Under the pieces are notes generated by a model. It made no database searches, was not told where the DNA came from, and was given only the letters and a program-made list of their open reading frames with translations. This document shows, piece by piece, positions 1-64,000 of a stretch of DNA of 64,000 nucleotides (position 1 is its first letter; each line of letters opens with the position of its first letter). A program made the translations under genes and the position numbers. Origin of the DNA: Bacteroidales bacterium (GTDB lineage Bacteria; Bacteroidota; Bacteroidia; Bacteroidales; Marinilabiliaceae); assembly GCA_024401395.1 (NCBI GenBank), contig JAKSLD010000014.1:1-64000 (forward strand), given 5' to 3'.

Positions 1-24
1 AATCATTTCACTAATCTTTTCCAT
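1..24 (-). CDS. 5' end of next gene after hsdM (partial)
   Basis: An ATG at 22-24 on the minus strand opens a frame (MEKISEMI) that runs off the window edge. It lies 13 nt after the hsdM stop codon, on the same strand, so it is probably the next gene of the restriction operon. A specificity subunit (hsdS) or an accessory gene is usual at this place. Only eight codons are visible, so the product cannot be named. Confidence 0.4.
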
Positions 25-37
25 ACATTATTATACA

Positions 38-1597
38 TTAAAGATTAGCGATGATTTCATCCACACGCTGGCGCAGAGTGTTTCCTTCAGCGACGATATC
101 AGCGAGGGAGGTATTCAGGGCATCGATATCTATTTTCTCTCGCTTATCCTCCTGCTCGACATAGGAAGAGACAGAAAGATTGCAGTCGTTGGCTAGGATA
201 TCTGTGTTGTTGACAAGTCGTGCCTTGTATTGGACATCCTCGCGGTTGTGATATTCATTGAAGATGGTATCAAGATTATCTTCTGTCAGTAGATTCTTGT
301 TGCCATTCTTTATATAATCATCACTTGCATCAATGAAAAGGATAGAGTTATCAGCCTTGCTCTTCTTAAGAACTATGATACAAGTGGCAATGCCTACACC
401 AAAGAAGAGGTTAGAAGGCAACTGGATAACAGTATCGACATAGTTGTTCTCGACAAGATACTGACGTATCTTCTGCTCTGCCCCACCCCTATACAATACA
501 CCAGGGAACTCTACGATAGCTGCCGTGCCAGTGGTAGAGAGGTTGTAGAGCATGTGCATAGTAAAGGCAAGGTCGGCCTTAGTCTTAGGCGCGAGAACAC
601 CAGCTGGAGAAAAGCGGTCGTCGTTGATAAGCAGCGGATTATCGTCACCTGCCCAGCGAGTAGAGTAAGGCGGATTGCTGACTATAGCATCGAAAGGAAT
701 CTCGCCAAGATGCTTCGGCTCGATAAGAGTATCACCCAGCTGTATGTCGAACTGATTAAAAGGCACATGGTGGAGGAACATATTGATACGGCAAAGGTTG
801 TAGGTAGTAATATTTATCTCCTGACCAAAGAAAGATACCCCCCTTGCCTTATCAGGGCCAAGCACCTTAGCAAATTTAAGAAGCAAAGAGCCAGAGCCAC
901 ACGCAGGGTCATAGACCTTAGATATTCTGCTCTTACCATCACACGCTATGCGAGCAAGAAGTTCAGCCACCTCCTGAGGGGTAAAGAACTCGCCACCACT
1001 CTTACCTGCATTGCTCGCATACATAGTCATGAGGAACTCGTATGCATCGCCGAAGGCATCAATCTGGGCATCGCGGAGATCACCACCAAGATTCATCTGA
1101 CCGATATTCAGCATAATCTTGGCAAGCAGTTCGTTGCGCTTTGCGGTAGTAGTACCAAGTTTCGGGCTATTCACGTCGATATCACTGAACAGACCCTTCA
1201 TATCCTGCTCACTCTCAGTACCGATAGCCGAACCCTCTATATTCTTGAATATGGTAGCAAGAGTTATATTAAGGTCATCATTACTCTCAGCATTAGCCGC
1301 AACATTACGGAACAACTCAGAAGGATAGATGAAATAACCCTTCTCATCGATGGTCGACTTACGTATCTCCTCGTCGATCTCATCATCCTTTACGTCCGTA
1401 GCATAGTTGAAACCCGAGTTGCCAGCCTCCTCCTCGGCGGCATTGAGGTGGGCGGTCAAATCCTCACTGATAAAACGGTAGAAGAGAAAACCAAGGATAT
1501 AGTTCTTGAAATCCCAGCCATCGACACTACCACGAAGGTCGTTGGCTATAGCCCAAATAGTACGATGCAGTTCCGCACGCTCCTGATCTTTGCTCAT
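38..1597 (-). CDS. hsdM: Type I restriction-modification DNA methyltransferase subunit M
   Basis: Transfers a methyl group from S-adenosylmethionine to adenine in the host recognition site; works in a complex with HsdS (specificity) and HsdR (cleavage). The 519 residues match the normal HsdM length. Visible parts: helical HsdM N-terminal domain (about 10-130), AdoMet motif I DPACGSGS at 230-237, and the N6-adenine methyltransferase motif NPPY at 308-311, all intact. Neither hsdS nor hsdR is in the window; they probably lie beyond position 1. The ATG at 1597 is preceded by a perfect inverted repeat (1604-1611 / 1627-1634). A long antisense frame over this gene is a shadow. Identification is secure; activity depends on partners not seen. 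Confidence 0.95.
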   Translation of the reverse strand: MSKDQERAELHRTIWAIANDLRGSVDGWDFKNYILGFLFYRFISEDLTAHLNAAEEEAGNSGFNYATDVKDDEIDEEIRKSTIDEKGYFIYPSELFRNVAANAESNDDLNITLATIFKNIEGSAIGTESEQDMKGLFSDIDVNSPKLGTTTAKRNELLAKIMLNIGQMNLGGDLRDAQIDAFGDAYEFLMTMYASNAGKSGGEFFTPQEVAELLARIACDGKSRISKVYDPACGSGSLLLKFAKVLGPDKARGVSFFGQEINITTYNLCRINMFLHHVPFNQFDIQLGDTLIEPKHLGEIPFDAIVSNPPYSTRWAGDDNPLLINDDRFSPAGVLAPKTKADLAFTMHMLYNLSTTGTAAIVEFPGVLYRGGAEQKIRQYLVENNYVDTVIQLPSNLFFGVGIATCIIVLKKSKADNSILFIDASDDYIKNGNKNLLTEDNLDTIFNEYHNREDVQYKARLVNNTDILANDCNLSVSSYVEQEDKREKIDIDALNTSLADIVAEGNTLRQRVDEIIANL

Positions 1598-1603
1598 AAT
1601 AGA

Positions 1604-1634
1604 ATTAGATAATTAGCTCAGCTGACTATCTAAT
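1604..1634. promoter_or_regulatory. Inverted repeat at the hsdM start
   Basis: ATTAGATA (1604-1611) and TATCTAAT (1627-1634) form a perfect 8-bp inverted repeat around a 15-nt loop, only 6 nt upstream of the hsdM start codon. In mRNA it would fold over the ribosome entry region; as DNA it could be an operator. Either reading would regulate the methyltransferase. Inferred from symmetry and position only. Confidence 0.4.
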
Positions 1635-1664
1635 ATGAACATGGCTTTAGTGTCGGGGCACAAA

Positions 1665-1902
1665 GAAGGCCGTGAGCCCTCTTACGGTATTCCAAGGCCA
1701 AGCTACCAACCAGAACCTCTCACCCAATGTAAAGATAAATGCTCACGACCATACGGTCGCAAACATCACTCTATCGCTGTATTGGGTGATTGGCTTTGTG
1801 TAGCTATATGCCAAAAGCCAACCATCATTGTTGTGGTTATATTCTGGAAACTTAAGTTGGTAGCTTGTTCTGGAATACCACAATGATAGCCGATGCTGCT
1901 AT
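1665..1902. ncRNA. Candidate structured RNA upstream of hsdM, unclassified
   Basis: Nested perfect complements are packed in about 240 nt: GGTATTCCA 1686-1694 with 1871-1879; AAGCTACCAAC 1700-1710 with 1856-1866; CACCCAAT 1721-1728 with 1781-1788; CGACC 1746-1750 with GGTCG 1755-1759; TTGGCTTT 1790-1797 with AAAGCCAA 1814-1821; ATAGC 1886-1890 with GCTAT near 1898-1902. A further hairpin, CCGTGAG with CTTACGG (1681-1687), pairs through one G-U only if read on the plus strand. A TAnnTTTG promoter box on the minus strand (1975-1982) favours the minus strand. The rod of about 195 nt has the size of a 6S RNA, but no 6S, tmRNA, RNase P or SRP signature is recognised. It could also be a palindromic mobile remnant. 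Confidence 0.4.
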
Positions 1903-1974
1903 GTTATATGTAATTTATTTCTTTATTGTCTTTAGTAATCTATTGATTTAGTATAAACAATTACCCATATAAGG

Positions 1975-1982
1975 CAAAGGTA
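1975..1982 (-). promoter_or_regulatory. -7 box TACCTTTG, candidate promoter for RNA/hsdM
   Basis: The minus strand reads TACCTTTG, a perfect match to the Bacteroidetes -7 consensus TAnnTTTG, just downstream of a terminator that would isolate it from the arabinan operon. Transcription would start near 1968 and run through the folded region into hsdM. No well-spaced -33 TTTG is seen. Confidence 0.4.
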
Positions 1983-1997
1983 TGTAAAAAAAGGGAT

Positions 1998-2035
1998 AAA
2001 AAAAACCTCAAAGTAGGTTTGTTGCTACTTTGAGG
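1998..2035 (-). terminator. Rho-independent terminator, minus strand
   Basis: CCTCAAAGTAG (2006-2016) and CTACTTTGAGG (2025-2035) form a perfect 11-bp stem with an 8-nt loop. On the minus strand it is followed by eight T (1998-2005). The operon upstream already has its own terminator at 2251-2283, so this one is either a second stop or ends a small transcript from 2040-2250. Confidence 0.8.
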
Positions 2036-2078
2036 TAATGGGAATTGATGTTATTGGAGAAGCGGAACAAGGGGCTTT

Positions 2079-2155
2079 GAGAGTAGCGGATGGGTATACG
2101 CTGGGTATATTCTGCGTATATGCTGGTCCCTTGTTCATCGTAATTTTTTTATTTT
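2079..2155 (+). repeat. 11-bp-period array A with conserved cap
   Basis: Tandem 11-bp units, clearest at 2094-2104, 2105-2115 and 2116-2126 (GTATACGCTGG, GTATATTCTGC, GTATATGCTGG), lead into the cap CCCTTGTTCATCGTAATTTT at 2128-2147 and a T-rich end. The same cap occurs at five other places in the window. Array B follows without a gap. Confidence 0.75.
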
Positions 2156-2231
2156 GTACACTCGGACTAGACTCGGGCTAGACTCGGGCTAGACTCGGAG
2201 AAGACCCTTGTTCATCGTAATTTTTTTATTT
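2156..2231 (+). repeat. 11-bp-period array B with conserved cap
   Basis: Four tandem units of 11 bp (2160-2170, 2171-2181, 2182-2192, 2193-2203), two of them identical (ACTCGGGCTAG), run into the cap CCCTTGTTCATCGTAATTTT at 2205-2224. Unit text differs from array A although period and cap are the same. With array A it fills most of the space between the structured RNA and the arabinan operon terminator. Confidence 0.8.
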
Positions 2232-2250
2232 GTGGGCTTGAGTGGAGGAT

Positions 2251-2283
2251 AAAAAAAGAGGCGCTGCTGGTGAGCAACGCCTC
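2251..2283 (-). terminator. Terminator of the arabinan-utilisation operon
   Basis: GAGGCGCTGCT (2258-2268) pairs with AGCAACGCCTC (2273-2283), one mismatch, GGTG loop, followed on the minus strand by seven T (2251-2257). It lies 6 nt past the GH43 stop codon and would end the four-gene operon. Confidence 0.88.
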
Positions 2284-2289
2284 TTGTGT

Positions 2290-3999
2290 TTAGTCGATTT
2301 TCTTACCCCAATAGGTCTTGTTGATAGACTTTTCGGTACCGGCGTAGACGATAGTGACTTCGCGAGGAGAAGACTCCCAGTCGAGCTCACGTTCAACGCA
2401 AACTACGACATTTCCGAGAGTAAGATACTTCTTCTCGGCATCGAAACTCCACTTGCCTGTGAGGGCACCCTTCATTGTACCATCGGCTTCAAGAACGAGA
2501 GCCTCAGCCTGATCCTGCTTTTCGAAATTATATCCAAGATTGATATGCTCCCAAGTACCTACGAGTTCATCGGCAGTAATAGGCTTATTACTCTCGTAGT
2601 GAGCATAACGTTCAGGGAGAGCTATAGGCCAGAGATCGTCGAGGTTATTAGGAGAAGAAGGACACCACACCAGGCGGCGTACGTGACCCATCATGATAGC
2701 ATTAGAATAAGCGTTACCGCCGACATTCTGAGGGAGACGACCCTGCGACATATAGAACCACTCACCAGAGCGATTCTGGAATGCGCACATATGAGAGATA
2801 CCAACCCAGCCATAGCCACGAGAGAACTTATAAGGGTGAGTAACGATTGGGAAGCAATCGCCTCCAGTTGTAATATCTACGCCACGGATATCCACATAAG
2901 GGCCATCGATATTACGGCTACGAGCCACGCGAGTATTATATGGGACATCCAGTCCGTCGTAAGCCATAAAGAGGTAGTAGTAACCATCCTTGTATATTAC
3001 CTCAGGAGCCTCGCTACCCTGCCAACGGCAATAAGACTTACCGGTAGGGATACGAGTAGCCACGCGCTTACCATAACGAGCCTGAAGAGCCTCGGCATTA
3101 TCTGCATAAGGGAGGCCAAGCTCATGGTCGGGCTTACCAGTAGAAGGATCAATCTTCAAGAGAGCGAAGCCAGAATGCCAAGAACCATGGATGAGATAAT
3201 GGTCGCCTTCGGGAGTTACTATATAAGTAGGGTCGATAGCATTATAGAAGAAATAAGCATCAGCCCAGCTATTGTTTCTTGCACGAGAAAAATCCTTACC
3301 CTTATCAGAAGAAGAGCAAGTCACGAAACCGAGGTCCTTCCAGTTGCCATTAGCAGGGTCAGTAGACTCACACACGCCGATGAAAGCACGTTCGGACCAA
3401 CTGCCATCGAAAGGTTCAGAAATTCTTTTACCCGACTTGATATAATTATCAATGACGATAGAATAGTACATACGGAGTTTTACCTGACCGTCGACAGAAA
3501 TACGGCGGACAACAGGAGCCCAGAAACCGAAAGAGATATTCTGCTTCTCTATCGGGTCGAGATTCATACTCTCGCGGATTTCGTTCAACTTAGTAACGAC
3601 CCAAGCTGGAGCATCGTTCAGAGGGCCAGGCACCCACTCCCAGTTTACGAGATCCTTAGAGCGCTTACCTTGGAAATGCTTACCGCGAGGAGCCTTTTCG
3701 TGCTCATTGCCATAAGAAGCGTCTGTGCCATACATATAATAATAGCCATCATAGTAAGCTACAGAAGGGTCATGGACATTAGCGAGGTTCCACTTATCGT
3801 GATTATTCCAACCTGCGATAGAGGCATAATCATCCTGATATGTAGGAATCTTGAAATCGTAAGGTTCGTCCTCTTCATCGGTTATATCAACATCTGGCTT
3901 CTGACCGCCAGTCTTGATGCCCTCTGGCTCATCCTCGCCACAAGAAGAGAATGAAAAAGCGACCAGAATGGCGAAAAGAGATAGTAACTGTTTCTTCAT
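2290..3999 (-). CDS. GH43 endo-1,5-alpha-L-arabinanase lipoprotein
   Basis: Likely cleaves alpha-1,5-arabinan, a pectin side chain, at the cell surface. A signal peptide ends in a lipobox with Cys20 (SFSSC). The five-bladed GH43 fold is marked by the catalytic base in HDPSV (Asp77), the modulating Asp in NAIDPTY (about 256) and the general acid in the SEAPEV segment (about 330-333). The last 90 residues look like the small C-terminal beta domain common in Bacteroidetes GH43 arabinanases. The ATG at 3999 is preferred; a frame extension to 4005 would need TTG. It is last in the operon, after susD, and is the only enzyme in it, so further arabinan enzymes and the regulator must be elsewhere. The exact GH43 subfamily is not certain. 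Confidence 0.88.
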   Translation of the reverse strand: MKKQLLSLFAILVAFSFSSCGEDEPEGIKTGGQKPDVDITDEEDEPYDFKIPTYQDDYASIAGWNNHDKWNLANVHDPSVAYYDGYYYMYGTDASYGNEHEKAPRGKHFQGKRSKDLVNWEWVPGPLNDAPAWVVTKLNEIRESMNLDPIEKQNISFGFWAPVVRRISVDGQVKLRMYYSIVIDNYIKSGKRISEPFDGSWSERAFIGVCESTDPANGNWKDLGFVTCSSSDKGKDFSRARNNSWADAYFFYNAIDPTYIVTPEGDHYLIHGSWHSGFALLKIDPSTGKPDHELGLPYADNAEALQARYGKRVATRIPTGKSYCRWQGSEAPEVIYKDGYYYLFMAYDGLDVPYNTRVARSRNIDGPYVDIRGVDITTGGDCFPIVTHPYKFSRGYGWVGISHMCAFQNRSGEWFYMSQGRLPQNVGGNAYSNAIMMGHVRRLVWCPSSPNNLDDLWPIALPERYAHYESNKPITADELVGTWEHINLGYNFEKQDQAEALVLEADGTMKGALTGKWSFDAEKKYLTLGNVVVCVERELDWESSPREVTIVYAGTEKSINKTYWGKKID

Positions 4000-4092
4000 C
4001 GTCAATTGTTGTTATGCATAAGGATGGGAAAATAAAAGCTTCCACACAGATGTTACGAGTGTGGAAGCCTTTATGTTTATTATTCTACAGTA

Positions 4093-5838
4093 TTATTTTA
4101 CTACAGGGTGTACCTTGTAGCCATGAGAAGCGAAGTCATCTGTATTATCCTTCTCAGTCTCAGAGTTAGCAGAATTACCTACGAGGTTCTTGTTCTGGTC
4201 GAGAGTATTCTGATAGATTGGGAAATACTCGTGGCCAGGGATATAGTTATCCATAGAACACTTAGTGATAGTCTCGCCCTCAGCAGAGTTCTTGTAAGAA
4301 TAAGTAGTATGCTCAGCGAGCTGCTTACGACGTGAGCCATCGTAGAAGAAGCCCCAACGGATAAGATCGATACCACGGCCATACTCGCAACCGAACTCCT
4401 TTGGACGCTCTACGTTAGCGATCTGCTCGAAGAGAGCATCAGCTGTAGGGAAGTCAGCAAGCTTGAGGTCGGCGAGAGTAGCACGACGACGAACCTGGTT
4501 GATATAGTCGATAGCAGTCTGTGTAGGACCATTGATCTCATTCTCGCACTCAGCAGCGCGGAGGAGAACATCAGAGTAACGCATGAGACGGAGGTTGACG
4601 CCACAAGAAAGACCAGTAGCGATCTTGTTGTAGATGTTCATACGTGCGTTAGTATTCTTAGCAATAGAGATAGAACCGAGAGCGCCTGCGTTAACGGCTG
4701 GAGTCTCTGTAATATCAGTCTGGTATACAGTATTGCAACGAGGGTCGCCATTAGGATAAGCGGCAGTCTTAACACCTGTATAGTTATCATACTCCTTCTC
4801 GTAAGAAACGAGAGTCCAGTAGAGACGTGGATCGAGGCGGTCGTCAGTTGTACGCTCACGCTTGAACTCGTTGTACAACCAATCAGCACCAGCGAGGTCG
4901 GCCCAAGAGTTGAATACGTAAGAAGCGTAGTTAGACTCAACAGCATGACCCTGAGTAGCATCCTTAGTCATATTTACTGGAGTCCATTCAGCCTCAGTAC
5001 CCTGCTTGCCATAGTCGAGGAACTGTACCTCGAAGAGAGACTCAGCGTTGTTCTCTGAAGCACCCTCGCGGCAGTTGTCGCCATAATCAGCCATAAGCTC
5101 ATAGTGACCATACTTACCAGCGATGATATCCTTAAGAACTGTATAAGCCTCAGCGAACTTGTGGCGGAACATAAGAGCACGTGCATAGAAACCAGCAGCA
5201 GCGCCGCAAGTAGCACGACCCTGAGCCCACTCGCCACCCTTATCGCGAGAAGGGAGGATAGTCATAGCCTCAGCGAGATCAGCCTCGATAAGATCGAAAA
5301 CCTCATCCTGAGAAGCATTCTTAGCATAAGTACCCTCGAGAGTAGAATAAGCATCGTAGCTTGTGTACAATGGGATATTCTGGAAATAAGCTGAAAGGTG
5401 GAAGTTCATCAAAGCACGGATGAAGAGAGCCTGACCCTTGATCTGCTTATAAGCATCCTCAGAAAGCTTAGCCGACTCAACATACTTGAGAACGAAGTTA
5501 GCACGGTTTACGCCATGGTATGAGTCACGCCAGATCCACTGACCGATCTCATCACCAGCACCTACATTGAGGTTATCGAATGGGAGATACCATACCTGAG
5601 AAGCGTTCCATACCTCGTCGCCACGTACGGCATCCATTGTATAACCAACGCGGGCGAAAGTACCCTCGAGGCGAATACGGTTGTAGCAAGCGATGACAGC
5701 CTCCTGGAGTTCAGCCTCATTGTCACCGAAATCTGCTGTTGTCTGGTAGTTAGGATTCTTGACGTCGAGCTGATCCTCGCAAGCTGTGAATCCAAGCATG
5801 AGAGAGCATGCTGCCAGAGCTATATTGATTCTTTTCAT
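4093..5838 (-). CDS. SusD/RagB-family glycan-binding lipoprotein
   Basis: Outer-membrane lipoprotein that caps the partner SusC channel and captures oligosaccharides. Lipoprotein signal with Cys20 (GFTAC). The 581 residues show the SusD pattern: an N-terminal TPR-like part (RIRLEGTFARVGY..., RALMNFHLSAYFQNIPL) and the C-terminal SusD signature with RYSDVLLRAAECENEI and INQVRRRATL. Start ATG at 5838 is chosen; extension to 5847 would use TTG. It lies 24 nt after susC, as is usual for susCD pairs. The downstream GH43 suggests arabinan or arabino-oligosaccharides as ligand, which is inference from context. Confidence 0.95.
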   Translation of the reverse strand: MKRINIALAACSLMLGFTACEDQLDVKNPNYQTTADFGDNEAELQEAVIACYNRIRLEGTFARVGYTMDAVRGDEVWNASQVWYLPFDNLNVGAGDEIGQWIWRDSYHGVNRANFVLKYVESAKLSEDAYKQIKGQALFIRALMNFHLSAYFQNIPLYTSYDAYSTLEGTYAKNASQDEVFDLIEADLAEAMTILPSRDKGGEWAQGRATCGAAAGFYARALMFRHKFAEAYTVLKDIIAGKYGHYELMADYGDNCREGASENNAESLFEVQFLDYGKQGTEAEWTPVNMTKDATQGHAVESNYASYVFNSWADLAGADWLYNEFKRERTTDDRLDPRLYWTLVSYEKEYDNYTGVKTAAYPNGDPRCNTVYQTDITETPAVNAGALGSISIAKNTNARMNIYNKIATGLSCGVNLRLMRYSDVLLRAAECENEINGPTQTAIDYINQVRRRATLADLKLADFPTADALFEQIANVERPKEFGCEYGRGIDLIRWGFFYDGSRRKQLAEHTTYSYKNSAEGETITKCSMDNYIPGHEYFPIYQNTLDQNKNLVGNSANSETEKDNTDDFASHGYKVHPVVK

Positions 5839-5862
5839 ATCTGTCAATATTGATATTAAACG

Positions 5863-8800
5863 TTAGAATGAGAAGTTAAGACCAGCCATGATAGTACGTG
5901 GAGAAGGGTACGAACAGTAGTTGTAACCTGGAGTAAATGTACCACCTGCGAAGTCGATATTGTAACCCTTATACTTTGAGAATGTATGGAGGTTCTGAGC
6001 AGAAACATACAAGCGTACGTTGCTTACTACATCGTGGAACCACTCATTCTTGAAGTTGTAACCGAGCTCGATATTAGCAATCTTGAGGTAAGAACCATTC
6101 TTGAGGAAACGGTCGCTGAAAGTATTAGAAGTAATAGGAGCTGTTGTAGAGTACATAACTCTAGGAGTATTAGAGTTGCTGTTCTCTGGAGTCCAAGCAT
6201 CGAGGAGATCCTTACTACGGTTAGAAAGACCGCCGAACTGATGGATAGCCATATCGATATGGTCGAGTGCCTTGAATCCTGCTGCACCGAATGTAGCTAC
6301 AGAGAGGTCGAGACCATTCCACTCTACACGTGCGTTGAGACCGAAGTTAACCTTTGGAAGACCACTACCGAGGAATACACGGTCGTCCATATCAATGTCA
6401 CCGTCGCCATCAGTATCCTTGTAAGCGATATCGCCGAGTTCAGCACCCTGCTGGAATACTACCTTGCCATCGCTGTTTACGCGGTTGTTGAGCTGCTCAT
6501 TGTTCTTGATTACGCCCTCTGAGATGAGACCGAAGAAACGACCTACCTCATCACCTACCTCTGTACGGCAGTAGCCATCGTTCTGTGAATCAGCATCACC
6601 GAGAGATGTTACCTTGTTCTTGAGAGTAGAGAGGTTAGCAGAAACCTCGTACTTAACAGGGTGATCATTGTTGCGGTATGTTACAGCGAACTCGAGACCT
6701 GAGTTCTCCATTGTAGCAGCGTTCATAGTAACACGATCGTTACGAACACCTGCCTCAGCAGGAACAGCTACGCCATAGAGAAGATCCTCAGAAACTGCCT
6801 TGTACCAATCTACATTGAACTCCAAGCGGTTGTTGAACAAACCGAGGTCGAGACCAACGTCTGTAGACTTTTTCTTCTCCCACTTGATAGCAGTATTTAC
6901 ATAATCAGTAAGAGATGAACCTACAACTACATTACCGCCGAAGCTGTATGAGTAGTCGCCACGACCCATTGTAGACATATACTGATACTCACCGATATTC
7001 TCGTTACCGAGTACACCATAAGAACCACGAACCTTCAAGAGATTGATTACGCTGTTGTCTACTGGGAAGAAATCCTCACGGTCGATACGCCAACCTGCAG
7101 AGATTGAAGGGAAGATATCGAAGCGGTCCTCAGAAGAGAGACGTGATGAACCATCTCGACGAACAACACCAGAAAGGAGGTACTTACCATCGAAGTCGTA
7201 GTTAAGACGACCGATGAAAGAAGCGATTACGTGCTCAGACTCATATGTGCCTGCGTTAGTCTCCTTGGCATTGTTGAGCTGGAGGTAGTATGGCTCTGAC
7301 ATCTCATAGCCTGTACCTGTAAGTGTATGATAACGTTCACGCTGGAATGTCTGACCAACGACTACGTTTACGTGATGGAGCTCAGCGAACTTGCCGTCGT
7401 ATGTAAGAGTATTCTCTACGAGGAAGTCCTGATTGTTGCGATAACCCTCTGTAAAAATCTCATACTGCTTGTCAAGTGTCGCCTTGTTCGACTGGAAGAA
7501 CGAAGGAACGAAGTTCAAGTCCTTGCAGATTGTCTTATTCCAAGCGAGGTTGAGAACGTAGTTGAGCTTATGGTTGTCATTCTTATGACCAATCATATCC
7601 ATAAGGTCGAAGTTGAGTGTACCTGTGAGGGCAACACGGTCAACATCTGTACGACGCTCGAGAAGTTCGTTAAGGAGAAGTGGGTTAGTCATCTGGACAT
7701 CACCATGAGCTCCTGTGTAGTATGTACCATAACCGAATGAATCGTACTGGTAGTTAACAGCTGATGGATAATACTTATCAAGACACCATGTTGAAGGATC
7801 CTTTGCCTTAATTGAAGGAGGCATAAACATAGCTGCAAGGATAACTGGGCCACCAGAACCGTTGGAAAGACCGTTTACATACTCATTAGCATTAGAGAAC
7901 GCCATGTTGTTCTGCTTGCTGTGAGAATAAACAACGCTAGTCTTGATATTAAGGAACTTAACATCCATTGTGTTGTTCAAGCGTGCTGTGAAACGATCGT
8001 AGTTAGGACCAGCACCTACAATAGTACCATCCTGACCGAAGTAGTCAAGTGAAAGGTTGTATGTATTGCTTGCACCACCACCTGAGAGGTTCAAGTTATG
8101 GTTCTGACGAATACCTGTCTTGTAGAGTTCATCGAACCAATCTGTATCTACACCCTGGATATAATCCTTATACTCTTGTGTAGACTTATCATAACCTGCT
8201 GGAAGAGCATCGCCTGAGTTCTTGCATGCCTGAGTAAGGTACTGACCATACTCCTCTGCATTCATTACGTCGTATACGCCGCTCTGGACTTTATCCATAC
8301 CGACATAACCACGGTAATCAATGCGCATTGGCTGATCTTTCTTACCCTGCTTTGTTGTGATGATAATCACACCGTTAGCAGCACGTGAACCATAGATAGC
8401 AGCTGCAGATGCATCTTTCAACACCTGAATTGTCTCAATATCGTTTGGTGAGAAGTCGCGGATTGTTGTTCCCATTGGAACACCATCGATAACGTAGAGA
8501 GGTGCTGTAGAACCGAAAGAACCCAAACCACGGATACGTACCGAAGGATCTGCACCAGGCTGACCGTCTGTTGTAATGTTTACACCAGCAACCTTACCTT
8601 GGAGCATGGTAGACATATTCGAGTTTGATACTTTCTTCATCTCGTCTGCGTCTACGATAGCTACAGAACCTGTAAGGTCAACCTTACGCTGTGTACCATA
8701 ACCTACGACTACGATATCATTCATCTCGAAGCTCTCGCTCTTAAGAACGATAGTACCGAGATTGGTCTGGCCATTAACAACTATCTCTGCGTTCTCATAA

Positions 8801-9069
8801 CCTACGAAAGAGCATACAACTGTAGAGTTAGCTGGAACGGTAAGAGTGAAGTTACCATCGAAATCAGTGATAGTACCAGTAGTGGTACCTTTTACAGATA
8901 CGTTAACACCTGGGATTGTCTCGCCACTCTCGTCAACGATCTTACCAGAAACTTTTACGTTGCCGGCTTGCACTTCTGTGAGGACCTCGTTGCTCTGCAA
9001 ATTCTCAGCCATAGCAGAGAATGGAGCAGAAACCAAAAGGCTAAGTGCTATAAGATATTGAAATTTCAT
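5863..9069 (-). CDS. SusC/RagA-family TonB-dependent outer-membrane transporter
   Basis: Imports oligosaccharides across the outer membrane using TonB energy. Order of parts: signal peptide (1-21), carboxypeptidase-regulatory-like domain (about 38-112; VSGKIVDESGETIPGVNVSVKG), TonB-box region with DIVVVGYGTQ (about 117-127), plug domain with the SusC hallmarks LYVIDGVPM and IQVLKDASAAAIYGSRAANGVI, then a 22-strand barrel ending in an aromatic residue (NFSF). The 1068 residues are normal. There is no N-terminal STN domain, so it probably does not signal to an anti-sigma factor. It is the second gene of the operon, 31 nt after the binding lipoprotein and 24 nt before susD. Confidence 0.96.
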   Translation of the reverse strand: MKFQYLIALSLLVSAPFSAMAENLQSNEVLTEVQAGNVKVSGKIVDESGETIPGVNVSVKGTTTGTITDFDGNFTLTVPANSTVVCSFVGYENAEIVVNGQTNLGTIVLKSESFEMNDIVVVGYGTQRKVDLTGSVAIVDADEMKKVSNSNMSTMLQGKVAGVNITTDGQPGADPSVRIRGLGSFGSTAPLYVIDGVPMGTTIRDFSPNDIETIQVLKDASAAAIYGSRAANGVIIITTKQGKKDQPMRIDYRGYVGMDKVQSGVYDVMNAEEYGQYLTQACKNSGDALPAGYDKSTQEYKDYIQGVDTDWFDELYKTGIRQNHNLNLSGGGASNTYNLSLDYFGQDGTIVGAGPNYDRFTARLNNTMDVKFLNIKTSVVYSHSKQNNMAFSNANEYVNGLSNGSGGPVILAAMFMPPSIKAKDPSTWCLDKYYPSAVNYQYDSFGYGTYYTGAHGDVQMTNPLLLNELLERRTDVDRVALTGTLNFDLMDMIGHKNDNHKLNYVLNLAWNKTICKDLNFVPSFFQSNKATLDKQYEIFTEGYRNNQDFLVENTLTYDGKFAELHHVNVVVGQTFQRERYHTLTGTGYEMSEPYYLQLNNAKETNAGTYESEHVIASFIGRLNYDFDGKYLLSGVVRRDGSSRLSSEDRFDIFPSISAGWRIDREDFFPVDNSVINLLKVRGSYGVLGNENIGEYQYMSTMGRGDYSYSFGGNVVVGSSLTDYVNTAIKWEKKKSTDVGLDLGLFNNRLEFNVDWYKAVSEDLLYGVAVPAEAGVRNDRVTMNAATMENSGLEFAVTYRNNDHPVKYEVSANLSTLKNKVTSLGDADSQNDGYCRTEVGDEVGRFFGLISEGVIKNNEQLNNRVNSDGKVVFQQGAELGDIAYKDTDGDGDIDMDDRVFLGSGLPKVNFGLNARVEWNGLDLSVATFGAAGFKALDHIDMAIHQFGGLSNRSKDLLDAWTPENSNSNTPRVMYSTTAPITSNTFSDRFLKNGSYLKIANIELGYNFKNEWFHDVVSNVRLYVSAQNLHTFSKYKGYNIDFAGGTFTPGYNYCSYPSPRTIMAGLNFSF

Positions 9070-9100
9070 TTCTAATTCTGAATTAAGTAAGTATTCTCGA

Positions 9101-10792
9101 TTACTTTACAACAAGGTATGACTCCTCTGTTACGAATGAGAAGTAAAGGTCGTCTGAGTTGACAGTAATGCCCTTATAGTTCTGGAAGTGCTCCTCGCCA
9201 TTAGCATATACAACCACTATCTCGATGTCGGCTGTTCCATCACCATTGTTAGTGATCTTTACCTTATAGAGAGAACCATTAATGCTTGGCTTGAAGATAT
9301 CCCAATTCCAGTTGCTCTCTACTACCTTTGCATCGTTGCCATCATAGCCAGCACCCCAACCGAAGTGATCTGAACGAACAACACAATACTCGTTCAATTC
9401 TGCACCACGGAGAATGTAGCATGGAGAATGCCAGTTCTCAAGATTGTCTGAGTAGCAAGAGAGTTCAAACTCAACTGGGTCACCTACCTCTACCTTTACA
9501 TCTGCTGGGCTGAATGATGTCCACCAACCATTTGTAAAGTCAGCAGCACCGATAGCGTAAGAACCCTTAACGAAATTAACAGCTACCTCTGCTGAAATCT
9601 CGTCGTCGTACTTAACTGACATCTTACCATTAGCAAAATCAGGTGTGAATGTAAGGTTAGCGTTTGGCATTACAGAAGAACTGCCGTCAACATATGTAGC
9701 AGTAACCTCAAAACCTACTGTAGGAATATTCAATGCTGCACCGTCCATATAATAGTATGTCAATGCTGGCGCAAGATTCTTAACCTCAATAGAAGCAACC
9801 TTATTGGTAACCTCGAGAATATAATAACCTGTGATAGGCTTGCAGTTATTACCGAGCTTTGTCTTTGTATATGCTAAGACAATAGTTTTAGAACCTATAG
9901 AAGAAAGATCAGGAATTACTGTAAATGTTACGTCTGCTGTATCTACTGGTGCAGATGAACCATCAGCGAAAGATACTGTTGCTACTGCATTGCCCCAGAA
10001 ATCTTCTTCACCGATAACAAGTGATTGTGGAGCATTGGCAATAGTCAAAGCTATTGGCTCGTAGTCTACGAGCTCTGCAACCTCTGATGGCATCAATGTT
10101 GCTTTCTTCATCTCCATGAAGCTGCCATCAGCAATAAGGAATGCTTGGATATCTTCTGCTGTAGAAACTGGGTGATTGTATGTCTCTGTGATTGTTGTCT
10201 GACCGTCAGCGCTTGTTGCTGTTGCTGTAACGTAGCAGTAACCTGCCTTAGAGTGGTCAACCTTAATTACTACGTTTGCACCCTGCATGATATTACGGAA
10301 GTCATTCCAGATATCACCATCACCATCAAGGTCTGGATAATCAATCTTAATCAAACCGCCATCATATTTATCGTTACCCCAGCCATAAGCATCCGAACGG
10401 AGAACGAAATACTCTGAATAGTTCGAACCATCACGAACGTCAGGTGTTGTAACACCTAAATTCCAGTTGTTCCAGTTATTGGCACCTGAACCATGGTTGA
10501 CGAACTCAAGTACGAGCATCTTGCCTGTAGGAACCTTGAAGTAGTCTGAGAATGCAGACCACCATCCTGCAGAACAATCAGGTGTACCAACCTCATAGGT
10601 ACCGATAATAAGTTCCTCATTATCTCCCTGCTCAGCCTTAGCTGCCTCGCGCTCAGCAGCAATAGCATCAATCTTTTCCTGAAGATCCTCAGGAGAATCT
10701 ATAGTATAGATGTCTTCCTGACAACTCACGAAAGCCGATGCTGCGACAAAAGCGGTACAAAGCGACCGCCACATCAGTTTTGTTGTTTTCAT
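9101..10792 (-). CDS. Surface glycan-binding lipoprotein with duplicated Trp-rich module
   Basis: First gene of the arabinan operon. Lipoprotein signal with FVSC at 21-24, then a short charged helix, then a Trp-rich module (about 60-225: SAGWWSAF..., EYFVLRSDAYGWG) that reappears in the C-terminal third (about 400-560: TNGWWTSF..., EYCVVRSDHFGWG). Two bacterial Ig-like domains lie between (VSFADGSS, ATYVDGSS). Two related aromatic modules on an Ig-like spacer suggest bivalent carbohydrate binding at the cell surface. Surface glycan-binding proteins usually follow susD; this one precedes susC. I do not recognise a named CBM family, and binding is inference. ATG at 10792; no clear TAnnTTTG box is found upstream. 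Confidence 0.75.
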   Translation of the reverse strand: MKTTKLMWRSLCTAFVAASAFVSCQEDIYTIDSPEDLQEKIDAIAAEREAAKAEQGDNEELIIGTYEVGTPDCSAGWWSAFSDYFKVPTGKMLVLEFVNHGSGANNWNNWNLGVTTPDVRDGSNYSEYFVLRSDAYGWGNDKYDGGLIKIDYPDLDGDGDIWNDFRNIMQGANVVIKVDHSKAGYCYVTATATSADGQTTITETYNHPVSTAEDIQAFLIADGSFMEMKKATLMPSEVAELVDYEPIALTIANAPQSLVIGEEDFWGNAVATVSFADGSSAPVDTADVTFTVIPDLSSIGSKTIVLAYTKTKLGNNCKPITGYYILEVTNKVASIEVKNLAPALTYYYMDGAALNIPTVGFEVTATYVDGSSSVMPNANLTFTPDFANGKMSVKYDDEISAEVAVNFVKGSYAIGAADFTNGWWTSFSPADVKVEVGDPVEFELSCYSDNLENWHSPCYILRGAELNEYCVVRSDHFGWGAGYDGNDAKVVESNWNWDIFKPSINGSLYKVKITNNGDGTADIEIVVVYANGEEHFQNYKGITVNSDDLYFSFVTEESYLVVK

Positions 10793-11159
10793 AAATAGAT
10801 AATTACATGTGTTATTTACTAATCAAGTGTCAAAAGAAACCGAGCCTCGATGTTTTGTCGATTTATATATTATATCACATCCGACTCCGTTAAACATCTT
10901 TTAACGACTGCAAAGAAATAACAACATTATGACGTGCGAGGTAAAAAATATATTCAATAGGTGGACAAAGTTGTATAATAGTGTTAAAATGCAAAACACA
11001 CCATTTTCACACCCATTTCGCAAAGAGGTAAAAAAGTGTACAAATAGGGAGAAAAAATATTTTACACCCCGAATAACACTAGTATCCACAAGGGCTGCAC
11101 ACCACGCAACCGACATTCCTCCTCTCCCATAATTCTTGCTTTCTTCGACTCCCCAAATG
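10793..11159. other. Gene-free region upstream of the arabinan operon
   Basis: AT-rich leader and promoter region without a supported gene. The nearest promoter-like text on the minus strand is TTTCTTTG at 10910-10917, one mismatch to TAnnTTTG, without a good -33 element. An operator for an unlinked regulator (hybrid two-component or anti-sigma type) would be expected here, but I cannot point to one. Confidence 0.5.
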
Positions 11160-11223
11160 AAAAAATTACGATGAACAAGGGACTTCCCTTATATCAGCAA
11201 GGGACTTGCAACGGATATCACTC
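11160..11223 (-). repeat. 11-bp-period array C with conserved cap
   Basis: On the minus strand, 11-bp units (GATATAAGGGA between two AGTCCCTTG-type units spaced 22 nt apart) run into the cap CCCTTGTTCATCGTAATTTT. Positions 11166-11223 are identical over 58 bp to 24313-24370 in the same orientation. The array lies beyond the adhesin terminator and points towards the arabinan operon. Confidence 0.8.
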
Positions 11224-11238
11224 GTACCCATCAAACAC

Positions 11239-11278
11239 AAAAAAAGCCATCTCGAGCAACAACCCGGGATGGCCTTTT
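11239..11278 (-). terminator. Terminator of the adhesin gene
   Basis: GCCATC (11246-11251) pairs with GATGGC (11268-11273), extended inward by CTCGAG/CCCGGG-like pairing. On the minus strand it is followed by seven T (11239-11245); on the plus strand by TTTTAT, so it may act both ways. It lies about 30 nt past the adhesin stop codon. Confidence 0.8.
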
Positions 11279-11302
11279 ATATTACTTACTTTTTAAAGGT
11301 GA

Positions 11303-14300
11303 TTATTCTACTATTACTTTGCGAGCTTCGTTGCCAATCTTGACTACATATACACCTCGCTCACGAATAGGGATAATTGTGCGTCCACTTGCTTTGTCAA
11401 CTGCATTGACAACCCTGCCAAGAAGATCATATACTCTTATAGATGGCATCGTTTCTTCTAACACGTCTTTTGTCTGAATTTCTACTACAATCGTAGAGCC
11501 TTCAGAGTATACTATATAGTGCTCAGCATCTTCATCACCTACAACAGACTCTTTGATGTCTGTAATCACTTCTTCTGGTGCTTCTGGCGCAGCCTTCAGT
11601 ATAATTCCAAAACGACTACCAGAATCCTTAGCCACTCCAGAAACTTCATAATCCTCTTCTCTGAGGTTAATGGTCTTCTGTGCCAAATGGTCGACTAGGA
11701 ATACGTCTACCATTTCGTCAAACCACAAAGCATTGCTTGCTGTAATACGCAACTTACTTTCTGTGCTAACTGGCTTTACTACCAATGGAAGCTCTACGTT
11801 GAGCAGTTTCTCCACTTGCGGATAAACTGCAATAGCCAGCTGATCTGGATAACCTGTCTTTCGCAGCACTAGTTGTGAAAGATTTGTATACGCGCCAAAT
11901 ACCTTTGAATCAAGATTCTTTATGTCTGACGCCATCGAACCTGACGCACGGAAAGCAAGCGCAACCTCATCATCTGCCTTTTCTTTCCCATCTGCATAAA
12001 CTTTGAGTCGCAATACATCCGTTTCTAGCTTCGATGATTTGAGCGCAGTATGTGTAACAGGAACCGGAGTGCTTGGCAATGCAAAATTAGGCACATCAGA
12101 ATATACAGCCAAACAGATATCTTGGAATGGAGCTAGCGTCTCACCATTTACTCCTATCTTCTCCTTAACATCGTATGTCATATAACCATAACCTGTACCA
12201 CCATTATTTGTACGTACCCAAATCTTTGGAGAAACCCAACCTGCTGAGCCAGTCATAAGGAATCCTCCGTCACGATCTGCTCTATATGTCTCATAATAAT
12301 CCGACAAAGAAACTGTATATGGATATGGATTATTGAACCAACGCCAGCCAGATGTGATAGCCATACGGTTAGCAGTCGCTGCTCGTGGTGTACCATTCTG
12401 AACGAATCCCTTGTCTGAACCACTTCTGAGCAGTACAGCATAGGCTGTAACATCATCGGAGAATTTATCAAACTGTGATATAATGTTCCCCATCCATTTG
12501 TTTCCTGTCTTGGAATAACAATCTACGACATCGACTTCCTTATCGATACCTGTATAAACTCCGTCCTTAGACGTTATTGTACCCTCAGCTGTTGCCGAAC
12601 CAGTATAGAATACAGCGCCGTGACGTAACTTACGATAGAAATCCGCACCTTCACCTGTGAAGGAACCTTTATATACCAGGGATGGACTGTCTGAACCATA
12701 ACCGTAATAGAGCTTTATCTCGCCTCTATTGTCAATGTTCTTCACTTCTAAAGTTCCACTGCCCTGAAGAATAATTGTTCCTTCATTCTGAAGAGTCTCA
12801 ACAATTCTAAGTGTTGATAGTTCCGTATCGCCTGGCTTACCTATGATAAGTGTAGCTCCTTGCTCTACAATTACACTGAGTGCAGTAGATGAAGAAGAAG
12901 CAACTACTGTCTTGCCACTAGGAATCAAAGCATAATGCTTTCCTGTTGGGAAGCCAAAATAATTATCATAGTTCTGCCAATTATTTGCAACATTCCACTG
13001 TCCGGTTGTACCTTCAGCTACACATTTGATTGCCTTAGCAATTGTATATACCACCTCATATTCTTGTCCTTCAAACTCAACCTTCACATAAATATCTCCA
13101 TCTGTAGTGAAGTTGTCTGTTGGCTGAAGCTCTGATTCGTCTTCCTGATTCTTTGCTTTTCTAAAATATGTGCAGTTCAAATCGCCCAACTCCAAATCAG
13201 TCCAATTATCATTATACTCAACTCTCACCATATGAGGATTACCATCCGATATTGCCACTGGGACTACAATTGTAGCCTTTGACAACTGAGAGTCTTTATG
13301 ATCACATGTAAGTTCAAGTATACCATCATTATATACCTTATCCCAATGGTGACCTTGCAGAGCAGCATTAGCATAGCCTGTAGTTGTATGGTCAATAGTC
13401 GGGCAGAAGTTCTTGGCGAAATAAACCACATTATCTTCGCCTACCTTGATAAATGTAGGATTATTATCACTACCAAGTTTCTGATACCACTTGACATCTT
13501 CACTAGACTGTCCGTTGAGCAAATACGTAGCCTTACCTGTTCTGAAATCTTCTGAGTTCAGAACCACCACATCTGTATTATTAGACTCAAGGGCATTATT
13601 CACGTAGCAGTTGAGGAATGACGTCATACTAGCATTTCTGCCAATAGAGCAACTACCTGTCTGTGCTGCTATATTAGCATTCACATAGCAATTCTCAACT
13701 GTACCTCTAAGATCTCCAAATGTACCGATAAGACCAGAGCAATTTGTAGCTTCTGCACCAGTCATGGAACCTATGAATGCACAGTTGGAAATCGTATAAC
13801 CCGTACCAGTAATTACACTTACGAGACCGGCATTGTTCGACTCGCCGACATACGTAGATGTGATATCTACATCTGAGATACAATTATTGAGAGTGACGAT
13901 ACCCTCCATATTATATCCTATGAGACCTGATGCATTTGAACTATTCGTAGAAATATTACCCTTGACAACAACATTCTCAATCGTAGATGTACCCACACGA
14001 GAGAAAAGAGCTGCGTATGGAGATGTAGACTCAAATCCAACTGTGATTGTATGACCGGCGCCATCGAAAACGCCCTTGAATGGGAACTCAGAAGTACCAA
14101 TCATATCTTGATAATAGCCCGACTCGTTTCTGAAATCAATATCTGATGTAAGAACTACCTTGATATCATTGCTGCCAGAGTTGACCATTCTCACAAAATA
14201 TAGGAAATCATCAGCATTGCCTATCTCATAGAAGCCATCTTCATTCTGTGTAAGACGATCTTCAAGAGTCTCTCGATCGGCATACAACACTGGATATACA

Positions 14301-17300
14301 TCAGGATTTGCGCCGATTATCTTCTGCCTCCACACACCATTCTCTTGACCCATATTCAGTAATCGCGCAACATCTCCGCTTGCAAACTGCTGCTCAGTTT
14401 GCTGTGTTACTCCCGTAGCAGGGATTGCACCAAGAGCATTGAGATAATAGCTGTTTGTATACTTCGCTTTGGTATAATCCGTTCTGATGAATGTCGCGTT
14501 GTCAACATCACTAGCAACATTATTCTTTATATATGCGAAACTGTTTGTTACGATATGGTCATAGTTTGACGCATTACCGACAAAACCACCTACGTATGTA
14601 GCATCTTCTGGCACTGTTATTGATCCCACATAAGCGCAGTTGTCAAATGTCAGTTTCCTATCAGAGGCTCCGACGAGTCCGCCACACCTAATCTGTCCAG
14701 TTTTCGACGTTTTCACATCGACAATAGCCATTGAATTTTCGAGTCGTAAAGCAGCGCTACGGTTTACTCCTACAAAACTAGCTACATAAGTACCTGTTGA
14801 CGAAACAGAGCCCTCAAGTATGAGATTCTTGATTGTCGGACCACTAGTCCACTGGAACAATCCTGCGTAAGAACCTGTTACACGGATATCTATCTTAATA
14901 GTCTTCAAATCTCCATCAAAAATACCCTTGTAGGCATTTTCCTGAGAGTTGCCGATCATTACAGAACGCTGCTGGCGGAAATCAATATCACTAATCAACT
15001 TTCCATTTATCGTATTCTGTCCACTATTTACCATAGCCGCGAACTGAACGAGATTATAAGTAGAACCGATTAGATAATAATCACCATCTTTAGACATTTG
15101 CCATTCTGACTTATAAGGGACTTCTTCTCCTGTCAAAAGTGGGTAAGCATCACAAGGCGAAAAAGACGTATTCTGATACCATGTGACCTCACCTTCTGCC
15201 TTGCCATCATTCAATAGATAGCAGACAAATCCTTCATCAAACAACTCCTTGCTCATCTTTGCACCTTGTACTGTTCCAAGGTTTGAGAGATAATAACAAT
15301 TTGCGAAAGTGGAAGAACCAGAACTATAACAGAACGTTGCACTATTTTCGGCTAGTTCCACATCTATACTTAAGTTGGCATCTGGCAAATAGACAAAACT
15401 ATTGCTGAAACGAATGGTCTTACCTGAACCTGATCCTACCAAGCCTCCAACAAACTTACCCTCTACATCAACTCCTGTTGCCCTTATAGTACCTGCAAAT
15501 GCACAATTATTGACAATTGCATAATGACATTCAATGCGACCTACAAGACCACCCAGATATAGAGCATCATTATGAACACCCTCTTTAACCGATGTATAAG
15601 AAGAACTGATATTGGCAAAACTCATACAATTACGTAGTGTCATCGGAGCAGTCATATTTCTACCAACAATACTACCTGTGTATTGTTTTGTGGTTGTCAC
15701 ATTACCTTCAATAATAAGATTTTGGATAGTAGCACCTGACACGACACTAAATAGACCAGTATAGCCAACGGTAGTATTATATCCAAGTGTAATCTTATGA
15801 TATTGACCATCAAACTCACCCGCAAACATATTTGTACTATTACCTATCATTGTCTGATAATACTTACCGGAAGTATTCTTGAAATCAATATCTGCTGTCA
15901 CTTGAGCCTTTATCGTTGTCTGACCACCATTTACCATAGAGGCAAAAGTCACAAGGTCTTGTGCTGTAGCAATCTGGTAATAGTCGCCTACCTTTGTAAG
16001 TTCTGTTGATTTAATTATGTGGTGACTATTATCCAACACTGGATAAGAATCAACCAGTTCTCCTTCAAGGATGTTATCTTCTGTATTCTGATACCATATA
16101 GGATTCTGAGACTGAGATCCATTGAGAAGCAGACATACCGATCCATCGGCAAAATCAGTCTGTGACATCTGGTCTCCTTGGAGAATGCCCAATTCTGTTA
16201 GGAAATAGCAACTGATATATGTACTAGCCTGACCAGCACCGTAACAGAACGTATAGCTGTTCTCCATAATATCTAAGGCTACACTCTCTGCAGGGAGATA
16301 GGTATAACAACTCTTGAACACTCCTGTTCTGTTTCCACCATTACCAACGAAACCAGCAACCCTTTGAGACTTTTGTGCCGTAGAACTTGCCCCCTCCTTG
16401 AGTGTACCGATGAAAGCACAGTTCTCAACATAGTACTTATCAGTCGCATTCGCATAACCTATAAGACCGCCACAATACAATGGCTCGTCATTATGCTGAC
16501 CATCCGTAACACTTGAGTATCTTGATTCGATATCTACTTTACTGATACAATTCTCCAGTCTACATGTCGTCCCCTTGATGTATCCTATGAAGCTACCGGC
16601 ATACTGCTTGTTGGTCGTAATTTTTCCATCAAGATATAAATTCTTAATAGTAGCTTCAGCTGCATAACGGAACAAACCAGTATATGAAGATGTTGTTTCG
16701 TACCCAATAGTTATTGTATAGTACTGCCCATCAAATGTACCTGAATATGGGTTAGTCGCATTACCTATCATTGACTGATAGAATTTGCCTTGAGCGTCTG
16801 TAAGCTCGATATCATTCATAACACGGGCATCAACATTATTGTTACCCGCATTGACCATAGCGGCGAAAAGAACAATATCAAATGAAGTTCTCAACTCATA
16901 CACTCCATCTACTGGTTGAAGCTGAGTAGGGCACGATTTAGTGTCACCCGAAGGTACAAATACAGGATCATTGTCATCTGCACCCTGCTTCCACACATTA
17001 TCATCATCCGAAGTACAACCATTAAGAAGATAAGTCGCCGTGCCATCACGGAACTGATCTACAGTGAGCTGAACTACCTGAGGTTCGCCGAGAACACTTG
17101 AACTGTAACAATTAGAGAACTCTGTAACGCCGCCAGAAGTAGCCACCATAGTACCACTACCCGCTGTATTTGACACATTAAACGTTGCGTCAACATAACA
17201 ACCTGTCAAGGTACCACTAGTATTGGCACGGCCTATCAGTCCACCACATACCTTACCAGCAGCTGGATAAGTGATCGAACCGAGGAATGCACAATTTGTC

Positions 17301-20300
17301 AGTTTATATCCCTTGTTAACCCAGTATATAAGACCAATCATACCACCATACTGAGTTTCACTACTACCATTGTAGGTACTTGTAATATCAACATAGCTGA
17401 TGCAATTCTCCATTGTCAACGGCGTAGGGATATTTGAATCATTCACAACCTCGTAATTATTACAACCTACAATAGCACCACAATAAACACCACCTGCCGT
17501 AATATCACCTCTGACAATCAAGTTTCTGATAGTAGCAGTCTTAACATGAGAGAAGAGTCCCACATAACTATTATTGCTGTTATAATGAACAGTTACAGAA
17601 TGGTACTGACCGTCGAAAGTACCCACATAAGGATTCTGTTCAGTACCAATCATCATATTGCTGTTTGGCTCAAGCTCTATATCACCAATCAACTTACCAT
17701 TAATGTTGGTCTGACCATTATTTACAAGATTAGCAAATTCCTTCAACTGCTCCAGTGTTTCTATTACGTATGTATCTCCCTCTGGTGTGAGTGTACTCAT
17801 ATTTACGATTTCGTGAGTTGGATCAAGAACCGGATAAACATCAAAATCAATTGGGTGCTCATCCGTTTGAACATTCTGATACCATACTACATTTTCTTCC
17901 TCTGCACTACTACCGTTTAGCAGAAAACAAACAGCACCATTAGCGAACTCATCTGACGTTTTCTGTTCAGCACCAGCCTCTTGCATGTCACCGAAAGGAT
18001 TCAGATAGTAGAGAGACGCTGATACTGAGGATTTGCTGGCATTTCTGACGAAAGAAGCACTTCCTGCTGGATTGGTAATATTCAATGTTGCATGTGCGAA
18101 GCTGTTATTGTAGTGAATGACCTTACCATTGGCATTGCCCACAAAACCACCTACCAATGCTGCGCTAGGAGCTACGGCCACTATACTACCTGTGAAAGCA
18201 CTATTAGTAATCTTACTGTAGTTGACATTCAACAAACCGACCAATCCACCAGCGTGAATATTGCCATCGTACGTCGATACTATATTTACATTCGAAATAC
18301 ATCTATCCATCGTCAGAGGATTATTCAACACATAACCCACTATTGATGCTGGATAATTTTTAGTTGTTTGTACACTACCTTTAACTATCAAATCATGAAT
18401 ATTCGCACCATCAACATAGCTGAATAGCGCTGAATATGAAAGCTGGGTATCATAACCCACAGTAACCGTCTTGCCATTACCATCAAAAGAACCTGTATAT
18501 GGATAAGTCGCATTACCTATCATGGCCTGATAGTAGGATGTTGACTCTCCTTCAGACTCTCCGAACACAATATCCTCCATCAACTTAGCATTGAGAGATA
18601 CCTGACCATCATTGACTAGAGATGCAAAACGAAGAAGATGCATTGGAGTACGCAATAGATATGTACCATCTTGATCCACCTCCATATCATCCTGAGGAAT
18701 AAACTTACCTCTCTCAGCTATGAGAACTGGATATGCATCATAATCGACCTGACCTTCAGATTCCTTTACCTTCTGGTACCATGCAACGGATACAGATTCG
18801 TCTGTCGGACAGTTATTGAGCAAGTAGCATACAGATCCATCTAGGAATTTTTCATCAGACATCTGTGAACCCTGTTCAAGACCTAATCTCTGACGATAAT
18901 AACAGTTGTTGAATATTGTACTTGCAGCAGGATAGAGGCAAAGAGAAGCACAATAATCTGTGGACGAAAGGCGATACTCATCTACATAAGCATAACAATT
19001 AGTAAAAATACCTTTCACACTTCCACCATGGCCGACCAAACCTGATGAATAGTCTGAATTTGAAGCATCTCCCAATAGTTTGCCTGCAAATGCACAATTC
19101 GTGAATCGATAATCTGCCACTTTCATATAACCAGCAAGACCTCCGATATAAGATTTTTTATCGGCACCTACATACGTAGATGTTACGGTAGCATAACTCA
19201 TACAATTCTCCAGTGTAACAGGAGCTGTCTTATCCTTATTGTATCCAATAATACTACCGATTAACTGACCTTTACTAGTAACATTACCATCTACTATGAG
19301 ATTCATTATAGTTGAACCAGCCACACAACTGAACAATGCTGCATATCTCTGACGGGTATCAAGATGAAGAGTAATCTTATGGAACTGACCATCGAATACG
19401 CCCTCATAAGGAGCATCCTCTGTACCGATCATCTCCTGGTATGTATAGTCAATATCATTCTCAAGACGTCCACTAATACGGGTTACTCCCATATTAACTA
19501 TAGATGCAAAAGTTCGCAACTCCTCTGGAGTAGATATCAGGAACACATAATTATCGTCATTACGGAATGCCGGAGAAGGAGGTGTGAGATTGCCATGGCT
19601 GCTTAGCAAAACAGGGAATCTGTCCGTATCGTTTTGATACCACACCAATTCGCTCAAGCCGAAACCATTCAATGCATCACATACTGTACCATTGCCGAAA
19701 TCTTCAGGAGTCATAGCGTTACCCTGCTTTATCATCGAACCGTTAAGACTAGAATCGTAATAACAATTACGGAAATAAGATTCCTGGCGTGTTGAGAACG
19801 AGAATACTGCACAGTCAGCATAAGTATCAGACATTTCGAACGATGTAGGGAATACGTAGCAATTGTTAAAATAACCGATATAACCAGAAGTTCCCACCAT
19901 ACCGCCGCACATATTCTTGCCTTTTATACTTCCTACGAATGCACAATTTGATATCTTATAATAATGACATACGGCATAACCTATAAGTCCACCTATACGA
20001 GTTTCAGCACTTGCGTAAGTAGATTCAATATTGACATAACTCATACAGTTCTCCAGTGTAACAGGAGATTTGGTATTTGCTGCTACCAAACCTGAAGCAT
20101 ACTGACTGTTCGACTTTACGTTTCCATCTACTATAAGATTCTTAATAGTTGCTCCAGCAACATAACCAAACAGAGAAAGATACTTACCGACAGTATTATA
20201 GTTGATCGTAATTTTATGGAACTTACCATCAAACATACCTTCGTATGGATACTGTTCACTACCTATCATCTCACCATAGCTAGTAAAGTCTATATCGCGC

Positions 20301-23300
20301 TGAAGAACACCTGTAATATCAGTCATACCTTGATTAACCATTCCGGCGAACTTCATCAAATGCTCCGGTGTACTGATAAGGTATCTACCATACTCATCCT
20401 TTGGCACCTCTATAGAAGCAGGCTGCTCGTGGGTATCGTCGAGAACAGGATACATATCGATTACCTCACTTTGCGTCACGCCTTCCACATTCTGATACCA
20501 AACACCTGTCTCTCCGTCTTGAACTGTAGAATTAAGAAGCTGACATACCGTACCATCCTTGAATTCTTCAAGCGTCTTAGACGAACCTTGAGCTGTACCA
20601 AGAGGATTGAGGTAATAACAGTTATTGTAGACAGTATTGGTACCCTGACTACGGCAGAATGCATAACAATTTGAAGCTCCTGTTATATTATAGGTTGCAA
20701 CAGAATAACAATTAGTAAAGAATCCTCGCTTACTGTTTCCTGCTCCTACAAAACCAGCCGCAGACTTAGCATCTGGCTGGGTAGCCGTGAGACTGCCAGT
20801 AAATGCACAGTTTGTGATATGGTATAGATTAGCTGTTGAATAACCTATGATGCCTCCAGAATGAATTTCTCCGTTGAGCGTCGATTCTATTGCCACATTA
20901 CTGATACATTTCTCTATTGTTACGGGATTAGTGATATTACGACCTACATAACTTGCAGCAAAATTCTTTGTCGTCGTGATATTGCCATCAAGGTATAGCT
21001 TTTTGATTGTTGCCCCTGAAACCCATCCGAACATAGCAGTATATGACCAGTACGATTTCAGTCCTAGAGTAATTGTATTGCCATTGCCATCAAATACTCC
21101 CTCATAAGGATATCGTTCACTCCCTATCATTTCCTGATAGAACCTGGAACCTTCTCCGTATGTTATATCCTCTGTAACCTTTGCATTGAGAGCCGGGTTA
21201 CCATTGTTTACCATTGCAGAGAACAATAGGAGATCATTGGCGTTTGATATCTCGTAGCAATTTTCTTCCTCATTATATGTGAGAGGAAGAATCGCTTGAT
21301 GGTTCTCCTCAGAAATAATAGGATAATTATCCGAACCTAAATTCTGCCCCCATACTATATTCTCGTCTGACAAGCCCGCGCTCAGCAACGAACAAAGTGT
21401 ACCATTCTGAACTTCTTCTGAAGTAAGCTTAGTACATTGTCCCGTCGGGAAAACAAAATCACTACTATAGTAACAGTTGACAATTCTTGAATCTGTATTA
21501 GTATAACGGAACAAAGAACATCCCGTAGGAGATACCGCTGCATTACTATGTCCGGCGACTGTAATTCGTGGACAAGCATAACAGTTTGAAGCAAGAACTA
21601 TCTTGTTATTGCCGTAGCCAATCAGTCCAGATGCGCCTGTTGACTTTGTCCTATCATTCTTTATGCTACCGACAAAAGCACAATTTCGGATAACACAATT
21701 ACTGACAGTAGGGCTAGCTATCAAGCCTGCTGTATACATCTCTCCATCAAGCGTAGAAATGATATCTACAGAACTTACACAACGCTCAAGAGTTACTGGT
21801 GCAGTAAGGTTTTGTCCAACGAAACTTGCACAATAGTTAGTGTTTGTAGTGATAGATCCTGCAAGATTCAAGTCTTTGATAGTCGCGCTTGAAACGAAGC
21901 TAAATAGTGCAGCATAAGCAGATTTTGTATTGTAGCCAAGAGTAATAATATGTCTTCCTCCATCAAAAACACCAGCATATGGATTGACGGATGTTCCTAT
22001 CATATTCTGATAGTAATTATCCTGGTCATCCTTGAAATCAATATCCGCAGTTACCCTGCCATTTATTCCTGACTCTCCTGCGTTAACCATCTTGGCAAAT
22101 AGAGCTAGGTCGGCTGCATTATTTATCAAATAATAGCCTTCACCATCCGGCTCCAAAGTCTCAATATCTGATATATGTGCGGTATGTGCTCTATCCAAAA
22201 CAGGATATACGTCAACTTCCCCTTCCAAATTCTGAAACCAAATAGCAGTCTCTTCTGTCTTACCGAAGTTGAGGAGCTTACATACCGTACCATTTTCAAA
22301 TTCCTCAGCAGATTTCTTTTCTCCCAAATTATTAGTAGCATTACTGCCTGGAGAATTAAGATAATAGCTATCTACAGTAGTTATACCCTTACTATTAGTT
22401 CCTGAGAAAGAACCAGCATTACTATGAGCAGAACCTCCAGAATATGTAGCAGCTACATAACTATTTGAAATAGTAACAACACGACTATGAGGATTGCCTA
22501 CAAAGCCACCTGTCACAAGGCTATTTGCCTTCCTTGTGATAGTACCAATATAAGCACACTCCTTTATCTCTACTTGACCTGCATCGATATAACCAATCAG
22601 ACCACCAGAATAGTGTCTTGATGTCTGGATATTAACTTTACTTATACATCTCTCTAATCTGGCTGAGCCGGCACAATAGCCAATTATACCTGCGGCATAC
22701 TCTTGTGTCGTCTGTATATTACCTTTGACTGTAAGATCGTGAACATAAAATCCCTCAGCAGTATAGTAGAACAAACCTGTAAGGCGAATGCCATTCTCAT
22801 AATTAACGGTCACAGAGTGACCATCACCATCAAACTCTCCTTTGTAACGGTACGTATAGTTGCCTATCATAGTCTGATAGCTGCTAATGTCAATATCTTT
22901 CGTAAGTTTACCTTTTATATCCACACGACCAGTATTGACCATAGCAGCAAATTTTAGAAAATCATACGCTGTACCTATTTCATAGACTCCTTCTCCATTA
23001 GCGACTAGTTCTTCACCCAAATCTTCACTAAGGCCTTCTGATCTGAACTCTAGAATCTTATTCCATACGCCTTCATTCTTTGCTCCGTTAAGGAGAAACG
23101 CTACACGACCATCAGAAACATTCGTAAAGACATCTCCTTGTTTATCTGTCAAAGTATTCTTATAATAACAATTACTATACCTTACATATTCTCCATTGTT
23201 AACCAACGAATTAGTGGTAGAACATTCTCTGTATTCAGCCGTGGCAAAGCAATTCAATACTGCACCTGTATAGCTAGCACCTCCTGCATCTGCTATTATA

Positions 23301-23917
23301 CCGGCTACATACGTAGTACTACCATTACCTTTTATATTTCCTTTGAATCCGCAGTCAGACAATAAGTATGCTGTCTTATTGGCATCTGCACAATGCGCTA
23401 CAATACCTGCTGCATAAGCGCCTGCACCTACATTAGTCTCTATTTTTACATTTGATATCACATTCCTGATTTCAAATGCTCCTATGGCATTAGCAACGAC
23501 ACCAGCTACATATGGATCACTAGTGGTTATATATCCGGCTACTTTGAGATCGTGTATCTTGGCACCATTAATATAAGCAAACAATGCCGTATATGAAGTT
23601 GAACTTTTATAATCAATTTCTATCGTAAAACGATTTCCATCAAATTCTCCAGCATATCTATGCTCACTAGTACCTATCATTATAGGTGTCAATTCATCAT
23701 CTGAAGTAAAATCTATAGAGTTGACCAATCTAGCATTTAGATTTACTTTACCTTCATTAACCTGCTGCGCAAACCAAAGCAATTCTTCATAAGAAGACAA
23801 CTCATAAAAGCCATCACTCTCTGACTGACTTGGAGCAGTCTGAGCAAAAACATCTAGCTTTGACATTATAGCCATCAAGGCTAACAAAAATATATATGTA
23901 TATTTCTTCATAATCAT
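11303..23917 (-). CDS. Giant repeat adhesin with T9SS sorting domain (GLUG-like repeats)
   Basis: 4204 residues. Sec signal peptide ending FAQ (start ATG 23917 or ATG 23911). Twelve tandem units of about 290 residues follow (about 26-3500). Each has a helical cap (FAAMVNxG), a DIDF...MIG...YxGxFDG segment, beta-helix rungs with GLUG-like GGLIGY / NCAFxGS text, and an ending NCYY...LLN...WYQN...YPVL. The MIG motif lies near 23680, 22860, 22000, 21120, 20270, 19430, 18510, 17650, 16760, 15840, 14950 and 14098. A C-terminal region of about 700 residues ends in a type A T9SS sorting domain (RVYDLLGRVV..., GVYVVKIGNEARKVIVE). Expected on the cell surface; adhesion is inferred. Units have diverged, so slippage is unlikely. 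Follows the small 84-residue gene by 12 nt. Confidence 0.9.
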   Translation of the reverse strand: MIMKKYTYIFLLALMAIMSKLDVFAQTAPSQSESDGFYELSSYEELLWFAQQVNEGKVNLNARLVNSIDFTSDDELTPIMIGTSEHRYAGEFDGNRFTIEIDYKSSTSYTALFAYINGAKIHDLKVAGYITTSDPYVAGVVANAIGAFEIRNVISNVKIETNVGAGAYAAGIVAHCADANKTAYLLSDCGFKGNIKGNGSTTYVAGIIADAGGASYTGAVLNCFATAEYRECSTTNSLVNNGEYVRYSNCYYKNTLTDKQGDVFTNVSDGRVAFLLNGAKNEGVWNKILEFRSEGLSEDLGEELVANGEGVYEIGTAYDFLKFAAMVNTGRVDIKGKLTKDIDISSYQTMIGNYTYRYKGEFDGDGHSVTVNYENGIRLTGLFYYTAEGFYVHDLTVKGNIQTTQEYAAGIIGYCAGSARLERCISKVNIQTSRHYSGGLIGYIDAGQVEIKECAYIGTITRKANSLVTGGFVGNPHSRVVTISNSYVAATYSGGSAHSNAGSFSGTNSKGITTVDSYYLNSPGSNATNNLGEKKSAEEFENGTVCKLLNFGKTEETAIWFQNLEGEVDVYPVLDRAHTAHISDIETLEPDGEGYYLINNAADLALFAKMVNAGESGINGRVTADIDFKDDQDNYYQNMIGTSVNPYAGVFDGGRHIITLGYNTKSAYAALFSFVSSATIKDLNLAGSITTNTNYCASFVGQNLTAPVTLERCVSSVDIISTLDGEMYTAGLIASPTVSNCVIRNCAFVGSIKNDRTKSTGASGLIGYGNNKIVLASNCYACPRITVAGHSNAAVSPTGCSLFRYTNTDSRIVNCYYSSDFVFPTGQCTKLTSEEVQNGTLCSLLSAGLSDENIVWGQNLGSDNYPIISEENHQAILPLTYNEEENCYEISNANDLLLFSAMVNNGNPALNAKVTEDITYGEGSRFYQEMIGSERYPYEGVFDGNGNTITLGLKSYWSYTAMFGWVSGATIKKLYLDGNITTTKNFAASYVGRNITNPVTIEKCISNVAIESTLNGEIHSGGIIGYSTANLYHITNCAFTGSLTATQPDAKSAAGFVGAGNSKRGFFTNCYSVATYNITGASNCYAFCRSQGTNTVYNNCYYLNPLGTAQGSSKTLEEFKDGTVCQLLNSTVQDGETGVWYQNVEGVTQSEVIDMYPVLDDTHEQPASIEVPKDEYGRYLISTPEHLMKFAGMVNQGMTDITGVLQRDIDFTSYGEMIGSEQYPYEGMFDGKFHKITINYNTVGKYLSLFGYVAGATIKNLIVDGNVKSNSQYASGLVAANTKSPVTLENCMSYVNIESTYASAETRIGGLIGYAVCHYYKISNCAFVGSIKGKNMCGGMVGTSGYIGYFNNCYVFPTSFEMSDTYADCAVFSFSTRQESYFRNCYYDSSLNGSMIKQGNAMTPEDFGNGTVCDALNGFGLSELVWYQNDTDRFPVLLSSHGNLTPPSPAFRNDDNYVFLISTPEELRTFASIVNMGVTRISGRLENDIDYTYQEMIGTEDAPYEGVFDGQFHKITLHLDTRQRYAALFSCVAGSTIMNLIVDGNVTSKGQLIGSIIGYNKDKTAPVTLENCMSYATVTSTYVGADKKSYIGGLAGYMKVADYRFTNCAFAGKLLGDASNSDYSSGLVGHGGSVKGIFTNCYAYVDEYRLSSTDYCASLCLYPAASTIFNNCYYRQRLGLEQGSQMSDEKFLDGSVCYLLNNCPTDESVSVAWYQKVKESEGQVDYDAYPVLIAERGKFIPQDDMEVDQDGTYLLRTPMHLLRFASLVNDGQVSLNAKLMEDIVFGESEGESTSYYQAMIGNATYPYTGSFDGNGKTVTVGYDTQLSYSALFSYVDGANIHDLIVKGSVQTTKNYPASIVGYVLNNPLTMDRCISNVNIVSTYDGNIHAGGLVGLLNVNYSKITNSAFTGSIVAVAPSAALVGGFVGNANGKVIHYNNSFAHATLNITNPAGSASFVRNASKSSVSASLYYLNPFGDMQEAGAEQKTSDEFANGAVCFLLNGSSAEEENVVWYQNVQTDEHPIDFDVYPVLDPTHEIVNMSTLTPEGDTYVIETLEQLKEFANLVNNGQTNINGKLIGDIELEPNSNMMIGTEQNPYVGTFDGQYHSVTVHYNSNNSYVGLFSHVKTATIRNLIVRGDITAGGVYCGAIVGCNNYEVVNDSNIPTPLTMENCISYVDITSTYNGSSETQYGGMIGLIYWVNKGYKLTNCAFLGSITYPAAGKVCGGLIGRANTSGTLTGCYVDATFNVSNTAGSGTMVATSGGVTEFSNCYSSSVLGEPQVVQLTVDQFRDGTATYLLNGCTSDDDNVWKQGADDNDPVFVPSGDTKSCPTQLQPVDGVYELRTSFDIVLFAAMVNAGNNNVDARVMNDIELTDAQGKFYQSMIGNATNPYSGTFDGQYYTITIGYETTSSYTGLFRYAAEATIKNLYLDGKITTNKQYAGSFIGYIKGTTCRLENCISKVDIESRYSSVTDGQHNDEPLYCGGLIGYANATDKYYVENCAFIGTLKEGASSTAQKSQRVAGFVGNGGNRTGVFKSCYTYLPAESVALDIMENSYTFCYGAGQASTYISCYFLTELGILQGDQMSQTDFADGSVCLLLNGSQSQNPIWYQNTEDNILEGELVDSYPVLDNSHHIIKSTELTKVGDYYQIATAQDLVTFASMVNGGQTTIKAQVTADIDFKNTSGKYYQTMIGNSTNMFAGEFDGQYHKITLGYNTTVGYTGLFSVVSGATIQNLIIEGNVTTTKQYTGSIVGRNMTAPMTLRNCMSFANISSSYTSVKEGVHNDALYLGGLVGRIECHYAIVNNCAFAGTIRATGVDVEGKFVGGLVGSGSGKTIRFSNSFVYLPDANLSIDVELAENSATFCYSSGSSTFANCYYLSNLGTVQGAKMSKELFDEGFVCYLLNDGKAEGEVTWYQNTSFSPCDAYPLLTGEEVPYKSEWQMSKDGDYYLIGSTYNLVQFAAMVNSGQNTINGKLISDIDFRQQRSVMIGNSQENAYKGIFDGDLKTIKIDIRVTGSYAGLFQWTSGPTIKNLILEGSVSSTGTYVASFVGVNRSAALRLENSMAIVDVKTSKTGQIRCGGLVGASDRKLTFDNCAYVGSITVPEDATYVGGFVGNASNYDHIVTNSFAYIKNNVASDVDNATFIRTDYTKAKYTNSYYLNALGAIPATGVTQQTEQQFASGDVARLLNMGQENGVWRQKIIGANPDVYPVLYADRETLEDRLTQNEDGFYEIGNADDFLYFVRMVNSGSNDIKVVLTSDIDFRNESGYYQDMIGTSEFPFKGVFDGAGHTITVGFESTSPYAALFSRVGTSTIENVVVKGNISTNSSNASGLIGYNMEGIVTLNNCISDVDITSTYVGESNNAGLVSVITGTGYTISNCAFIGSMTGAEATNCSGLIGTFGDLRGTVENCYVNANIAAQTGSCSIGRNASMTSFLNCYVNNALESNNTDVVVLNSEDFRTGKATYLLNGQSSEDVKWYQKLGSDNNPTFIKVGEDNVVYFAKNFCPTIDHTTTGYANAALQGHHWDKVYNDGILELTCDHKDSQLSKATIVVPVAISDGNPHMVRVEYNDNWTDLELGDLNCTYFRKAKNQEDESELQPTDNFTTDGDIYVKVEFEGQEYEVVYTIAKAIKCVAEGTTGQWNVANNWQNYDNYFGFPTGKHYALIPSGKTVVASSSSTALSVIVEQGATLIIGKPGDTELSTLRIVETLQNEGTIILQGSGTLEVKNIDNRGEIKLYYGYGSDSPSLVYKGSFTGEGADFYRKLRHGAVFYTGSATAEGTITSKDGVYTGIDKEVDVVDCYSKTGNKWMGNIISQFDKFSDDVTAYAVLLRSGSDKGFVQNGTPRAATANRMAITSGWRWFNNPYPYTVSLSDYYETYRADRDGGFLMTGSAGWVSPKIWVRTNNGGTGYGYMTYDVKEKIGVNGETLAPFQDICLAVYSDVPNFALPSTPVPVTHTALKSSKLETDVLRLKVYADGKEKADDEVALAFRASGSMASDIKNLDSKVFGAYTNLSQLVLRKTGYPDQLAIAVYPQVEKLLNVELPLVVKPVSTESKLRITASNALWFDEMVDVFLVDHLAQKTINLREEDYEVSGVAKDSGSRFGIILKAAPEAPEEVITDIKESVVGDEDAEHYIVYSEGSTIVVEIQTKDVLEETMPSIRVYDLLGRVVNAVDKASGRTIIPIRERGVYVVKIGNEARKVIVE

Positions 23918-23929
23918 ACAAGCATTTAA

Positions 23930-24184
23930 TTAGAATACTTTTCCATTATTACCAAAGACTTCGCTTCGTGAAACTTGAACTTCACTACTACCCCATAATG
24001 TTTGTCGTTCTTGAATCTGACCTTCAAGGGCTCGTCCTGTTGTGTACTGCTCTATTGAAGATGAAGGCGGTTCATCCCCAGATGGGAAAAAACACTGGCA
24101 CACTCCATCCAAACCAACTACATTGTACGTCGGTGGCGAATATGTACGTTTAATGTTAACTACTATTTCTTTCTCTAAACACAT
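23930..24184 (-). CDS. Small protein preceding the adhesin, unknown
   Basis: 84 residues, ATG at 24184, ending 12 nt before the adhesin start on the same strand, so the two are probably co-transcribed. The text KRTYSPPTYNVVGLDGVCQCFFPSGDEPPSS resembles the short Bacteroidales proteins of the KKTYxxPxxxVVxLE...C type that often sit beside surface-protein genes; this is resemblance by eye. No signal peptide or membrane segment; a Cys pair lies at about 29-31 (CQC). An inverted repeat AAAATAG/CTATTTT (24185-24201) touches the start codon. The function is unknown. It could be a leader peptide or a partner of the adhesin. Confidence 0.6.
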   Translation of the reverse strand: MCLEKEIVVNIKRTYSPPTYNVVGLDGVCQCFFPSGDEPPSSSIEQYTTGRALEGQIQERQTLWGSSEVQVSRSEVFGNNGKVF

Positions 24185-24201
24185 AAAATAGCGACTATTT
24201 T
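24185..24201. promoter_or_regulatory. Inverted repeat at the start of the adhesin operon
   Basis: AAAATAG, three bases, CTATTTT: a perfect 7-bp inverted repeat directly against the start codon of the small gene. It could hide the ribosome entry site or bind a repressor. No TAnnTTTG box is seen nearby. Confidence 0.35.
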
Positions 24202-24244
24202 ATTTCTTCGTTCTCATTGAGTTTGCCAGGGTATATACGAACAA

Positions 24245-24276
24245 AAATGCTCGTTTGTTGCCAGCAAACGAGCATT
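24245..24276 (-). terminator. Terminator of the ABC exporter operon
   Basis: AAATGCTCGTTTG (24245-24257) and CAAACGAGCATTT (24264-24276) form a perfect 13-bp stem with a 6-nt loop, followed on the minus strand by a short T run. It lies about 90 nt past the ABC exporter stop and separates it from the adhesin operon. Confidence 0.7.
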
Positions 24277-24308
24277 TAACACTACTCTATGTATGTATCT
24301 CTTTATAA

Positions 24309-24370
24309 AAATTTACGATGAACAAGGGACTTCCCTTATATCAGCAAGGGACTTGCAACGGATATCACTC
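24309..24370 (-). repeat. 11-bp-period array D with conserved cap
   Basis: Identical over 58 bp (24313-24370) to array C at 11166-11223, same orientation. Its outer end contains the TGA stop codon of the ABC exporter (24365-24367), so the repeat reaches into the coding sequence. Confidence 0.85.
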
Positions 24371-26143
24371 CATAGTCTTCGCTATCTTGTCGATGTTCAG
24401 GCTTCTGGCCGAAGCATCAAAAATCTTTCTGTACACTCCGTTCATATCATAACACTCTTCGTGTGTGCCGTGCTCCATTACCCTACCCTTTTCTAGGGAA
24501 TATATCGTCTCGGAATCTATAATCTGCGACAGACTATGCGAGATAATTATTACTGTTCTGTCTTTCTTTATCGCGTCTATCGAATTCTTGATCTGTTCTG
24601 TTGCTATGGCATCAAGACTGGCGGTTGGTTCGTCTAGGAAGATAATAGGTGGATTCTTGATAAACATACGCGCGATGGCTACTCTCTGCTGCTGACCGCC
24701 TGAGAGTTCTGTAGCCTTACTCTTGAATCCGTTTGGCAGTGCTGAAATCTGTTCGTAGAGATATGCCTTCTTCGCAGCCTCCATAACCTCTTCGTCTGTC
24801 GCCCCTGGATTACCGTAACGTATATTCTCCTCTACTGTGCCGTCAAATATGTGGTTCTTCTGCAATACCAGTCCTATATGGTCTCGCAAATATTTTGTGT
24901 CCCACTCTCTCAAATCTACCCCATCAAGCAGCACCTGTCCGCAATCTGGGTCGTAGAATTTATCCAATAGATTGACAATCGTACTCTTTCCTGCTCCCGA
25001 CAATCCCACCAGAGCGGTAATCTTCCCGCTCTCTATGGTCATATTGATATTATGCAATGCCTTTGTGCCGTTTGGGTAGGTAAAGTCAACGTTTCTCAAT
25101 TCGAGTTTACCCTCTATCTTTTCTGGTCGATATGAACCTGAGATCTCTTTCTCATGATCGGACTCCATAATATCGAAATACCCGCCGGCATATATCAGGG
25201 CATCATTCCAGTCGTCGTATATTCTGTGGAGCTGACGAATAGGTGCGGACACATTGCCGAAAAGCATAATGTGATACATTATGGCACCTATAGTCATCTG
25301 TCCACTCAAGACAAGATAAGCTGTCAATATGATAATAAGCACGACACCTATCTGCTCTACAAATGTTTTCAACCCGTCAAAAGCAAACGCTGTCTTACGC
25401 GTCTTCATCTGGTTGTCGGTTATCTTCTTGAGCAGTGACAACTGCTTTTCGCCTTCGATACTCTCTCTGTTGAACGATTTGATTACATTGATGCTCTCAA
25501 TGATATTCATTATACCATGACTCTTAGCCTCATAGTAGGTCTTGTGCATTTCTCGCCACCCCTTGAGTTTGGCTGCCTGCTTATATGTTATCCAGAAATA
25601 TATAGGTACAATGCATAATGCTGTCAGGCCGACCCACACATTTTGCTTGAACATCAATACTATGGCAAGAATAGCAGATACGAACAATGGCAGAATATCA
25701 ATAAAGAAGTTCTGCACCATCCTAGTCAGACTATCCACGCCTCTGTTGATTCGTGTCTGCAACTTACCAGGTTCATTACCGTCACGAGAGTAGAATGCCA
25801 ATTTATATGTAAGCATCTTCACTATCACAGCCTCCGACAGATCCTGGGATATACTTATACGCATCTTTTCGCCAAAGAATCTCTGTCCGAAAGTAAGAGC
25901 CACTGTCAGCAATTCTTTCGACAGCAGGACTACGCATATCATCATCATGATATCAAGTCCCTCTGCCAATCCTTTACCTGCCTCCACAAGGGCATTTATT
26001 GCATCGACAGTATAATTGAGCACAATGGCATTCACCTGTGCTGCGCAAGATCCAATAAGGGTAAGTGTTAGAGTTGCTATTACAAGCCACTTATATGGCC
26101 TGACATAAGGAACAATTTTCTTTAGTGTATCAAAAGTTGTCAT
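24365..26143 (-). CDS. ABC exporter, fused membrane and ATPase domains (MsbA-like)
   Basis: 592 residues, a half-transporter acting as a dimer in the inner membrane. An N-terminal domain with six membrane segments (about 15-310) is followed by an ATP-binding domain with Walker A GLSGAGKST (about 385), signature LSGGQQQR (about 487) and Walker B IIFLDEPTAS. All key residues are intact. Substrate unknown: lipid, drug or peptide export are all possible. It follows the histidine kinase gene by 55 nt on the same strand, so the two-component pair may control it. An imperfect inverted repeat (AATAC 26144-26148 / GTATT 26166-26170) lies against the start codon. The stop codon lies inside repeat array D. 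Confidence 0.9.
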   Translation of the reverse strand: MTTFDTLKKIVPYVRPYKWLVIATLTLTLIGSCAAQVNAIVLNYTVDAINALVEAGKGLAEGLDIMMMICVVLLSKELLTVALTFGQRFFGEKMRISISQDLSEAVIVKMLTYKLAFYSRDGNEPGKLQTRINRGVDSLTRMVQNFFIDILPLFVSAILAIVLMFKQNVWVGLTALCIVPIYFWITYKQAAKLKGWREMHKTYYEAKSHGIMNIIESINVIKSFNRESIEGEKQLSLLKKITDNQMKTRKTAFAFDGLKTFVEQIGVVLIIILTAYLVLSGQMTIGAIMYHIMLFGNVSAPIRQLHRIYDDWNDALIYAGGYFDIMESDHEKEISGSYRPEKIEGKLELRNVDFTYPNGTKALHNINMTIESGKITALVGLSGAGKSTIVNLLDKFYDPDCGQVLLDGVDLREWDTKYLRDHIGLVLQKNHIFDGTVEENIRYGNPGATDEEVMEAAKKAYLYEQISALPNGFKSKATELSGGQQQRVAIARMFIKNPPIIFLDEPTASLDAIATEQIKNSIDAIKKDRTVIIISHSLSQIIDSETIYSLEKGRVMEHGTHEECYDMNGVYRKIFDASARSLNIDKIAKTME

Positions 26144-26198
26144 AATACCGCGTCATTAATGCGTAGTATTACGAAAAACCTGGGCTTTTGTTCCCTTC

Positions 26199-27368
26199 TT
26201 AATAGTTATTTAACATCAACTTGAATGTCGTTCCTTCTCCTTCCTTGCTCTCCACAGATATCCTGCCACCGTGCATGCTGATAATCTGACGACATATACT
26301 CAAGCCGATACCGGAACCAGTGCTCTTGGTGGTGAAGAATGGAACGAATATCTGCTCTGCTACATCTGGAGGCATACCAGGACCGTTGTCTGATATCTCA
26401 ATATAGAAGCGGTTATTCGGACGGTCGGAATATGTTTTTACCACAATATGCGGACGCGGAGTCTCATTACATGCTTCGACGGCATTCTTTATCAGGTTAA
26501 TCAATACTTGCTCCATCTGGGATTGGTCAACAAGAATATTCTCTGTACCGTCTTCTACAACAAATGTTATAGCTGGATTAGGGAATAATTGCTGCAGGTC
26601 ATTGATAATATCATTTAGTACCACCCACTCTTTCTGAGGTTGAGAAACTCGTGATACTTTACGGAACGACTCTACGAAATTAAGCAGACCTTGACTCCTT
26701 CTATAAATAGCCTGAAGTGCCATCTGCAAATCGGTCTTGTCTATATCGCCTTCTTCTATGGAATGGTTGAGCGTATCGGAAAGGGAAATAATCGGAGAAA
26801 GTGAATTCATAATCTCGTGGGTCAATACCCTGACAAGTTTCTTCTGGGCATCGACCTCATTCTGACGGAGCACTGACTGGACATCCTCAATACTGAATAG
26901 TTTCATATCCATGCCATGACGATTGTATCTGGTCATAGATATACTCCATTCTACCATGGTACCTTTTATCATCAGGCTGACAAGTTTTTGCTGTCCGGCT
27001 GACAATGATTCCAATTCCTGCACCAATGTCTCATTCAGTACCGACAACTGTTTCAGTTTTTCTATCTTGAATCCGCATAAACCCTTTATGGCAGCCTCAC
27101 TCATCCAGTCGACCTCCCCAAGATCATCAGCCACGATAAGATATGTGTTTGATCTATTGAGCAAGGCCTCAAGATAACCATATTGAGACTCTATGCGCCG
27201 ACTTGTATCTCGGAATTCAGATATAGTGTCATTTATTTCATAGGCGAGTTTCAGCTCCTCTCCGCGCAGATTCTGCTCGTTGAAGTGCAAAGAGTAGTCC
27301 CTGGCCTTTATGGAAGCCAGCATCAGTCTTAGTCGTTTGATACTTTTATTCCTGAACCAACCAAACAT
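26199..27368 (-). CDS. Soluble sensor histidine kinase (NtrB/NtrY-like)
   Basis: 389 residues, no signal peptide or membrane segment, so it should sense a cytoplasmic cue or a partner protein. Weak PAS-like region (about 65-165), then the phospho-acceptor His184 in VLTHEIMNSLSP, the N box NLIKNAVEA (about 294), G1 DNGPGMP, F box FVPFFTTK and G2 GSGIGLS. All motifs needed for autophosphorylation are present. It follows the NtrC-type regulator by 8 nt on the same strand, so the regulator is its natural target. Signal unknown. Confidence 0.9.
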   Translation of the reverse strand: MFGWFRNKSIKRLRLMLASIKARDYSLHFNEQNLRGEELKLAYEINDTISEFRDTSRRIESQYGYLEALLNRSNTYLIVADDLGEVDWMSEAAIKGLCGFKIEKLKQLSVLNETLVQELESLSAGQQKLVSLMIKGTMVEWSISMTRYNRHGMDMKLFSIEDVQSVLRQNEVDAQKKLVRVLTHEIMNSLSPIISLSDTLNHSIEEGDIDKTDLQMALQAIYRRSQGLLNFVESFRKVSRVSQPQKEWVVLNDIINDLQQLFPNPAITFVVEDGTENILVDQSQMEQVLINLIKNAVEACNETPRPHIVVKTYSDRPNNRFYIEISDNGPGMPPDVAEQIFVPFFTTKSTGSGIGLSICRQIISMHGGRISVESKEGEGTTFKLMLNNY

Positions 27369-27376
27369 TAGCCTAA

Positions 27377-28747
27377 TTACAATTTTGTCTTCTCTAGCTT
27401 TCTGTACAAAGCATAGCGTGTTATGCCGAGAATCTCAGCAGCCTGAGTAAGGTTCCCATTGGCCTTCTCTATGGCCTTATTGATAGCAACCTTCTCCAGT
27501 TCCTCCAGATTCAAAGGAATAGTCTCTTGCTCCTGTGGCATATCTGCACCTTGACTGCCTGCTGCTTCCAGTTGGAGATCGTTTTTCCCTATGGTCTTGC
27601 CATTGGTCATCACTACAGCTCTCTCGATGGCATGAAGCAACTCTCTGACATTTCCCGGCCAAGTATGTGCCATCAAAGCCTCTTTCGCCTCATCAGTGAG
27701 AACAGGGGATTTCTTATCGTATTTCTGTGAGAACCTACTGATAAAATGTTCTGCCAACTCTATGACATCCGTATCTCTATTCCTCAATGGAGGGGTATGC
27801 AACTCTATTGTATTGATACGATACAGCAAGTCCCTACGGAAAGTACCGCTGTCTACACATTTATATATAGGTGCATTAGTAGCACATATCAATCGGATAT
27901 CAACATCAATGGTCTTCGTCGAACCGAGTCTTGTTATCTGTCTCTTCTCAATCAACGTGAGCAACTTCTGCTGCATGGCTGCCGAGAGGTTACCTATCTC
28001 ATCCATGAAAAGAGTACCGCCATTGGCCATCTCCACTCTACCTATCTTCTGACTGTTGGCTCCGGTATATGCCCCTTTCTCGTGACCGAACAATTCGTCT
28101 TCAAAAAGGTTTTCCGACAAAGAACCAAGGTCTATACTGACGAACGGCTTATCTGCCCTATTTGATGTATCATGGATATAATGTGCTATGACATCCTTAC
28201 CAGAGCCATTCTCTCCGAGTATCAACACAGAGGCATCTGTCTTGGAAATGGTAGTACACTGACTGAGCAGTGTATTAAAAATTTGCGATGAACCAATAGG
28301 CTTGCTTATACCACCCTTAACCTTTCCCGTACCTCCTCCATTGGCAGATGCCTTTCGGGAGTCGCTCAATTCCAAGGCACTTTCAACAGTAGCCAACAAC
28401 TTGTTATTGTCCCAAGGTTTAGGAAGAAAATCCACTGCTCCAGCCTTGATAGCTCGTACAGCTTTTTCTGTATCAACATACGCCGTAATGAATAATACTA
28501 CAGCGTCGGATTTAATCTCTTGTATTTTCTGCAGCCATTCATAACCCTCTTCTCCACTGATAGCATCACGCTTGAAATTCATATCGAGTAAAATGACATC
28601 AGGGTCAAGGCTTGCCATAAATTCCGGGATACGTTCAGGGTCGGAAATAACCTGAATCTTTTCCACATGACTTTTCAGTAGCATGTTCAGAGAGAGAAGA
28701 ACATCTACATTATCATCTACGATTAGTATTTTGCCGTGTTTGTCCAT
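27377..28747 (-). CDS. Sigma-54-dependent response regulator (NtrC family)
   Basis: 456 residues. Receiver domain with phospho-acceptor Asp55 (ILLDMNF) and DD at 11-12; AAA+ domain with Walker A GENGSGKD (about 175), the sigma-54 contact loop GAYTGA (about 240) and Walker B GGTLFMDEIG; C-terminal Fis-type helix-turn-helix (LTQAAEILGITRYALYRKL). It should activate sigma-54 promoters when phosphorylated by the adjacent kinase; the ABC exporter is a possible target. ATG 28747 is chosen because the predicted -7 box (28754-28761) covers the alternative TTG start at 28756. Confidence 0.93.
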   Translation of the reverse strand: MDKHGKILIVDDNVDVLLSLNMLLKSHVEKIQVISDPERIPEFMASLDPDVILLDMNFKRDAISGEEGYEWLQKIQEIKSDAVVLFITAYVDTEKAVRAIKAGAVDFLPKPWDNNKLLATVESALELSDSRKASANGGGTGKVKGGISKPIGSSQIFNTLLSQCTTISKTDASVLILGENGSGKDVIAHYIHDTSNRADKPFVSIDLGSLSENLFEDELFGHEKGAYTGANSQKIGRVEMANGGTLFMDEIGNLSAAMQQKLLTLIEKRQITRLGSTKTIDVDIRLICATNAPIYKCVDSGTFRRDLLYRINTIELHTPPLRNRDTDVIELAEHFISRFSQKYDKKSPVLTDEAKEALMAHTWPGNVRELLHAIERAVVMTNGKTIGKNDLQLEAAGSQGADMPQEQETIPLNLEELEKVAINKAIEKANGNLTQAAEILGITRYALYRKLEKTKL

Positions 28748-28753
28748 AATAGA

Positions 28754-28761
28754 CAAAGATA
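28754..28761 (-). promoter_or_regulatory. -7 box TATCTTTG upstream of the response regulator
   Basis: Perfect TAnnTTTG on the minus strand, ending 6 nt before the ATG at 28747. Transcription would start at or next to the start codon, so the mRNA may be leaderless. The nearest -33 candidates are badly spaced (15 or 24 nt). Confidence 0.45.
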
Positions 28762-28808
28762 AACGTTAAAATCAATCAAGCCTACCAAAATGTGATAATT
28801 ATTTACAA

Positions 28809-30710
28809 TCACATCTTCCCCCAGTCCTTGAGATATCGAACAGCTTGCATCAGCTGGTCTTTGTCATATTGCACGATACCAGTATCTATCTTATCGACCA
28901 GTTGCTCTATAGTGATGTTCGGATTAATTTTTACCTGCTCCAGCACTTTTGTACATAGGGTCTGAAAGGCTTCCTTGGGGTCTTTATTATCCTGCTGTTG
29001 TTTTTTTGCACGGCAGACGTCGCACATTCCACATTCCTCGGTGGTCTCCTGACCAAAATATCGGACCAACTGCACGGTACGGCATTCGGAATTATTCTCG
29101 AGATACCTGCACACAGCCTCTACTCGCGATTTCATATCAGCCTCTCGGTCGGCATACACCTCGTGAGGCAATGTCAGGAATCTATCAGCCACACGGTCGC
29201 GCAACCAATAGACATACGACATATGCTTAGAAGGATTATACGACAGCACACCCAGGCGACTAAGCTTGAGCATTCGCTCATACCACTCCTGATGCTTGAT
29301 ACCACAACGCCGGCATAGACGCTGTTCGTCTATCTGGATATATTTTGTGTAAAGACCTTCATAGGTACGCAGCAATGACTCAATGACAATATTGAGGTCC
29401 GGGTTCTGCATACGGACATTATACAACTCAGCCCCCTCCAAGAGGAACATCACACGTGCAGGGAAATCGGCATCAGGTTCATATTCCATATAACCGGCAT
29501 TCTTCAGTATCTGCAGAGAATAATGCACCTGAAGAGTAGACAAGTGGAAATTCTTGCAAAGAAGTCCGACGTTCAATTCCTGCAATACCCCTTCACCAGA
29601 GTCGACACCAATTACCTGAGTATCCCCTATCGCATTATATACTTGAAGAATTTTCTCTTTAGGAGGAAAAGCATTACGCACTTTCTGCTCGAGAATAGAT
29701 ATATCGCGCGGACCATTCAACAAGACTGAGTAGGCAGTATTACCATCACGACCTGCGCGGCCGGCCTCCTGAAAATAAGCCTCCAGAGAACTAGGGACAT
29801 CCATGTGTATTACCAATCGGACATCAGGCTTATCAATACCCATACCGAAAGCATTAGTACAAACCATCACACGGACAGTACCTTTAGTCCACAACTCCTG
29901 ATTCTGCTTTTTCTGATTACTATCCATACCAGCATGATATGGCAGAGCAGAGATACCCTGAGAATTTATGATTGTTGCATATTCGGTGGTACTAGAGCGT
30001 TTCCCAACATACAATATTGCGCTACCCGTAGTACGACGGAGCATACTTATTGCCTCCCCTATCTTATCCTGAGTATCACGAACGACATAAGCCAGATTGG
30101 GGCGCACGAAACTTGCCGAGAGAACATTTCTCTCACGAAACTCCAATCGTGTCATTATATCATCCACCACCTTCGGAGTGGCAGTAGCAGTCAGAGCCAA
30201 GATTGGAATATTTATAGGAAATACATCCTCGTATATGTCTTTAATATTAAGGTAAGAGGGACGGAAATCATATCCCCACTGAGAGATACAATGAGCCTCG
30301 TCCACCACCAGCATAGAGATATCTATCTTATTCAGCCTATTACGAAACGACTCAGACGTCAGACGTTCGGGAGCTACATACAGGAATTTGCAATGTCCAT
30401 ACATGGCATTGTCCATAATAGTATTAATCTCATTATAGGACATACCAGAATATATGGCTGCGGCGCGGATGCCGCGATGGATAAGACCATTTACCTGATC
30501 CTGCATAAGAGCTATCAGAGGTGTGATTACCAGGCACACCCCCTCCTTTGCCATAGCAGGCACTTGAAAAGTTATGGATTTACCTCCGCCAGTAGGCATC
30601 AGAGCCAGGGTGTCACGACCTTCGCCCACAGACCTAATAACATCAGCCTGTATGGAGCGGAAGCTGTCATAGCCCCAGTAATCCTTCAATATTTTGAGGT
30701 ACTTATCCAT
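28809..30710 (-). CDS. recQ: RecQ-family ATP-dependent DNA helicase
   Basis: 633 residues. Unwinds DNA 3'-5' in repair and recombination. Walker A PTGGGKS (about 39-45), DEAH box in VDEAHCISQWGYDFRPSY, helicase motifs V and VI (TNAFGMGIDKPDVR, QEAGRAGRDG), then the RecQ zinc-binding part with CRRCGIKH and CGMCDVC and a winged-helix region. No clear HRDC domain follows, as in the shorter RecQ paralogues of Bacteroidetes, so this may be the second recQ of the genome. Single gene. A TACATTTG promoter box and a perfect palindrome lie just upstream (30736-30759). Confidence 0.92.
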   Translation of the reverse strand: MDKYLKILKDYWGYDSFRSIQADVIRSVGEGRDTLALMPTGGGKSITFQVPAMAKEGVCLVITPLIALMQDQVNGLIHRGIRAAAIYSGMSYNEINTIMDNAMYGHCKFLYVAPERLTSESFRNRLNKIDISMLVVDEAHCISQWGYDFRPSYLNIKDIYEDVFPINIPILALTATATPKVVDDIMTRLEFRERNVLSASFVRPNLAYVVRDTQDKIGEAISMLRRTTGSAILYVGKRSSTTEYATIINSQGISALPYHAGMDSNQKKQNQELWTKGTVRVMVCTNAFGMGIDKPDVRLVIHMDVPSSLEAYFQEAGRAGRDGNTAYSVLLNGPRDISILEQKVRNAFPPKEKILQVYNAIGDTQVIGVDSGEGVLQELNVGLLCKNFHLSTLQVHYSLQILKNAGYMEYEPDADFPARVMFLLEGAELYNVRMQNPDLNIVIESLLRTYEGLYTKYIQIDEQRLCRRCGIKHQEWYERMLKLSRLGVLSYNPSKHMSYVYWLRDRVADRFLTLPHEVYADREADMKSRVEAVCRYLENNSECRTVQLVRYFGQETTEECGMCDVCRAKKQQQDNKDPKEAFQTLCTKVLEQVKINPNITIEQLVDKIDTGIVQYDKDQLMQAVRYLKDWGKM

Positions 30711-30735
30711 AATAACATTACAGAGAGTTACAAAT

Positions 30736-30759
30736 CAAATGTAATAATAAGATTATTAC
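30736..30759 (-). promoter_or_regulatory. recQ promoter with overlapping palindrome
   Basis: The minus strand shows TACATTTG (30743-30736), a perfect -7 box, which would start RNA near 30729, about 19 nt before recQ. A perfect inverted repeat GTAATAAT-AAG-ATTATTAC (30741-30759) overlaps the box and lies where RNA polymerase binds, as expected of a repressor site. Confidence 0.5.
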
Positions 30760-30777
30760 AATTCAGGGAATGCTCCG

Positions 30778-30832
30778 TGGGTACTGCCTGCCTATAGGGA
30801 GCATTAAGAGAGCGTTAAGGAAGTCCAAGGAG
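30778..30832 (+). repeat. 11-bp-period array G, without cap
   Basis: Units in 11-bp register: TGGGTACTGCC (30778), TGCCTATAGGG (30789), AGCATTAAGAG (30800), AGCGTTAAGGA (30811), AGTCCAAGGAG (30822). They share the period and the TAAGGA/AGTCC text of array E but lack the TTCATCG cap. The array lies between the oxidoreductase stop and recQ. Weaker than the capped arrays. Confidence 0.45.
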
Positions 30833-30851
30833 AAGAAAATCTATATTAATA

Positions 30852-32432
30852 TCAAGACTCCTTGAACAGTTCAGCTATCTTCTCAGCACACAGTTCGCCA
30901 TCCACCGCAGAAGAGACGATACCGCCGGCATAACCTGCGCCCTCGCCACAAGGGAACAGACCCTCGACAGAAGGGTGCTGCATAGTAGCAGGATTACGAG
31001 GTATACGGACAGGAGAAGAAGTACGGCTCTCGACGCCCACGACACAAGCCTCATTAGTCATAAATCCACGAGCCTGCTTACCGAAAGTCTCGAAGCCCTT
31101 ACGGAGGCGCATACCGATATGCTCAGGCAACCAAAAATGCAAAGGAGACGTCATGACACCCGGCACATAAGAACAAGGAGGGAGCTGTTGAGAAATCTTG
31201 CCCTGGACGAAATCTGCCAATCCCTGAGCTGGTGCGGTAATACCACGACCGCCATTGATATAAGCCATCTGTTCGAGTTGCTCCTGATACTTAAGGCTAC
31301 CGAGAGGCCCCTCATTCTGGAGTTCGCCGATATCCTCAGGTCTGATTTCGACCACCATACCCGAGTTAGCGAAAGGAGAACCGCGGTGAGAAGGCGACAT
31401 ACCATTCACCACCTGCTGGTCGCCCGCCGTCATAGCCGGCACGATAAATCCGCCTGGGCACATACAAAAAGAATATACACCACGGTCGGCCACCTGAGTC
31501 ACGAAGCTATAAGAAGCTGCCGGGAGATAATCGCCTCGACCCTCCTTAGAATGATACTGAATCTGGTCGATGAGTTCCTGAGGGTGTTCCACGCGGACAC
31601 CCATAGCCCAAGTCTTAGCCTCGAGAGATATACCCTTAGAGTGAAGGAGATAATAAACGTCACGAGCAGAATGTCCTGTAGCGAGAATTACTGCATCGGC
31701 ATCGATATTATCCTTGTCATTAACCACGATACCACGCACCCTACCATCCACGACCTTAATATCAGTCATCTTAGCGCCGAACAAGACCTGACCACCATGA
31801 GCGATGATAGTCTCGCGCATATTCTTGATGACTGTAGGCAACACATCAGTACCGATATGAGGGTGGGCATCTATGAGGATATCCTCCTTAGCGCCATGGT
31901 GGCAGAATACCTGGAGAATCTTATTTATATTACCACGCTTAGTCGAGCGAGTATAAAGCTTACCGTCAGAAAAAGTACCAGCGCCACCCTCACCGAAAGC
32001 GTAGTTAGACTCAGGGTTGACATTATGAGTACGACAAAGCTGAGCTATATCCACCTTACGCTTACTAACATCCTGACCACGTTCCACCACTATAGGGCGC
32101 AATCCCAGTTCCACCAGGCGAAGAGCGGCGAACAAGCCACCAGGACCAGCGCCGACGACAACGACAGGTTTAGCAGCAGACACATCCTTATAGCCAGGGA
32201 GGTCGATGACAGGATGCTCAGGTTGCTCATCTACCCACACGCCGTAAGTCAGCAAAACCAGCACCCCATGAGCACGGCGTGCATCGATAGAGCGCTTAAG
32301 CATACGGATATGCGATATGGAAGAAGACTCGACATCTGCCTCCTTTGATAGGCGACGCTGAGCGAAAGTTATGTCGGCCGTCATTTGGGCAGCCTCCTGA
32401 GGTGAGAGCGTAAGTTGTATCTCCTTGTACAT
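30852..32432 (-). CDS. FAD-dependent oxidoreductase (COG2509 family)
   Basis: 526 residues. Dinucleotide-binding motif VVVGAGPGGLFAALRL (about 91-106), a second nucleotide-related stretch around VILATGHSARDVYYLL, and a C-terminal FAD-binding end (GLFPCGEGAGYAGGIVSSAVDGELCAE). This is the pattern of the widespread uncharacterised FAD-dependent dehydrogenases with an N-terminal extension; substrate and role are not known. It is last in the operon tdk, murF-alr, recX, and starts 1 nt after the recX stop codon, so translation is probably coupled. A long antisense frame is a shadow. Confidence 0.85.
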   Translation of the reverse strand: MYKEIQLTLSPQEAAQMTADITFAQRRLSKEADVESSSISHIRMLKRSIDARRAHGVLVLLTYGVWVDEQPEHPVIDLPGYKDVSAAKPVVVVGAGPGGLFAALRLVELGLRPIVVERGQDVSKRKVDIAQLCRTHNVNPESNYAFGEGGAGTFSDGKLYTRSTKRGNINKILQVFCHHGAKEDILIDAHPHIGTDVLPTVIKNMRETIIAHGGQVLFGAKMTDIKVVDGRVRGIVVNDKDNIDADAVILATGHSARDVYYLLHSKGISLEAKTWAMGVRVEHPQELIDQIQYHSKEGRGDYLPAASYSFVTQVADRGVYSFCMCPGGFIVPAMTAGDQQVVNGMSPSHRGSPFANSGMVVEIRPEDIGELQNEGPLGSLKYQEQLEQMAYINGGRGITAPAQGLADFVQGKISQQLPPCSYVPGVMTSPLHFWLPEHIGMRLRKGFETFGKQARGFMTNEACVVGVESRTSSPVRIPRNPATMQHPSVEGLFPCGEGAGYAGGIVSSAVDGELCAEKIAELFKES

Positions 32433-32433
32433 C

Positions 32434-32934
32434 TTAACAGTCGGTATAATCTCTGTTTGACAATAAATCTTCTACAATAGGCAGTATATCATCGTAGGCG
32501 TAGCCACGAGACACTGCGAAACGGACGAGACTGGCCTTAAGTTTCCAAGGGTCAGTCTCCTTTTTAGTGCGGAGTTTAGCCTCCAGCATACTTCTAAGGT
32601 TATCATCGGTAGGCAAATCCTCCAATTCGAGCATAGCCTTAGAAATAATATCAGGCTGAATACGTTTCAACTGGAGCTGATACCTTATTTTCTGAGGTCC
32701 CCACCCACTGAAGCGGTGTTTATCTCGTACGAAATAAGTTGCAAAACGTTCATCATCGACGAAACGGTTCTCGATCAGCCAAGCTATAGCCCTTGCGCGA
32801 TCCTTCTCCTCGAGACCGTACGAAACCAGACGTTTCTCCACCTCCGAGGCGCAATGCTCACTAGCCGCACACCATTGAGAGACACGATCGAGAGCTATAT
32901 TATAATCCAAAGGCTGACGACGCTGCATAGGCAT
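32434..32934 (-). CDS. recX: RecX-family regulatory protein
   Basis: 166 residues, helical three-repeat RecX architecture (VEKRLVSYGLEEKDRARAIAWLIENRFVDDERFATYFV, then FSGWGPQKIRYQLQLKRI). RecX binds RecA filaments and restrains recombination. recA is not in the window. The ATG at 32934 overlaps the murF-alr stop codon as TAATG, which implies translational coupling between a cell-wall enzyme and a recombination regulator. A second ATG lies two codons on. Confidence 0.85.
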   Translation of the reverse strand: MPMQRRQPLDYNIALDRVSQWCAASEHCASEVEKRLVSYGLEEKDRARAIAWLIENRFVDDERFATYFVRDKHRFSGWGPQKIRYQLQLKRIQPDIISKAMLELEDLPTDDNLRSMLEAKLRTKKETDPWKLKASLVRFAVSRGYAYDDILPIVEDLLSNRDYTDC

Positions 32935-35420
32935 TATTCCATTACATACACACGTTTTACGCGGCGCCCGATACCAGTGAGTACCTCATAGCAGATAGTA
33001 CCCATACGGTCGGACATATCCCATACAGGATTCTCGTCGCCGAAGAGCTGGACATCGTCGCCCACCTTAGCCTCTGGGACATCAGTAATATCCACCATAC
33101 ATATATCCATACAGACATTACCAGCGATAGGAGCTTTCTTGCCACATATAATCACCTCACCTACGCCATTAGAGAGGCGACGGTCGAGGCCATCAGCATA
33201 ACCGATAGGCACCACAGCGATACGAGACTCCCTGTTCAGCATAGTTTTTCTACCATACCCCACAGAAGTACCAGCAGGCACTACACGAATCTGCGAGATA
33301 TAAGATTTAAGAGTTGCCACGTTACGCAACTTCCTATTATCTATAGCAGAGACACCATAGAGGCCTATACCCAGACGAACCATCTCCATCTGATGTTCAG
33401 TGAAACGCTCTATGCCTGCAGAATTAAGGATATGGCGGTCGAACTTATATCCCAAGCCCCTACTCAACTTATCAGTAGCCTCACGGAAAGAAGATATCTG
33501 CTGATTAGTGAAATCATCATGTATAGCCTCATCAGAGCCCACCAAGTGAGAAAAAGAAGAAGAGACTACAAGATGAGAGCACTCCTTAAGAGTCTTGACA
33601 AGCATATCAATCTCGTGCAAGTCGAAACCAGAGCGAGTCATACCAGTATTCAGTTTGATATGAACCGGAGCCTGTTCGATACCCAAGCGTTCAGCCTCCC
33701 TGTTATACATCAAGAGAGTTTCGACAGTAGACAATTCAGGTTCCAGATTATCGCGCAGCATAACCTCATAGCTATGCCATTCCGGATTCATTACGATGAT
33801 AGGCAAGCGGATACCCGACATACGCAGTTCGTGACCCTCATCAGCGAAAGCCACGCCAAAAGCATCTACCCCCTGAGCCTCAAGGTGACGGGCGATTTCG
33901 AAAGAACCCGTACCATAAGAAAACGCCTTAACCATTGCGAGGAGTTTAGTCTTTGGCTTAAGAAGCTTTCGGAAGTATGCCACATTATGAGCCAAGGCAT
34001 TGAGATTAATCTCCATCTGGGTACGGTTGCGGTGCATCTCCAGATGGTCGGCGATACGTTCGAAACCGAAAGAGCGAGAACCCTTGAGCAAGATAGCCTC
34101 ACCATGGAAATCGGCAGTAGACATACTACTCAAGAACTCCTCCGTATTAGCGAAGAAGCGCGAATTAGGGATTCTGCCTCTCATATATGTAGAGACGTTA
34201 CGGCCTATACAGATAAGACGAGTTACCTGTTTTTGAATTATCAGGCGTTCGACATCAGCATAAAGTTCCTCCTGCTGGCGGCGGCTCTGGAGTAGATCAG
34301 AAAGAATCAATGTTTTTGTGAGACCCTTCTTATTACCGAGGCGGTGGAGCATATCCAAAGCGATAGACAGAGAAGTCACGTCGGCATTATAAGAATCATT
34401 GATTATAGTACATCCGTTACAGCCATCCTTCTGTTGGAGTCGCATATCAATACTACGAATCTGTGTAGCGCGAGCAGCAGTTTTAGTTGGGCTTATACCA
34501 TTAGCGAGGGCATATACGACAGCCTGGGTAAGATCTTGAGCCAATGCCTCGTCATTGATATAAGGATTATCGACAGTAAGCTGATGGATATCATATTTTA
34601 CAGAAGAGATGGCGATATGAGCGCCATGTTCATCAACAGACAAATCCACCTGAAAAGTAGACTGAGGGTTACGGCCCCAAGTAATGAACTCCAGCTCCTG
34701 GTGGTGAGCAGTGAAAGAGCGATCGAGGAGAATATCATCCTTACGATAGAAAACACGTTGAGAAGATTCGCAGATAACCTTCTTCTCAGACATTTTATGA
34801 GAAAGAGAATCGAAGTTCTCCTGATGGGCATCACCTATATTAGTCCATATCACATCCTCCGGGAGAGCCATTTCGCGGAGGCGTTCCATTTCACCTGGGA
34901 GGCTGATACCAGCCTCTATTATTGCGAGATTAGTTTCCGGTTGGATAAGCAAGAGAGACAAAGCCACACCGAGTTGGCTATTATAGCTACGAGGAGAGCG
35001 GATGAACTGGACATCATCTGCGAGAATCTGAGCCAGCCACTCCTTGACTATAGTCTTACCATTAGAACCGATGATGCATACTACACGAGCCTTCATCTGA
35101 CGGCGATGCCAAGCGGCGAGATCCTGAAGAGCATGGAGAGCATCCTCCACGAGAATGAAAGTTGCCTTAGGGTAATCAGACACATGAACGTCGTGCGAGC
35201 ACAAGAACAGGCGCACACCCCTATCGTACAACTCATTGATATAGGCTTCGCCATCGTGGCGTTGACCCTTAATGGCTACGAAGAGGCAGCCATTGACATC
35301 AAACATATTACGGCTGTCGGTCAGAATAGAAGAGACAGCATTCTTAACCTGCTTAGCACCTGCCAACTCACCATGAGTAGCAGATACGATATCAGAGATG
35401 TTCAGATTCATCGTTTTCAT
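32934..35420 (-). CDS. murF-alr: MurF-Alr fusion: UDP-MurNAc-tripeptide D-Ala-D-Ala ligase / alanine racemase
   Basis: One chain carries two steps of peptidoglycan precursor synthesis. The MurF part (about 1-455) has the Mur-ligase P-loop IGSNGKT (about 117-123) and a middle domain with [12 protein letters not shown]. The alanine racemase part (about 470-828) has the PLP lysine in [10 protein letters not shown] and the catalytic Tyr in [12 protein letters not shown]. The racemase can supply D-Ala for the dipeptide used by MurF, after ligation by Ddl, which is not in the window. Such fusions are known in Bacteroidetes. Start: ATG 35420 (MKTMNL) or 35411 (MNLNIS); the frame extends to 35471 inside tdk, which is unlikely. 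The gene overlaps the tdk end by about 29 nt. Confidence 0.92.
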
Positions 35421-35985
35421 TGAACATTTGGTAACACCTACGGCACAAAGGCTCGTAACTTTCCTTTTCACCGAGCAACACGAGGTCGCTCTGTTTGATA
35501 GTACGGTGAGAATACTGGGCTAGGCGTCCGCAACGGACGCAGATAGCGTGGACCTTATCAACATATTCTGCAATAGCCATAAGTTCCGGCATAATTCCGA
35601 AAGGTTCACCACGGAAGTCCATATCCAGACCTGCGACAATGATACGTTTACCCTCGTTAGCAAGTTTCTGGCAAACATCGACAAGTGAGTTATCGAAGAA
35701 CTGAGCCTCATCAATACCCACGACTTCGGCCTCCTTAGAAAGCTGCAGAAGTTCGAGAGAATCGTAGACCACCACAGCAGAGAGAGAAGTCGAGTCGTGC
35801 GACACCACCTCCGTTTCGCTATAGCGGTTATCCACTGCCGGTTTAAAAAGGACAACCTTCTGACGGGCGAAAGTAGCGCGACGAAGGCGTCGAAGAAGCT
35901 CCTCCGTCTTACCAGAAAACATAGATCCTGTGACCACCTCTATCCAACCAGTGCCGTTATTGGCATTCACTTGCTCCAAAAACAC
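35392..35985 (-). CDS. tdk: Thymidine kinase, type II
   Basis: 197 residues; phosphorylates thymidine for salvage. P-loop GSMFSGKT (about 21-28), Walker B-like [10 protein letters not shown], lasso-region zinc ligands [13 protein letters not shown] and CRRCYQ, all intact. Start is GTG at 35985; no in-frame ATG fits the conserved N-terminus. First gene of a four-gene operon with murF-alr, recX and the FAD oxidoreductase; its 3' end overlaps murF-alr. A divergent promoter pair lies upstream. Confidence 0.93.
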
Positions 35986-36022
35986 TTTATTGCTATACTT
36001 AAGAGTTAGTTTTAATGCATTG

Positions 36023-36054
36023 TTTGCTATTTATAAGAATGCTCTTTATTTTTG
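36023..36054 (+). promoter_or_regulatory. Promoter of the 36107 gene and rsmI
   Basis: TTTG at 36023-36026, 20-nt spacer, TATTTTTG at 36047-36054: a complete Bacteroidetes promoter. RNA would start near 36061, giving a leader of about 46 nt. Confidence 0.65.
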
Positions 36055-36060
36055 CAAATG

Positions 36061-36095
36061 CAAAGGTAAGGGCATATTCCTATTGCTCTTGCAAA
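36061..36095 (-). promoter_or_regulatory. Promoter of tdk operon
   Basis: On the minus strand TACCTTTG (36068-36061) is a perfect -7 box; TTTG at 36095-36092 is a candidate -33 with a long 23-nt spacer. RNA would start near 36054. The -7 boxes of the two divergent promoters are only 6 nt apart, so they should compete for RNA polymerase. Confidence 0.5.
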
Positions 36096-36106
36096 AGTAA
36101 CGAATT

Positions 36107-36862
36107 ATGCGGAAAGAGACAATCATAGAAATCATTCTCTCCACAATGGAAGAGATGCGCAAACTGACAAAAACGTTTGCAGACAAGGAGAATATTCCTC
36201 AGCCTTTCATTGATTTGCTGATGACGAAATATTCTACATTGGGGAAAGAGATACAGCTACTTGAGTTCTGGAAAGAAGAGGGAGAAGCGACAAAAGAGCA
36301 AACTGAAGAGACAAAAGAAGAAAAAACAGAGTCGACAGAGGCAGAAACCGCCTCAGAACCAGTAATAATTGAGGTAATTTCCGAGCCAGAGCCAGAGATT
36401 GAGGCAGAAGAGACAAAGGCAGTTGACCCAGAACCAGCAGTAACCTCTGAGACAGAGTCAGTTACCACAACCTCGCGAGAAGCGCCTGTAGTGAACAGCA
36501 ATACAGCAAACATACAACCAGAGCCCGTACGCGAAGTTTATACTGTTAAGCAAGAAGTTCCAACCCAGCCTACGGCCCCTAAAATCGTTACTAAAGCAAC
36601 AAAGACAATCTCATCAAAAGACACGATAGAATACGGAACGCCAGTATCAGACATCCGCAAGGCTGTCGGCATCAACGACCGATTCCTATTCCAAAGAGAA
36701 CTATTTGGCGGAGACGGCAACAAACTAAACCAGACATTAGATGCCATCAATGCCTGCACCTCATTTGAGGAAGCACACGCCCTACTCAAGGCATTCGGGT
36801 GGGACGAGACAGAAGCTACGGTAGAAGGCTTTATGAAAGCAGTACACAGACGTTTCCTATAA
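36107..36862 (+). CDS. Conserved protein of unknown function with acidic linker
   Basis: 251 residues. A short helical N-terminus (1-55), then a long Glu/Thr/Pro-rich, probably disordered stretch (about 56-150), then a folded C-terminal region (about 175-251: SDIRKAVGINDRFLFQRELFGGD..., AHALLKAFGWDETEATVEGFMKAVHRRF). The C-terminal text is of a kind I associate with conserved Bacteroidetes proteins without known function; no domain is recognised with certainty. No signal or membrane segment, so probably cytoplasmic. It has its own promoter and lies 15 nt before rsmI. Confidence 0.8.
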   Translation: MRKETIIEIILSTMEEMRKLTKTFADKENIPQPFIDLLMTKYSTLGKEIQLLEFWKEEGEATKEQTEETKEEKTESTEAETASEPVIIEVISEPEPEIEAEETKAVDPEPAVTSETESVTTTSREAPVVNSNTANIQPEPVREVYTVKQEVPTQPTAPKIVTKATKTISSKDTIEYGTPVSDIRKAVGINDRFLFQRELFGGDGNKLNQTLDAINACTSFEEAHALLKAFGWDETEATVEGFMKAVHRRFL

Positions 36863-36877
36863 TCAGGCATTTAGAAT

Positions 36878-37594
36878 ATGAAACTCACTGTAGTACCGAC
36901 GCCAGTTGGCAATCTGGAAGACATCACGATGCGAGCCCTTAAGGTTCTCAAAGAAGCATCGTTCATATTAGCAGAAGACACACGTACGACCAGCAATCTG
37001 CTACGACATTTCGAGATAGAAAATCAGCTAGTGAGCTACCATAAGTTCAACGAGCACCATGTAGTAGAAAATGTAGTCAAGCGCATATTGAGCGGGCAAG
37101 ACGCTGCGCTAGTATCAGATGCCGGTACGCCAGCCATATCAGACCCAGGATACCTAGTAGTACGCCATTGCATAGATGCAGGCATAGAGGTCCAGTGTCT
37201 TCCAGGAGCGACAGCCTTTGTACCAGCACTTGTAGACTCAGGATTACCAAACGACCAGTTTACCTTCATAGGATTTCTGCCACACAAGAAAGGCAAGCAG
37301 ACAGCCATGCAAGAATTAGCGACCCTGACACGTACATTCATATTATACGAATCGCCATTCAGGCTTGTCAAGACACTAGAAGCGTTGGCAGAAGTTCTTG
37401 GACCAGACAGGAGAGCATCAGTATCCAGAGAGATAAGCAAGATGTTTGAGGACACGCAGAGAGGCACACTGGCAGAACTGATAGAGCATTTCACAGAGAC
37501 ACCGCCTAAGGGAGAGATCGTCATGGTTGTCGAGGGAATGAAAGAAGAAAAAAAGAAGAAAAACAAGTACGGAGACAACCAAGACGAAGAATAG
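36878..37594 (+). CDS. rsmI: 16S rRNA (cytidine-1402-2'-O)-methyltransferase
   Basis: 238 residues; methylates the ribose of C1402 in 16S rRNA with AdoMet. SAM-dependent tetrapyrrole-methylase fold: N-terminal VPTPVGNLEDITMRALKVL, the RsmI motif AEDTRTTSNLLRHF, and SDAGTPAISDPGYLVV. The C-terminal end is Lys-rich (KEEKKKKNK). Its modification partner RsmH is encoded close by at 39351, which is fitting since both act on C1402. It follows the 36107 gene and probably shares its promoter. Confidence 0.95.
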   Translation: MKLTVVPTPVGNLEDITMRALKVLKEASFILAEDTRTTSNLLRHFEIENQLVSYHKFNEHHVVENVVKRILSGQDAALVSDAGTPAISDPGYLVVRHCIDAGIEVQCLPGATAFVPALVDSGLPNDQFTFIGFLPHKKGKQTAMQELATLTRTFILYESPFRLVKTLEALAEVLGPDRRASVSREISKMFEDTQRGTLAELIEHFTETPPKGEIVMVVEGMKEEKKKKNKYGDNQDEE

Positions 37595-37643
37595 CTCGTA
37601 TAAGACGGATTGAATATTGAAATACAATAATATCAAAATAACA

Positions 37644-38522
37644 ATGAAGAACATTTTTAGCGTTGTCGCAGTTGCAGCATTATCATTGATAATGTTTTCA
37701 TGCGGCCCTTCAGAGAGAGAGCAGAAGATGGCATTCCAGCTTGACTCTCTACAAAATCTCATGAACCTCAAAGATTCTAGCATGACACTCCTTGCGAGCA
37801 CAATGGCAGACATTCAGGAGAACCTTGCTACTATCAAGGAGCACGAGAAGATCATCACTACAGCAGTCAATGAGGGCGGCCGTAGCGCTAAGGCACAGAT
37901 TCAGGACGACATTGCACAAATCAACGACCTCTTGCAGGCCAACAAGCAGAAGGTAGCAGATTTGACAGCAAAACTCAAGAAGGCTACACAGAAGAACTCA
38001 GAGTTTGAGAGCATAATCAAGGTTCTTGAGAATCAGATAGCTCAGCAGAACGAAGAGATTGACAAGTTGAAGAAACTCCTCGACAGCAAAGATGTTGAGA
38101 TAGGCTTCTTGAACAATGCAGTAATCAAGTTGTCATCAGCAGTTGACTCTACAAAGCAAGTTTCAACAAAGGCATTGGCAGACCTTGCAAAGATGACAGA
38201 TGCAAAGAACACTGCATACTACATTATCGGTTCTCGTTCAGACCTCAAGAAGAAAGGCATTACAGAGTCATCTGGTCTATTTGCCAAGAAAGTTGCCGGT
38301 GATATGGATGCATCACTCTTCACAAAGATCAACTGGACAGAAGTTCGTTCAATCGACACACACTGCAAGCGCATCAAGATTATCTCTTCACACAGCGAGT
38401 CGAGCTACTCGACAGTTAAGGATTCGAACGGTTTGATTACTATTGAGATCAAGAACAAAGAGTTGTTCTGGAAGACATCTAAGTTCTTGGTTATCCAAGG
38501 CAATGAGTCGGACGAGGATTAA
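37644..38522 (+). CDS. Coiled-coil lipoprotein, unknown function
   Basis: 292 residues. Lipoprotein signal with Cys in SLIMFSCG (about 20), then a long predicted coiled coil (about 45-190, heptad-like KxxLLDSKDVEIGFLNNAV), then a globular end (about 195-292). Start ATG 37644; upstream extension to 37617 would need TTG and would break the signal peptide. It lies 49 nt after rsmI and ends at a strong terminator. Text resembles coiled-coil envelope lipoproteins common in Bacteroidales; role unknown. Confidence 0.8.
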   Translation: MKNIFSVVAVAALSLIMFSCGPSEREQKMAFQLDSLQNLMNLKDSSMTLLASTMADIQENLATIKEHEKIITTAVNEGGRSAKAQIQDDIAQINDLLQANKQKVADLTAKLKKATQKNSEFESIIKVLENQIAQQNEEIDKLKKLLDSKDVEIGFLNNAVIKLSSAVDSTKQVSTKALADLAKMTDAKNTAYYIIGSRSDLKKKGITESSGLFAKKVAGDMDASLFTKINWTEVRSIDTHCKRIKIISSHSESSYSTVKDSNGLITIEIKNKELFWKTSKFLVIQGNESDED

Positions 38523-38558
38523 TCCTCACTCGAAGAGAAAAACAGATAAAAATAACGC

Positions 38559-38594
38559 AGCCCCTGCTAGAGTAAAATCCAGCAGGGGCTTTCT
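38559..38594 (+). terminator. Terminator after the coiled-coil lipoprotein gene
   Basis: AGCCCCTGCT (38559-38568) and AGCAGGGGCT (38581-38590) form a perfect 10-bp stem with a 12-nt loop, followed by TTTCTGTTT. It lies 36 nt past the stop codon and insulates the dcw promoter. Confidence 0.88.
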
Positions 38595-38598
38595 GTTT

Positions 38599-38735
38599 GC
38601 CATAAGGAAGGTAGAAGGAAGGCATAAGGGAAGTATAAGAGAGATATAAGGTTGCTCGCAGTTTTTATATTATGGAATCATCGGGAAGTCATACACTAAT
38701 CCAAGGGAAGTCCCTTGTTCATCGTAATTTTTTAA
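38599..38735 (+). repeat. 11-bp-period array E with conserved cap, upstream of dcw
   Basis: Eleven consecutive 11-bp units can be read without a break from 38599 to 38719, for example GCCATAAGGAA (38599), GGCATAAGGGA (38621), AGTATAAGAGA (38632), GATATAAGGTT (38643), AGTCATACACT (38687), AATCCAAGGGA (38698), then the cap CCCTTGTTCATCGTAATTTT (38712-38731). The unit GATATAAGG recurs in arrays C and D. It fills the space between the terminator and the mraZ promoter. Confidence 0.8.
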
Positions 38736-38838
38736 TAATGGAGTTATTGGGGAGCAAAAGGAGAGAGAAAAGGCTGGAGGAAAATCAACCATTGAAAAAC
38801 ACTGATTAGCAAGCAATTAAAAATATTTAATGTAAAAA

Positions 38839-38868
38839 GTGGGAGAAAGTGGTTGGAAGTGGGAGAAA
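38839..38868 (+). promoter_or_regulatory. MraZ operator: three direct repeats of 10 bp
   Basis: AGTGGGAGAA, AGTGGTTGGA, AGTGGGAGAA at 38839, 38849 and 38859, in exact 10-bp phase. This is the known MraZ-box layout (TGGG-type boxes spaced by 5 nt). The repeats cover the -33 region of the mraZ promoter, so MraZ should repress its own operon. Confidence 0.8.
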
Positions 38869-38882
38869 AGTAATTAACTTTG
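38853..38882 (+). promoter_or_regulatory. Promoter of the dcw operon
   Basis: TTG at 38853-38855, a 19-nt spacer and TAACTTTG at 38875-38882, a perfect TAnnTTTG box. RNA would start near 38889, about 19 nt before the mraZ ATG. The MraZ boxes lie directly on the upstream half. Confidence 0.75.
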
Positions 38883-38907
38883 AAATCGTAAACCAGTAAT
38901 AGTGTCT

Positions 38908-39354
38908 ATGAGTTCCTTCATCGGCGATTTTGACGCCAAAATGGACATAAAACAAAGGGTTGTGTTACCTGCTGCCTTCAAGCGCTCGCTAGAGGAGATG
39001 GGAGAAGTACGCCTTGTTGCCCAGAAGGACATCTATGAAAACTGCTTACGACTAGTTCCATACAAGACATGGGAAGAAGACATGGCGGCATTAAGAGCGA
39101 AACTCAACCTCTACAACCGTCAGCACATGCAGTTGCTCAGAGCCTACCAGGCCAACACTGCGGAGATGCAGTTAGATTCCAATGGTCGAGTATTAATACC
39201 AAAGAAACTAACAGACCTAGCACATATTGACAGGGACGTAAAATTCCTTGGAGTTGACAGATATGTAGAGATATGGTCGACAGAGATATACGATCAGCAA
39301 TCGGATGCCAATGCTGAAGTATTGGCACAATTAGCGCAAGAGATATTGGCATGA
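38908..39354 (+). CDS. mraZ: Transcriptional regulator MraZ
   Basis: 148 residues, two SpoVT/AbrB-type domains (about 5-52 and 78-125; DIKQRVVLPAAFK and DSNGRVLIPKKLTDLA). MraZ forms ring-shaped oligomers, binds tandem boxes at its own promoter and represses the division and cell-wall operon. ATG 38908 is preferred; a GTG two codons earlier is possible. The stop codon overlaps the rsmH start as ATGA. Confidence 0.95.
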   Translation: MSSFIGDFDAKMDIKQRVVLPAAFKRSLEEMGEVRLVAQKDIYENCLRLVPYKTWEEDMAALRAKLNLYNRQHMQLLRAYQANTAEMQLDSNGRVLIPKKLTDLAHIDRDVKFLGVDRYVEIWSTEIYDQQSDANAEVLAQLAQEILA

Positions 39355-40325
39355 AGAAGAAGAAAGACGACATAATACTCGCGCATAACGAGGATATGGA
39401 GCAAGTCTACCATGTGCCTGTGTTACTGCATCCGACTGTTGATGGGTTAGACATTAAACCAGAAGGTGTTTATGTAGATGTTACTTTCGGCGGTGGCGGT
39501 CATAGCAAAGAAATTTTGCGCCGTCTCGGTCCGAAAGGGCGCCTGATAGCATTTGACCAAGACCAAGAAGCGTGGGAAAACAAGCCAGACGATGAGCGAC
39601 TGACATTGGTACGTCATAATTTCCGCTTCATGGAACATTTTCTGAGCTATCTAGGCATAGACTACGTTGACGGCATATTAGCAGACCTTGGAGTATCGTC
39701 GCACCATTTTGACGATGCAGAGAGAGGGTTCTCGTTCAGATTTGATGCTCCGCTTGACATGCGTATGTCCAAAGGCATGAAGCACACAGCTGCCGACATC
39801 CTAGCGACATACGACGAAGCTGCGCTAACAAACATACTAGCCACATACGGCGAAGTACAAAACCCAAGGAAGATGGCACAGACCATCATAAAATTCAGGA
39901 GCAAGGGAGCGATAAAGACTACAGGTCAGCTGAGGGAACTAATAGAACAGACCACACCTGCGAAACTACAAAGCAAAGTATTGGCGCAACTATTCCAGGC
40001 ATTGAGAATAGAAGTCAACCAAGAGATGAGAGCCTTGAGGCAGATGCTGATGCAAAGTGTGAGAGTATTGAGGCCTGGCACGGGCAGACTATCTGTGATA
40101 GCCTATCACTCGTTAGAAGACAGGATGGTCAAGAACCTCATCAAGAGTGGCGACCCGTTGACTGCGCAAGCAGAACAAGACATATACGGTGCGGTAGACG
40201 TACCACTAGAGGCGATTACCCGCAAGGCGATAGTTCCCGATGCGGAAGAGATAGAGAGGAACCCACGTTCGAGAAGTGCGAAATTGAGAATTGCGGTAAG
40301 GAAGGAGGACGACAATGAGCAGTAA
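39351..40325 (+). CDS. rsmH: 16S rRNA (cytosine-1402-N4)-methyltransferase
   Basis: 324 residues. Methylates the base of C1402. AdoMet motif VDVTFGGGGHSKEIL (about 42-56), DLGVSSHHFDDAERGFSFRFDAPLDMRM, and C-terminal ALRIEVNQEMRALRQML...SVIAYHSLEDRMVK. Second gene of the dcw operon, coupled by overlap to mraZ in front and to ftsL behind (11-nt overlap). Confidence 0.97.
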   Translation: MKKKKDDIILAHNEDMEQVYHVPVLLHPTVDGLDIKPEGVYVDVTFGGGGHSKEILRRLGPKGRLIAFDQDQEAWENKPDDERLTLVRHNFRFMEHFLSYLGIDYVDGILADLGVSSHHFDDAERGFSFRFDAPLDMRMSKGMKHTAADILATYDEAALTNILATYGEVQNPRKMAQTIIKFRSKGAIKTTGQLRELIEQTTPAKLQSKVLAQLFQALRIEVNQEMRALRQMLMQSVRVLRPGTGRLSVIAYHSLEDRMVKNLIKSGDPLTAQAEQDIYGAVDVPLEAITRKAIVPDAEEIERNPRSRSAKLRIAVRKEDDNEQ

Positions 40326-40623
40326 CAATTCATTGTTTGGCAACATAACCGAGCAATTCAGGAAGCCGAACTGGTTCTCTGCCAAATTTGCGGCCTTTGC
40401 AGTATTTCTCATTCTGCTATATATCCACAACATCAATGCTGTGGAGAGCGACCTGCGAGAAGAAGCCAGTCTAAAAAAAGAGATAAAAGACTTGAACTAC
40501 GAGCGCATCAGATCATCGGCCAAGCTGATGGAGATGAGCAAGCAAAGTGAGATACTGAAAAAGATCAGGCAAGAAGGGTTGAACCTGGAAGAACTAACCG
40601 AACCTCCGAGAATACTAGATTAA
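40315..40623 (+). CDS. ftsL: FtsL-like division protein
   Basis: 102 residues: short cytoplasmic N-terminus, one membrane segment (about 24-41), then a periplasmic coiled coil (about 45-85). Sequence conservation of FtsL is low, so the call rests on topology, length and the place between rsmH and ftsI. In the divisome it would bridge FtsQ and FtsW-FtsI. It overlaps rsmH by 11 nt. Confidence 0.82.
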   Translation: MSSNNSLFGNITEQFRKPNWFSAKFAAFAVFLILLYIHNINAVESDLREEASLKKEIKDLNYERIRSSAKLMEMSKQSEILKKIRQEGLNLEELTEPPRILD

Positions 40624-40657
40624 GAGATAACAATAACTGGCAAACGACCAATAGAAA

Positions 40658-42763
40658 ATGGCTGTCACAAGGAAAAGCATAGGTACGAGATCCTTCTTGG
40701 TGGGAGTGGTTATACTCCTGCTTATGCTGTTAGTAGCCTATAAATTCTTCTATGAGAAGATTGTCCATGGAGACGAAGCCAGAAAAGTTGTCGATCAGAA
40801 AGAGCAAGTAGTAATACCAGCCATCAGAGGAGACATACTTGCGGTAGACGGGAGAAAATTAGCATGCTCCATCAACGAGTATACCATCTGTATGGACCCA
40901 TGTGCTGACGGGCTCAACAAATATTTTGACAAAGAGATAGACAGTCTGGCATATTGCCTATCGAAATTCTTCAAAGACAAGAGTGCGTCAGAGTATAAGA
41001 AATACATCTGCAATGCCAGGGCCAAAGGCAGGAGATACATCAGGCTATGTCCTACAGGACGAAGACTCAGTCTGACAGAGAAGAACATTGTCAAGAATTT
41101 TCCTATTCTCAGAAGAGGCAAAAACAGAGGGGGCTATCTAGAAGAAGAGAGCGGAGCCAGAGAGCGTCCGTTCGGACTATTGGCGGCACGTACTGTCGGT
41201 GCGCTCTATGCAGACAAAGACCTAGGCGGCAGGCACGGACTTGAGCAATCATTTGACAAACAATTACGTGGAGTAAACGGAACAGGAGAAAAGATCTGTA
41301 TCGGAGGGCGCTGGCTCAACCAAGTGAATACAGAGCCAGAAGATGGGTTTGACGTTCACACCACTATAGACATAGACATCCAAGACGTGGCAGAGCACTC
41401 ACTGCTCAACCAGTTGAAGATGCGCAATGCCGTTTATGGGTTAGCCATTGTGATGGAAGTCAAGACAGGAGCCATCAAAGCCATAGTGAACCTAAAGAAG
41501 AATCGCAACGGCGATTATGACGAAGACTACTACAACTTTGCGGTAGGACAATTAGTAGAGCCAGGATCGACATTCAAGCTAGCCACGATGATGGCATGTC
41601 TAGAAGACGGGAAAGCGAAGCCACAAGATACGATCAACATCTTCGGCGGACATTTCAAAATATACGACAGAATATTGCGAGACTCACACGAAGGAGATGA
41701 GACAGTAATCTCCATTGAAGAAGGCTTTGCCAGATCAAGTAACGTTGCCTTTGCGCGTCTTGCGATGAAATCGTATGGAGACAACCCACAGCTATTCATA
41801 GACAGATTGCGCGACCTAGGCTTATGCGACTCATTAGGGCTAGACATAAAGGGAGAAGACAAGACATACATCAAGAACTACAAAGACAAAGGATGGTCGG
41901 GCATATCATTACCTTGGATGTCCATTGGCTATGAGGTACAGATTACCCCTATACAACTTCTGTCGTTCTATAATGCGGTAGCCAACGACGGCAAGATGAT
42001 GAGACCAATGCTTGTGCAAAGTCTAGACAAGAACGGTTCGGTATACAGGTCATACAATCCGACAGTCATTCGCAGTTCGATTGCATCCAGGAGTACGATT
42101 AAGACGGTACAAGCGATGCTGAAAGGCGTAGTTGACCATGGTACAGCCAAAAATATCAGCAATACGCCATATAAGATTGCCGGCAAGACAGGTACAGCGC
42201 AGACCATAGTAGACCCGAAGTTAGGCTACGAGAAAAAATATCTTGCATCATTTGCTGGATTCTTCCCTGCCGACAAGCCATTATACTCATGTCTAGTAAT
42301 GGTATATGGGGCGCAAAACGGATATTATGGAAATGTCGTTGCCGGTTCGGTAGTAAAAGACATTGCGGACAGGCTCTATGCTGCTGAGGTCAAGAACGGC
42401 AATATCAACCTCAATTCAGAGGTAAAGCTCACAGAAGTCTTGCCATATTCCAAGGGAGGCAAGGCAGATGACATGAAGAGAGTGCTGAACGACTTAAACC
42501 TGGCGCACAACAGTATCAAGAGCGATGCAGACTGGGTATCGGCCAAGGCACAAGGAAACGACATAAACCTCAAGGAGAAACACATAGTGACCAGTCAGGT
42601 ACCAGACGTACGAGGGATGGGAGCATCAGATGCGGTGAACATAATGGAGAAAATAGGTCTGAAAGTATCCATATCCGGATACGGGCATGTATCACAACAA
42701 TCCCTGGCGCCAAACAGCACTGCGATTCATGGGTCACAGATAGTATTAACATTAACGAATTAG
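40658..42763 (+). CDS. ftsI: Division transpeptidase (penicillin-binding protein 3) with PASTA domain
   Basis: 701 residues; cross-links septal peptidoglycan. N-terminal membrane anchor (about 14-32), dimerisation domain, transpeptidase domain with catalytic Ser in GSTFK (about 305), SSN triad motif (about 361) and KTGTAQ (about 510). A single C-terminal PASTA domain (about 640-701, VPDVRGMGASDAV) may bind peptidoglycan or muropeptides; Bacteroidetes FtsI often has it, unlike E. coli FtsI. It works with FtsW, encoded four genes on. Confidence 0.95.
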   Translation: MAVTRKSIGTRSFLVGVVILLLMLLVAYKFFYEKIVHGDEARKVVDQKEQVVIPAIRGDILAVDGRKLACSINEYTICMDPCADGLNKYFDKEIDSLAYCLSKFFKDKSASEYKKYICNARAKGRRYIRLCPTGRRLSLTEKNIVKNFPILRRGKNRGGYLEEESGARERPFGLLAARTVGALYADKDLGGRHGLEQSFDKQLRGVNGTGEKICIGGRWLNQVNTEPEDGFDVHTTIDIDIQDVAEHSLLNQLKMRNAVYGLAIVMEVKTGAIKAIVNLKKNRNGDYDEDYYNFAVGQLVEPGSTFKLATMMACLEDGKAKPQDTINIFGGHFKIYDRILRDSHEGDETVISIEEGFARSSNVAFARLAMKSYGDNPQLFIDRLRDLGLCDSLGLDIKGEDKTYIKNYKDKGWSGISLPWMSIGYEVQITPIQLLSFYNAVANDGKMMRPMLVQSLDKNGSVYRSYNPTVIRSSIASRSTIKTVQAMLKGVVDHGTAKNISNTPYKIAGKTGTAQTIVDPKLGYEKKYLASFAGFFPADKPLYSCLVMVYGAQNGYYGNVVAGSVVKDIADRLYAAEVKNGNINLNSEVKLTEVLPYSKGGKADDMKRVLNDLNLAHNSIKSDADWVSAKAQGNDINLKEKHIVTSQVPDVRGMGASDAVNIMEKIGLKVSISGYGHVSQQSLAPNSTAIHGSQIVLTLTN

Positions 42764-42785
42764 ACAATAAAAACAAGATATAGTC

Positions 42786-44243
42786 ATGATACTAAGAAAG
42801 CTTATACAGGAGTTACCTACAACACCAGAAGTGATAGGCAACGTAGATATCGACATTAAAGATATGACCTTTGACAGTCGCAAGGCTGTAGAAGGAGTTC
42901 TCTTTGTTGCTCAGAAGGGCGAAAAGACAGACGGTCATGCCTATATCGGCAAGGCGATAGAGCAAGGATGCAAAGCTATTGTCTGTCAGGTCAAGCCAGA
43001 GGCAACTGTTGAAGGAGTCACATACGTGGTAACAGAAGACACCCACCTAGCACTAGGACTGATGGCATCGGCATTTTTCGGCTATCCATCAAGACAGATG
43101 AAGCTAGTCGGAGTAACAGGCACGAACGGAAAGACAACCATTGCGACATTACTATACAGACTATTCACAGCGATGGGTAAAGATTGCGGTCTATTCTCAA
43201 CAGTAGCCAACTACATCAAAGGAGAGAAAATGGCAGCGACACATACTACACCAGATGCCATAGAGCTCAACCGCCAGATGAAGAAGATGGTTGACCTAGG
43301 CTGTACATACTGCTTTATGGAAGTAAGTTCGCACTCAGTCGTTCAACATCGTATTGCGGGATTGGATTTTGATGGAGGTATTTTCACAAATATCACACAC
43401 GACCATCTAGATTACCATAAGACATTCAGCAATTACATACAAGCCAAGAAAGGATTCTTTGACGGTTTAAAGAAAGAAGCTTTTGCCATTACCAATATAG
43501 ACGACAAGAACGGCAATGTGATGTTGCAGAACACTGCAGCGAAGAAATATACATATTCGCTACGCACTATGGCCGATTTCAAGTGCAGCATAGTAGAGCA
43601 AGGTTTTGAGGGGACACTATTGAAGATGGGCAGTCTAGAGGCATTCATGCTTTTTGTAGGTACGTTCAACGCATACAACCTCACAGCAATCTATGGTGCA
43701 GCCTGCGCACTTGGAGAAGAGCCACAGAATGTACTACGTGTACTCAGCACACTCCATCCTGTAGACGGCCGTTTTGAGACCATACGATCAAAAGACGGCA
43801 AGACAGCCATTGTGGATTACGCGCATACACCAGATGCATTGACAAACGTCATTTCGACTATCAATGCTATCAGGAAAGAGAGTCAGAAACTCATCTGCGT
43901 ATGCGGTTGCGGTGGAGACAGAGACAAGACAAAGCGCCCAGAGATGGCACGAGAAGCAGTCAATGGTGCTCAGCAAGTAGTATTGACAAGTGACAACCCT
44001 CGTACAGAAGACCCAGTGGCAATTCTCAACGACATGAGAGCCGGATTGACAGAAGAAGAACTTGACAACGTGCTCACCATTGTTGACCGTAGAGAAGCCA
44101 TCAAGACAGCCATTATGTTGGCCAAAGCTGGAGATATAATCCTCATAGCAGGTAAGGGTCACGAGGACTATCAAGACATACAAGGAGTGAAGCATCACTT
44201 CGATGACCGTGAAGAGGTGCGCAAAGCTTTTGGAATAGAGTAA
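42786..44243 (+). CDS. murE: UDP-MurNAc-L-Ala-D-Glu:meso-diaminopimelate ligase
   Basis: 485 residues; adds the third residue of the stem peptide. P-loop TGTNGKTT (111-118), the usual Mur-ligase central domain, and the DNPR motif (SDNPRTEDP, about 400) that is known to select meso-diaminopimelate over lysine. This predicts DAP-type peptidoglycan for the organism. It lies 22 nt after ftsI. Confidence 0.96.
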   Translation: MILRKLIQELPTTPEVIGNVDIDIKDMTFDSRKAVEGVLFVAQKGEKTDGHAYIGKAIEQGCKAIVCQVKPEATVEGVTYVVTEDTHLALGLMASAFFGYPSRQMKLVGVTGTNGKTTIATLLYRLFTAMGKDCGLFSTVANYIKGEKMAATHTTPDAIELNRQMKKMVDLGCTYCFMEVSSHSVVQHRIAGLDFDGGIFTNITHDHLDYHKTFSNYIQAKKGFFDGLKKEAFAITNIDDKNGNVMLQNTAAKKYTYSLRTMADFKCSIVEQGFEGTLLKMGSLEAFMLFVGTFNAYNLTAIYGAACALGEEPQNVLRVLSTLHPVDGRFETIRSKDGKTAIVDYAHTPDALTNVISTINAIRKESQKLICVCGCGGDRDKTKRPEMAREAVNGAQQVVLTSDNPRTEDPVAILNDMRAGLTEEELDNVLTIVDRREAIKTAIMLAKAGDIILIAGKGHEDYQDIQGVKHHFDDREEVRKAFGIE

Positions 44244-44274
44244 CTAAAAGAACATAATATATTGTAAGGAAAAA

Positions 44275-45531
44275 ATGTTGTATTACGTTTTTCAATACTT
44301 GAGCGAGCTAGGATTTCCTGGTGCAAGTGTATTTCAGTACATATCATTCCGTGCTGGCATGGCAGTCATCATATCGCTTCTGACAGCTACGGTAATCGGC
44401 AAGTACGTCATCAAGCTATTACAGAAACAGCAGATAGGCGAATTGGTACGTGACCTTGGGTTAGAGGGGCAGCTACAGAAGAAAGGAACACCTACAATGG
44501 GAGGCATCATCATCATTGCATCCATATTGTTACCAGTATTGCTTCTCAATCAGCTTGACAACATCTACGTAATTCTGATGATAATCACGACACTATGGAT
44601 GGGTTCCATTGGTTTTCTTGACGATTATATCAAGGTTTTCAAGAAGAACAAAGAAGGATTAGCAGGCAGATTCAAGATTGTGGGACAAGTAGGTCTTGGC
44701 ATCATCATAGCCGGTACGCTATATCTCAACCCTGACATTGTAGTGAGAGACAACTCTACGAAGGCAACGGCAGCAATGATTCAAGCCGACGAGACAGGCA
44801 CAGCTGCTGTTGATGCCGTCGCAGGTTCATCCATAACAGTCAAGAATGTCAAGGCACCTATCACCTCCATTCCATTTGTCAAAGGCCATCAGTTGGACTA
44901 TCGTTCACTTATACCAGCAGACGGTCAGCTTCAAGAAGGATTAGGCTGGCTATTGTTTGCGTTAGTCGTTATATTCATCATTACTGCGACAAGTAACGGT
45001 GCAAACATGACAGACGGTCTGGATGGTCTGGCCACGGGATGTTCGGCCATCATAGGTTCGGTACTCGGCATTTTAGCTTACGTATCATCGCACGTCGAAT
45101 ATGCAAGCTATTTGAACATCATGTATATACCGAACTCATCAGAGTTAGTAATCTACGGAGCGGCCTTCATCGGGGCGACAATAGGATTCCTTTGGTATAA
45201 TGCATACCCAGCGCAGGTATTCATGGGAGACACAGGCAGTTTGACACTTGGTGGTATCATTGCAGTATTTGCCATTATGATACGTACAGAGTTACTTCTC
45301 CCAATACTATGCGGCATTTTCCTTGTAGAGAACCTCTCGGTAATGATTCAGGTAGGCTATTTCAAGTACACAAAGAAGAAATATGGTGAAGGTCGTCGTA
45401 TTTTCCGCATGGCGCCACTTCATCACCACTACCAGAAGAAAGGCATTGTGGAGCCAAAGATTGTGACACGTTTTTGGCTTGTCTGCATCATCTTGGCTAT
45501 TATAACACTTGTAACACTTAAGATACGATAA
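44275..45531 (+). CDS. mraY: Phospho-MurNAc-pentapeptide transferase
   Basis: 418 residues, about ten membrane segments; makes lipid I on undecaprenyl phosphate. Catalytic motifs present: [32 protein letters not shown], and the HHHYQKKG loop ([12 protein letters not shown]). An extra stretch of about 60 residues (about 155-215, [14 protein letters not shown]...) between membrane segments makes it longer than E. coli MraY, as is common in Bacteroidetes. Confidence 0.96.
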
Positions 45532-45537
45532 ACAGTC

Positions 45538-46881
45538 ATGGCAAAAGTAGTAGTATTAGGTGGTGGCGAGAGTGGCGTAGGAGCTGCAGTACTTGCAAAG
45601 ACCAAAGGTTTTGAGACATTTCTTTCAGACAGTGGCAACCTCAAGGAGCAATATATAAAAGAACTTCAGGAGGCAGGCATTGAGTTTGAACAAGGTGGAC
45701 ATACAGAAGAAAAAATACTAGACGCAGATATTGTTGTAAAGAGTCCTGGCATTCCTGAAAAGGCTCCACTTATCAAGAAACTTCGCGGTCTGGATAAGAA
45801 GATAATATCAGAGATTGAGTTCGCATACCCTTACTCAAAGGGCAAGCATATCTGCATCACAGGAGCTAATGGCAAGACTACCACTACCCTCTTGGTGCAT
45901 CACCTATTGACATCAGCAGGCAAGAAGGCCGAGTTGGCTGGTAACGTAGGATTCTCATTAGCACGACAAGTTGCGCAAGATGTTCAGCCTGACTATTACG
46001 TCATTGAACTCAGCAGTTTCCAGCTCGACGGCATGTATGACTTCAAGGCTGACACAGCGATATTGACAAATATCACACCTGACCACCTTGACAGATACGA
46101 GTATAAGTTTGAGAACTATATCCGTTCAAAGTATCGCATTCTTCAAAATCAGACAAAAGCTGATCTATTTATAGGCAATGCTGATGACCCCGTATGCGGA
46201 GAATGGAGACCTCAGATGAAAGTCACAGCGACAGAAGTAGTTGTCAGTCGAGACAAAGCCAAGTGTGCCATTTCATACGAGACACCAGAAGGCCATCTTA
46301 TAGTAGAGATGCCAGGCAAAGAGCGCCTTGATGTTGCACAAGACGAGATGACCATACATGGCAAACACAATATGTACAATGCTATGCAAGCCTGCGTTGC
46401 TGTATTGAACGAAGGATTATCTGTCGCAGAAATCAAGAAAGGATTATCTACGTTCAAGAATGCCGCACATCGACTTGAACTTGTGCGTACGCTCAACGGC
46501 GTAGAATGGATCAACGACTCAAAAGCAACAAACGTAGACTCAGCCTGGTATGCACTTGATGCGCAGACAAAACCTATCGTATGGATTGCAGGTGGTACAG
46601 ACAAGGGTAACGACTACTCCACACTGATGCCACTTGTAGAGAAGAAAGTCAAAGCACTTGTTTGTATGGGAGTAGACAACAGCAAACTTTTGGCTGCCTA
46701 TACCGGTCATATTCCAACAATTGTAGAGACACGATCGATTGAGGATTGTGTGGCGCAATGCAACAAATTGGCTGAAGCAGGTGACGTAGTCCTTCTTTCG
46801 CCATGTTGCGCTAGTTTCGACCTATTCACAAGCTATATCAACAGAGGAAACCTATTCCGACAAGAAGTAGAGAAACTTTAA
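45538..46881 (+). CDS. murD: UDP-MurNAc-L-alanine:D-glutamate ligase
   Basis: 447 residues. Adds D-Glu to the precursor in the cytoplasm. P-loop ITGANGKTTTT (about 109-119), the N-terminal UDP-binding Rossmann part (VVVLGGGESGVGAAVLA), and the C-terminal WINDSKATNVDSAWYAL and GGTDKGNDY. The start lies 6 nt after the mraY stop. Confidence 0.97.
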   Translation: MAKVVVLGGGESGVGAAVLAKTKGFETFLSDSGNLKEQYIKELQEAGIEFEQGGHTEEKILDADIVVKSPGIPEKAPLIKKLRGLDKKIISEIEFAYPYSKGKHICITGANGKTTTTLLVHHLLTSAGKKAELAGNVGFSLARQVAQDVQPDYYVIELSSFQLDGMYDFKADTAILTNITPDHLDRYEYKFENYIRSKYRILQNQTKADLFIGNADDPVCGEWRPQMKVTATEVVVSRDKAKCAISYETPEGHLIVEMPGKERLDVAQDEMTIHGKHNMYNAMQACVAVLNEGLSVAEIKKGLSTFKNAAHRLELVRTLNGVEWINDSKATNVDSAWYALDAQTKPIVWIAGGTDKGNDYSTLMPLVEKKVKALVCMGVDNSKLLAAYTGHIPTIVETRSIEDCVAQCNKLAEAGDVVLLSPCCASFDLFTSYINRGNLFRQEVEKL

Positions 46882-46898
46882 ACAGAGAAATAAATACT

Positions 46899-48119
46899 AT
46901 GGATTTGTTGTATAAACTAGCAAATGCACTATTCAAGATTAAAGGAGACAAGCAACTTCGCATTGTCTTCATAACTCTTATGTGCATATCCGTAGTATTG
47001 GTCTTTACCTCTACATCTGTTTTAGCATGGCAGAAGCAAAACGGGAACCTATCCTACTATCCATTTCGTCATATATTCTATCTGGCATTATCCTGGATAT
47101 GTACGTCACTGATATCTAGACTTGACCCGAAGATATTCAATCGTTTTGCCATGTTTCTGTGCATCATTGGCATTGCACTATCGTTTCTGACATTTGTATG
47201 TGGAGTCTCCATCAATGGTTCAACGAGATGGATCAAACTGGGAGCCGTACAATTCCAGCCGTCAGAGATAGCAAAGATTACGTTGATTTTCTTCGTAGCG
47301 AAGGTACTGTCGATACACAAGAGCAATCCAGGCAAAGCATTTTGGCCGATAGTAATAGCGACTATACTTATCATAGTACCGATCATCACACAGAACCTGT
47401 CAACAGCAGTCCTGATAGTCACAACAGTTACTGCGATGGTAATAATAGGCAGCATTCCTATGAAATATCTGATTACGTCAGCTGTTGCCGTCTGTGGGTT
47501 AGTATCTGTCATTGTATTCGTTGTTCCAGAACAGTATCAGCCAGAACGACTCAAGACATGGAAAGGTCGTGTATTCAGATTTGCGGATTCTGACAGCTCC
47601 GGGGACAGTGACAAGAACTATCAAGCCATGCAAGCTAAACTTGCTGTTGCCCATTCAGGCTTCCTCGGCACTGGTCCGGGAAGAAGCTATGTAAAGAACT
47701 TCCTTCCTATGGCTTATTCAGATTTTGTCTATTCGACAATTCTTGAAGAGTGCGGTATCTGGGGCGGACTTGGAGTGATTGTACTATTCTTATGGATGCT
47801 CTACCGAGTGATAAGGATAGCGCAAAGATGTGATAGTGCCTTTGAGATATACCTTATTCTTGGTTTAGCCATCATACTATGCTTACAAGCATTCATAAAT
47901 ATGGCTGTAGGTGTAGGGTTGATACCTGTAACCGGACAAACCCTACCACTAATCAGTATGGGTGGCACATCAAATGTCATTGTCGGAGTCGTAATGGGAG
48001 TTATATTCTCCATCAGCTCCCATAATATGCCAAAGGAGAAACAGGTCACATCTACGCAAAAGCAAGAAGTTAGCAGCGAGTTTTCTAACGATGACGTAGA
48101 TGATGACAGAGAAGAATAG
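46899..48119 (+). CDS. ftsW: Septal peptidoglycan glycosyltransferase, SEDS family
   Basis: 406 residues, ten membrane segments. SEDS glycosyltransferase of the divisome; pairs with FtsI. Conserved text: GSTRWIKLGAVQFQPSEIAK, GPGRSYVKNFLPMAYSDFVYSTILEECG and the C-terminal TGQTLPLISMGGTS. A charged cytoplasmic tail of about 35 residues (EFSNDDVDDDREE) follows the last membrane segment. Its position between murD and murG is standard. Confidence 0.95.
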   Translation: MDLLYKLANALFKIKGDKQLRIVFITLMCISVVLVFTSTSVLAWQKQNGNLSYYPFRHIFYLALSWICTSLISRLDPKIFNRFAMFLCIIGIALSFLTFVCGVSINGSTRWIKLGAVQFQPSEIAKITLIFFVAKVLSIHKSNPGKAFWPIVIATILIIVPIITQNLSTAVLIVTTVTAMVIIGSIPMKYLITSAVAVCGLVSVIVFVVPEQYQPERLKTWKGRVFRFADSDSSGDSDKNYQAMQAKLAVAHSGFLGTGPGRSYVKNFLPMAYSDFVYSTILEECGIWGGLGVIVLFLWMLYRVIRIAQRCDSAFEIYLILGLAIILCLQAFINMAVGVGLIPVTGQTLPLISMGGTSNVIVGVVMGVIFSISSHNMPKEKQVTSTQKQEVSSEFSNDDVDDDREE

Positions 48120-48147
48120 AATTATTAGACAATAAAAAACAATAGAT

Positions 48148-49254
48148 ATGAAAGTAATAATCAGCGGTGGCGGTACTGGAGGACATATATTTCCAGCAAT
48201 TTCGATAGCAAATGCCTTGCGTGAGATTGACCCTTCTACAGAGATTCTCTTTGTCGGTGCAAAGGGAAAAATGGAGATGGAGAAAGTCCCAGCTGAGGGT
48301 TATGAGATAAAGGGATTACCTGTTGCTGGATTCCACAGGCAAATTACCTTACACAATGTAATACGTAACATCGCCTTCCCTTTCAAGCTTATAGCTAGTA
48401 TGTATCAGGCACGAAAGATTGTGAAGACATTCAAGCCTGATGCTGCAGTGGGAGTAGGAGGTTATGCCAGCGGACCTGTATTAAAAAGTGCCTCTAGTGC
48501 GGGCATCCCTTGCCTTTTGCAGGAACAAAACTCATTTCCAGGAGTTACAAACCGTATCTTAGCTCAGAAGGCAAAAAAGATATGCGTTGCTTACCCGAAC
48601 ATGGAACGTTTCTTCGATGCCAATAAGATTATTATGACAGGCAATCCTGTCCGTCAGCAGTTGCTCCAAGCGACCAACAAGTCGGAAGGATACGAATACT
48701 TCGGAGTAGACCCTAATAAGCCTGTAATACTTGTTATTGGTGGAAGTCTAGGCGCTCGCTCAATAAACAACGGCATCAAAGAGACACTGGATGTACTAGG
48801 AGAAGATTGTCAGCTAATCTGGCAGACAGGTAAGATATATTACGATGATATCAAGGCAACTTTAGATGCCAATCCTCGCGCGAATGTCAAGGCAATGGCA
48901 TTTATCCAACGTATGGATCTAGCTTTCGCCATTGCTGATATTGTTATTTCCCGCGCAGGTGCTAGCAGTATCTCCGAACTGTCGCTCCTCGGCAAGCCTT
49001 CCATTCTTGTTCCTTCACCAAATGTCAGTGAAGATCATCAGACAAAGAATGCAAGGGCACTTTCAGACAAAGATGCAGCCATCCTTGTCCGTGATGCAGA
49101 TACAACCAGTTTATTGAGAGAGGCCAAGGAAGCACTGGCGGAACCAGGCAAACTTGAGACGTTGAAAACCAACATCAAGGAATTTGCTCGTCCAAATGCG
49201 GCTATGGACATTGCCAATGAAGTTATCGCTCTCATAAAACAGAACAAGCTTTAG
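48148..49254 (+). CDS. murG: Lipid II-forming N-acetylglucosaminyltransferase
   Basis: 368 residues; adds GlcNAc to lipid I at the inner membrane face. Glycine-rich GGGTGGHIFPA at 8-18, VGVGGYASGPVLKSA, QEQNSFPGVTNRILA and the donor-site ISRAGASSISELSLLGKPSILVPSP. All typical of MurG. It starts 28 nt after ftsW. Confidence 0.97.
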   Translation: MKVIISGGGTGGHIFPAISIANALREIDPSTEILFVGAKGKMEMEKVPAEGYEIKGLPVAGFHRQITLHNVIRNIAFPFKLIASMYQARKIVKTFKPDAAVGVGGYASGPVLKSASSAGIPCLLQEQNSFPGVTNRILAQKAKKICVAYPNMERFFDANKIIMTGNPVRQQLLQATNKSEGYEYFGVDPNKPVILVIGGSLGARSINNGIKETLDVLGEDCQLIWQTGKIYYDDIKATLDANPRANVKAMAFIQRMDLAFAIADIVISRAGASSISELSLLGKPSILVPSPNVSEDHQTKNARALSDKDAAILVRDADTTSLLREAKEALAEPGKLETLKTNIKEFARPNAAMDIANEVIALIKQNKL

Positions 49255-49265
49255 ATGTAGGAATA

Positions 49266-50645
49266 ATGGCTAAGACTGATAACATATATTTTGTCGGTAT
49301 AGGTGGCATCGGTATGAGTGCCATTGCCCGTCACTATAATAAACTCGGCAAAAACGTCACGGGTTATGACAAGACAAATTCACGTCTAATCGAAGAGATG
49401 GCTGCTGAGGGTATTAAGACTACATTTACCGACAGCGTAGACGAGATTCCTCAGGAGTTTAGGAATAAGGCTAACACGACTGTGGTATACACGCCTGCCA
49501 TACCTGCCGACAATGCTATATTGTCTTATTTTAAGAGCAATGGCTTCGATGTAGTGAAACGTGCTGTGATGTTGGGCGACTTGACTCGCAACCACGATGC
49601 TATATGTATCTCAGGATCACACGGCAAGACCACTACCTCAACCTTAGTAGCGCATATCATGAAGAACTCTACCCTTGGATGCTCAGCTTTCCTTGGGGGT
49701 GTTTCCTCTAACTATGATACAAACTACTGGAGTGATACTGATTCTGAGTATGTAGTAACAGAAGCCGATGAATATGATCGCAGTTTTCTGCAATTACACC
49801 CTTTCCTTACGCTGATTACAGCGATGGATCCAGATCACTTAGATATATATGGCACACCAGAGGAGATGCGCAAGGCATTCCATCAGTTTGCATCACAGAC
49901 TACTTGTGGAGGTTCAGTTATATATAAGTATGGCATAGACTTCGACGAAAATGTTGTGGACGAAGATGTTGAGATATTCACATATTCACGCTCCGATTCG
50001 AATGCTGATTATTACGCCACTGGCATTACTCTCAATTCGCAGGGGTTATACAATTTCTCAGTCTGCACGCCTGTCGGTCAGATACGCAATCTCTCTCTAG
50101 GCCTTCCAGGTCTTCATAATGTAGAGAACGCCGTGGCGGCAGTCGCTCTAGCGAACCTTGCAGGCGTAGAGGACGATGAAATACGTGAAGCACTAAAGAC
50201 ATTCAAGGGCAACCGCCGTCGTTTTGATTATCATATCCGCACCGAGAAATTGGTATTGATAGACGATTATGCTCACCACCCACAGGAAATCAAGACAATG
50301 CTCTCTTCAGTACGCGCTATGTACCCTAAGAGAAAGATTACAGTGGCATTTCAGCCCCATCTCTACACACGTACCAGAGATTTGGCTGATGAGTTTGCAG
50401 AAGCATTATCATTAGCAGACCGATTATATCTGCTCGACATATACCCTGCTCGTGAATTGCCTATACCAGGCGTTACCAGCGAGATGCTTGCCAAGAAGAT
50501 TACCAGCGACATCTCAGTGACCATTACCGACAAGGAGAATCTCGTGAAGAATATGATTTCAGAGCCTCTCGATGTAGTTGTCGTTATGGGTGCAGGCGAC
50601 ATAGATCGACTAGTTGCTCCTCTCGAAAAGGAAATGCTTAAATAA
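49266..50645 (+). CDS. murC: UDP-MurNAc:L-alanine ligase
   Basis: 459 residues; first amino-acid addition to the stem peptide. N-terminal FVGIGGIGMSAIARHY, P-loop SGSHGKTTTSTLVAHI (about 115-130), EADEYDRSFLQLHP and the C-terminal DDYAHHPQEIKTML. Standard Bacteroidetes dcw position between murG and ftsQ. Ends 11 nt before ftsQ. Confidence 0.97.
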   Translation: MAKTDNIYFVGIGGIGMSAIARHYNKLGKNVTGYDKTNSRLIEEMAAEGIKTTFTDSVDEIPQEFRNKANTTVVYTPAIPADNAILSYFKSNGFDVVKRAVMLGDLTRNHDAICISGSHGKTTTSTLVAHIMKNSTLGCSAFLGGVSSNYDTNYWSDTDSEYVVTEADEYDRSFLQLHPFLTLITAMDPDHLDIYGTPEEMRKAFHQFASQTTCGGSVIYKYGIDFDENVVDEDVEIFTYSRSDSNADYYATGITLNSQGLYNFSVCTPVGQIRNLSLGLPGLHNVENAVAAVALANLAGVEDDEIREALKTFKGNRRRFDYHIRTEKLVLIDDYAHHPQEIKTMLSSVRAMYPKRKITVAFQPHLYTRTRDLADEFAEALSLADRLYLLDIYPARELPIPGVTSEMLAKKITSDISVTITDKENLVKNMISEPLDVVVVMGAGDIDRLVAPLEKEMLK

Positions 50646-50656
50646 ATATTTCATAC

Positions 50657-51421
50657 GTGGCACAGGACAAAGAACATAAAACGAAACTAATTGTACGCCG
50701 TTTGTTACAACTGATGGCGCTTACCGTTATGCTCCTCTACTTCCCTATAGTCATGGGGTTTGTTGCTGATGAGCAAGATAAGGTCATGTGCACACGTGTA
50801 GATTCTGACATTGTCAGCAATGATGAAGATGTGTTGATATCCAGTAGCGAACTGACACGTATTGTCAATCGTTCATTCCCCGATTTATCGGGCATGAGAA
50901 TCAACGACATTAATCTCAACGAGATAGAAGTCGCCATTGAAAAGACACCTGCCGTGAAAAAATGTGAGTGTTACTCAACACCAAGCGGTATTCTGCGAGT
51001 CCAAGTAACACAACGCAAGCCAATCATGCATGTCTTCTCTAATGGGACCTCCTATTATATGGACAGAGAGGGCTACAAGATAGCTGCGAGAACAGAGATC
51101 AGGGCTCATGCGCTGGTAGTAAATGGAAATGTAGGGCCTATCCTAGATGGTGATGGATTAATTGAGCTATGCAGATTCATCAACGAAGATAAGTTCTGGA
51201 AAGCACAGATAGAACAAATTTATGTAACCGACAAACAAGAGTACGTTTTAGTCCCTAGAGTCGGCGACCATGTGATAGAATTTGGAGGAATAGACCGAAT
51301 AGAAGAGAAATTCGACCTGTTGTTCAAGTTATATACCAATGGTTGGCATCAAAGAGAGTGGAACTTATACAAGAAAGTGAACGTCAAGTATAAGGGACAA
51401 GTTGTGTGTACAAAGAAATAA
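50657..51421 (+). CDS. ftsQ: Cell-division protein FtsQ
   Basis: 254 residues. Short positively charged N-terminus, one membrane segment (about 13-32), then a periplasmic part with a POTRA-like stretch (SSSELTRIVNRSFPDLSGMRINDINL...) and the FtsQ beta domain. FtsQ links early and late divisome proteins. Identification relies on topology and position before ftsA, with weak sequence similarity as usual for this family. The start codon is GTG at 50657; no ATG is available before the membrane segment. Confidence 0.88.
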   Translation: MAQDKEHKTKLIVRRLLQLMALTVMLLYFPIVMGFVADEQDKVMCTRVDSDIVSNDEDVLISSSELTRIVNRSFPDLSGMRINDINLNEIEVAIEKTPAVKKCECYSTPSGILRVQVTQRKPIMHVFSNGTSYYMDREGYKIAARTEIRAHALVVNGNVGPILDGDGLIELCRFINEDKFWKAQIEQIYVTDKQEYVLVPRVGDHVIEFGGIDRIEEKFDLLFKLYTNGWHQREWNLYKKVNVKYKGQVVCTKK

Positions 51422-51457
51422 TAACAAAGGCTAATCATTAATTAAAAATTCAACACG

Positions 51458-52819
51458 ATGAACACAATTATTTATTCAATAGACTTGGGAACATCACAAC
51501 CAAGACTGCTCGTGGCAGAGGTTGATGATTCGCAGACATTCGGTTTCAAAGTTCTGCACAGCGAAGAAAAAAAGACTTCTCGTGGAGTAAAACGAGGTCA
51601 GATTGTGGCTGTTGATGAGGCTAGTCGTGTCATCAATGACCTTATTATGGGTGCCAACAAGAAACTAGGGAAGAAATATGAGTCAAAGGACAGGTACAAG
51701 AAAGTGTATTGTATCAATATAAATGGCTTTCAATTTTACACTGAATACAAAGATTCGCAGATTGATGTATCCAACAAGACCCGTATTGACGAAAATGATA
51801 TTAAGCGTCTCACAGACCAGATACGTGCCGAAGTAGGTGTACGTGCCGAGCAAATCACTATCAGTGTAGACCCAACCGACTATTCTGTTGATGGCATGCC
51901 GAAGACAAATAATGTCATAGGTGTCAATGGGCAGAGACTTACTGGAACTTGTTTTGTTGTCATGGCTACAAAAAACAATATTGCACCATACAACAACCTT
52001 ATTCCTATGGTCAAATTTGACCAATTTTGCACTACTGCATCAGCAAAGGCTAAGGTTTTGATTCCACCAACTGCCAAAAATCGTACCATTACCCTTGTAG
52101 ATATAGGCTACGGCACCATAAATATTGCTATTGTAAAGAATGGCAATACCCGTTTTGAGTCAATGATACCTATTGGTGCTGATCTTATTACATCGGATAT
52201 TGAAAATGAACTTGAAGTATCACATAAAGAAGCAGAAGCTCTCAAACAAGAGATTCAGTCTTTATTGTCACTCTCTACAACAGATGTAGATATCACTTTC
52301 TCCGAGGATAGAGTGGTAACGATAAATACAAAACTTCTCAAGCTTATTATCTCGGCTCGTGTCGAAGAACTTGTAGCATATATTGAGAGCATTCTGTCAA
52401 AATCTGGCATGACCAATTCTATTGACCTCATTGCTCTTACAGGCGGAGGTGCTAATACCTATGGCATGCTTGATTGCGTCAAGAAACGTTTCGAAGGGAA
52501 GACTGTCAATATATTGAATCAGACTTCTTACGACAACATCGACAACGAACACCTTATTAAATACAGTGCATGCTATGGCATGACAATACAATATGTAAGG
52601 AACAATCCGGTAATTGAACCTGAAATATCGTTCGCAGACAACGAACAGATACCTTTCGTGGAGCCTGATACGAGTAACAACAATACTACCAAGCAAACTG
52701 AGCCACAAAAGGAGGAAAAAGCCAAAAGGAAGGGATTTGACCTTAGCAATTTCCTCGGCAAGTTGCAGGATAAGGTTCTTGGGGCAGAAGAACCTTCTAT
52801 AGACGGAGATTTGAAGTAA
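51458..52819 (+). CDS. ftsA: Actin-like division protein FtsA
   Basis: 453 residues. Tethers FtsZ to the membrane. Actin-fold nucleotide motifs: YSIDLGTSQPRLLVAEV near the N-terminus, LVDIGYGTINIAI (about 212-224), ALTGGGANTYGM (about 325). A SHS2-like 1C domain lies after the first motif. The last 60 residues hold a Lys-rich helix (RKGFDLSNFLGKLQDKVLG) that could be the membrane-targeting amphipathic helix. Directly before ftsZ, 27-nt gap. Confidence 0.94.
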   Translation: MNTIIYSIDLGTSQPRLLVAEVDDSQTFGFKVLHSEEKKTSRGVKRGQIVAVDEASRVINDLIMGANKKLGKKYESKDRYKKVYCININGFQFYTEYKDSQIDVSNKTRIDENDIKRLTDQIRAEVGVRAEQITISVDPTDYSVDGMPKTNNVIGVNGQRLTGTCFVVMATKNNIAPYNNLIPMVKFDQFCTTASAKAKVLIPPTAKNRTITLVDIGYGTINIAIVKNGNTRFESMIPIGADLITSDIENELEVSHKEAEALKQEIQSLLSLSTTDVDITFSEDRVVTINTKLLKLIISARVEELVAYIESILSKSGMTNSIDLIALTGGGANTYGMLDCVKKRFEGKTVNILNQTSYDNIDNEHLIKYSACYGMTIQYVRNNPVIEPEISFADNEQIPFVEPDTSNNNTTKQTEPQKEEKAKRKGFDLSNFLGKLQDKVLGAEEPSIDGDLK

Positions 52820-52846
52820 CAGATATAGTAAGAAAGAGAGGTTAAT

Positions 52847-54205
52847 ATGAATTTAGAGGAAATTATTGATGCGTCAACAGAATTGAAGAGCACTGCCAAG
52901 ATCCGCGTAATCGGTGTTGGCGGTGCAGGTTGCAACGCCGTGGAGTACATGAAATTCGGTCATCGCCACAATGCGAAGATGAGCGCTGACACGGTCCTAC
53001 CTCCCGATTTGGAAGGTGTAGACTACTGGGTTTGTAACACTGACTATAAGCATATTCAGGCGATACCTATTGACAACAAGATTCAACTTGGCCCTCGTCT
53101 TACAAACGGCCTTGGCGCAGGCAGTAAGCCTGAAGCTGGTCGTGCTGCAGCGCTTGAATCTATGGAAGAAATCAAGTCTATGCTCAATGGGGCAGACATG
53201 ATTTTCGTCACCGCAGGTATGGGCGGTGGTACCGGCACCGGTGCTGCCCCTGTCATTGCAAAGACAGCCAAGGAGATGAATATTCTTACTATCGGTGTAG
53301 TAAACATTCCTTTCATCTACGAGCGCGAACAGAAGCTCAAGGTAGCTTACGAAGGCGTTAAGGAGATGATAGACTCGGTCGATGCCTTGATCGTATTGAA
53401 CTCCGAGTGCCTCAAAGAGCTATATGGTAAGCTCGCTTTGTCTAAATCCTTTGCAAAAGCCGATGCTGTATTGTCTGATGCCGTACGCGGAGTTTCTGAG
53501 ATTGTAGCGAAGACAGGTTCAATGAACGTTGACTTTGCCGATATCCGCACATTCATGCAAGACAGCGGTGTTGCTTTCATCGGGTCGGGCGTTGCTTCTG
53601 GTGAAAATCGTGCTCTGGATGCTGTAAAGCAGGCTTTGAGTTCGCCTATCATCAACAATCGTGATATTCGTGGTTCTCAGCATGTCATTATCTTCTTCCA
53701 GAGTGCAGAAGATACCGATTACGAGGTAACACAGGATGAACTTTCTGAGGTAGCAGAGTACATCAATAATCTCATTGATGTAACACCAGGTGCAGGTCAG
53801 GGTCGTCTTAAATTCGGTTCAGTTGATTCTCCTGAGTTGGAAGAATCTATCAAGGTCACCATTGTTGCTACTGGCTTCCAAGAAAACGTATTGGAACCCA
53901 ATGCACAGCAGGCTCCTAAACCTAAATCTGTGAAGTTGGATAACGAAGGAGCATTCGTAGAGCAGAAGGACGATTCCATTGATGACTCTGAAGGCAATAC
54001 CCTCACCATTGAATATACAGATTCTACAAAGGAGATTCTCCAACGCCTCTATGAGCGCAAATCAACAGCAGTTGAGGAGGAGAATAAGTACGATCCTTCA
54101 CAACTTCAGAAGGTAACTACCCTACCTATTGCCGAATTGTTCAAAGAAGAGACACTGCTTAATCTTGAGTCACAATCGGCACTCAAGCGCCGCAAGCGCA
54201 ATTAG
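52847..54205 (+). CDS. ftsZ: Tubulin-like division GTPase FtsZ
   Basis: 452 residues; polymerises into the division ring. GTP-binding signature [11 protein letters not shown] (about 124-134), N-terminal [17 protein letters not shown], synergy-loop region with [21 protein letters not shown] variable linker leads to a basic C-terminus (SALKRRKRN) that probably contacts FtsA or membrane partners. Compared with E. coli FtsZ, an insertion of about 20 residues follows the first motif ([23 protein letters not shown]). Last gene of the dcw operon, followed by a strong terminator. Confidence 0.97.
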
Positions 54206-54252
54206 TAGCACTTTCCTTATAATTTATAATAGTTTTCATGCACAGTAATAAT

Positions 54253-54291
54253 GGTCGCTCTCTGGACAGAGGGCGACCATTATTGTTTTTT
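54253..54291 (+). terminator. Terminator of the dcw operon
   Basis: GGTCGCTCTCT (54253-54263) pairs fully, with one G-U, with AGAGGGCGACC (54268-54278) around a GGAC loop; seven T follow within 13 nt. It lies between the convergent ftsZ and YqeY-like genes and may serve both. Confidence 0.9.
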
Positions 54292-54301
54292 TATTTGGCA
54301 A

Positions 54302-54754
54302 TTATGCCTGAGCGAGCAAGCTCTTTACCATATCTGATACCATCTTGCCATCAGCGCGACCTGCGAACTGCTTTGAAGTCACACCCATGACCTTACCCAT
54401 ATCCTTAGGAGAAGTAGCGCCGACCTCAGTGATAATCTTCTTGATTGCCTCTTCTACCTCCTCCTTAGAAAGAGCCTTAGGAAGATAACGGCTAATTACC
54501 TCTGCTTGTGATGTCTCTTCCTCAGCAAGGTCTGGACGGTTCTGCTCAGCATATAGCGCTGCAGAATCCTGACGTTGCTTTACCATCTTTTGTAGGATCT
54601 TCATTATCTCAGCCTCTTCCAACTCATGAGCTGGGCCCTTAGTCTGCGCCTCAATAAGCTCCTTCTTGATGCCACGAAGTGCTTCGAGAGACTTGCTGTC
54701 TCTTGCCTTCATAGCAGCCTTGATATCCTCTGTAATCTGCTCTATAAATGTCAT
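54302..54754 (-). CDS. GatB/YqeY domain protein
   Basis: 150 residues, all-helical YqeY fold (MTFIEQITEDIKAAMKARDSKSLEALRGIKKELIEAQ, YLPKALSKEEVEEAIKKII, GKVMGVTSKQFAGRADGKMVSDMV). It resembles the tail of the GatB amidotransferase subunit and is thought to bind tRNA or act in translation quality, but its role is not established. Start ATG 54754 fits the conserved N-terminus; extension to 54781 is unlikely. It follows the SPOR-domain gene by 31 nt. Confidence 0.9.
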   Translation of the reverse strand: MTFIEQITEDIKAAMKARDSKSLEALRGIKKELIEAQTKGPAHELEEAEIMKILQKMVKQRQDSAALYAEQNRPDLAEEETSQAEVISRYLPKALSKEEVEEAIKKIITEVGATSPKDMGKVMGVTSKQFAGRADGKMVSDMVKSLLAQA

Positions 54755-54785
54755 ATTCTTAATATTTAGATTGATTATCAACTTT

Positions 54786-57317
54786 TCATTTTGCCTTTAC
54801 TACAAATGCGCCAGCGAAACCAGCCTTATGCACCATATCCAGATCTGCCGTTGCCTCTTCTTTCGTAGCATAGTTTCCAGCATAGAACTTTGTTAGTCCT
54901 TTACCCGGTATCTCCTCCTTTGTAATCTCACCAACCTTAGCCAACTTCTTTGGGTCAGGATTATTTCGGAACACACCTAGCTGGATGCGATATACTACAG
55001 AACCTGCGCTGGCTGTCGGGCTTTGCTCTTTCTTGGGTTCTTCCGGCTTCGTCTCCACAATCTTATCCATATTCTCCTCTTTCTTCACAACATCCTTGAC
55101 CTCTTCCTTGACTGGATCCTCCACTACGACAGGCTCTTCCTGTTTTGTAATTACCTTTTCTGGAGCCTCGCCTATTGGCTTGTCTATGGTCACCCCTACA
55201 GGATCACCCATCTTCTCCTTTGCAGGCAGAGGAAACGAACCATCTAGGTGAATAGCCACACGATGTATAGCTCTCTCAAATGTCTTGATACTGCGTTTCT
55301 TCAATAGTCCGGCCTTAGCGAACTGGTCTTCCGAGTCTGCAAGTGTTATATTCTCCACTATCTCGAAATCTCTTCTTGCTGCGGCAGCCATCTCTTCGAT
55401 CTCAGAATAGTCCACTGTGGCTGCATCCGGACCTGTTGTAAGATGTTCGCATTTATCATCATATATCTCAAACTTCTGCTCCAGTGCATTACTATGCAAG
55501 GTCAGCGAAGCTCTATTGAGCAATCCTATACGTTGTGCTATCTCCTGAGTCGATAACTCGTCATCCCTAAACGGCATTGTCTCTCCATTCAGCACCTTCT
55601 CCTGAAGCTTAACAATCTCAATCTGCATTATGCCAGCCCAAGCCAACAAATCGTCGGCCTTCTGCAGTTCCTCTATCTCTGCTAGGCTAAACACAGTTGC
55701 ATAGAAAGGGGCTCGTTCAGCCTTCATATCCACGAAATAGGCCTCATCATACATTATGTAATCGGAAGCGACCAACAAGTTATCCCAATCAAACGACACC
55801 TTCTTCGGAGTTCTTCTTATACTTGAGAACGGAATATAATCACCTGACTCTACCAAACGCTGTATTGTTGATATCTCCAGATTACGCACCTTCTCGCTCT
55901 GTTCAGTTATCAGATCCTCCAGTGCATACAACCTCTTCTCTATCTTCAGCACCTCTGATATCTGCTCATTTCTTTGCTCATTGGTCCTGAGGTTCATAAA
56001 TTCCTTTCGCTTGGCACCCATCAAGTTGTGCAGACTATCGTGCTCCTGTTGTATGTCAAATAACTTCTGGTAAGCCGACATTGCTTCAGAAGATCTGAAA
56101 TGCTCCCATTGCGTATACGTCAACGAGTCGCATATTTCAAACCGGAATCTATCCTCCTGCTCAGTCACGCTGAACTGCTTTGCCACCGAAGCTCTCATAC
56201 CATTAAGTGCCGTAGCCGAGGTATTCAGGGCATCATTTCTCATTTCAGAGAGCGAAGGATCAATCTCCAGTGCGGCTGCTTGACGAATCTCATCAGTAGA
56301 CTGAGCGAAACTACGTATCACACTATTGTCCCACAATATCTCATATACCACCACCGAGTCGGTAGAAGTCTCTCTGTTTGATGTAAACCAAGCCCTGTTT
56401 CGGAACTCGTCAGCCACAAACAGATAGTCGTCCGCTGGTGAATTAAAAGGCACGCCCAGATTCATAGGCTCAGTGAAAGTTCTATTCTCTGCATCGTAAG
56501 TAGTGCGATAGATATCCCAGCCACCCAAACCACCTGGTCGGTCCGAAGAGAAATAGAGTGTCGTACCATCAGTCATCATCACCGGCATCTTATCGTTTGC
56601 CGTTGTAGCCAGACCATTGAGCAATGTAGCCTCACCCCAGCCATCAAGCAATTGTTCCATCTTGTACAGATGTTCATTCTGCTCTTCCTCTGGAGTCATA
56701 GAAAAATACACTGCATCACCTCTCTCTGTGCGGAACAGAATACCATTAGGGTCGATATTATCTGAGAAGAATGCACTGTTTCTTGCCACTGTACCCACCT
56801 CCTTAGAAGGTGTATAAATCATCATTGAAGAATCTCGTGGCACCTTATACTTGTCGATTACTCTAAGTTTGAAGAGTTTGCTAGACAGCGGTATTGCTAC
56901 CGTACATTGTTCAATCTGTTTCTGGCACTGCTCATCATACTTATGCGTCTTCGTTGTCTTGAGATACTTCTCATACGACTGCTGTGCCAGCTCGTACTCA
57001 TATATTCTCTGATATGCCAAACCAAGATAATAATGACTTTCTGCCACGAATCCCTTTACCTGCGAATACTTCAGACGTCTGATACCCTCAGTGTTATTTA
57101 CACCCGACAGCACGTATGATGCTCCCAGGTAATAGTTCTGTTTAGCATCCCTATCATTCTTTGCCATCACAGGTTCCAAAGTAGATATGACAGCAGAGTA
57201 ATCGCCATCTTCAAATTGTGACGAAATCTTCTTAATGTTGACCGTTTGCGCCATTATCCCAATGACGCAGCAAGCCAAAAGCAATAGTGTTGATATTATC
57301 TTGTTTCGCACAGTCAA
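54786..57317 (-). CDS. TPR-PD40-SPOR envelope protein
   Basis: About 843 residues. Signal peptide ending IMAQ, TPR-like helical repeats (about 35-150), PD40 beta-propeller repeats (about 240-330; DGTTLYFSSDRPGGLGGWDIYRT), a long helical and coiled-coil middle (about 380-660), an acidic Lys/Glu/Pro linker (about 700-765) and a C-terminal SPOR domain (about 770-843; YRIQLGVFRNNPDPKKL). SPOR domains bind denuded peptidoglycan at division sites. The TPR-PD40 start recalls PorE of the T9SS, with SPOR replacing the OmpA peptidoglycan domain. The start is not ATG: TTG 57317 or GTG 57311. It is probably co-transcribed with pyrBI upstream and the YqeY gene. Role in anchoring or division is inference. 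Confidence 0.82.
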   Translation of the reverse strand: MTVRNKIISTLLLLACCVIGIMAQTVNIKKISSQFEDGDYSAVISTLEPVMAKNDRDAKQNYYLGASYVLSGVNNTEGIRRLKYSQVKGFVAESHYYLGLAYQRIYEYELAQQSYEKYLKTTKTHKYDEQCQKQIEQCTVAIPLSSKLFKLRVIDKYKVPRDSSMMIYTPSKEVGTVARNSAFFSDNIDPNGILFRTERGDAVYFSMTPEEEQNEHLYKMEQLLDGWGEATLLNGLATTANDKMPVMMTDGTTLYFSSDRPGGLGGWDIYRTTYDAENRTFTEPMNLGVPFNSPADDYLFVADEFRNRAWFTSNRETSTDSVVVYEILWDNSVIRSFAQSTDEIRQAAALEIDPSLSEMRNDALNTSATALNGMRASVAKQFSVTEQEDRFRFEICDSLTYTQWEHFRSSEAMSAYQKLFDIQQEHDSLHNLMGAKRKEFMNLRTNEQRNEQISEVLKIEKRLYALEDLITEQSEKVRNLEISTIQRLVESGDYIPFSSIRRTPKKVSFDWDNLLVASDYIMYDEAYFVDMKAERAPFYATVFSLAEIEELQKADDLLAWAGIMQIEIVKLQEKVLNGETMPFRDDELSTQEIAQRIGLLNRASLTLHSNALEQKFEIYDDKCEHLTTGPDAATVDYSEIEEMAAAARRDFEIVENITLADSEDQFAKAGLLKKRSIKTFERAIHRVAIHLDGSFPLPAKEKMGDPVGVTIDKPIGEAPEKVITKQEEPVVVEDPVKEEVKDVVKKEENMDKIVETKPEEPKKEQSPTASAGSVVYRIQLGVFRNNPDPKKLAKVGEITKEEIPGKGLTKFYAGNYATKEEATADLDMVHKAGFAGAFVVKAK

Positions 57318-57346
57318 TATAGTTTAATTCTTATCTGGTATAAACC

Positions 57347-57799
57347 TTAAATGATTACCATCTGGTTCTCATTTGTTGTCTTCTCGCAGAAATGGCAACG
57401 GAATGCCAAAGGCGACTTGCTTATGACACGGAAGCGAGTCGTGATAGGCTGATGGTTCGTAACGCACTTAGGATTCATACACTTTACATAGCCTATTACC
57501 TCATCAGGCACAGCCACCATGCGCTTCTCAACAACTTCGTAGTTACGTATTATGTTCAGCTTAGCCTGTGGAGCCACGAGAGCAATCTTGTTTATCTCGT
57601 CGCCCTCGAAAAACTTATCAGCAACCTTAATGATACTCTTTCTGCCAAGTTTATGGCTCTCGAGATTAGTTCCAAAAGTTATCTGATTTGGGATATGCTC
57701 AAGTCCAAGAATAGAGATTACCTTAAAGAGGTTCTCTGCAGGAATACGATCTATTACTGTTCCGTCCTTAATAGCGGATACCTTAAGTTCCTTCTGCAT
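57347..57799 (-). CDS. pyrI: Aspartate carbamoyltransferase regulatory chain
   Basis: 150 residues. Binds CTP/ATP and regulates PyrB. N-terminal allosteric domain (KVSAIKDGTVIDRIPAENLFKVISIL) and C-terminal zinc domain with four Cys (CMNPKCVTNHQP...CHFCE, about 109-141). It lies 30 nt downstream of pyrB, the usual order in the PyrBI holoenzyme. Its presence predicts allosteric feedback control of pyrimidine synthesis. Confidence 0.96.
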   Translation of the reverse strand: MQKELKVSAIKDGTVIDRIPAENLFKVISILGLEHIPNQITFGTNLESHKLGRKSIIKVADKFFEGDEINKIALVAPQAKLNIIRNYEVVEKRMVAVPDEVIGYVKCMNPKCVTNHQPITTRFRVISKSPLAFRCHFCEKTTNENQMVII

Positions 57800-57829
57800 A
57801 ATTATTTCCTTTTATCAATTATAAAGAAA

Positions 57830-58741
57830 TTACTTTACACCCATAATAGCTGCGATGATAGCCATACGGGTATACATACCATTCTCAGCCTGCTGGAAGT
57901 AGTATGCCTTTGGATTAGCATCCACGTCCTCCGAGATCTCATTCACTCTTGGCAGTGGGTGAAGTATCTTGAGATTATCCTTAGTATTGGCAAGCATTTC
58001 ATTGCGAAGTACATATGTGTTCTTCACGCGCTCATACTCCATAAGGTCGGCGAAACGTTCCTTCTGTACTCGGGTCATATAGAGAATATCAGCCTCATTC
58101 AATACGGCATTCATATCCTTATGCTCCTCATACTTGATGCCTCTGTGATCGAGGAACTCCTTATACTCGTCCGGCATCTTGAGTTCATCTGGCGACACGA
58201 AATAGAAAGTAGGTTCGAAATCGGCCATAGCCTGAATGAGTGAATGCACAGTGCGGCCATATTTCATATCACCCACCATAGCAATCTTCAAGTGGTCGAG
58301 ATGACCCTGAGTCTTCATCATTGAATACATGTCGAGCAAAGTCTGCGAAGGGTGCTGATTAGCACCATCACCTGCATTTACAACTGGTACTCTTGACTGC
58401 TCGCTTGCATATCGAGCTGCGCCCTCCAATGGGTGACGCATCACGATTAGGTCGGCATAATTAGATACCATCTTGATAGTATCTTTCAGTGTCTCGCCCT
58501 TTGTCGTAGAAGTTGCATTTACATCCGAGAAGCCGATTACACGTGCGCCCAGGCGGTTCATTGCCGTCTCGAAACTGAGTCGTGTACGGGTAGATGGTTC
58601 GAAGAATAGGCTCGCAATGATGTGTCCTTGAAGAAGTGGCTGATGTGGATTTTTTTCGAAATCGGCAGCCAACTCGAGAATGCGAAGAATCTCGTCCTTA
58701 GTGAAATCCGTAATGGATACGAGACTTTTATTTTTAATCAT
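57830..58741 (-). CDS. pyrB: Aspartate carbamoyltransferase catalytic chain
   Basis: 303 residues; joins carbamoyl phosphate and aspartate, the first committed step of pyrimidine synthesis. Carbamoyl-phosphate motif [18 protein letters not shown] (about 47-64), [26 protein letters not shown] and LPRVNEI near the end. The ATG at 58741 is chosen: the next upstream ATG (58774) lies inside the predicted -7 box. First gene of pyrB-pyrI-SPOR-YqeY. Confidence 0.96.
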
Positions 58742-58771
58742 GGGATTATATTTTGAAGCATTATCGAGATG

Positions 58772-58779
58772 CAAATATA
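58772..58779 (-). promoter_or_regulatory. -7 box TATATTTG of pyrB
   Basis: Perfect TAnnTTTG on the minus strand; RNA would start near 58765 with a leader of about 24 nt. No well-spaced TTTG is seen upstream, so activation or a weak promoter is possible. Confidence 0.5.
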
Positions 58780-58843
58780 GTGCTTTTTGAGGTATTATAT
58801 ACCCTTATCTTTGTCAAAAAAGACTATAATAGTTATTGTTGAT

Positions 58844-58909
58844 AATATAGGCGTAGTCTATGGCTAGTCATAGAGAGCACCCTTGTTCATCGTAATTTTT
58901 TTATATTTG
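58844..58909 (+). repeat. 11-bp-period array F with conserved cap, merging into a promoter
   Basis: Units AATATAGGCGT (58844), AGTCTATGGCT (58855), AGTCATAGAGA (58866), then the cap CCCTTGTTCATCGTAATTTT (58880-58899). The T-rich end of the cap runs straight into TATATTTG (58902-58909), a perfect -7 box for the flippase gene. Confidence 0.75.
58884..58909 (+). promoter_or_regulatory. Promoter of the flippase gene inside the repeat cap
   Basis: TATATTTG at 58902-58909 matches TAnnTTTG. TTG of the cap (58883-58885) could serve as -33 although the 16-nt spacer is short. RNA would start near 58916, which excludes a start codon at 58883 and supports ATG 58934. Confidence 0.5.
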
Positions 58910-58933
58910 CACCGTTTCGGACGAATAGAGCAG

Positions 58934-60478
58934 ATGGCAGAATCAAGGACTCAGAAAAGTATTCGCAATGCGAAAGTCGCACTGTTTTTCAGTGTGCTGA
59001 CTTTTGCGTTGGGCTTTTTTTCGCGAAAAATACTCCTGGATGCTCTAGGGGCTGACATATTGGGACTATATACTACGGCCAACAATCTTTGCGGATTTCT
59101 GAACCTAGCTGAGATGGGAATCACATCTGCTGTGGCATTTTCTCTATACAAGCCTATTTTCGACAACGACCGACAAGCCATAACTGAAATAGTCTCAATA
59201 CAAGGCTGGCTGTTCAGGTATGTGGGAACGGCAATGATTGTGGGAGCAATCATACTGATGGCTTGTTTCCCTGTATTCTTCAATGAGGAGAAGACACATC
59301 TGCCATTGTGGTATTCATACGCGACATTTGGGGTTGTGTTTCTGTCGCAGGTATTGGGGTATTTCTTTTGCTATCAGCAGACGTTGCTGAGTGCCGACCA
59401 GAAGGAGTATAAGATAGTCACGGCGCTACAGGGAGGAAGGTCGCTCAAGATGGTGCTGCAGATAGTGGGGATTGGGTTCTGGGGATTGGGGTATGAGTTT
59501 TGGCTGATTATAGAGCTATTATGTGGCGTTTTGACAGTAGGAATAATAGCGTTTGAGATTAACAAACAATACAAATGGCTCAACTGCGACATTTCTCAAG
59601 GGGGGACTCTATTGATTAAATATCATGTCATCCTAGAAAAAATCAAGCAGATGATGGTGCATAAGATTTGTTTTTCAATTATTGACAGAGTTAGTCCGGT
59701 TATAGTTTATGGTTTGATTTCACTATCGGTTGTAGCTATATATGGGAACTATATGATGATAATAACAAATATAGGTATCCTTGTAAGCAGTTGCTTTAAT
59801 GGGCTAACAGCCAGTATAGGGAATCTTGCATCAGAAAGAAATGACAATAAGGTTGAGAGTTTTTTCAGGTCGTGCCTTATTTTTAGATTATGGTTAGTTT
59901 CGATAATCTGCTACTGTATTGGAAAGTTGATAAACCCATTCATGACACTATGGGTAGGAGCAGATTATTTGTTTGATGAACAAATGGTATTATTATTGGT
60001 CATATTCTCTTTCGTAGAATTTTCCTGCACAACAGATCCATTCATATATGCGTACGGATTATATCAAGACATATGGGCTCCAATAACGCACTTGGCACTC
60101 AATCTATCATTATCGATTATATTGGGGATGGCATTAGGTGTGAAAGGCGTTGTTTTGGGTGTAACAATCAGTCAAGCCTTGATATACGGTATCTGGAAAC
60201 CATATTTTTTATATACAAGAGGATTTAAAATATCGGCATTGAGGATAATCCCCACGGCATTGGTGGCATTTTTGCTAATAGGTGGAACGTGGTATGTTTC
60301 TGACAACATCCTCAATATGCTTAATCTGACTATTATTACATGGGGAGAATTGGTATATTCAGGAACAGTCACATTACTTGTCTTTGGAGTAATAAGTACA
60401 GCATTATTTTATGGATTACTGAAAAGATATAGAGAAACACTAGTGAGGATACTCCAAAATGCGACAAGCAAACGGTAA
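58934..60478 (+). CDS. Polysaccharide flippase (Wzx/MATE-like)
   Basis: 514 residues, about 12-14 membrane segments, pattern of the oligosaccharidyl-lipid flippase family (KSIRNAKVALFFSVLTFALGFFSRKILLDALGADILGLY at the N-terminus). It should move lipid-linked oligosaccharide across the inner membrane. ATG 58934 is chosen because the predicted promoter lies at 58902-58909. Base composition changes sharply inside the gene, from about 50 % G+C before 59600 to about 30 % after 59620 in sampled stretches, so the gene looks mosaic. It converges on the GT4 gene with a gap of only 8 nt and no terminator. Confidence 0.88.
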   Translation: MAESRTQKSIRNAKVALFFSVLTFALGFFSRKILLDALGADILGLYTTANNLCGFLNLAEMGITSAVAFSLYKPIFDNDRQAITEIVSIQGWLFRYVGTAMIVGAIILMACFPVFFNEEKTHLPLWYSYATFGVVFLSQVLGYFFCYQQTLLSADQKEYKIVTALQGGRSLKMVLQIVGIGFWGLGYEFWLIIELLCGVLTVGIIAFEINKQYKWLNCDISQGGTLLIKYHVILEKIKQMMVHKICFSIIDRVSPVIVYGLISLSVVAIYGNYMMIITNIGILVSSCFNGLTASIGNLASERNDNKVESFFRSCLIFRLWLVSIICYCIGKLINPFMTLWVGADYLFDEQMVLLLVIFSFVEFSCTTDPFIYAYGLYQDIWAPITHLALNLSLSIILGMALGVKGVVLGVTISQALIYGIWKPYFLYTRGFKISALRIIPTALVAFLLIGGTWYVSDNILNMLNLTIITWGELVYSGTVTLLVFGVISTALFYGLLKRYRETLVRILQNATSKR

Positions 60479-60486
60479 ATGACATA

Positions 60487-61626
60487 TCACTTTGTCACAG
60501 TTTCTGCATGATAGATCGACACCAAATGCTTCCCGACCTCATCAAAACTATACTGACGTCCGTATTCTTTTATAGTTGATTTATCAAAAGTATCACTCGT
60601 ATCAAGCATTTGCATAATAGCCTGTGACAATTGGCTTTCATCCCTTGGTTCAATCAATAATCCGCACTTAGAATCAATCATTTCACTTATTCCTCCAACA
60701 TTTGTAGATACAACAGGTATTCCTACAGCCAGAGCCTCCGATATGACTACAGGAGCATTTTCGTAATTGGAAAACATTACCATAAAGTCACTATTTCGTA
60801 ACCAGTCGCAGACTTCTCTCGGAGTTTGTTCGCCTACAAATCTGACAACATTATCCGTTAAGTTCAATTGCTCTGAATATAGTTTTACTTGTTTATAATC
60901 CGCGCCATCCCCTACTATTACCAACTCGAAATCATCTCTTTTCGCTAATACTTCTTTTATACTTCGCAAAATACCTGTAATATTCTTATGCTTATCATTA
61001 AAACATGATATGTGTAGTATCCTCTTCTTCCCTATACTAATAGTCTTTTCGTAACTATCATAGAAAAAATCATCTACCACATTATTTATCTTTCCATATA
61101 CCCCCGGGGATAGACCTCTTCTCTGCATAGCCTTACCTAGGTCTTCACTTACGGGAAGTATACATTTTGCATTTTTCACAACTATCTGAGTCAACATTTT
61201 ATGCACAAAATTCCTAAAACATACTCTCATGTGAAGATATCTCGTCCAATGCTCTACCACTACGTATGGCACTCTACGGAACCTCCATAAGAGCCAAGCT
61301 AACACCCCACATCTTGTAAGCACGTTCACTTGTACCAAATCAGGCTTCTCTTTCAATCTCTTATATCCGAATAGAAATGCTCTGAAATATACCCAGAATT
61401 TGAAAAGGGCCAATTTGGGGTTTGGGTAATAAACCACTATTTCATGAACACCGTCTATTACTTCTTCTGTAATTTCATATTCAGATACATTCTCATCTGG
61501 TTTTAAATAAATTACCTCAACGCAAGACACACACCTACGCACTGCCTGTGCGTGTTTTCTAACACACAAACCAGACATTGCATCATATCTAGACGGATAC
61601 CACGAAGTTAAAAACAGAACATTCAT
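60487..61626 (-). CDS. Glycosyltransferase family 4
   Basis: 379 residues, GT-B fold. C-terminal donor-site pattern NAPVVISEALAVGIPVVSTNVGGISEM with the E-x7-E pair, and the N-terminal VLFLTSWYPSRYDAMSGLCVRKHAQAV. Adds a sugar from a nucleotide donor to a surface-glycan precursor; donor and acceptor unknown. ATG 61626 overlaps the stop codon of the upstream gene as TAATG, which fixes the start; extension to 61650 is unlikely. AT-rich like its neighbours. Confidence 0.9.
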   Translation of the reverse strand: MNVLFLTSWYPSRYDAMSGLCVRKHAQAVRRCVSCVEVIYLKPDENVSEYEITEEVIDGVHEIVVYYPNPKLALFKFWVYFRAFLFGYKRLKEKPDLVQVNVLTRCGVLAWLLWRFRRVPYVVVEHWTRYLHMRVCFRNFVHKMLTQIVVKNAKCILPVSEDLGKAMQRRGLSPGVYGKINNVVDDFFYDSYEKTISIGKKRILHISCFNDKHKNITGILRSIKEVLAKRDDFELVIVGDGADYKQVKLYSEQLNLTDNVVRFVGEQTPREVCDWLRNSDFMVMFSNYENAPVVISEALAVGIPVVSTNVGGISEMIDSKCGLLIEPRDESQLSQAIMQMLDTSDTFDKSTIKEYGRQYSFDEVGKHLVSIYHAETVTK

Positions 61627-62795
61627 TAATGATTTGATGTTTTTCTGCATGTACCAACAAGTACAATAATGATTAATACAACAGAAGCAGTATACAATAA
61701 AAATCCAGGCTCTTCTGGGAGATATGGCTTCAATCTTGAATATCTAGCATATTCAAAAAAAGACGTGCTTACGGTACAAAAAGCTATCCACAATGATATA
61801 TTAGTGCGTTTTAATAACAAATAAGCTACACTAAGCTGATCGCCCAAGTACAAATATCTGTCATGCATGCATGGAAGTATATATGGAATTATTATGGCTC
61901 CGACCATAGCTACAACCAGCATATTCTCAATATTAAGATTATAGTTACTCGGTCTTAGTAAATAACCATACAACAATGTAAACGACACTGTAAGCACCAT
62001 TCCTACAATCCTTACAGGCTCATAATAATCATTTGAAATGAATATATACGGATTTGCTAGATTTTGGGACAGTCGGGGGTCCTGGTTAGCTTGTCCTATA
62101 TAAATCATTAGTATTTCAGATATAGGTCTACCTGCTATAAGGGATGGAACTACTGTTATAATAACAGTTATTAAAGCAAAAACAAAATGCCAAATTTTGA
62201 CTTCCCCATGAATTAGAGCGACAAATAAAAAAGGAAGTATAAAAATAGCCTGCATTTTGAAAGCGAACGCGAGTCCGAACATAACGCAAGCTAGAATTGG
62301 GCGTCGCTTCATAATTGAAAATATGGTTAGCACACAGAACGTTGAGTACATAACATCGCACTGTCCCCAATAACTGCTATTCCAAAATAATGTAGGGACA
62401 AGCCACATAATTGACGCTGTGAGATGCAATTTGATAGAATGATCTATATGGTATAACATGTACGATATTGAATAACAAAGCACAATATCAAATAATACTG
62501 AAAAAAACTTGATACCATAAACATAGTATTGCGGTTGCAATAGAGAAATAGGGCACAAAAAGTAAGTATAGAGAGGCATATAATTACACTCCTCATGTAC
62601 GTGTGCTAAGCCGTATATTATTCCGTAGTCTCTAAAATGCTGTGTCCATGGCTCTACAAAACAAAGCAAATCATCACTATGATGAGGCGAAAGGATTATC
62701 CTGACTAAAAAACCAATCACAAAGAGGAAAATTGGGAGTCTATCATACTTACTTCCTAATGCCTCAATCTTATTGAATAATATTTTTACATTCAT
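61626..62795 (-). CDS. Multi-membrane glycosyltransferase, GT-C type (Gpi18/COG5542-like)
   Basis: 389 residues with about ten membrane segments. The first loop carries an acidic pair (SPHHSDDLLCFVEPW, about 41-55), and NSSYWGQCDVMYSTFCVL and LAFAFKMQAIFILPFLF are typical of polyprenyl-phosphate-sugar-dependent GT-C enzymes; CMHDRYLYLGDQL matches the HxRY-type motif of that group. It may use the sugar donor made by the adjacent GT2 enzyme, on the periplasmic side. ATG 62795, 4 nt after the GT2 stop; a start at 62825 would overlap GT2. Confidence 0.8.
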   Translation of the reverse strand: MNVKILFNKIEALGSKYDRLPIFLFVIGFLVRIILSPHHSDDLLCFVEPWTQHFRDYGIIYGLAHVHEECNYMPLYTYFLCPISLLQPQYYVYGIKFFSVLFDIVLCYSISYMLYHIDHSIKLHLTASIMWLVPTLFWNSSYWGQCDVMYSTFCVLTIFSIMKRRPILACVMFGLAFAFKMQAIFILPFLFVALIHGEVKIWHFVFALITVIITVVPSLIAGRPISEILMIYIGQANQDPRLSQNLANPYIFISNDYYEPVRIVGMVLTVSFTLLYGYLLRPSNYNLNIENMLVVAMVGAIIIPYILPCMHDRYLYLGDQLSVAYLLLKRTNISLWIAFCTVSTSFFEYARYSRLKPYLPEEPGFLLYTASVVLIIIVLVGTCRKTSNH

Positions 62796-62799
62796 CTTT

Positions 62800-63750
62800 T
62801 TATTTGCATATACATTTATCTTCACTCAGAATATATTCACTTCTTCCTTTTACCTCATCAAATATTCCCCCTATATATAATCCAACAACGCCAATAGTTA
62901 TCATCTGCATTCCGGAAAAGAACGATAATAAAATAACCAATGTAGTCCATCCACTCACAGCATCTGTGAATCCTACCATTTTACCAAACAGTGCATAAAG
63001 GGCATAAACAATAGAAACAAGTACACTTAGTCCTCCTAGACTTAAAATAAATTTTAAAGGCTTAGTTGAGAAATACAAGAAAGATGACATTGCTAAACGC
63101 AACATTTTGCGTAAAGGATATTTCGTATCTCCAGACATTCGAGCCTCTCTTACATATTTATATGCAATTTGCTTATAACCAATCCATGACATCAAGCCTC
63201 TAACATATTTCCCATGCTCTGTAAATTTATTGAATTGTCTTATCGCATTCGGGCCAATAACTCTAAAATCACCCACATCTTTTGGAAGTTCGATTTCACT
63301 CATATAATTCAACACCTTATAGAACCAACGAGCAGACAAACGCTTGAATAAACTCTCTCCCTTTCTTTTATTTCTCTGACCAAAAACAATCTCGGCATTC
63401 TCTTTTACGAGAATGTGAAGCATGTCTGGAATTAACTCTGGAGGATCTTGAAGATCCGCGTCTATTATTGCAGCATAGTTCGTTCTACAAAAGTTAACCC
63501 CGGCAGTAATTGCAGCTTGATGTCCAAAGTTTCTTGAGAAGGATAACACCTGGATTTCAGAATAAATTTTCGCCGCTTCGAATAATATATCAAACGTTCG
63601 ATCATTACTGCCATCATTGACAAATAACAGTACAACTTCATATCCAATATTTTTTAATTTATTGGACACATCAATTAACGAAGATATAGACAATGGCAAC
63701 ACATCCTGTTCATTGTAACACGGTATTATTATTGTAATATCTTTTTTCAT
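62800..63750 (-). CDS. Glycosyltransferase family 2, polyprenyl-phosphate sugar synthase (GtrB/DPM1-like)
   Basis: 316 residues. GT-A domain with IIIPCYNEQDVL, VLFVNDGSNDRTFD, FSRNFGHQAAITAG and the DXD-type IDADLQDPPELI, then two C-terminal membrane segments (about 225-300) with GLYIGGIFDEVKGR. This is the pattern of enzymes that make undecaprenyl-phosphate glucose or mannose for membrane GT-C enzymes, one of which is encoded next. ATG overlaps the upstream stop as ATGA. Confidence 0.92.
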   Translation of the reverse strand: MKKDITIIIPCYNEQDVLPLSISSLIDVSNKLKNIGYEVVLLFVNDGSNDRTFDILFEAAKIYSEIQVLSFSRNFGHQAAITAGVNFCRTNYAAIIDADLQDPPELIPDMLHILVKENAEIVFGQRNKRKGESLFKRLSARWFYKVLNYMSEIELPKDVGDFRVIGPNAIRQFNKFTEHGKYVRGLMSWIGYKQIAYKYVREARMSGDTKYPLRKMLRLAMSSFLYFSTKPLKFILSLGGLSVLVSIVYALYALFGKMVGFTDAVSGWTTLVILLSFFSGMQMITIGVVGLYIGGIFDEVKGRSEYILSEDKCICK

Positions 63751-64000
63751 ACAGCTAGCCTCATAAGAATTCTACCCAGCAAACCTCGAATCTTAATAAT
63801 CTGCAAATATGCTACTTTTTCCGTTCCTATCCCAGCATACGAGCTAGCCATTCCTTCATTTGTACCACCTCCATGATTATAACTTATACAACCGCTCGAT
63901 TTTATATCGCAAATCTGCTTTAGTACAACTAAAGAAGACGAGCCGTCTGATTTAAATTCTGGATTTATATATGTGGACACCCCTAATGAGTTTTCACCTT
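63747..64000 (-). CDS. C-terminal part of an unidentified protein (cut by window edge)
   Basis: The frame is open from the window edge to the TGA at 63747, about 84 residues, ending LGRILMRLAV. The internal GTG at 63980 is probably not the start, as the frame continues upstream (GENSLG). The text SSGCISYNHGGGTNEGMASSYAGIG is not one I can assign. It overlaps the GT2 gene by 4 nt, so it belongs to the same glycan operon. Confidence 0.6.
   Translation of the reverse strand, partial: GENSLGVSTYINPEFKSDGSSSLVVLKQICDIKSSGCISYNHGGGTNEGMASSYAGIGTEKVAYLQIIKIRGLLGRILMRLAV

What the first reader, a model, noticed from the sequence alone, without database searches (positions are those of the whole stretch)
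2128..58899. One 20-nt cap sequence, CCCTTGTTCATCGTAATTTT, at six intergenic sites
Exact copies (either strand) at 2128 (+), 2205 (+), 11160-11181 (-, cap part), 24309-24330 (-, cap part; one A/T difference in the T tract), 38712 (+) and 58880 (+). Each copy terminates an 11-bp-period array and is followed by T-rich DNA. Five exact copies and one near-copy of a 20-mer in 64 kb cannot be chance. Fixed orientation relative to the array implies a composite element with a defined end: a protein binding site, promoter part, or replication/transposition end.
Basis: seen in the sequence. Interest (0 to 1): 0.85.

Follow-up and report, generated by a model that had tools for sequence, protein, structure and literature searches.

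The report
Capped 11-bp arrays with companion gene
In a gut-type Bacteroidales bacterium, the same 20-letter sequence closes off variable 11-letter repeat arrays at well over a hundred places, mostly between genes, and also sits in front of many copies of an unknown multi-copy gene, which suggests an undescribed spreading repeat with its own companion protein.

Summary
The 20-mer has 56 exact sites and 194 at up to 3 mismatches in the 3.3-Mb genome; the reversed control has none. It ends arrays with a strict 11-bp period and variable units (best lag 11 in 75 of 105; control 22 of 224). Neighbouring caps are direct (21 of 21 pairs) and spaced by multiples of 11 (20 of 21). The cap shows almost no decay tail, although most array units are unique.

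(1) A multi-copy orphan gene (about 164 aa, no Pfam match) has a same-strand cap within 300 bp upstream in 17 of 25 copies, against 48 of 885 other genes. (2) Two congeners carry a different cap, GAAAGTACGTGTTTCG, on some 11-bp arrays and before the same gene family. (3) The family has ten or more matches in exactly the 6 of 15 genus genomes with either cap.

Best reading: a dispersing repeat family with a companion protein, working like REPIN-RAYT but failing its membership tests. The protein's role and the mobilisation step are inferred.

The parts
2091..2127 (+). 11-bp-period array before the first cap
   Evidence: TRF 2091-2126, period 11
2128..2147 (+). cap, exact, followed by a T run
2148..2204 (+). 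T run and ACTCGG-type 11-bp array between two direct caps (cap-to-cap distance 77 = 7 x 11)
2205..2224 (+). cap, exact
11182..11220 (-). short 11-bp array before the cap, identical with the one at 24329-24367
   Evidence: by eye
11162..11181 (-). cap, exact
24329..24367 (-). short 11-bp array; its first three bases are the stop codon of ORF 24365-26143
   Evidence: by eye
24309..24328 (-). cap with one mismatch (A for T in the T tract), the commonest variant elsewhere in the genome
38602..38711 (+). 11-bp array, degenerate cap GTTGCTCGCAGTTTT at 38651 (66 bp before the exact one), and weaker array
38712..38731 (+). cap, exact
58850..58879 (+). two to three array-like units
   Evidence: by eye; weakest of the six
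58880..58899 (+). cap, exact, followed by TTTATATTTG

Best explanation
The 20-mer is the fixed 3' end (cap) of a dispersed, non-palindromic repeat that keeps an exact 11-bp register. It belongs to a two-part system: solo elements (array plus cap) and units in which the cap stands before a multi-copy orphan gene of about 150-190 codons. Shown: the cap, the register, direct-only tandem caps, constraint on the cap against variability of the array, presence/absence between species, duplication of whole units from a degenerate cap to the stop codon, and co-occurrence of the gene family with two unrelated cap sequences within one genus. Inferred: the orphan protein recognises its genome's cap, perhaps binds along the array one helical turn at a time, and promotes copying of elements into other intergenic sites, in one species largely with one polarity to replication. 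Solo elements would then be its passengers. Recombination between copies adds gains and losses in multiples of 11 bp and some gene-order breaks.
For: Copy number and control. Register and unit pattern. Cap without decay tail: 42, 51, 14, 4 and 10 sites at 0-4 mismatches against 0, 0, 0, 0 and 1 for the reversed control. Turnover: of 11 collinear G000-G011 intervals with an element, 7 G000 only, 1 G011 only, 3 shared (two further intervals dropped as coding matches); an exact 66-bp cap-plus-array difference between G008 and G000. Gene link: 17 of 25 copies against 48 of 885 other genes, and the only enriched paralogue family in held DNA. Unit duplication with sharp ends. Second cap with the same gene family and 11-bp arrays. 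Ten or more family matches in exactly the six genus genomes with dispersed caps.
Against: No transposase or recombinase domain was recognised in the orphan protein, and structure searches were uninformative. No clean insertion junction or target duplication was seen; most empty sites cannot be aligned base by base. Cap number does not scale with gene number: at up to 2 mismatches G000 175, G011 43, G008 40, G010 12 sites against 27, 10, 17, 20 gene matches. In G011 only 1 of 5 held gene copies had a cap close upstream. Polarity to GC skew is clear only in G011. The genus genomes are related, so co-occurrence is not six independent events. Even spacing also fits maintained sites.
Confidence: 0.5

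Rival explanations
1. Chromosomal binding sites: the orphan proteins are architectural or regulatory DNA-binding proteins, the cap is a nucleation site, and the 11-bp array lets protomers line up on one face of the helix. Sites are kept by selection in cis and are not mobile in themselves; gene copies carry the cap because they regulate themselves.
For: Cap nearly free of decay; positional constraint in otherwise variable units; loci more evenly spaced than random; polarity to GC skew in G011; cap before many copies of the gene itself.
Against: Only 3 of 11 collinear intervals share the element between G000 and G011; element numbers differ widely between sister species; whole cap-to-stop units are duplicated.
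Confidence: 0.25
2. No dedicated machinery: minisatellites expanded by slippage and unequal exchange and were spread and homogenised by gene conversion; the orphan genes ride along as ordinary duplicated segments.
For: Spacings are multiples of 11; 66-bp indel; tandem copies of 77 bp at C12:20.2k; breaks in gene order partly at caps; congeners without caps have 7-bp arrays, so array growth is general in the genus.
Against: Gene conversion should homogenise the arrays too, yet 323 of 420 unit slots hold distinct 11-mers while the cap is constant; no other paralogue family is linked to caps; a second cap sequence marks the same gene family.
Confidence: 0.15
3. A regulatory signal of adjacent genes (promoter half or terminator).
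For: T run after the cap; often close to terminators; same-strand TAnnTTTG boxes within 160 bp downstream are commoner than genome average (40 against 10.6 expected in G000).
Against: No constant distance to such a box; element strand independent of flanking genes in G000; the downstream boxes can be the ordinary promoters of the next gene.
Confidence: 0.05
4. A MITE or BrickBuilt-like element with inverted ends.
For: Mostly intergenic, multi-copy, minisatellite core; two loci (L002, L003) show an inverted degenerate cap before the array (by eye), and C2 has two opposite caps 0.3 kb apart.
Against: Neighbouring caps direct in 21 of 21 (G000) and 22 of 23 (G011) pairs in the stretches scanned.
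Confidence: 0.03

Closest known systems
REP/REPIN elements with RAYT (TnpA-REP) genes (PMC3116915: abstract seen; PMC6006769: abstract sentence and passages seen)
   Same: More than a hundred short extragenic copies in one genome; a companion gene lies next to its own repeat; genomes carry different repeat sequences with the same kind of gene.
   Different: Caps are non-palindromic and direct, not inverted doublets; no Y1 transposase in G000; the companion gene is a multi-copy orphan; an 11-bp array in register precedes the repeat.
BrickBuilt of Porphyromonas gingivalis (PMC4596501: abstract and section 5 read)
   Same: Bacteroidales, intergenic, tandem array of imperfect units with conserved flanking sequence.
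   Different: There: 23-nt units, 19 copies, small inverted-repeat ends, no companion gene named in what I read. Here: 11-bp units, 194 cap sites, no paired inverted ends, companion gene.
Intergenic heptamer arrays, e.g. TAACTGA repeats (PMC4679880: abstract read); STRR of cyanobacteria (recalled)
   Same: Short-period direct repeats dispersed between genes; the paper reports five Bacteroidetes with such arrays. Congeners G003 and G004 have 7-bp arrays.
   Different: Fixed heptamer there; here 11-bp units of varying sequence with a constant cap.
IS200/IS605-type elements that use the lagging-strand template (PMC6006769, passages)
   Same: Polarity relative to replication, clear here only in G011; no inverted ends.
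   Different: No PF01797 match in G000, G008 or G011 at E up to 0.001; one in G010.

Membership tests
REPIN-RAYT | palindromic repeats arranged as inverted doublets | tested here: not met
   21 of 21 pairs direct in G000, 22 of 23 in G011
REPIN-RAYT | Y1/HUH transposase gene in the genome | tested here: not met
   no PF01797 match at E up to 0.001 in G000 (nor G008, G011); G010 has one
REPIN-RAYT | many short extragenic copies | tested here: met
   194 sites; 89 of 120 loci in intergenic regions of at least 80 bp on greedy ORF calls
REPIN-RAYT | companion gene next to its own repeat | tested here: met
   17 of 25 copies same strand, 3 opposite, 5 none; but the gene is not a RAYT
REPIN-RAYT | movement of the repeat by the gene product | not testable with these tools
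   needs strains or experiments
BrickBuilt / MITE | inverted-repeat ends | tested here: not met
   a few inverted caps elsewhere
BrickBuilt / MITE | target-site duplication | tested here: inconclusive
   intergenic flanks of empty sites mostly cannot be aligned
BrickBuilt / MITE | 23-nt tandem unit (BrickBuilt) | tested here: not met
   period 11 (22 as its double)
Heptamer / STRR arrays | 7-bp unit of fixed sequence | tested here: not met
   period 11, 323 distinct 11-mers in 420 slots
IS200/IS605 | orientation biased with replication | tested here: inconclusive
   strong in G011 (0.68 against 0.10 for T tracts), weak in G000 (0.30 against 0.15); GC skew is only a proxy
IS200/IS605 | TnpA of the Y1 family | tested here: not met
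Known fold of the orphan protein | clear structural match | tested here: inconclusive

The most novel reading that the evidence does not exclude
A new class of bacterial selfish or symbiotic repeat: a small multi-copy protein of unknown fold recognises a genome-specific cap and propagates 11-bp phased arrays (one turn per protomer) through intergenic DNA without any known transposase, with cap and protein co-evolving, so that species of one genus carry different caps on the same architecture.
Probability: 0.3. Interest if true: 0.9.

Novelty: new variant of a known kind. Interest (0 to 1): 0.7.

Why it matters
If right, a dispersed bacterial repeat is run by a protein outside the transposase families tested here, and keeps exact helical register while its sequence drifts. 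It would give a second, independent example beside REPIN-RAYT of a repeat population tied to a companion gene, with two caps within one genus as a natural specificity test. It would also give a function to a family of orphan genes and help to explain gene-order breaks in these bacteria.

Tried and rejected
RAYT/IS200: PF01797 absent in G000, G008 and G011, one match in G010. Promoter half-site: no fixed box distance. Element with inverted ends: direct neighbours. My first impression that all breaks in gene order lie at caps did not hold on the larger sample; the enrichment is partial. Four viral-contig stretches (L198-L201) and four Verrucomicrobia stretches (L031-L033, L042) show no array and look like chance or coding matches; the single G018 site has no array. 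Orphan protein: no Pfam match (scattered single-member hits only), one spurious NCBIfam hit, two weak PHROGs hits, none in plasmids or phages, no convincing solved-structure relative by sequence, only weak fold matches. GC-skew polarity was first overrated for G000: T tracts away from caps also correlate weakly. Paper searches gave no description of this repeat; a paper on orientation of transposable elements that is cited in PMC6006769 is not held.
Full report
The observation. The 20-mer CCCTTGTTCATCGTAATTTT occurs at the six places named, five exact and one with one mismatch; 100 shuffles give none. Genome-wide there are 194 sites at up to 3 mismatches and 175 at up to 2; 56 in the listing are exact. 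The reversed pattern gives none. Among 40 relatives, three of the same genus have the 20-mer in numbers at up to 2 mismatches (G011 43, G008 40, G010 12), and G018 has one stray site.

Anatomy. In G000 the 66 bp before the cap are periodic at 11 bp: mean identity 0.447 at lag 11 and 0.386 at lag 22, 0.23-0.28 at the other lags from 4 to 24. Lag 11 is the best lag in 75 of 105 elements, against 22 of 224 control intergenic pieces (113 elements listed, 8 dropped because another cap core lay in the 66 bp). Units vary (323 distinct 11-mers in 420 slots), but counting from 0 unit position 6 is C or G in 95%, position 7 A or T in 98% and position 8 A or G in 96%. Cap cores within 500 bp of each other are direct in 21 of 21 pairs in G000, with a spacing that is a multiple of 11 in 20 of 21; in G011 22 of 23 are direct and 19 of those 22 are multiples of 11. 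The cap is the constant part: in 1.246 Mb of G000 there are 42, 51, 14, 4 and 10 sites at 0, 1, 2, 3 and 4 mismatches, against 0, 0, 0, 0 and 1 for the reversed control. Changes sit mostly at positions 1, 14 and 17 and in the CA pair; GC, GG and AC replace CA elsewhere. G011 uses the same cap; before it the best lag is 9 in 13 of 38 elements, 18 in 7 and 11 in 5, with 9-bp TAGTTATTC-type units further out and 11-bp spacing next to the cap and between caps.

Placement. On greedy ORF of 120 loci lie in intergenic regions of at least 80 bp; in co-directional regions 23 lie on the gene strand and 27 on the other. Some caps fall inside called ORFs, partly because the calls are crude. Loci within such regions are more evenly spaced than random choice of regions (CV 0.72 against 0.91, P 0.005-0.006). 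Cap strand follows local GC skew in G011 (r 0.68, n 37) far more than T tracts away from caps (r 0.10, n 164; z 3.9); in G000 the excess is small and not significant (0.30, n 112, against 0.15, n 271; z 1.4). A looser cap definition gives 0.32 (n 120) and 0.63 (n 49). The ribosomal L22 gene lies on the minus strand at C44 122 kb, where skew is negative, so the G-rich strand is plausibly the leading one.

Turnover. One search lists 13 collinear G000-G011 intervals with a cap core; I dropped two whose match lies in aligned coding sequence. Of the other 11, 3 are shared in the same orientation (one of them, C45 32.9 kb, judged by eye because the G011 caps fall outside the search pattern), 7 are G000 only and 1 is G011 only. 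Between G008 and G000 one locus with alignable flanks differs by exactly 66 bp, one cap plus array. At one pair of loci the partners on the two sides of the element are exchanged between species with orientation kept. Over the junctions of the held stretches, breaks in gene order contain caps more often with G011 as reference (10 of 31 against 3 of 44 collinear, P 0.005) but not clearly with G000 as reference (10 of 21 against 12 of 43, P 0.10). G011 stretches were chosen around caps, and gaps at breaks may be longer; both could add to this.

Companion gene. Comparison of flanks showed a repeated orphan gene behind several caps. G000 has 27 matches (by my count 25 copies, one second match within a copy and one remnant), G010 20, G008 17, G011 10; of the other eleven genus genomes only G006 (2) and G005 (1) match this query, weakly. 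With a cap definition that also takes TTGCTCGCAG-type cores, 17 of 25 copies have a same-strand cap within 300 bp upstream, 3 an opposite one, 5 none. Background in held DNA is 48 of 885 other genes (binomial 2e-16). In an all-against-all screen of held DNA this is the only paralogue family enriched near caps (8 of 9; next best P 0.08). In G011 the link is weaker (1 of 5 held copies with a cap close upstream). Units are duplicated from a degenerate 5' cap to the stop codon: C34 and C44 share 608 bp at 88.8%; C34 and G008 share 673 bp at 95.4%; G008 and G010 agree over 1980 bp and part at the stop codon. The site in G000 that corresponds to the G008 unit holds a shortened copy. The protein has no Pfam match; its model (mean pLDDT 77, pTM 0.53) has two strands and several helices and no convincing fold match. 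In 71 genomes of the family, a profile of the protein matches 9: 8 in this genus and one weakly elsewhere.

A second cap. A G006 homologue as query finds 13 matches in G006, 11 in G005, 2 each in G002 and G003 and 1 in G012. Of 13 G005/G006 gene loci viewed, 10 hold GTACGTGTT near the gene, 9 of them on the gene strand upstream. GAAAGTACGTGTTTCG at up to 1 mismatch has 28 sites in G005, 12 in G006 and none in the other 13 genus genomes (reversed control 1 in G005). Some of the sites viewed end an 11-bp array, most clearly G005 L360 (0.77 identity at lag 11) and L328 (0.70); many show little or none. So a different cap stands on the same kind of array and before the same gene family. Genomes with ten or more family matches are exactly the six with dispersed caps of either kind; the other nine have at most two.

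What it is. Best reading (0.5): a dispersing repeat family with a companion protein. It works like REPIN-RAYT but is not a member, since inverted doublets and a Y1 transposase were tested and not found in G000. Binding and mobilisation by the orphan protein are inference. The main rival (0.25) is a fixed chromosomal binding site of the same proteins: turnover speaks against it, cap constraint and spacing for it. Literature seen: BrickBuilt (abstract and one section), TAACTGA repeats (abstract), REPINs (abstract), lagging-strand elements (passages). Searches for this repeat in print listed nothing that describes it.

Limits. At least the three relatives with this cap are draft MAGs; gene calls are greedy ORFs; relatedness within the genus was not modelled; no close-strain insertion junction was available; GC skew stands in for replication direction; only about 38% of G000 and 28% of G011 was examined beyond the pattern and protein searches.

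Noticed in passing
window 11166-11220 and 24313-24367: A 55-bp identical direct repeat (array plus cap core) lies on both sides of a 4204-aa ORF (11303-23917); in G011 the flanks at 26233 and 10988 are adjacent, so the whole segment is missing there.
   Followed up: partly
window 16607-16620 (+): CTTGTTGGTCGTAATTTTT, a cap-like sequence on the opposite strand of the long ORF, without an array; probably chance.
   Followed up: no
L242-L251 (G003), L252-L261 (G004): Congeners without this cap carry dispersed 7-bp-period arrays of several unit sequences at 60 and 80 regions per Mb, against about 10 in G000.
   Followed up: partly
G011 stretches L178-L197: Arrays there use a 9-bp TAGTTATTC-type unit upstream of the 11-bp part next to the cap.
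   Followed up: partly
L269-L298, upstream of the orphan genes: Several copies share GTAACCTT, then about 14-16 bp, then CGTA(T/A)AA between cap and start codon, with or without a cap; it may be a promoter or operator (by eye).
   Followed up: no
G000 C47 about 59.8-60.4 kb: Tandem copies of a roughly 81-bp segment, downstream of a cap, shared with a single copy at C47 about 93.6 kb.
   Followed up: no
G000 C34 74490-74588, C9 21.8 and 34.5 kb, C23 52.5 kb, L052: Another repeat of about 100 bp, near or downstream of some caps, 78-99% identical between places.
   Followed up: no
G000 C34 74648-74910: A shortened copy of the orphan-gene unit: upstream array kept, cap and first part of the gene missing.
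   Followed up: partly
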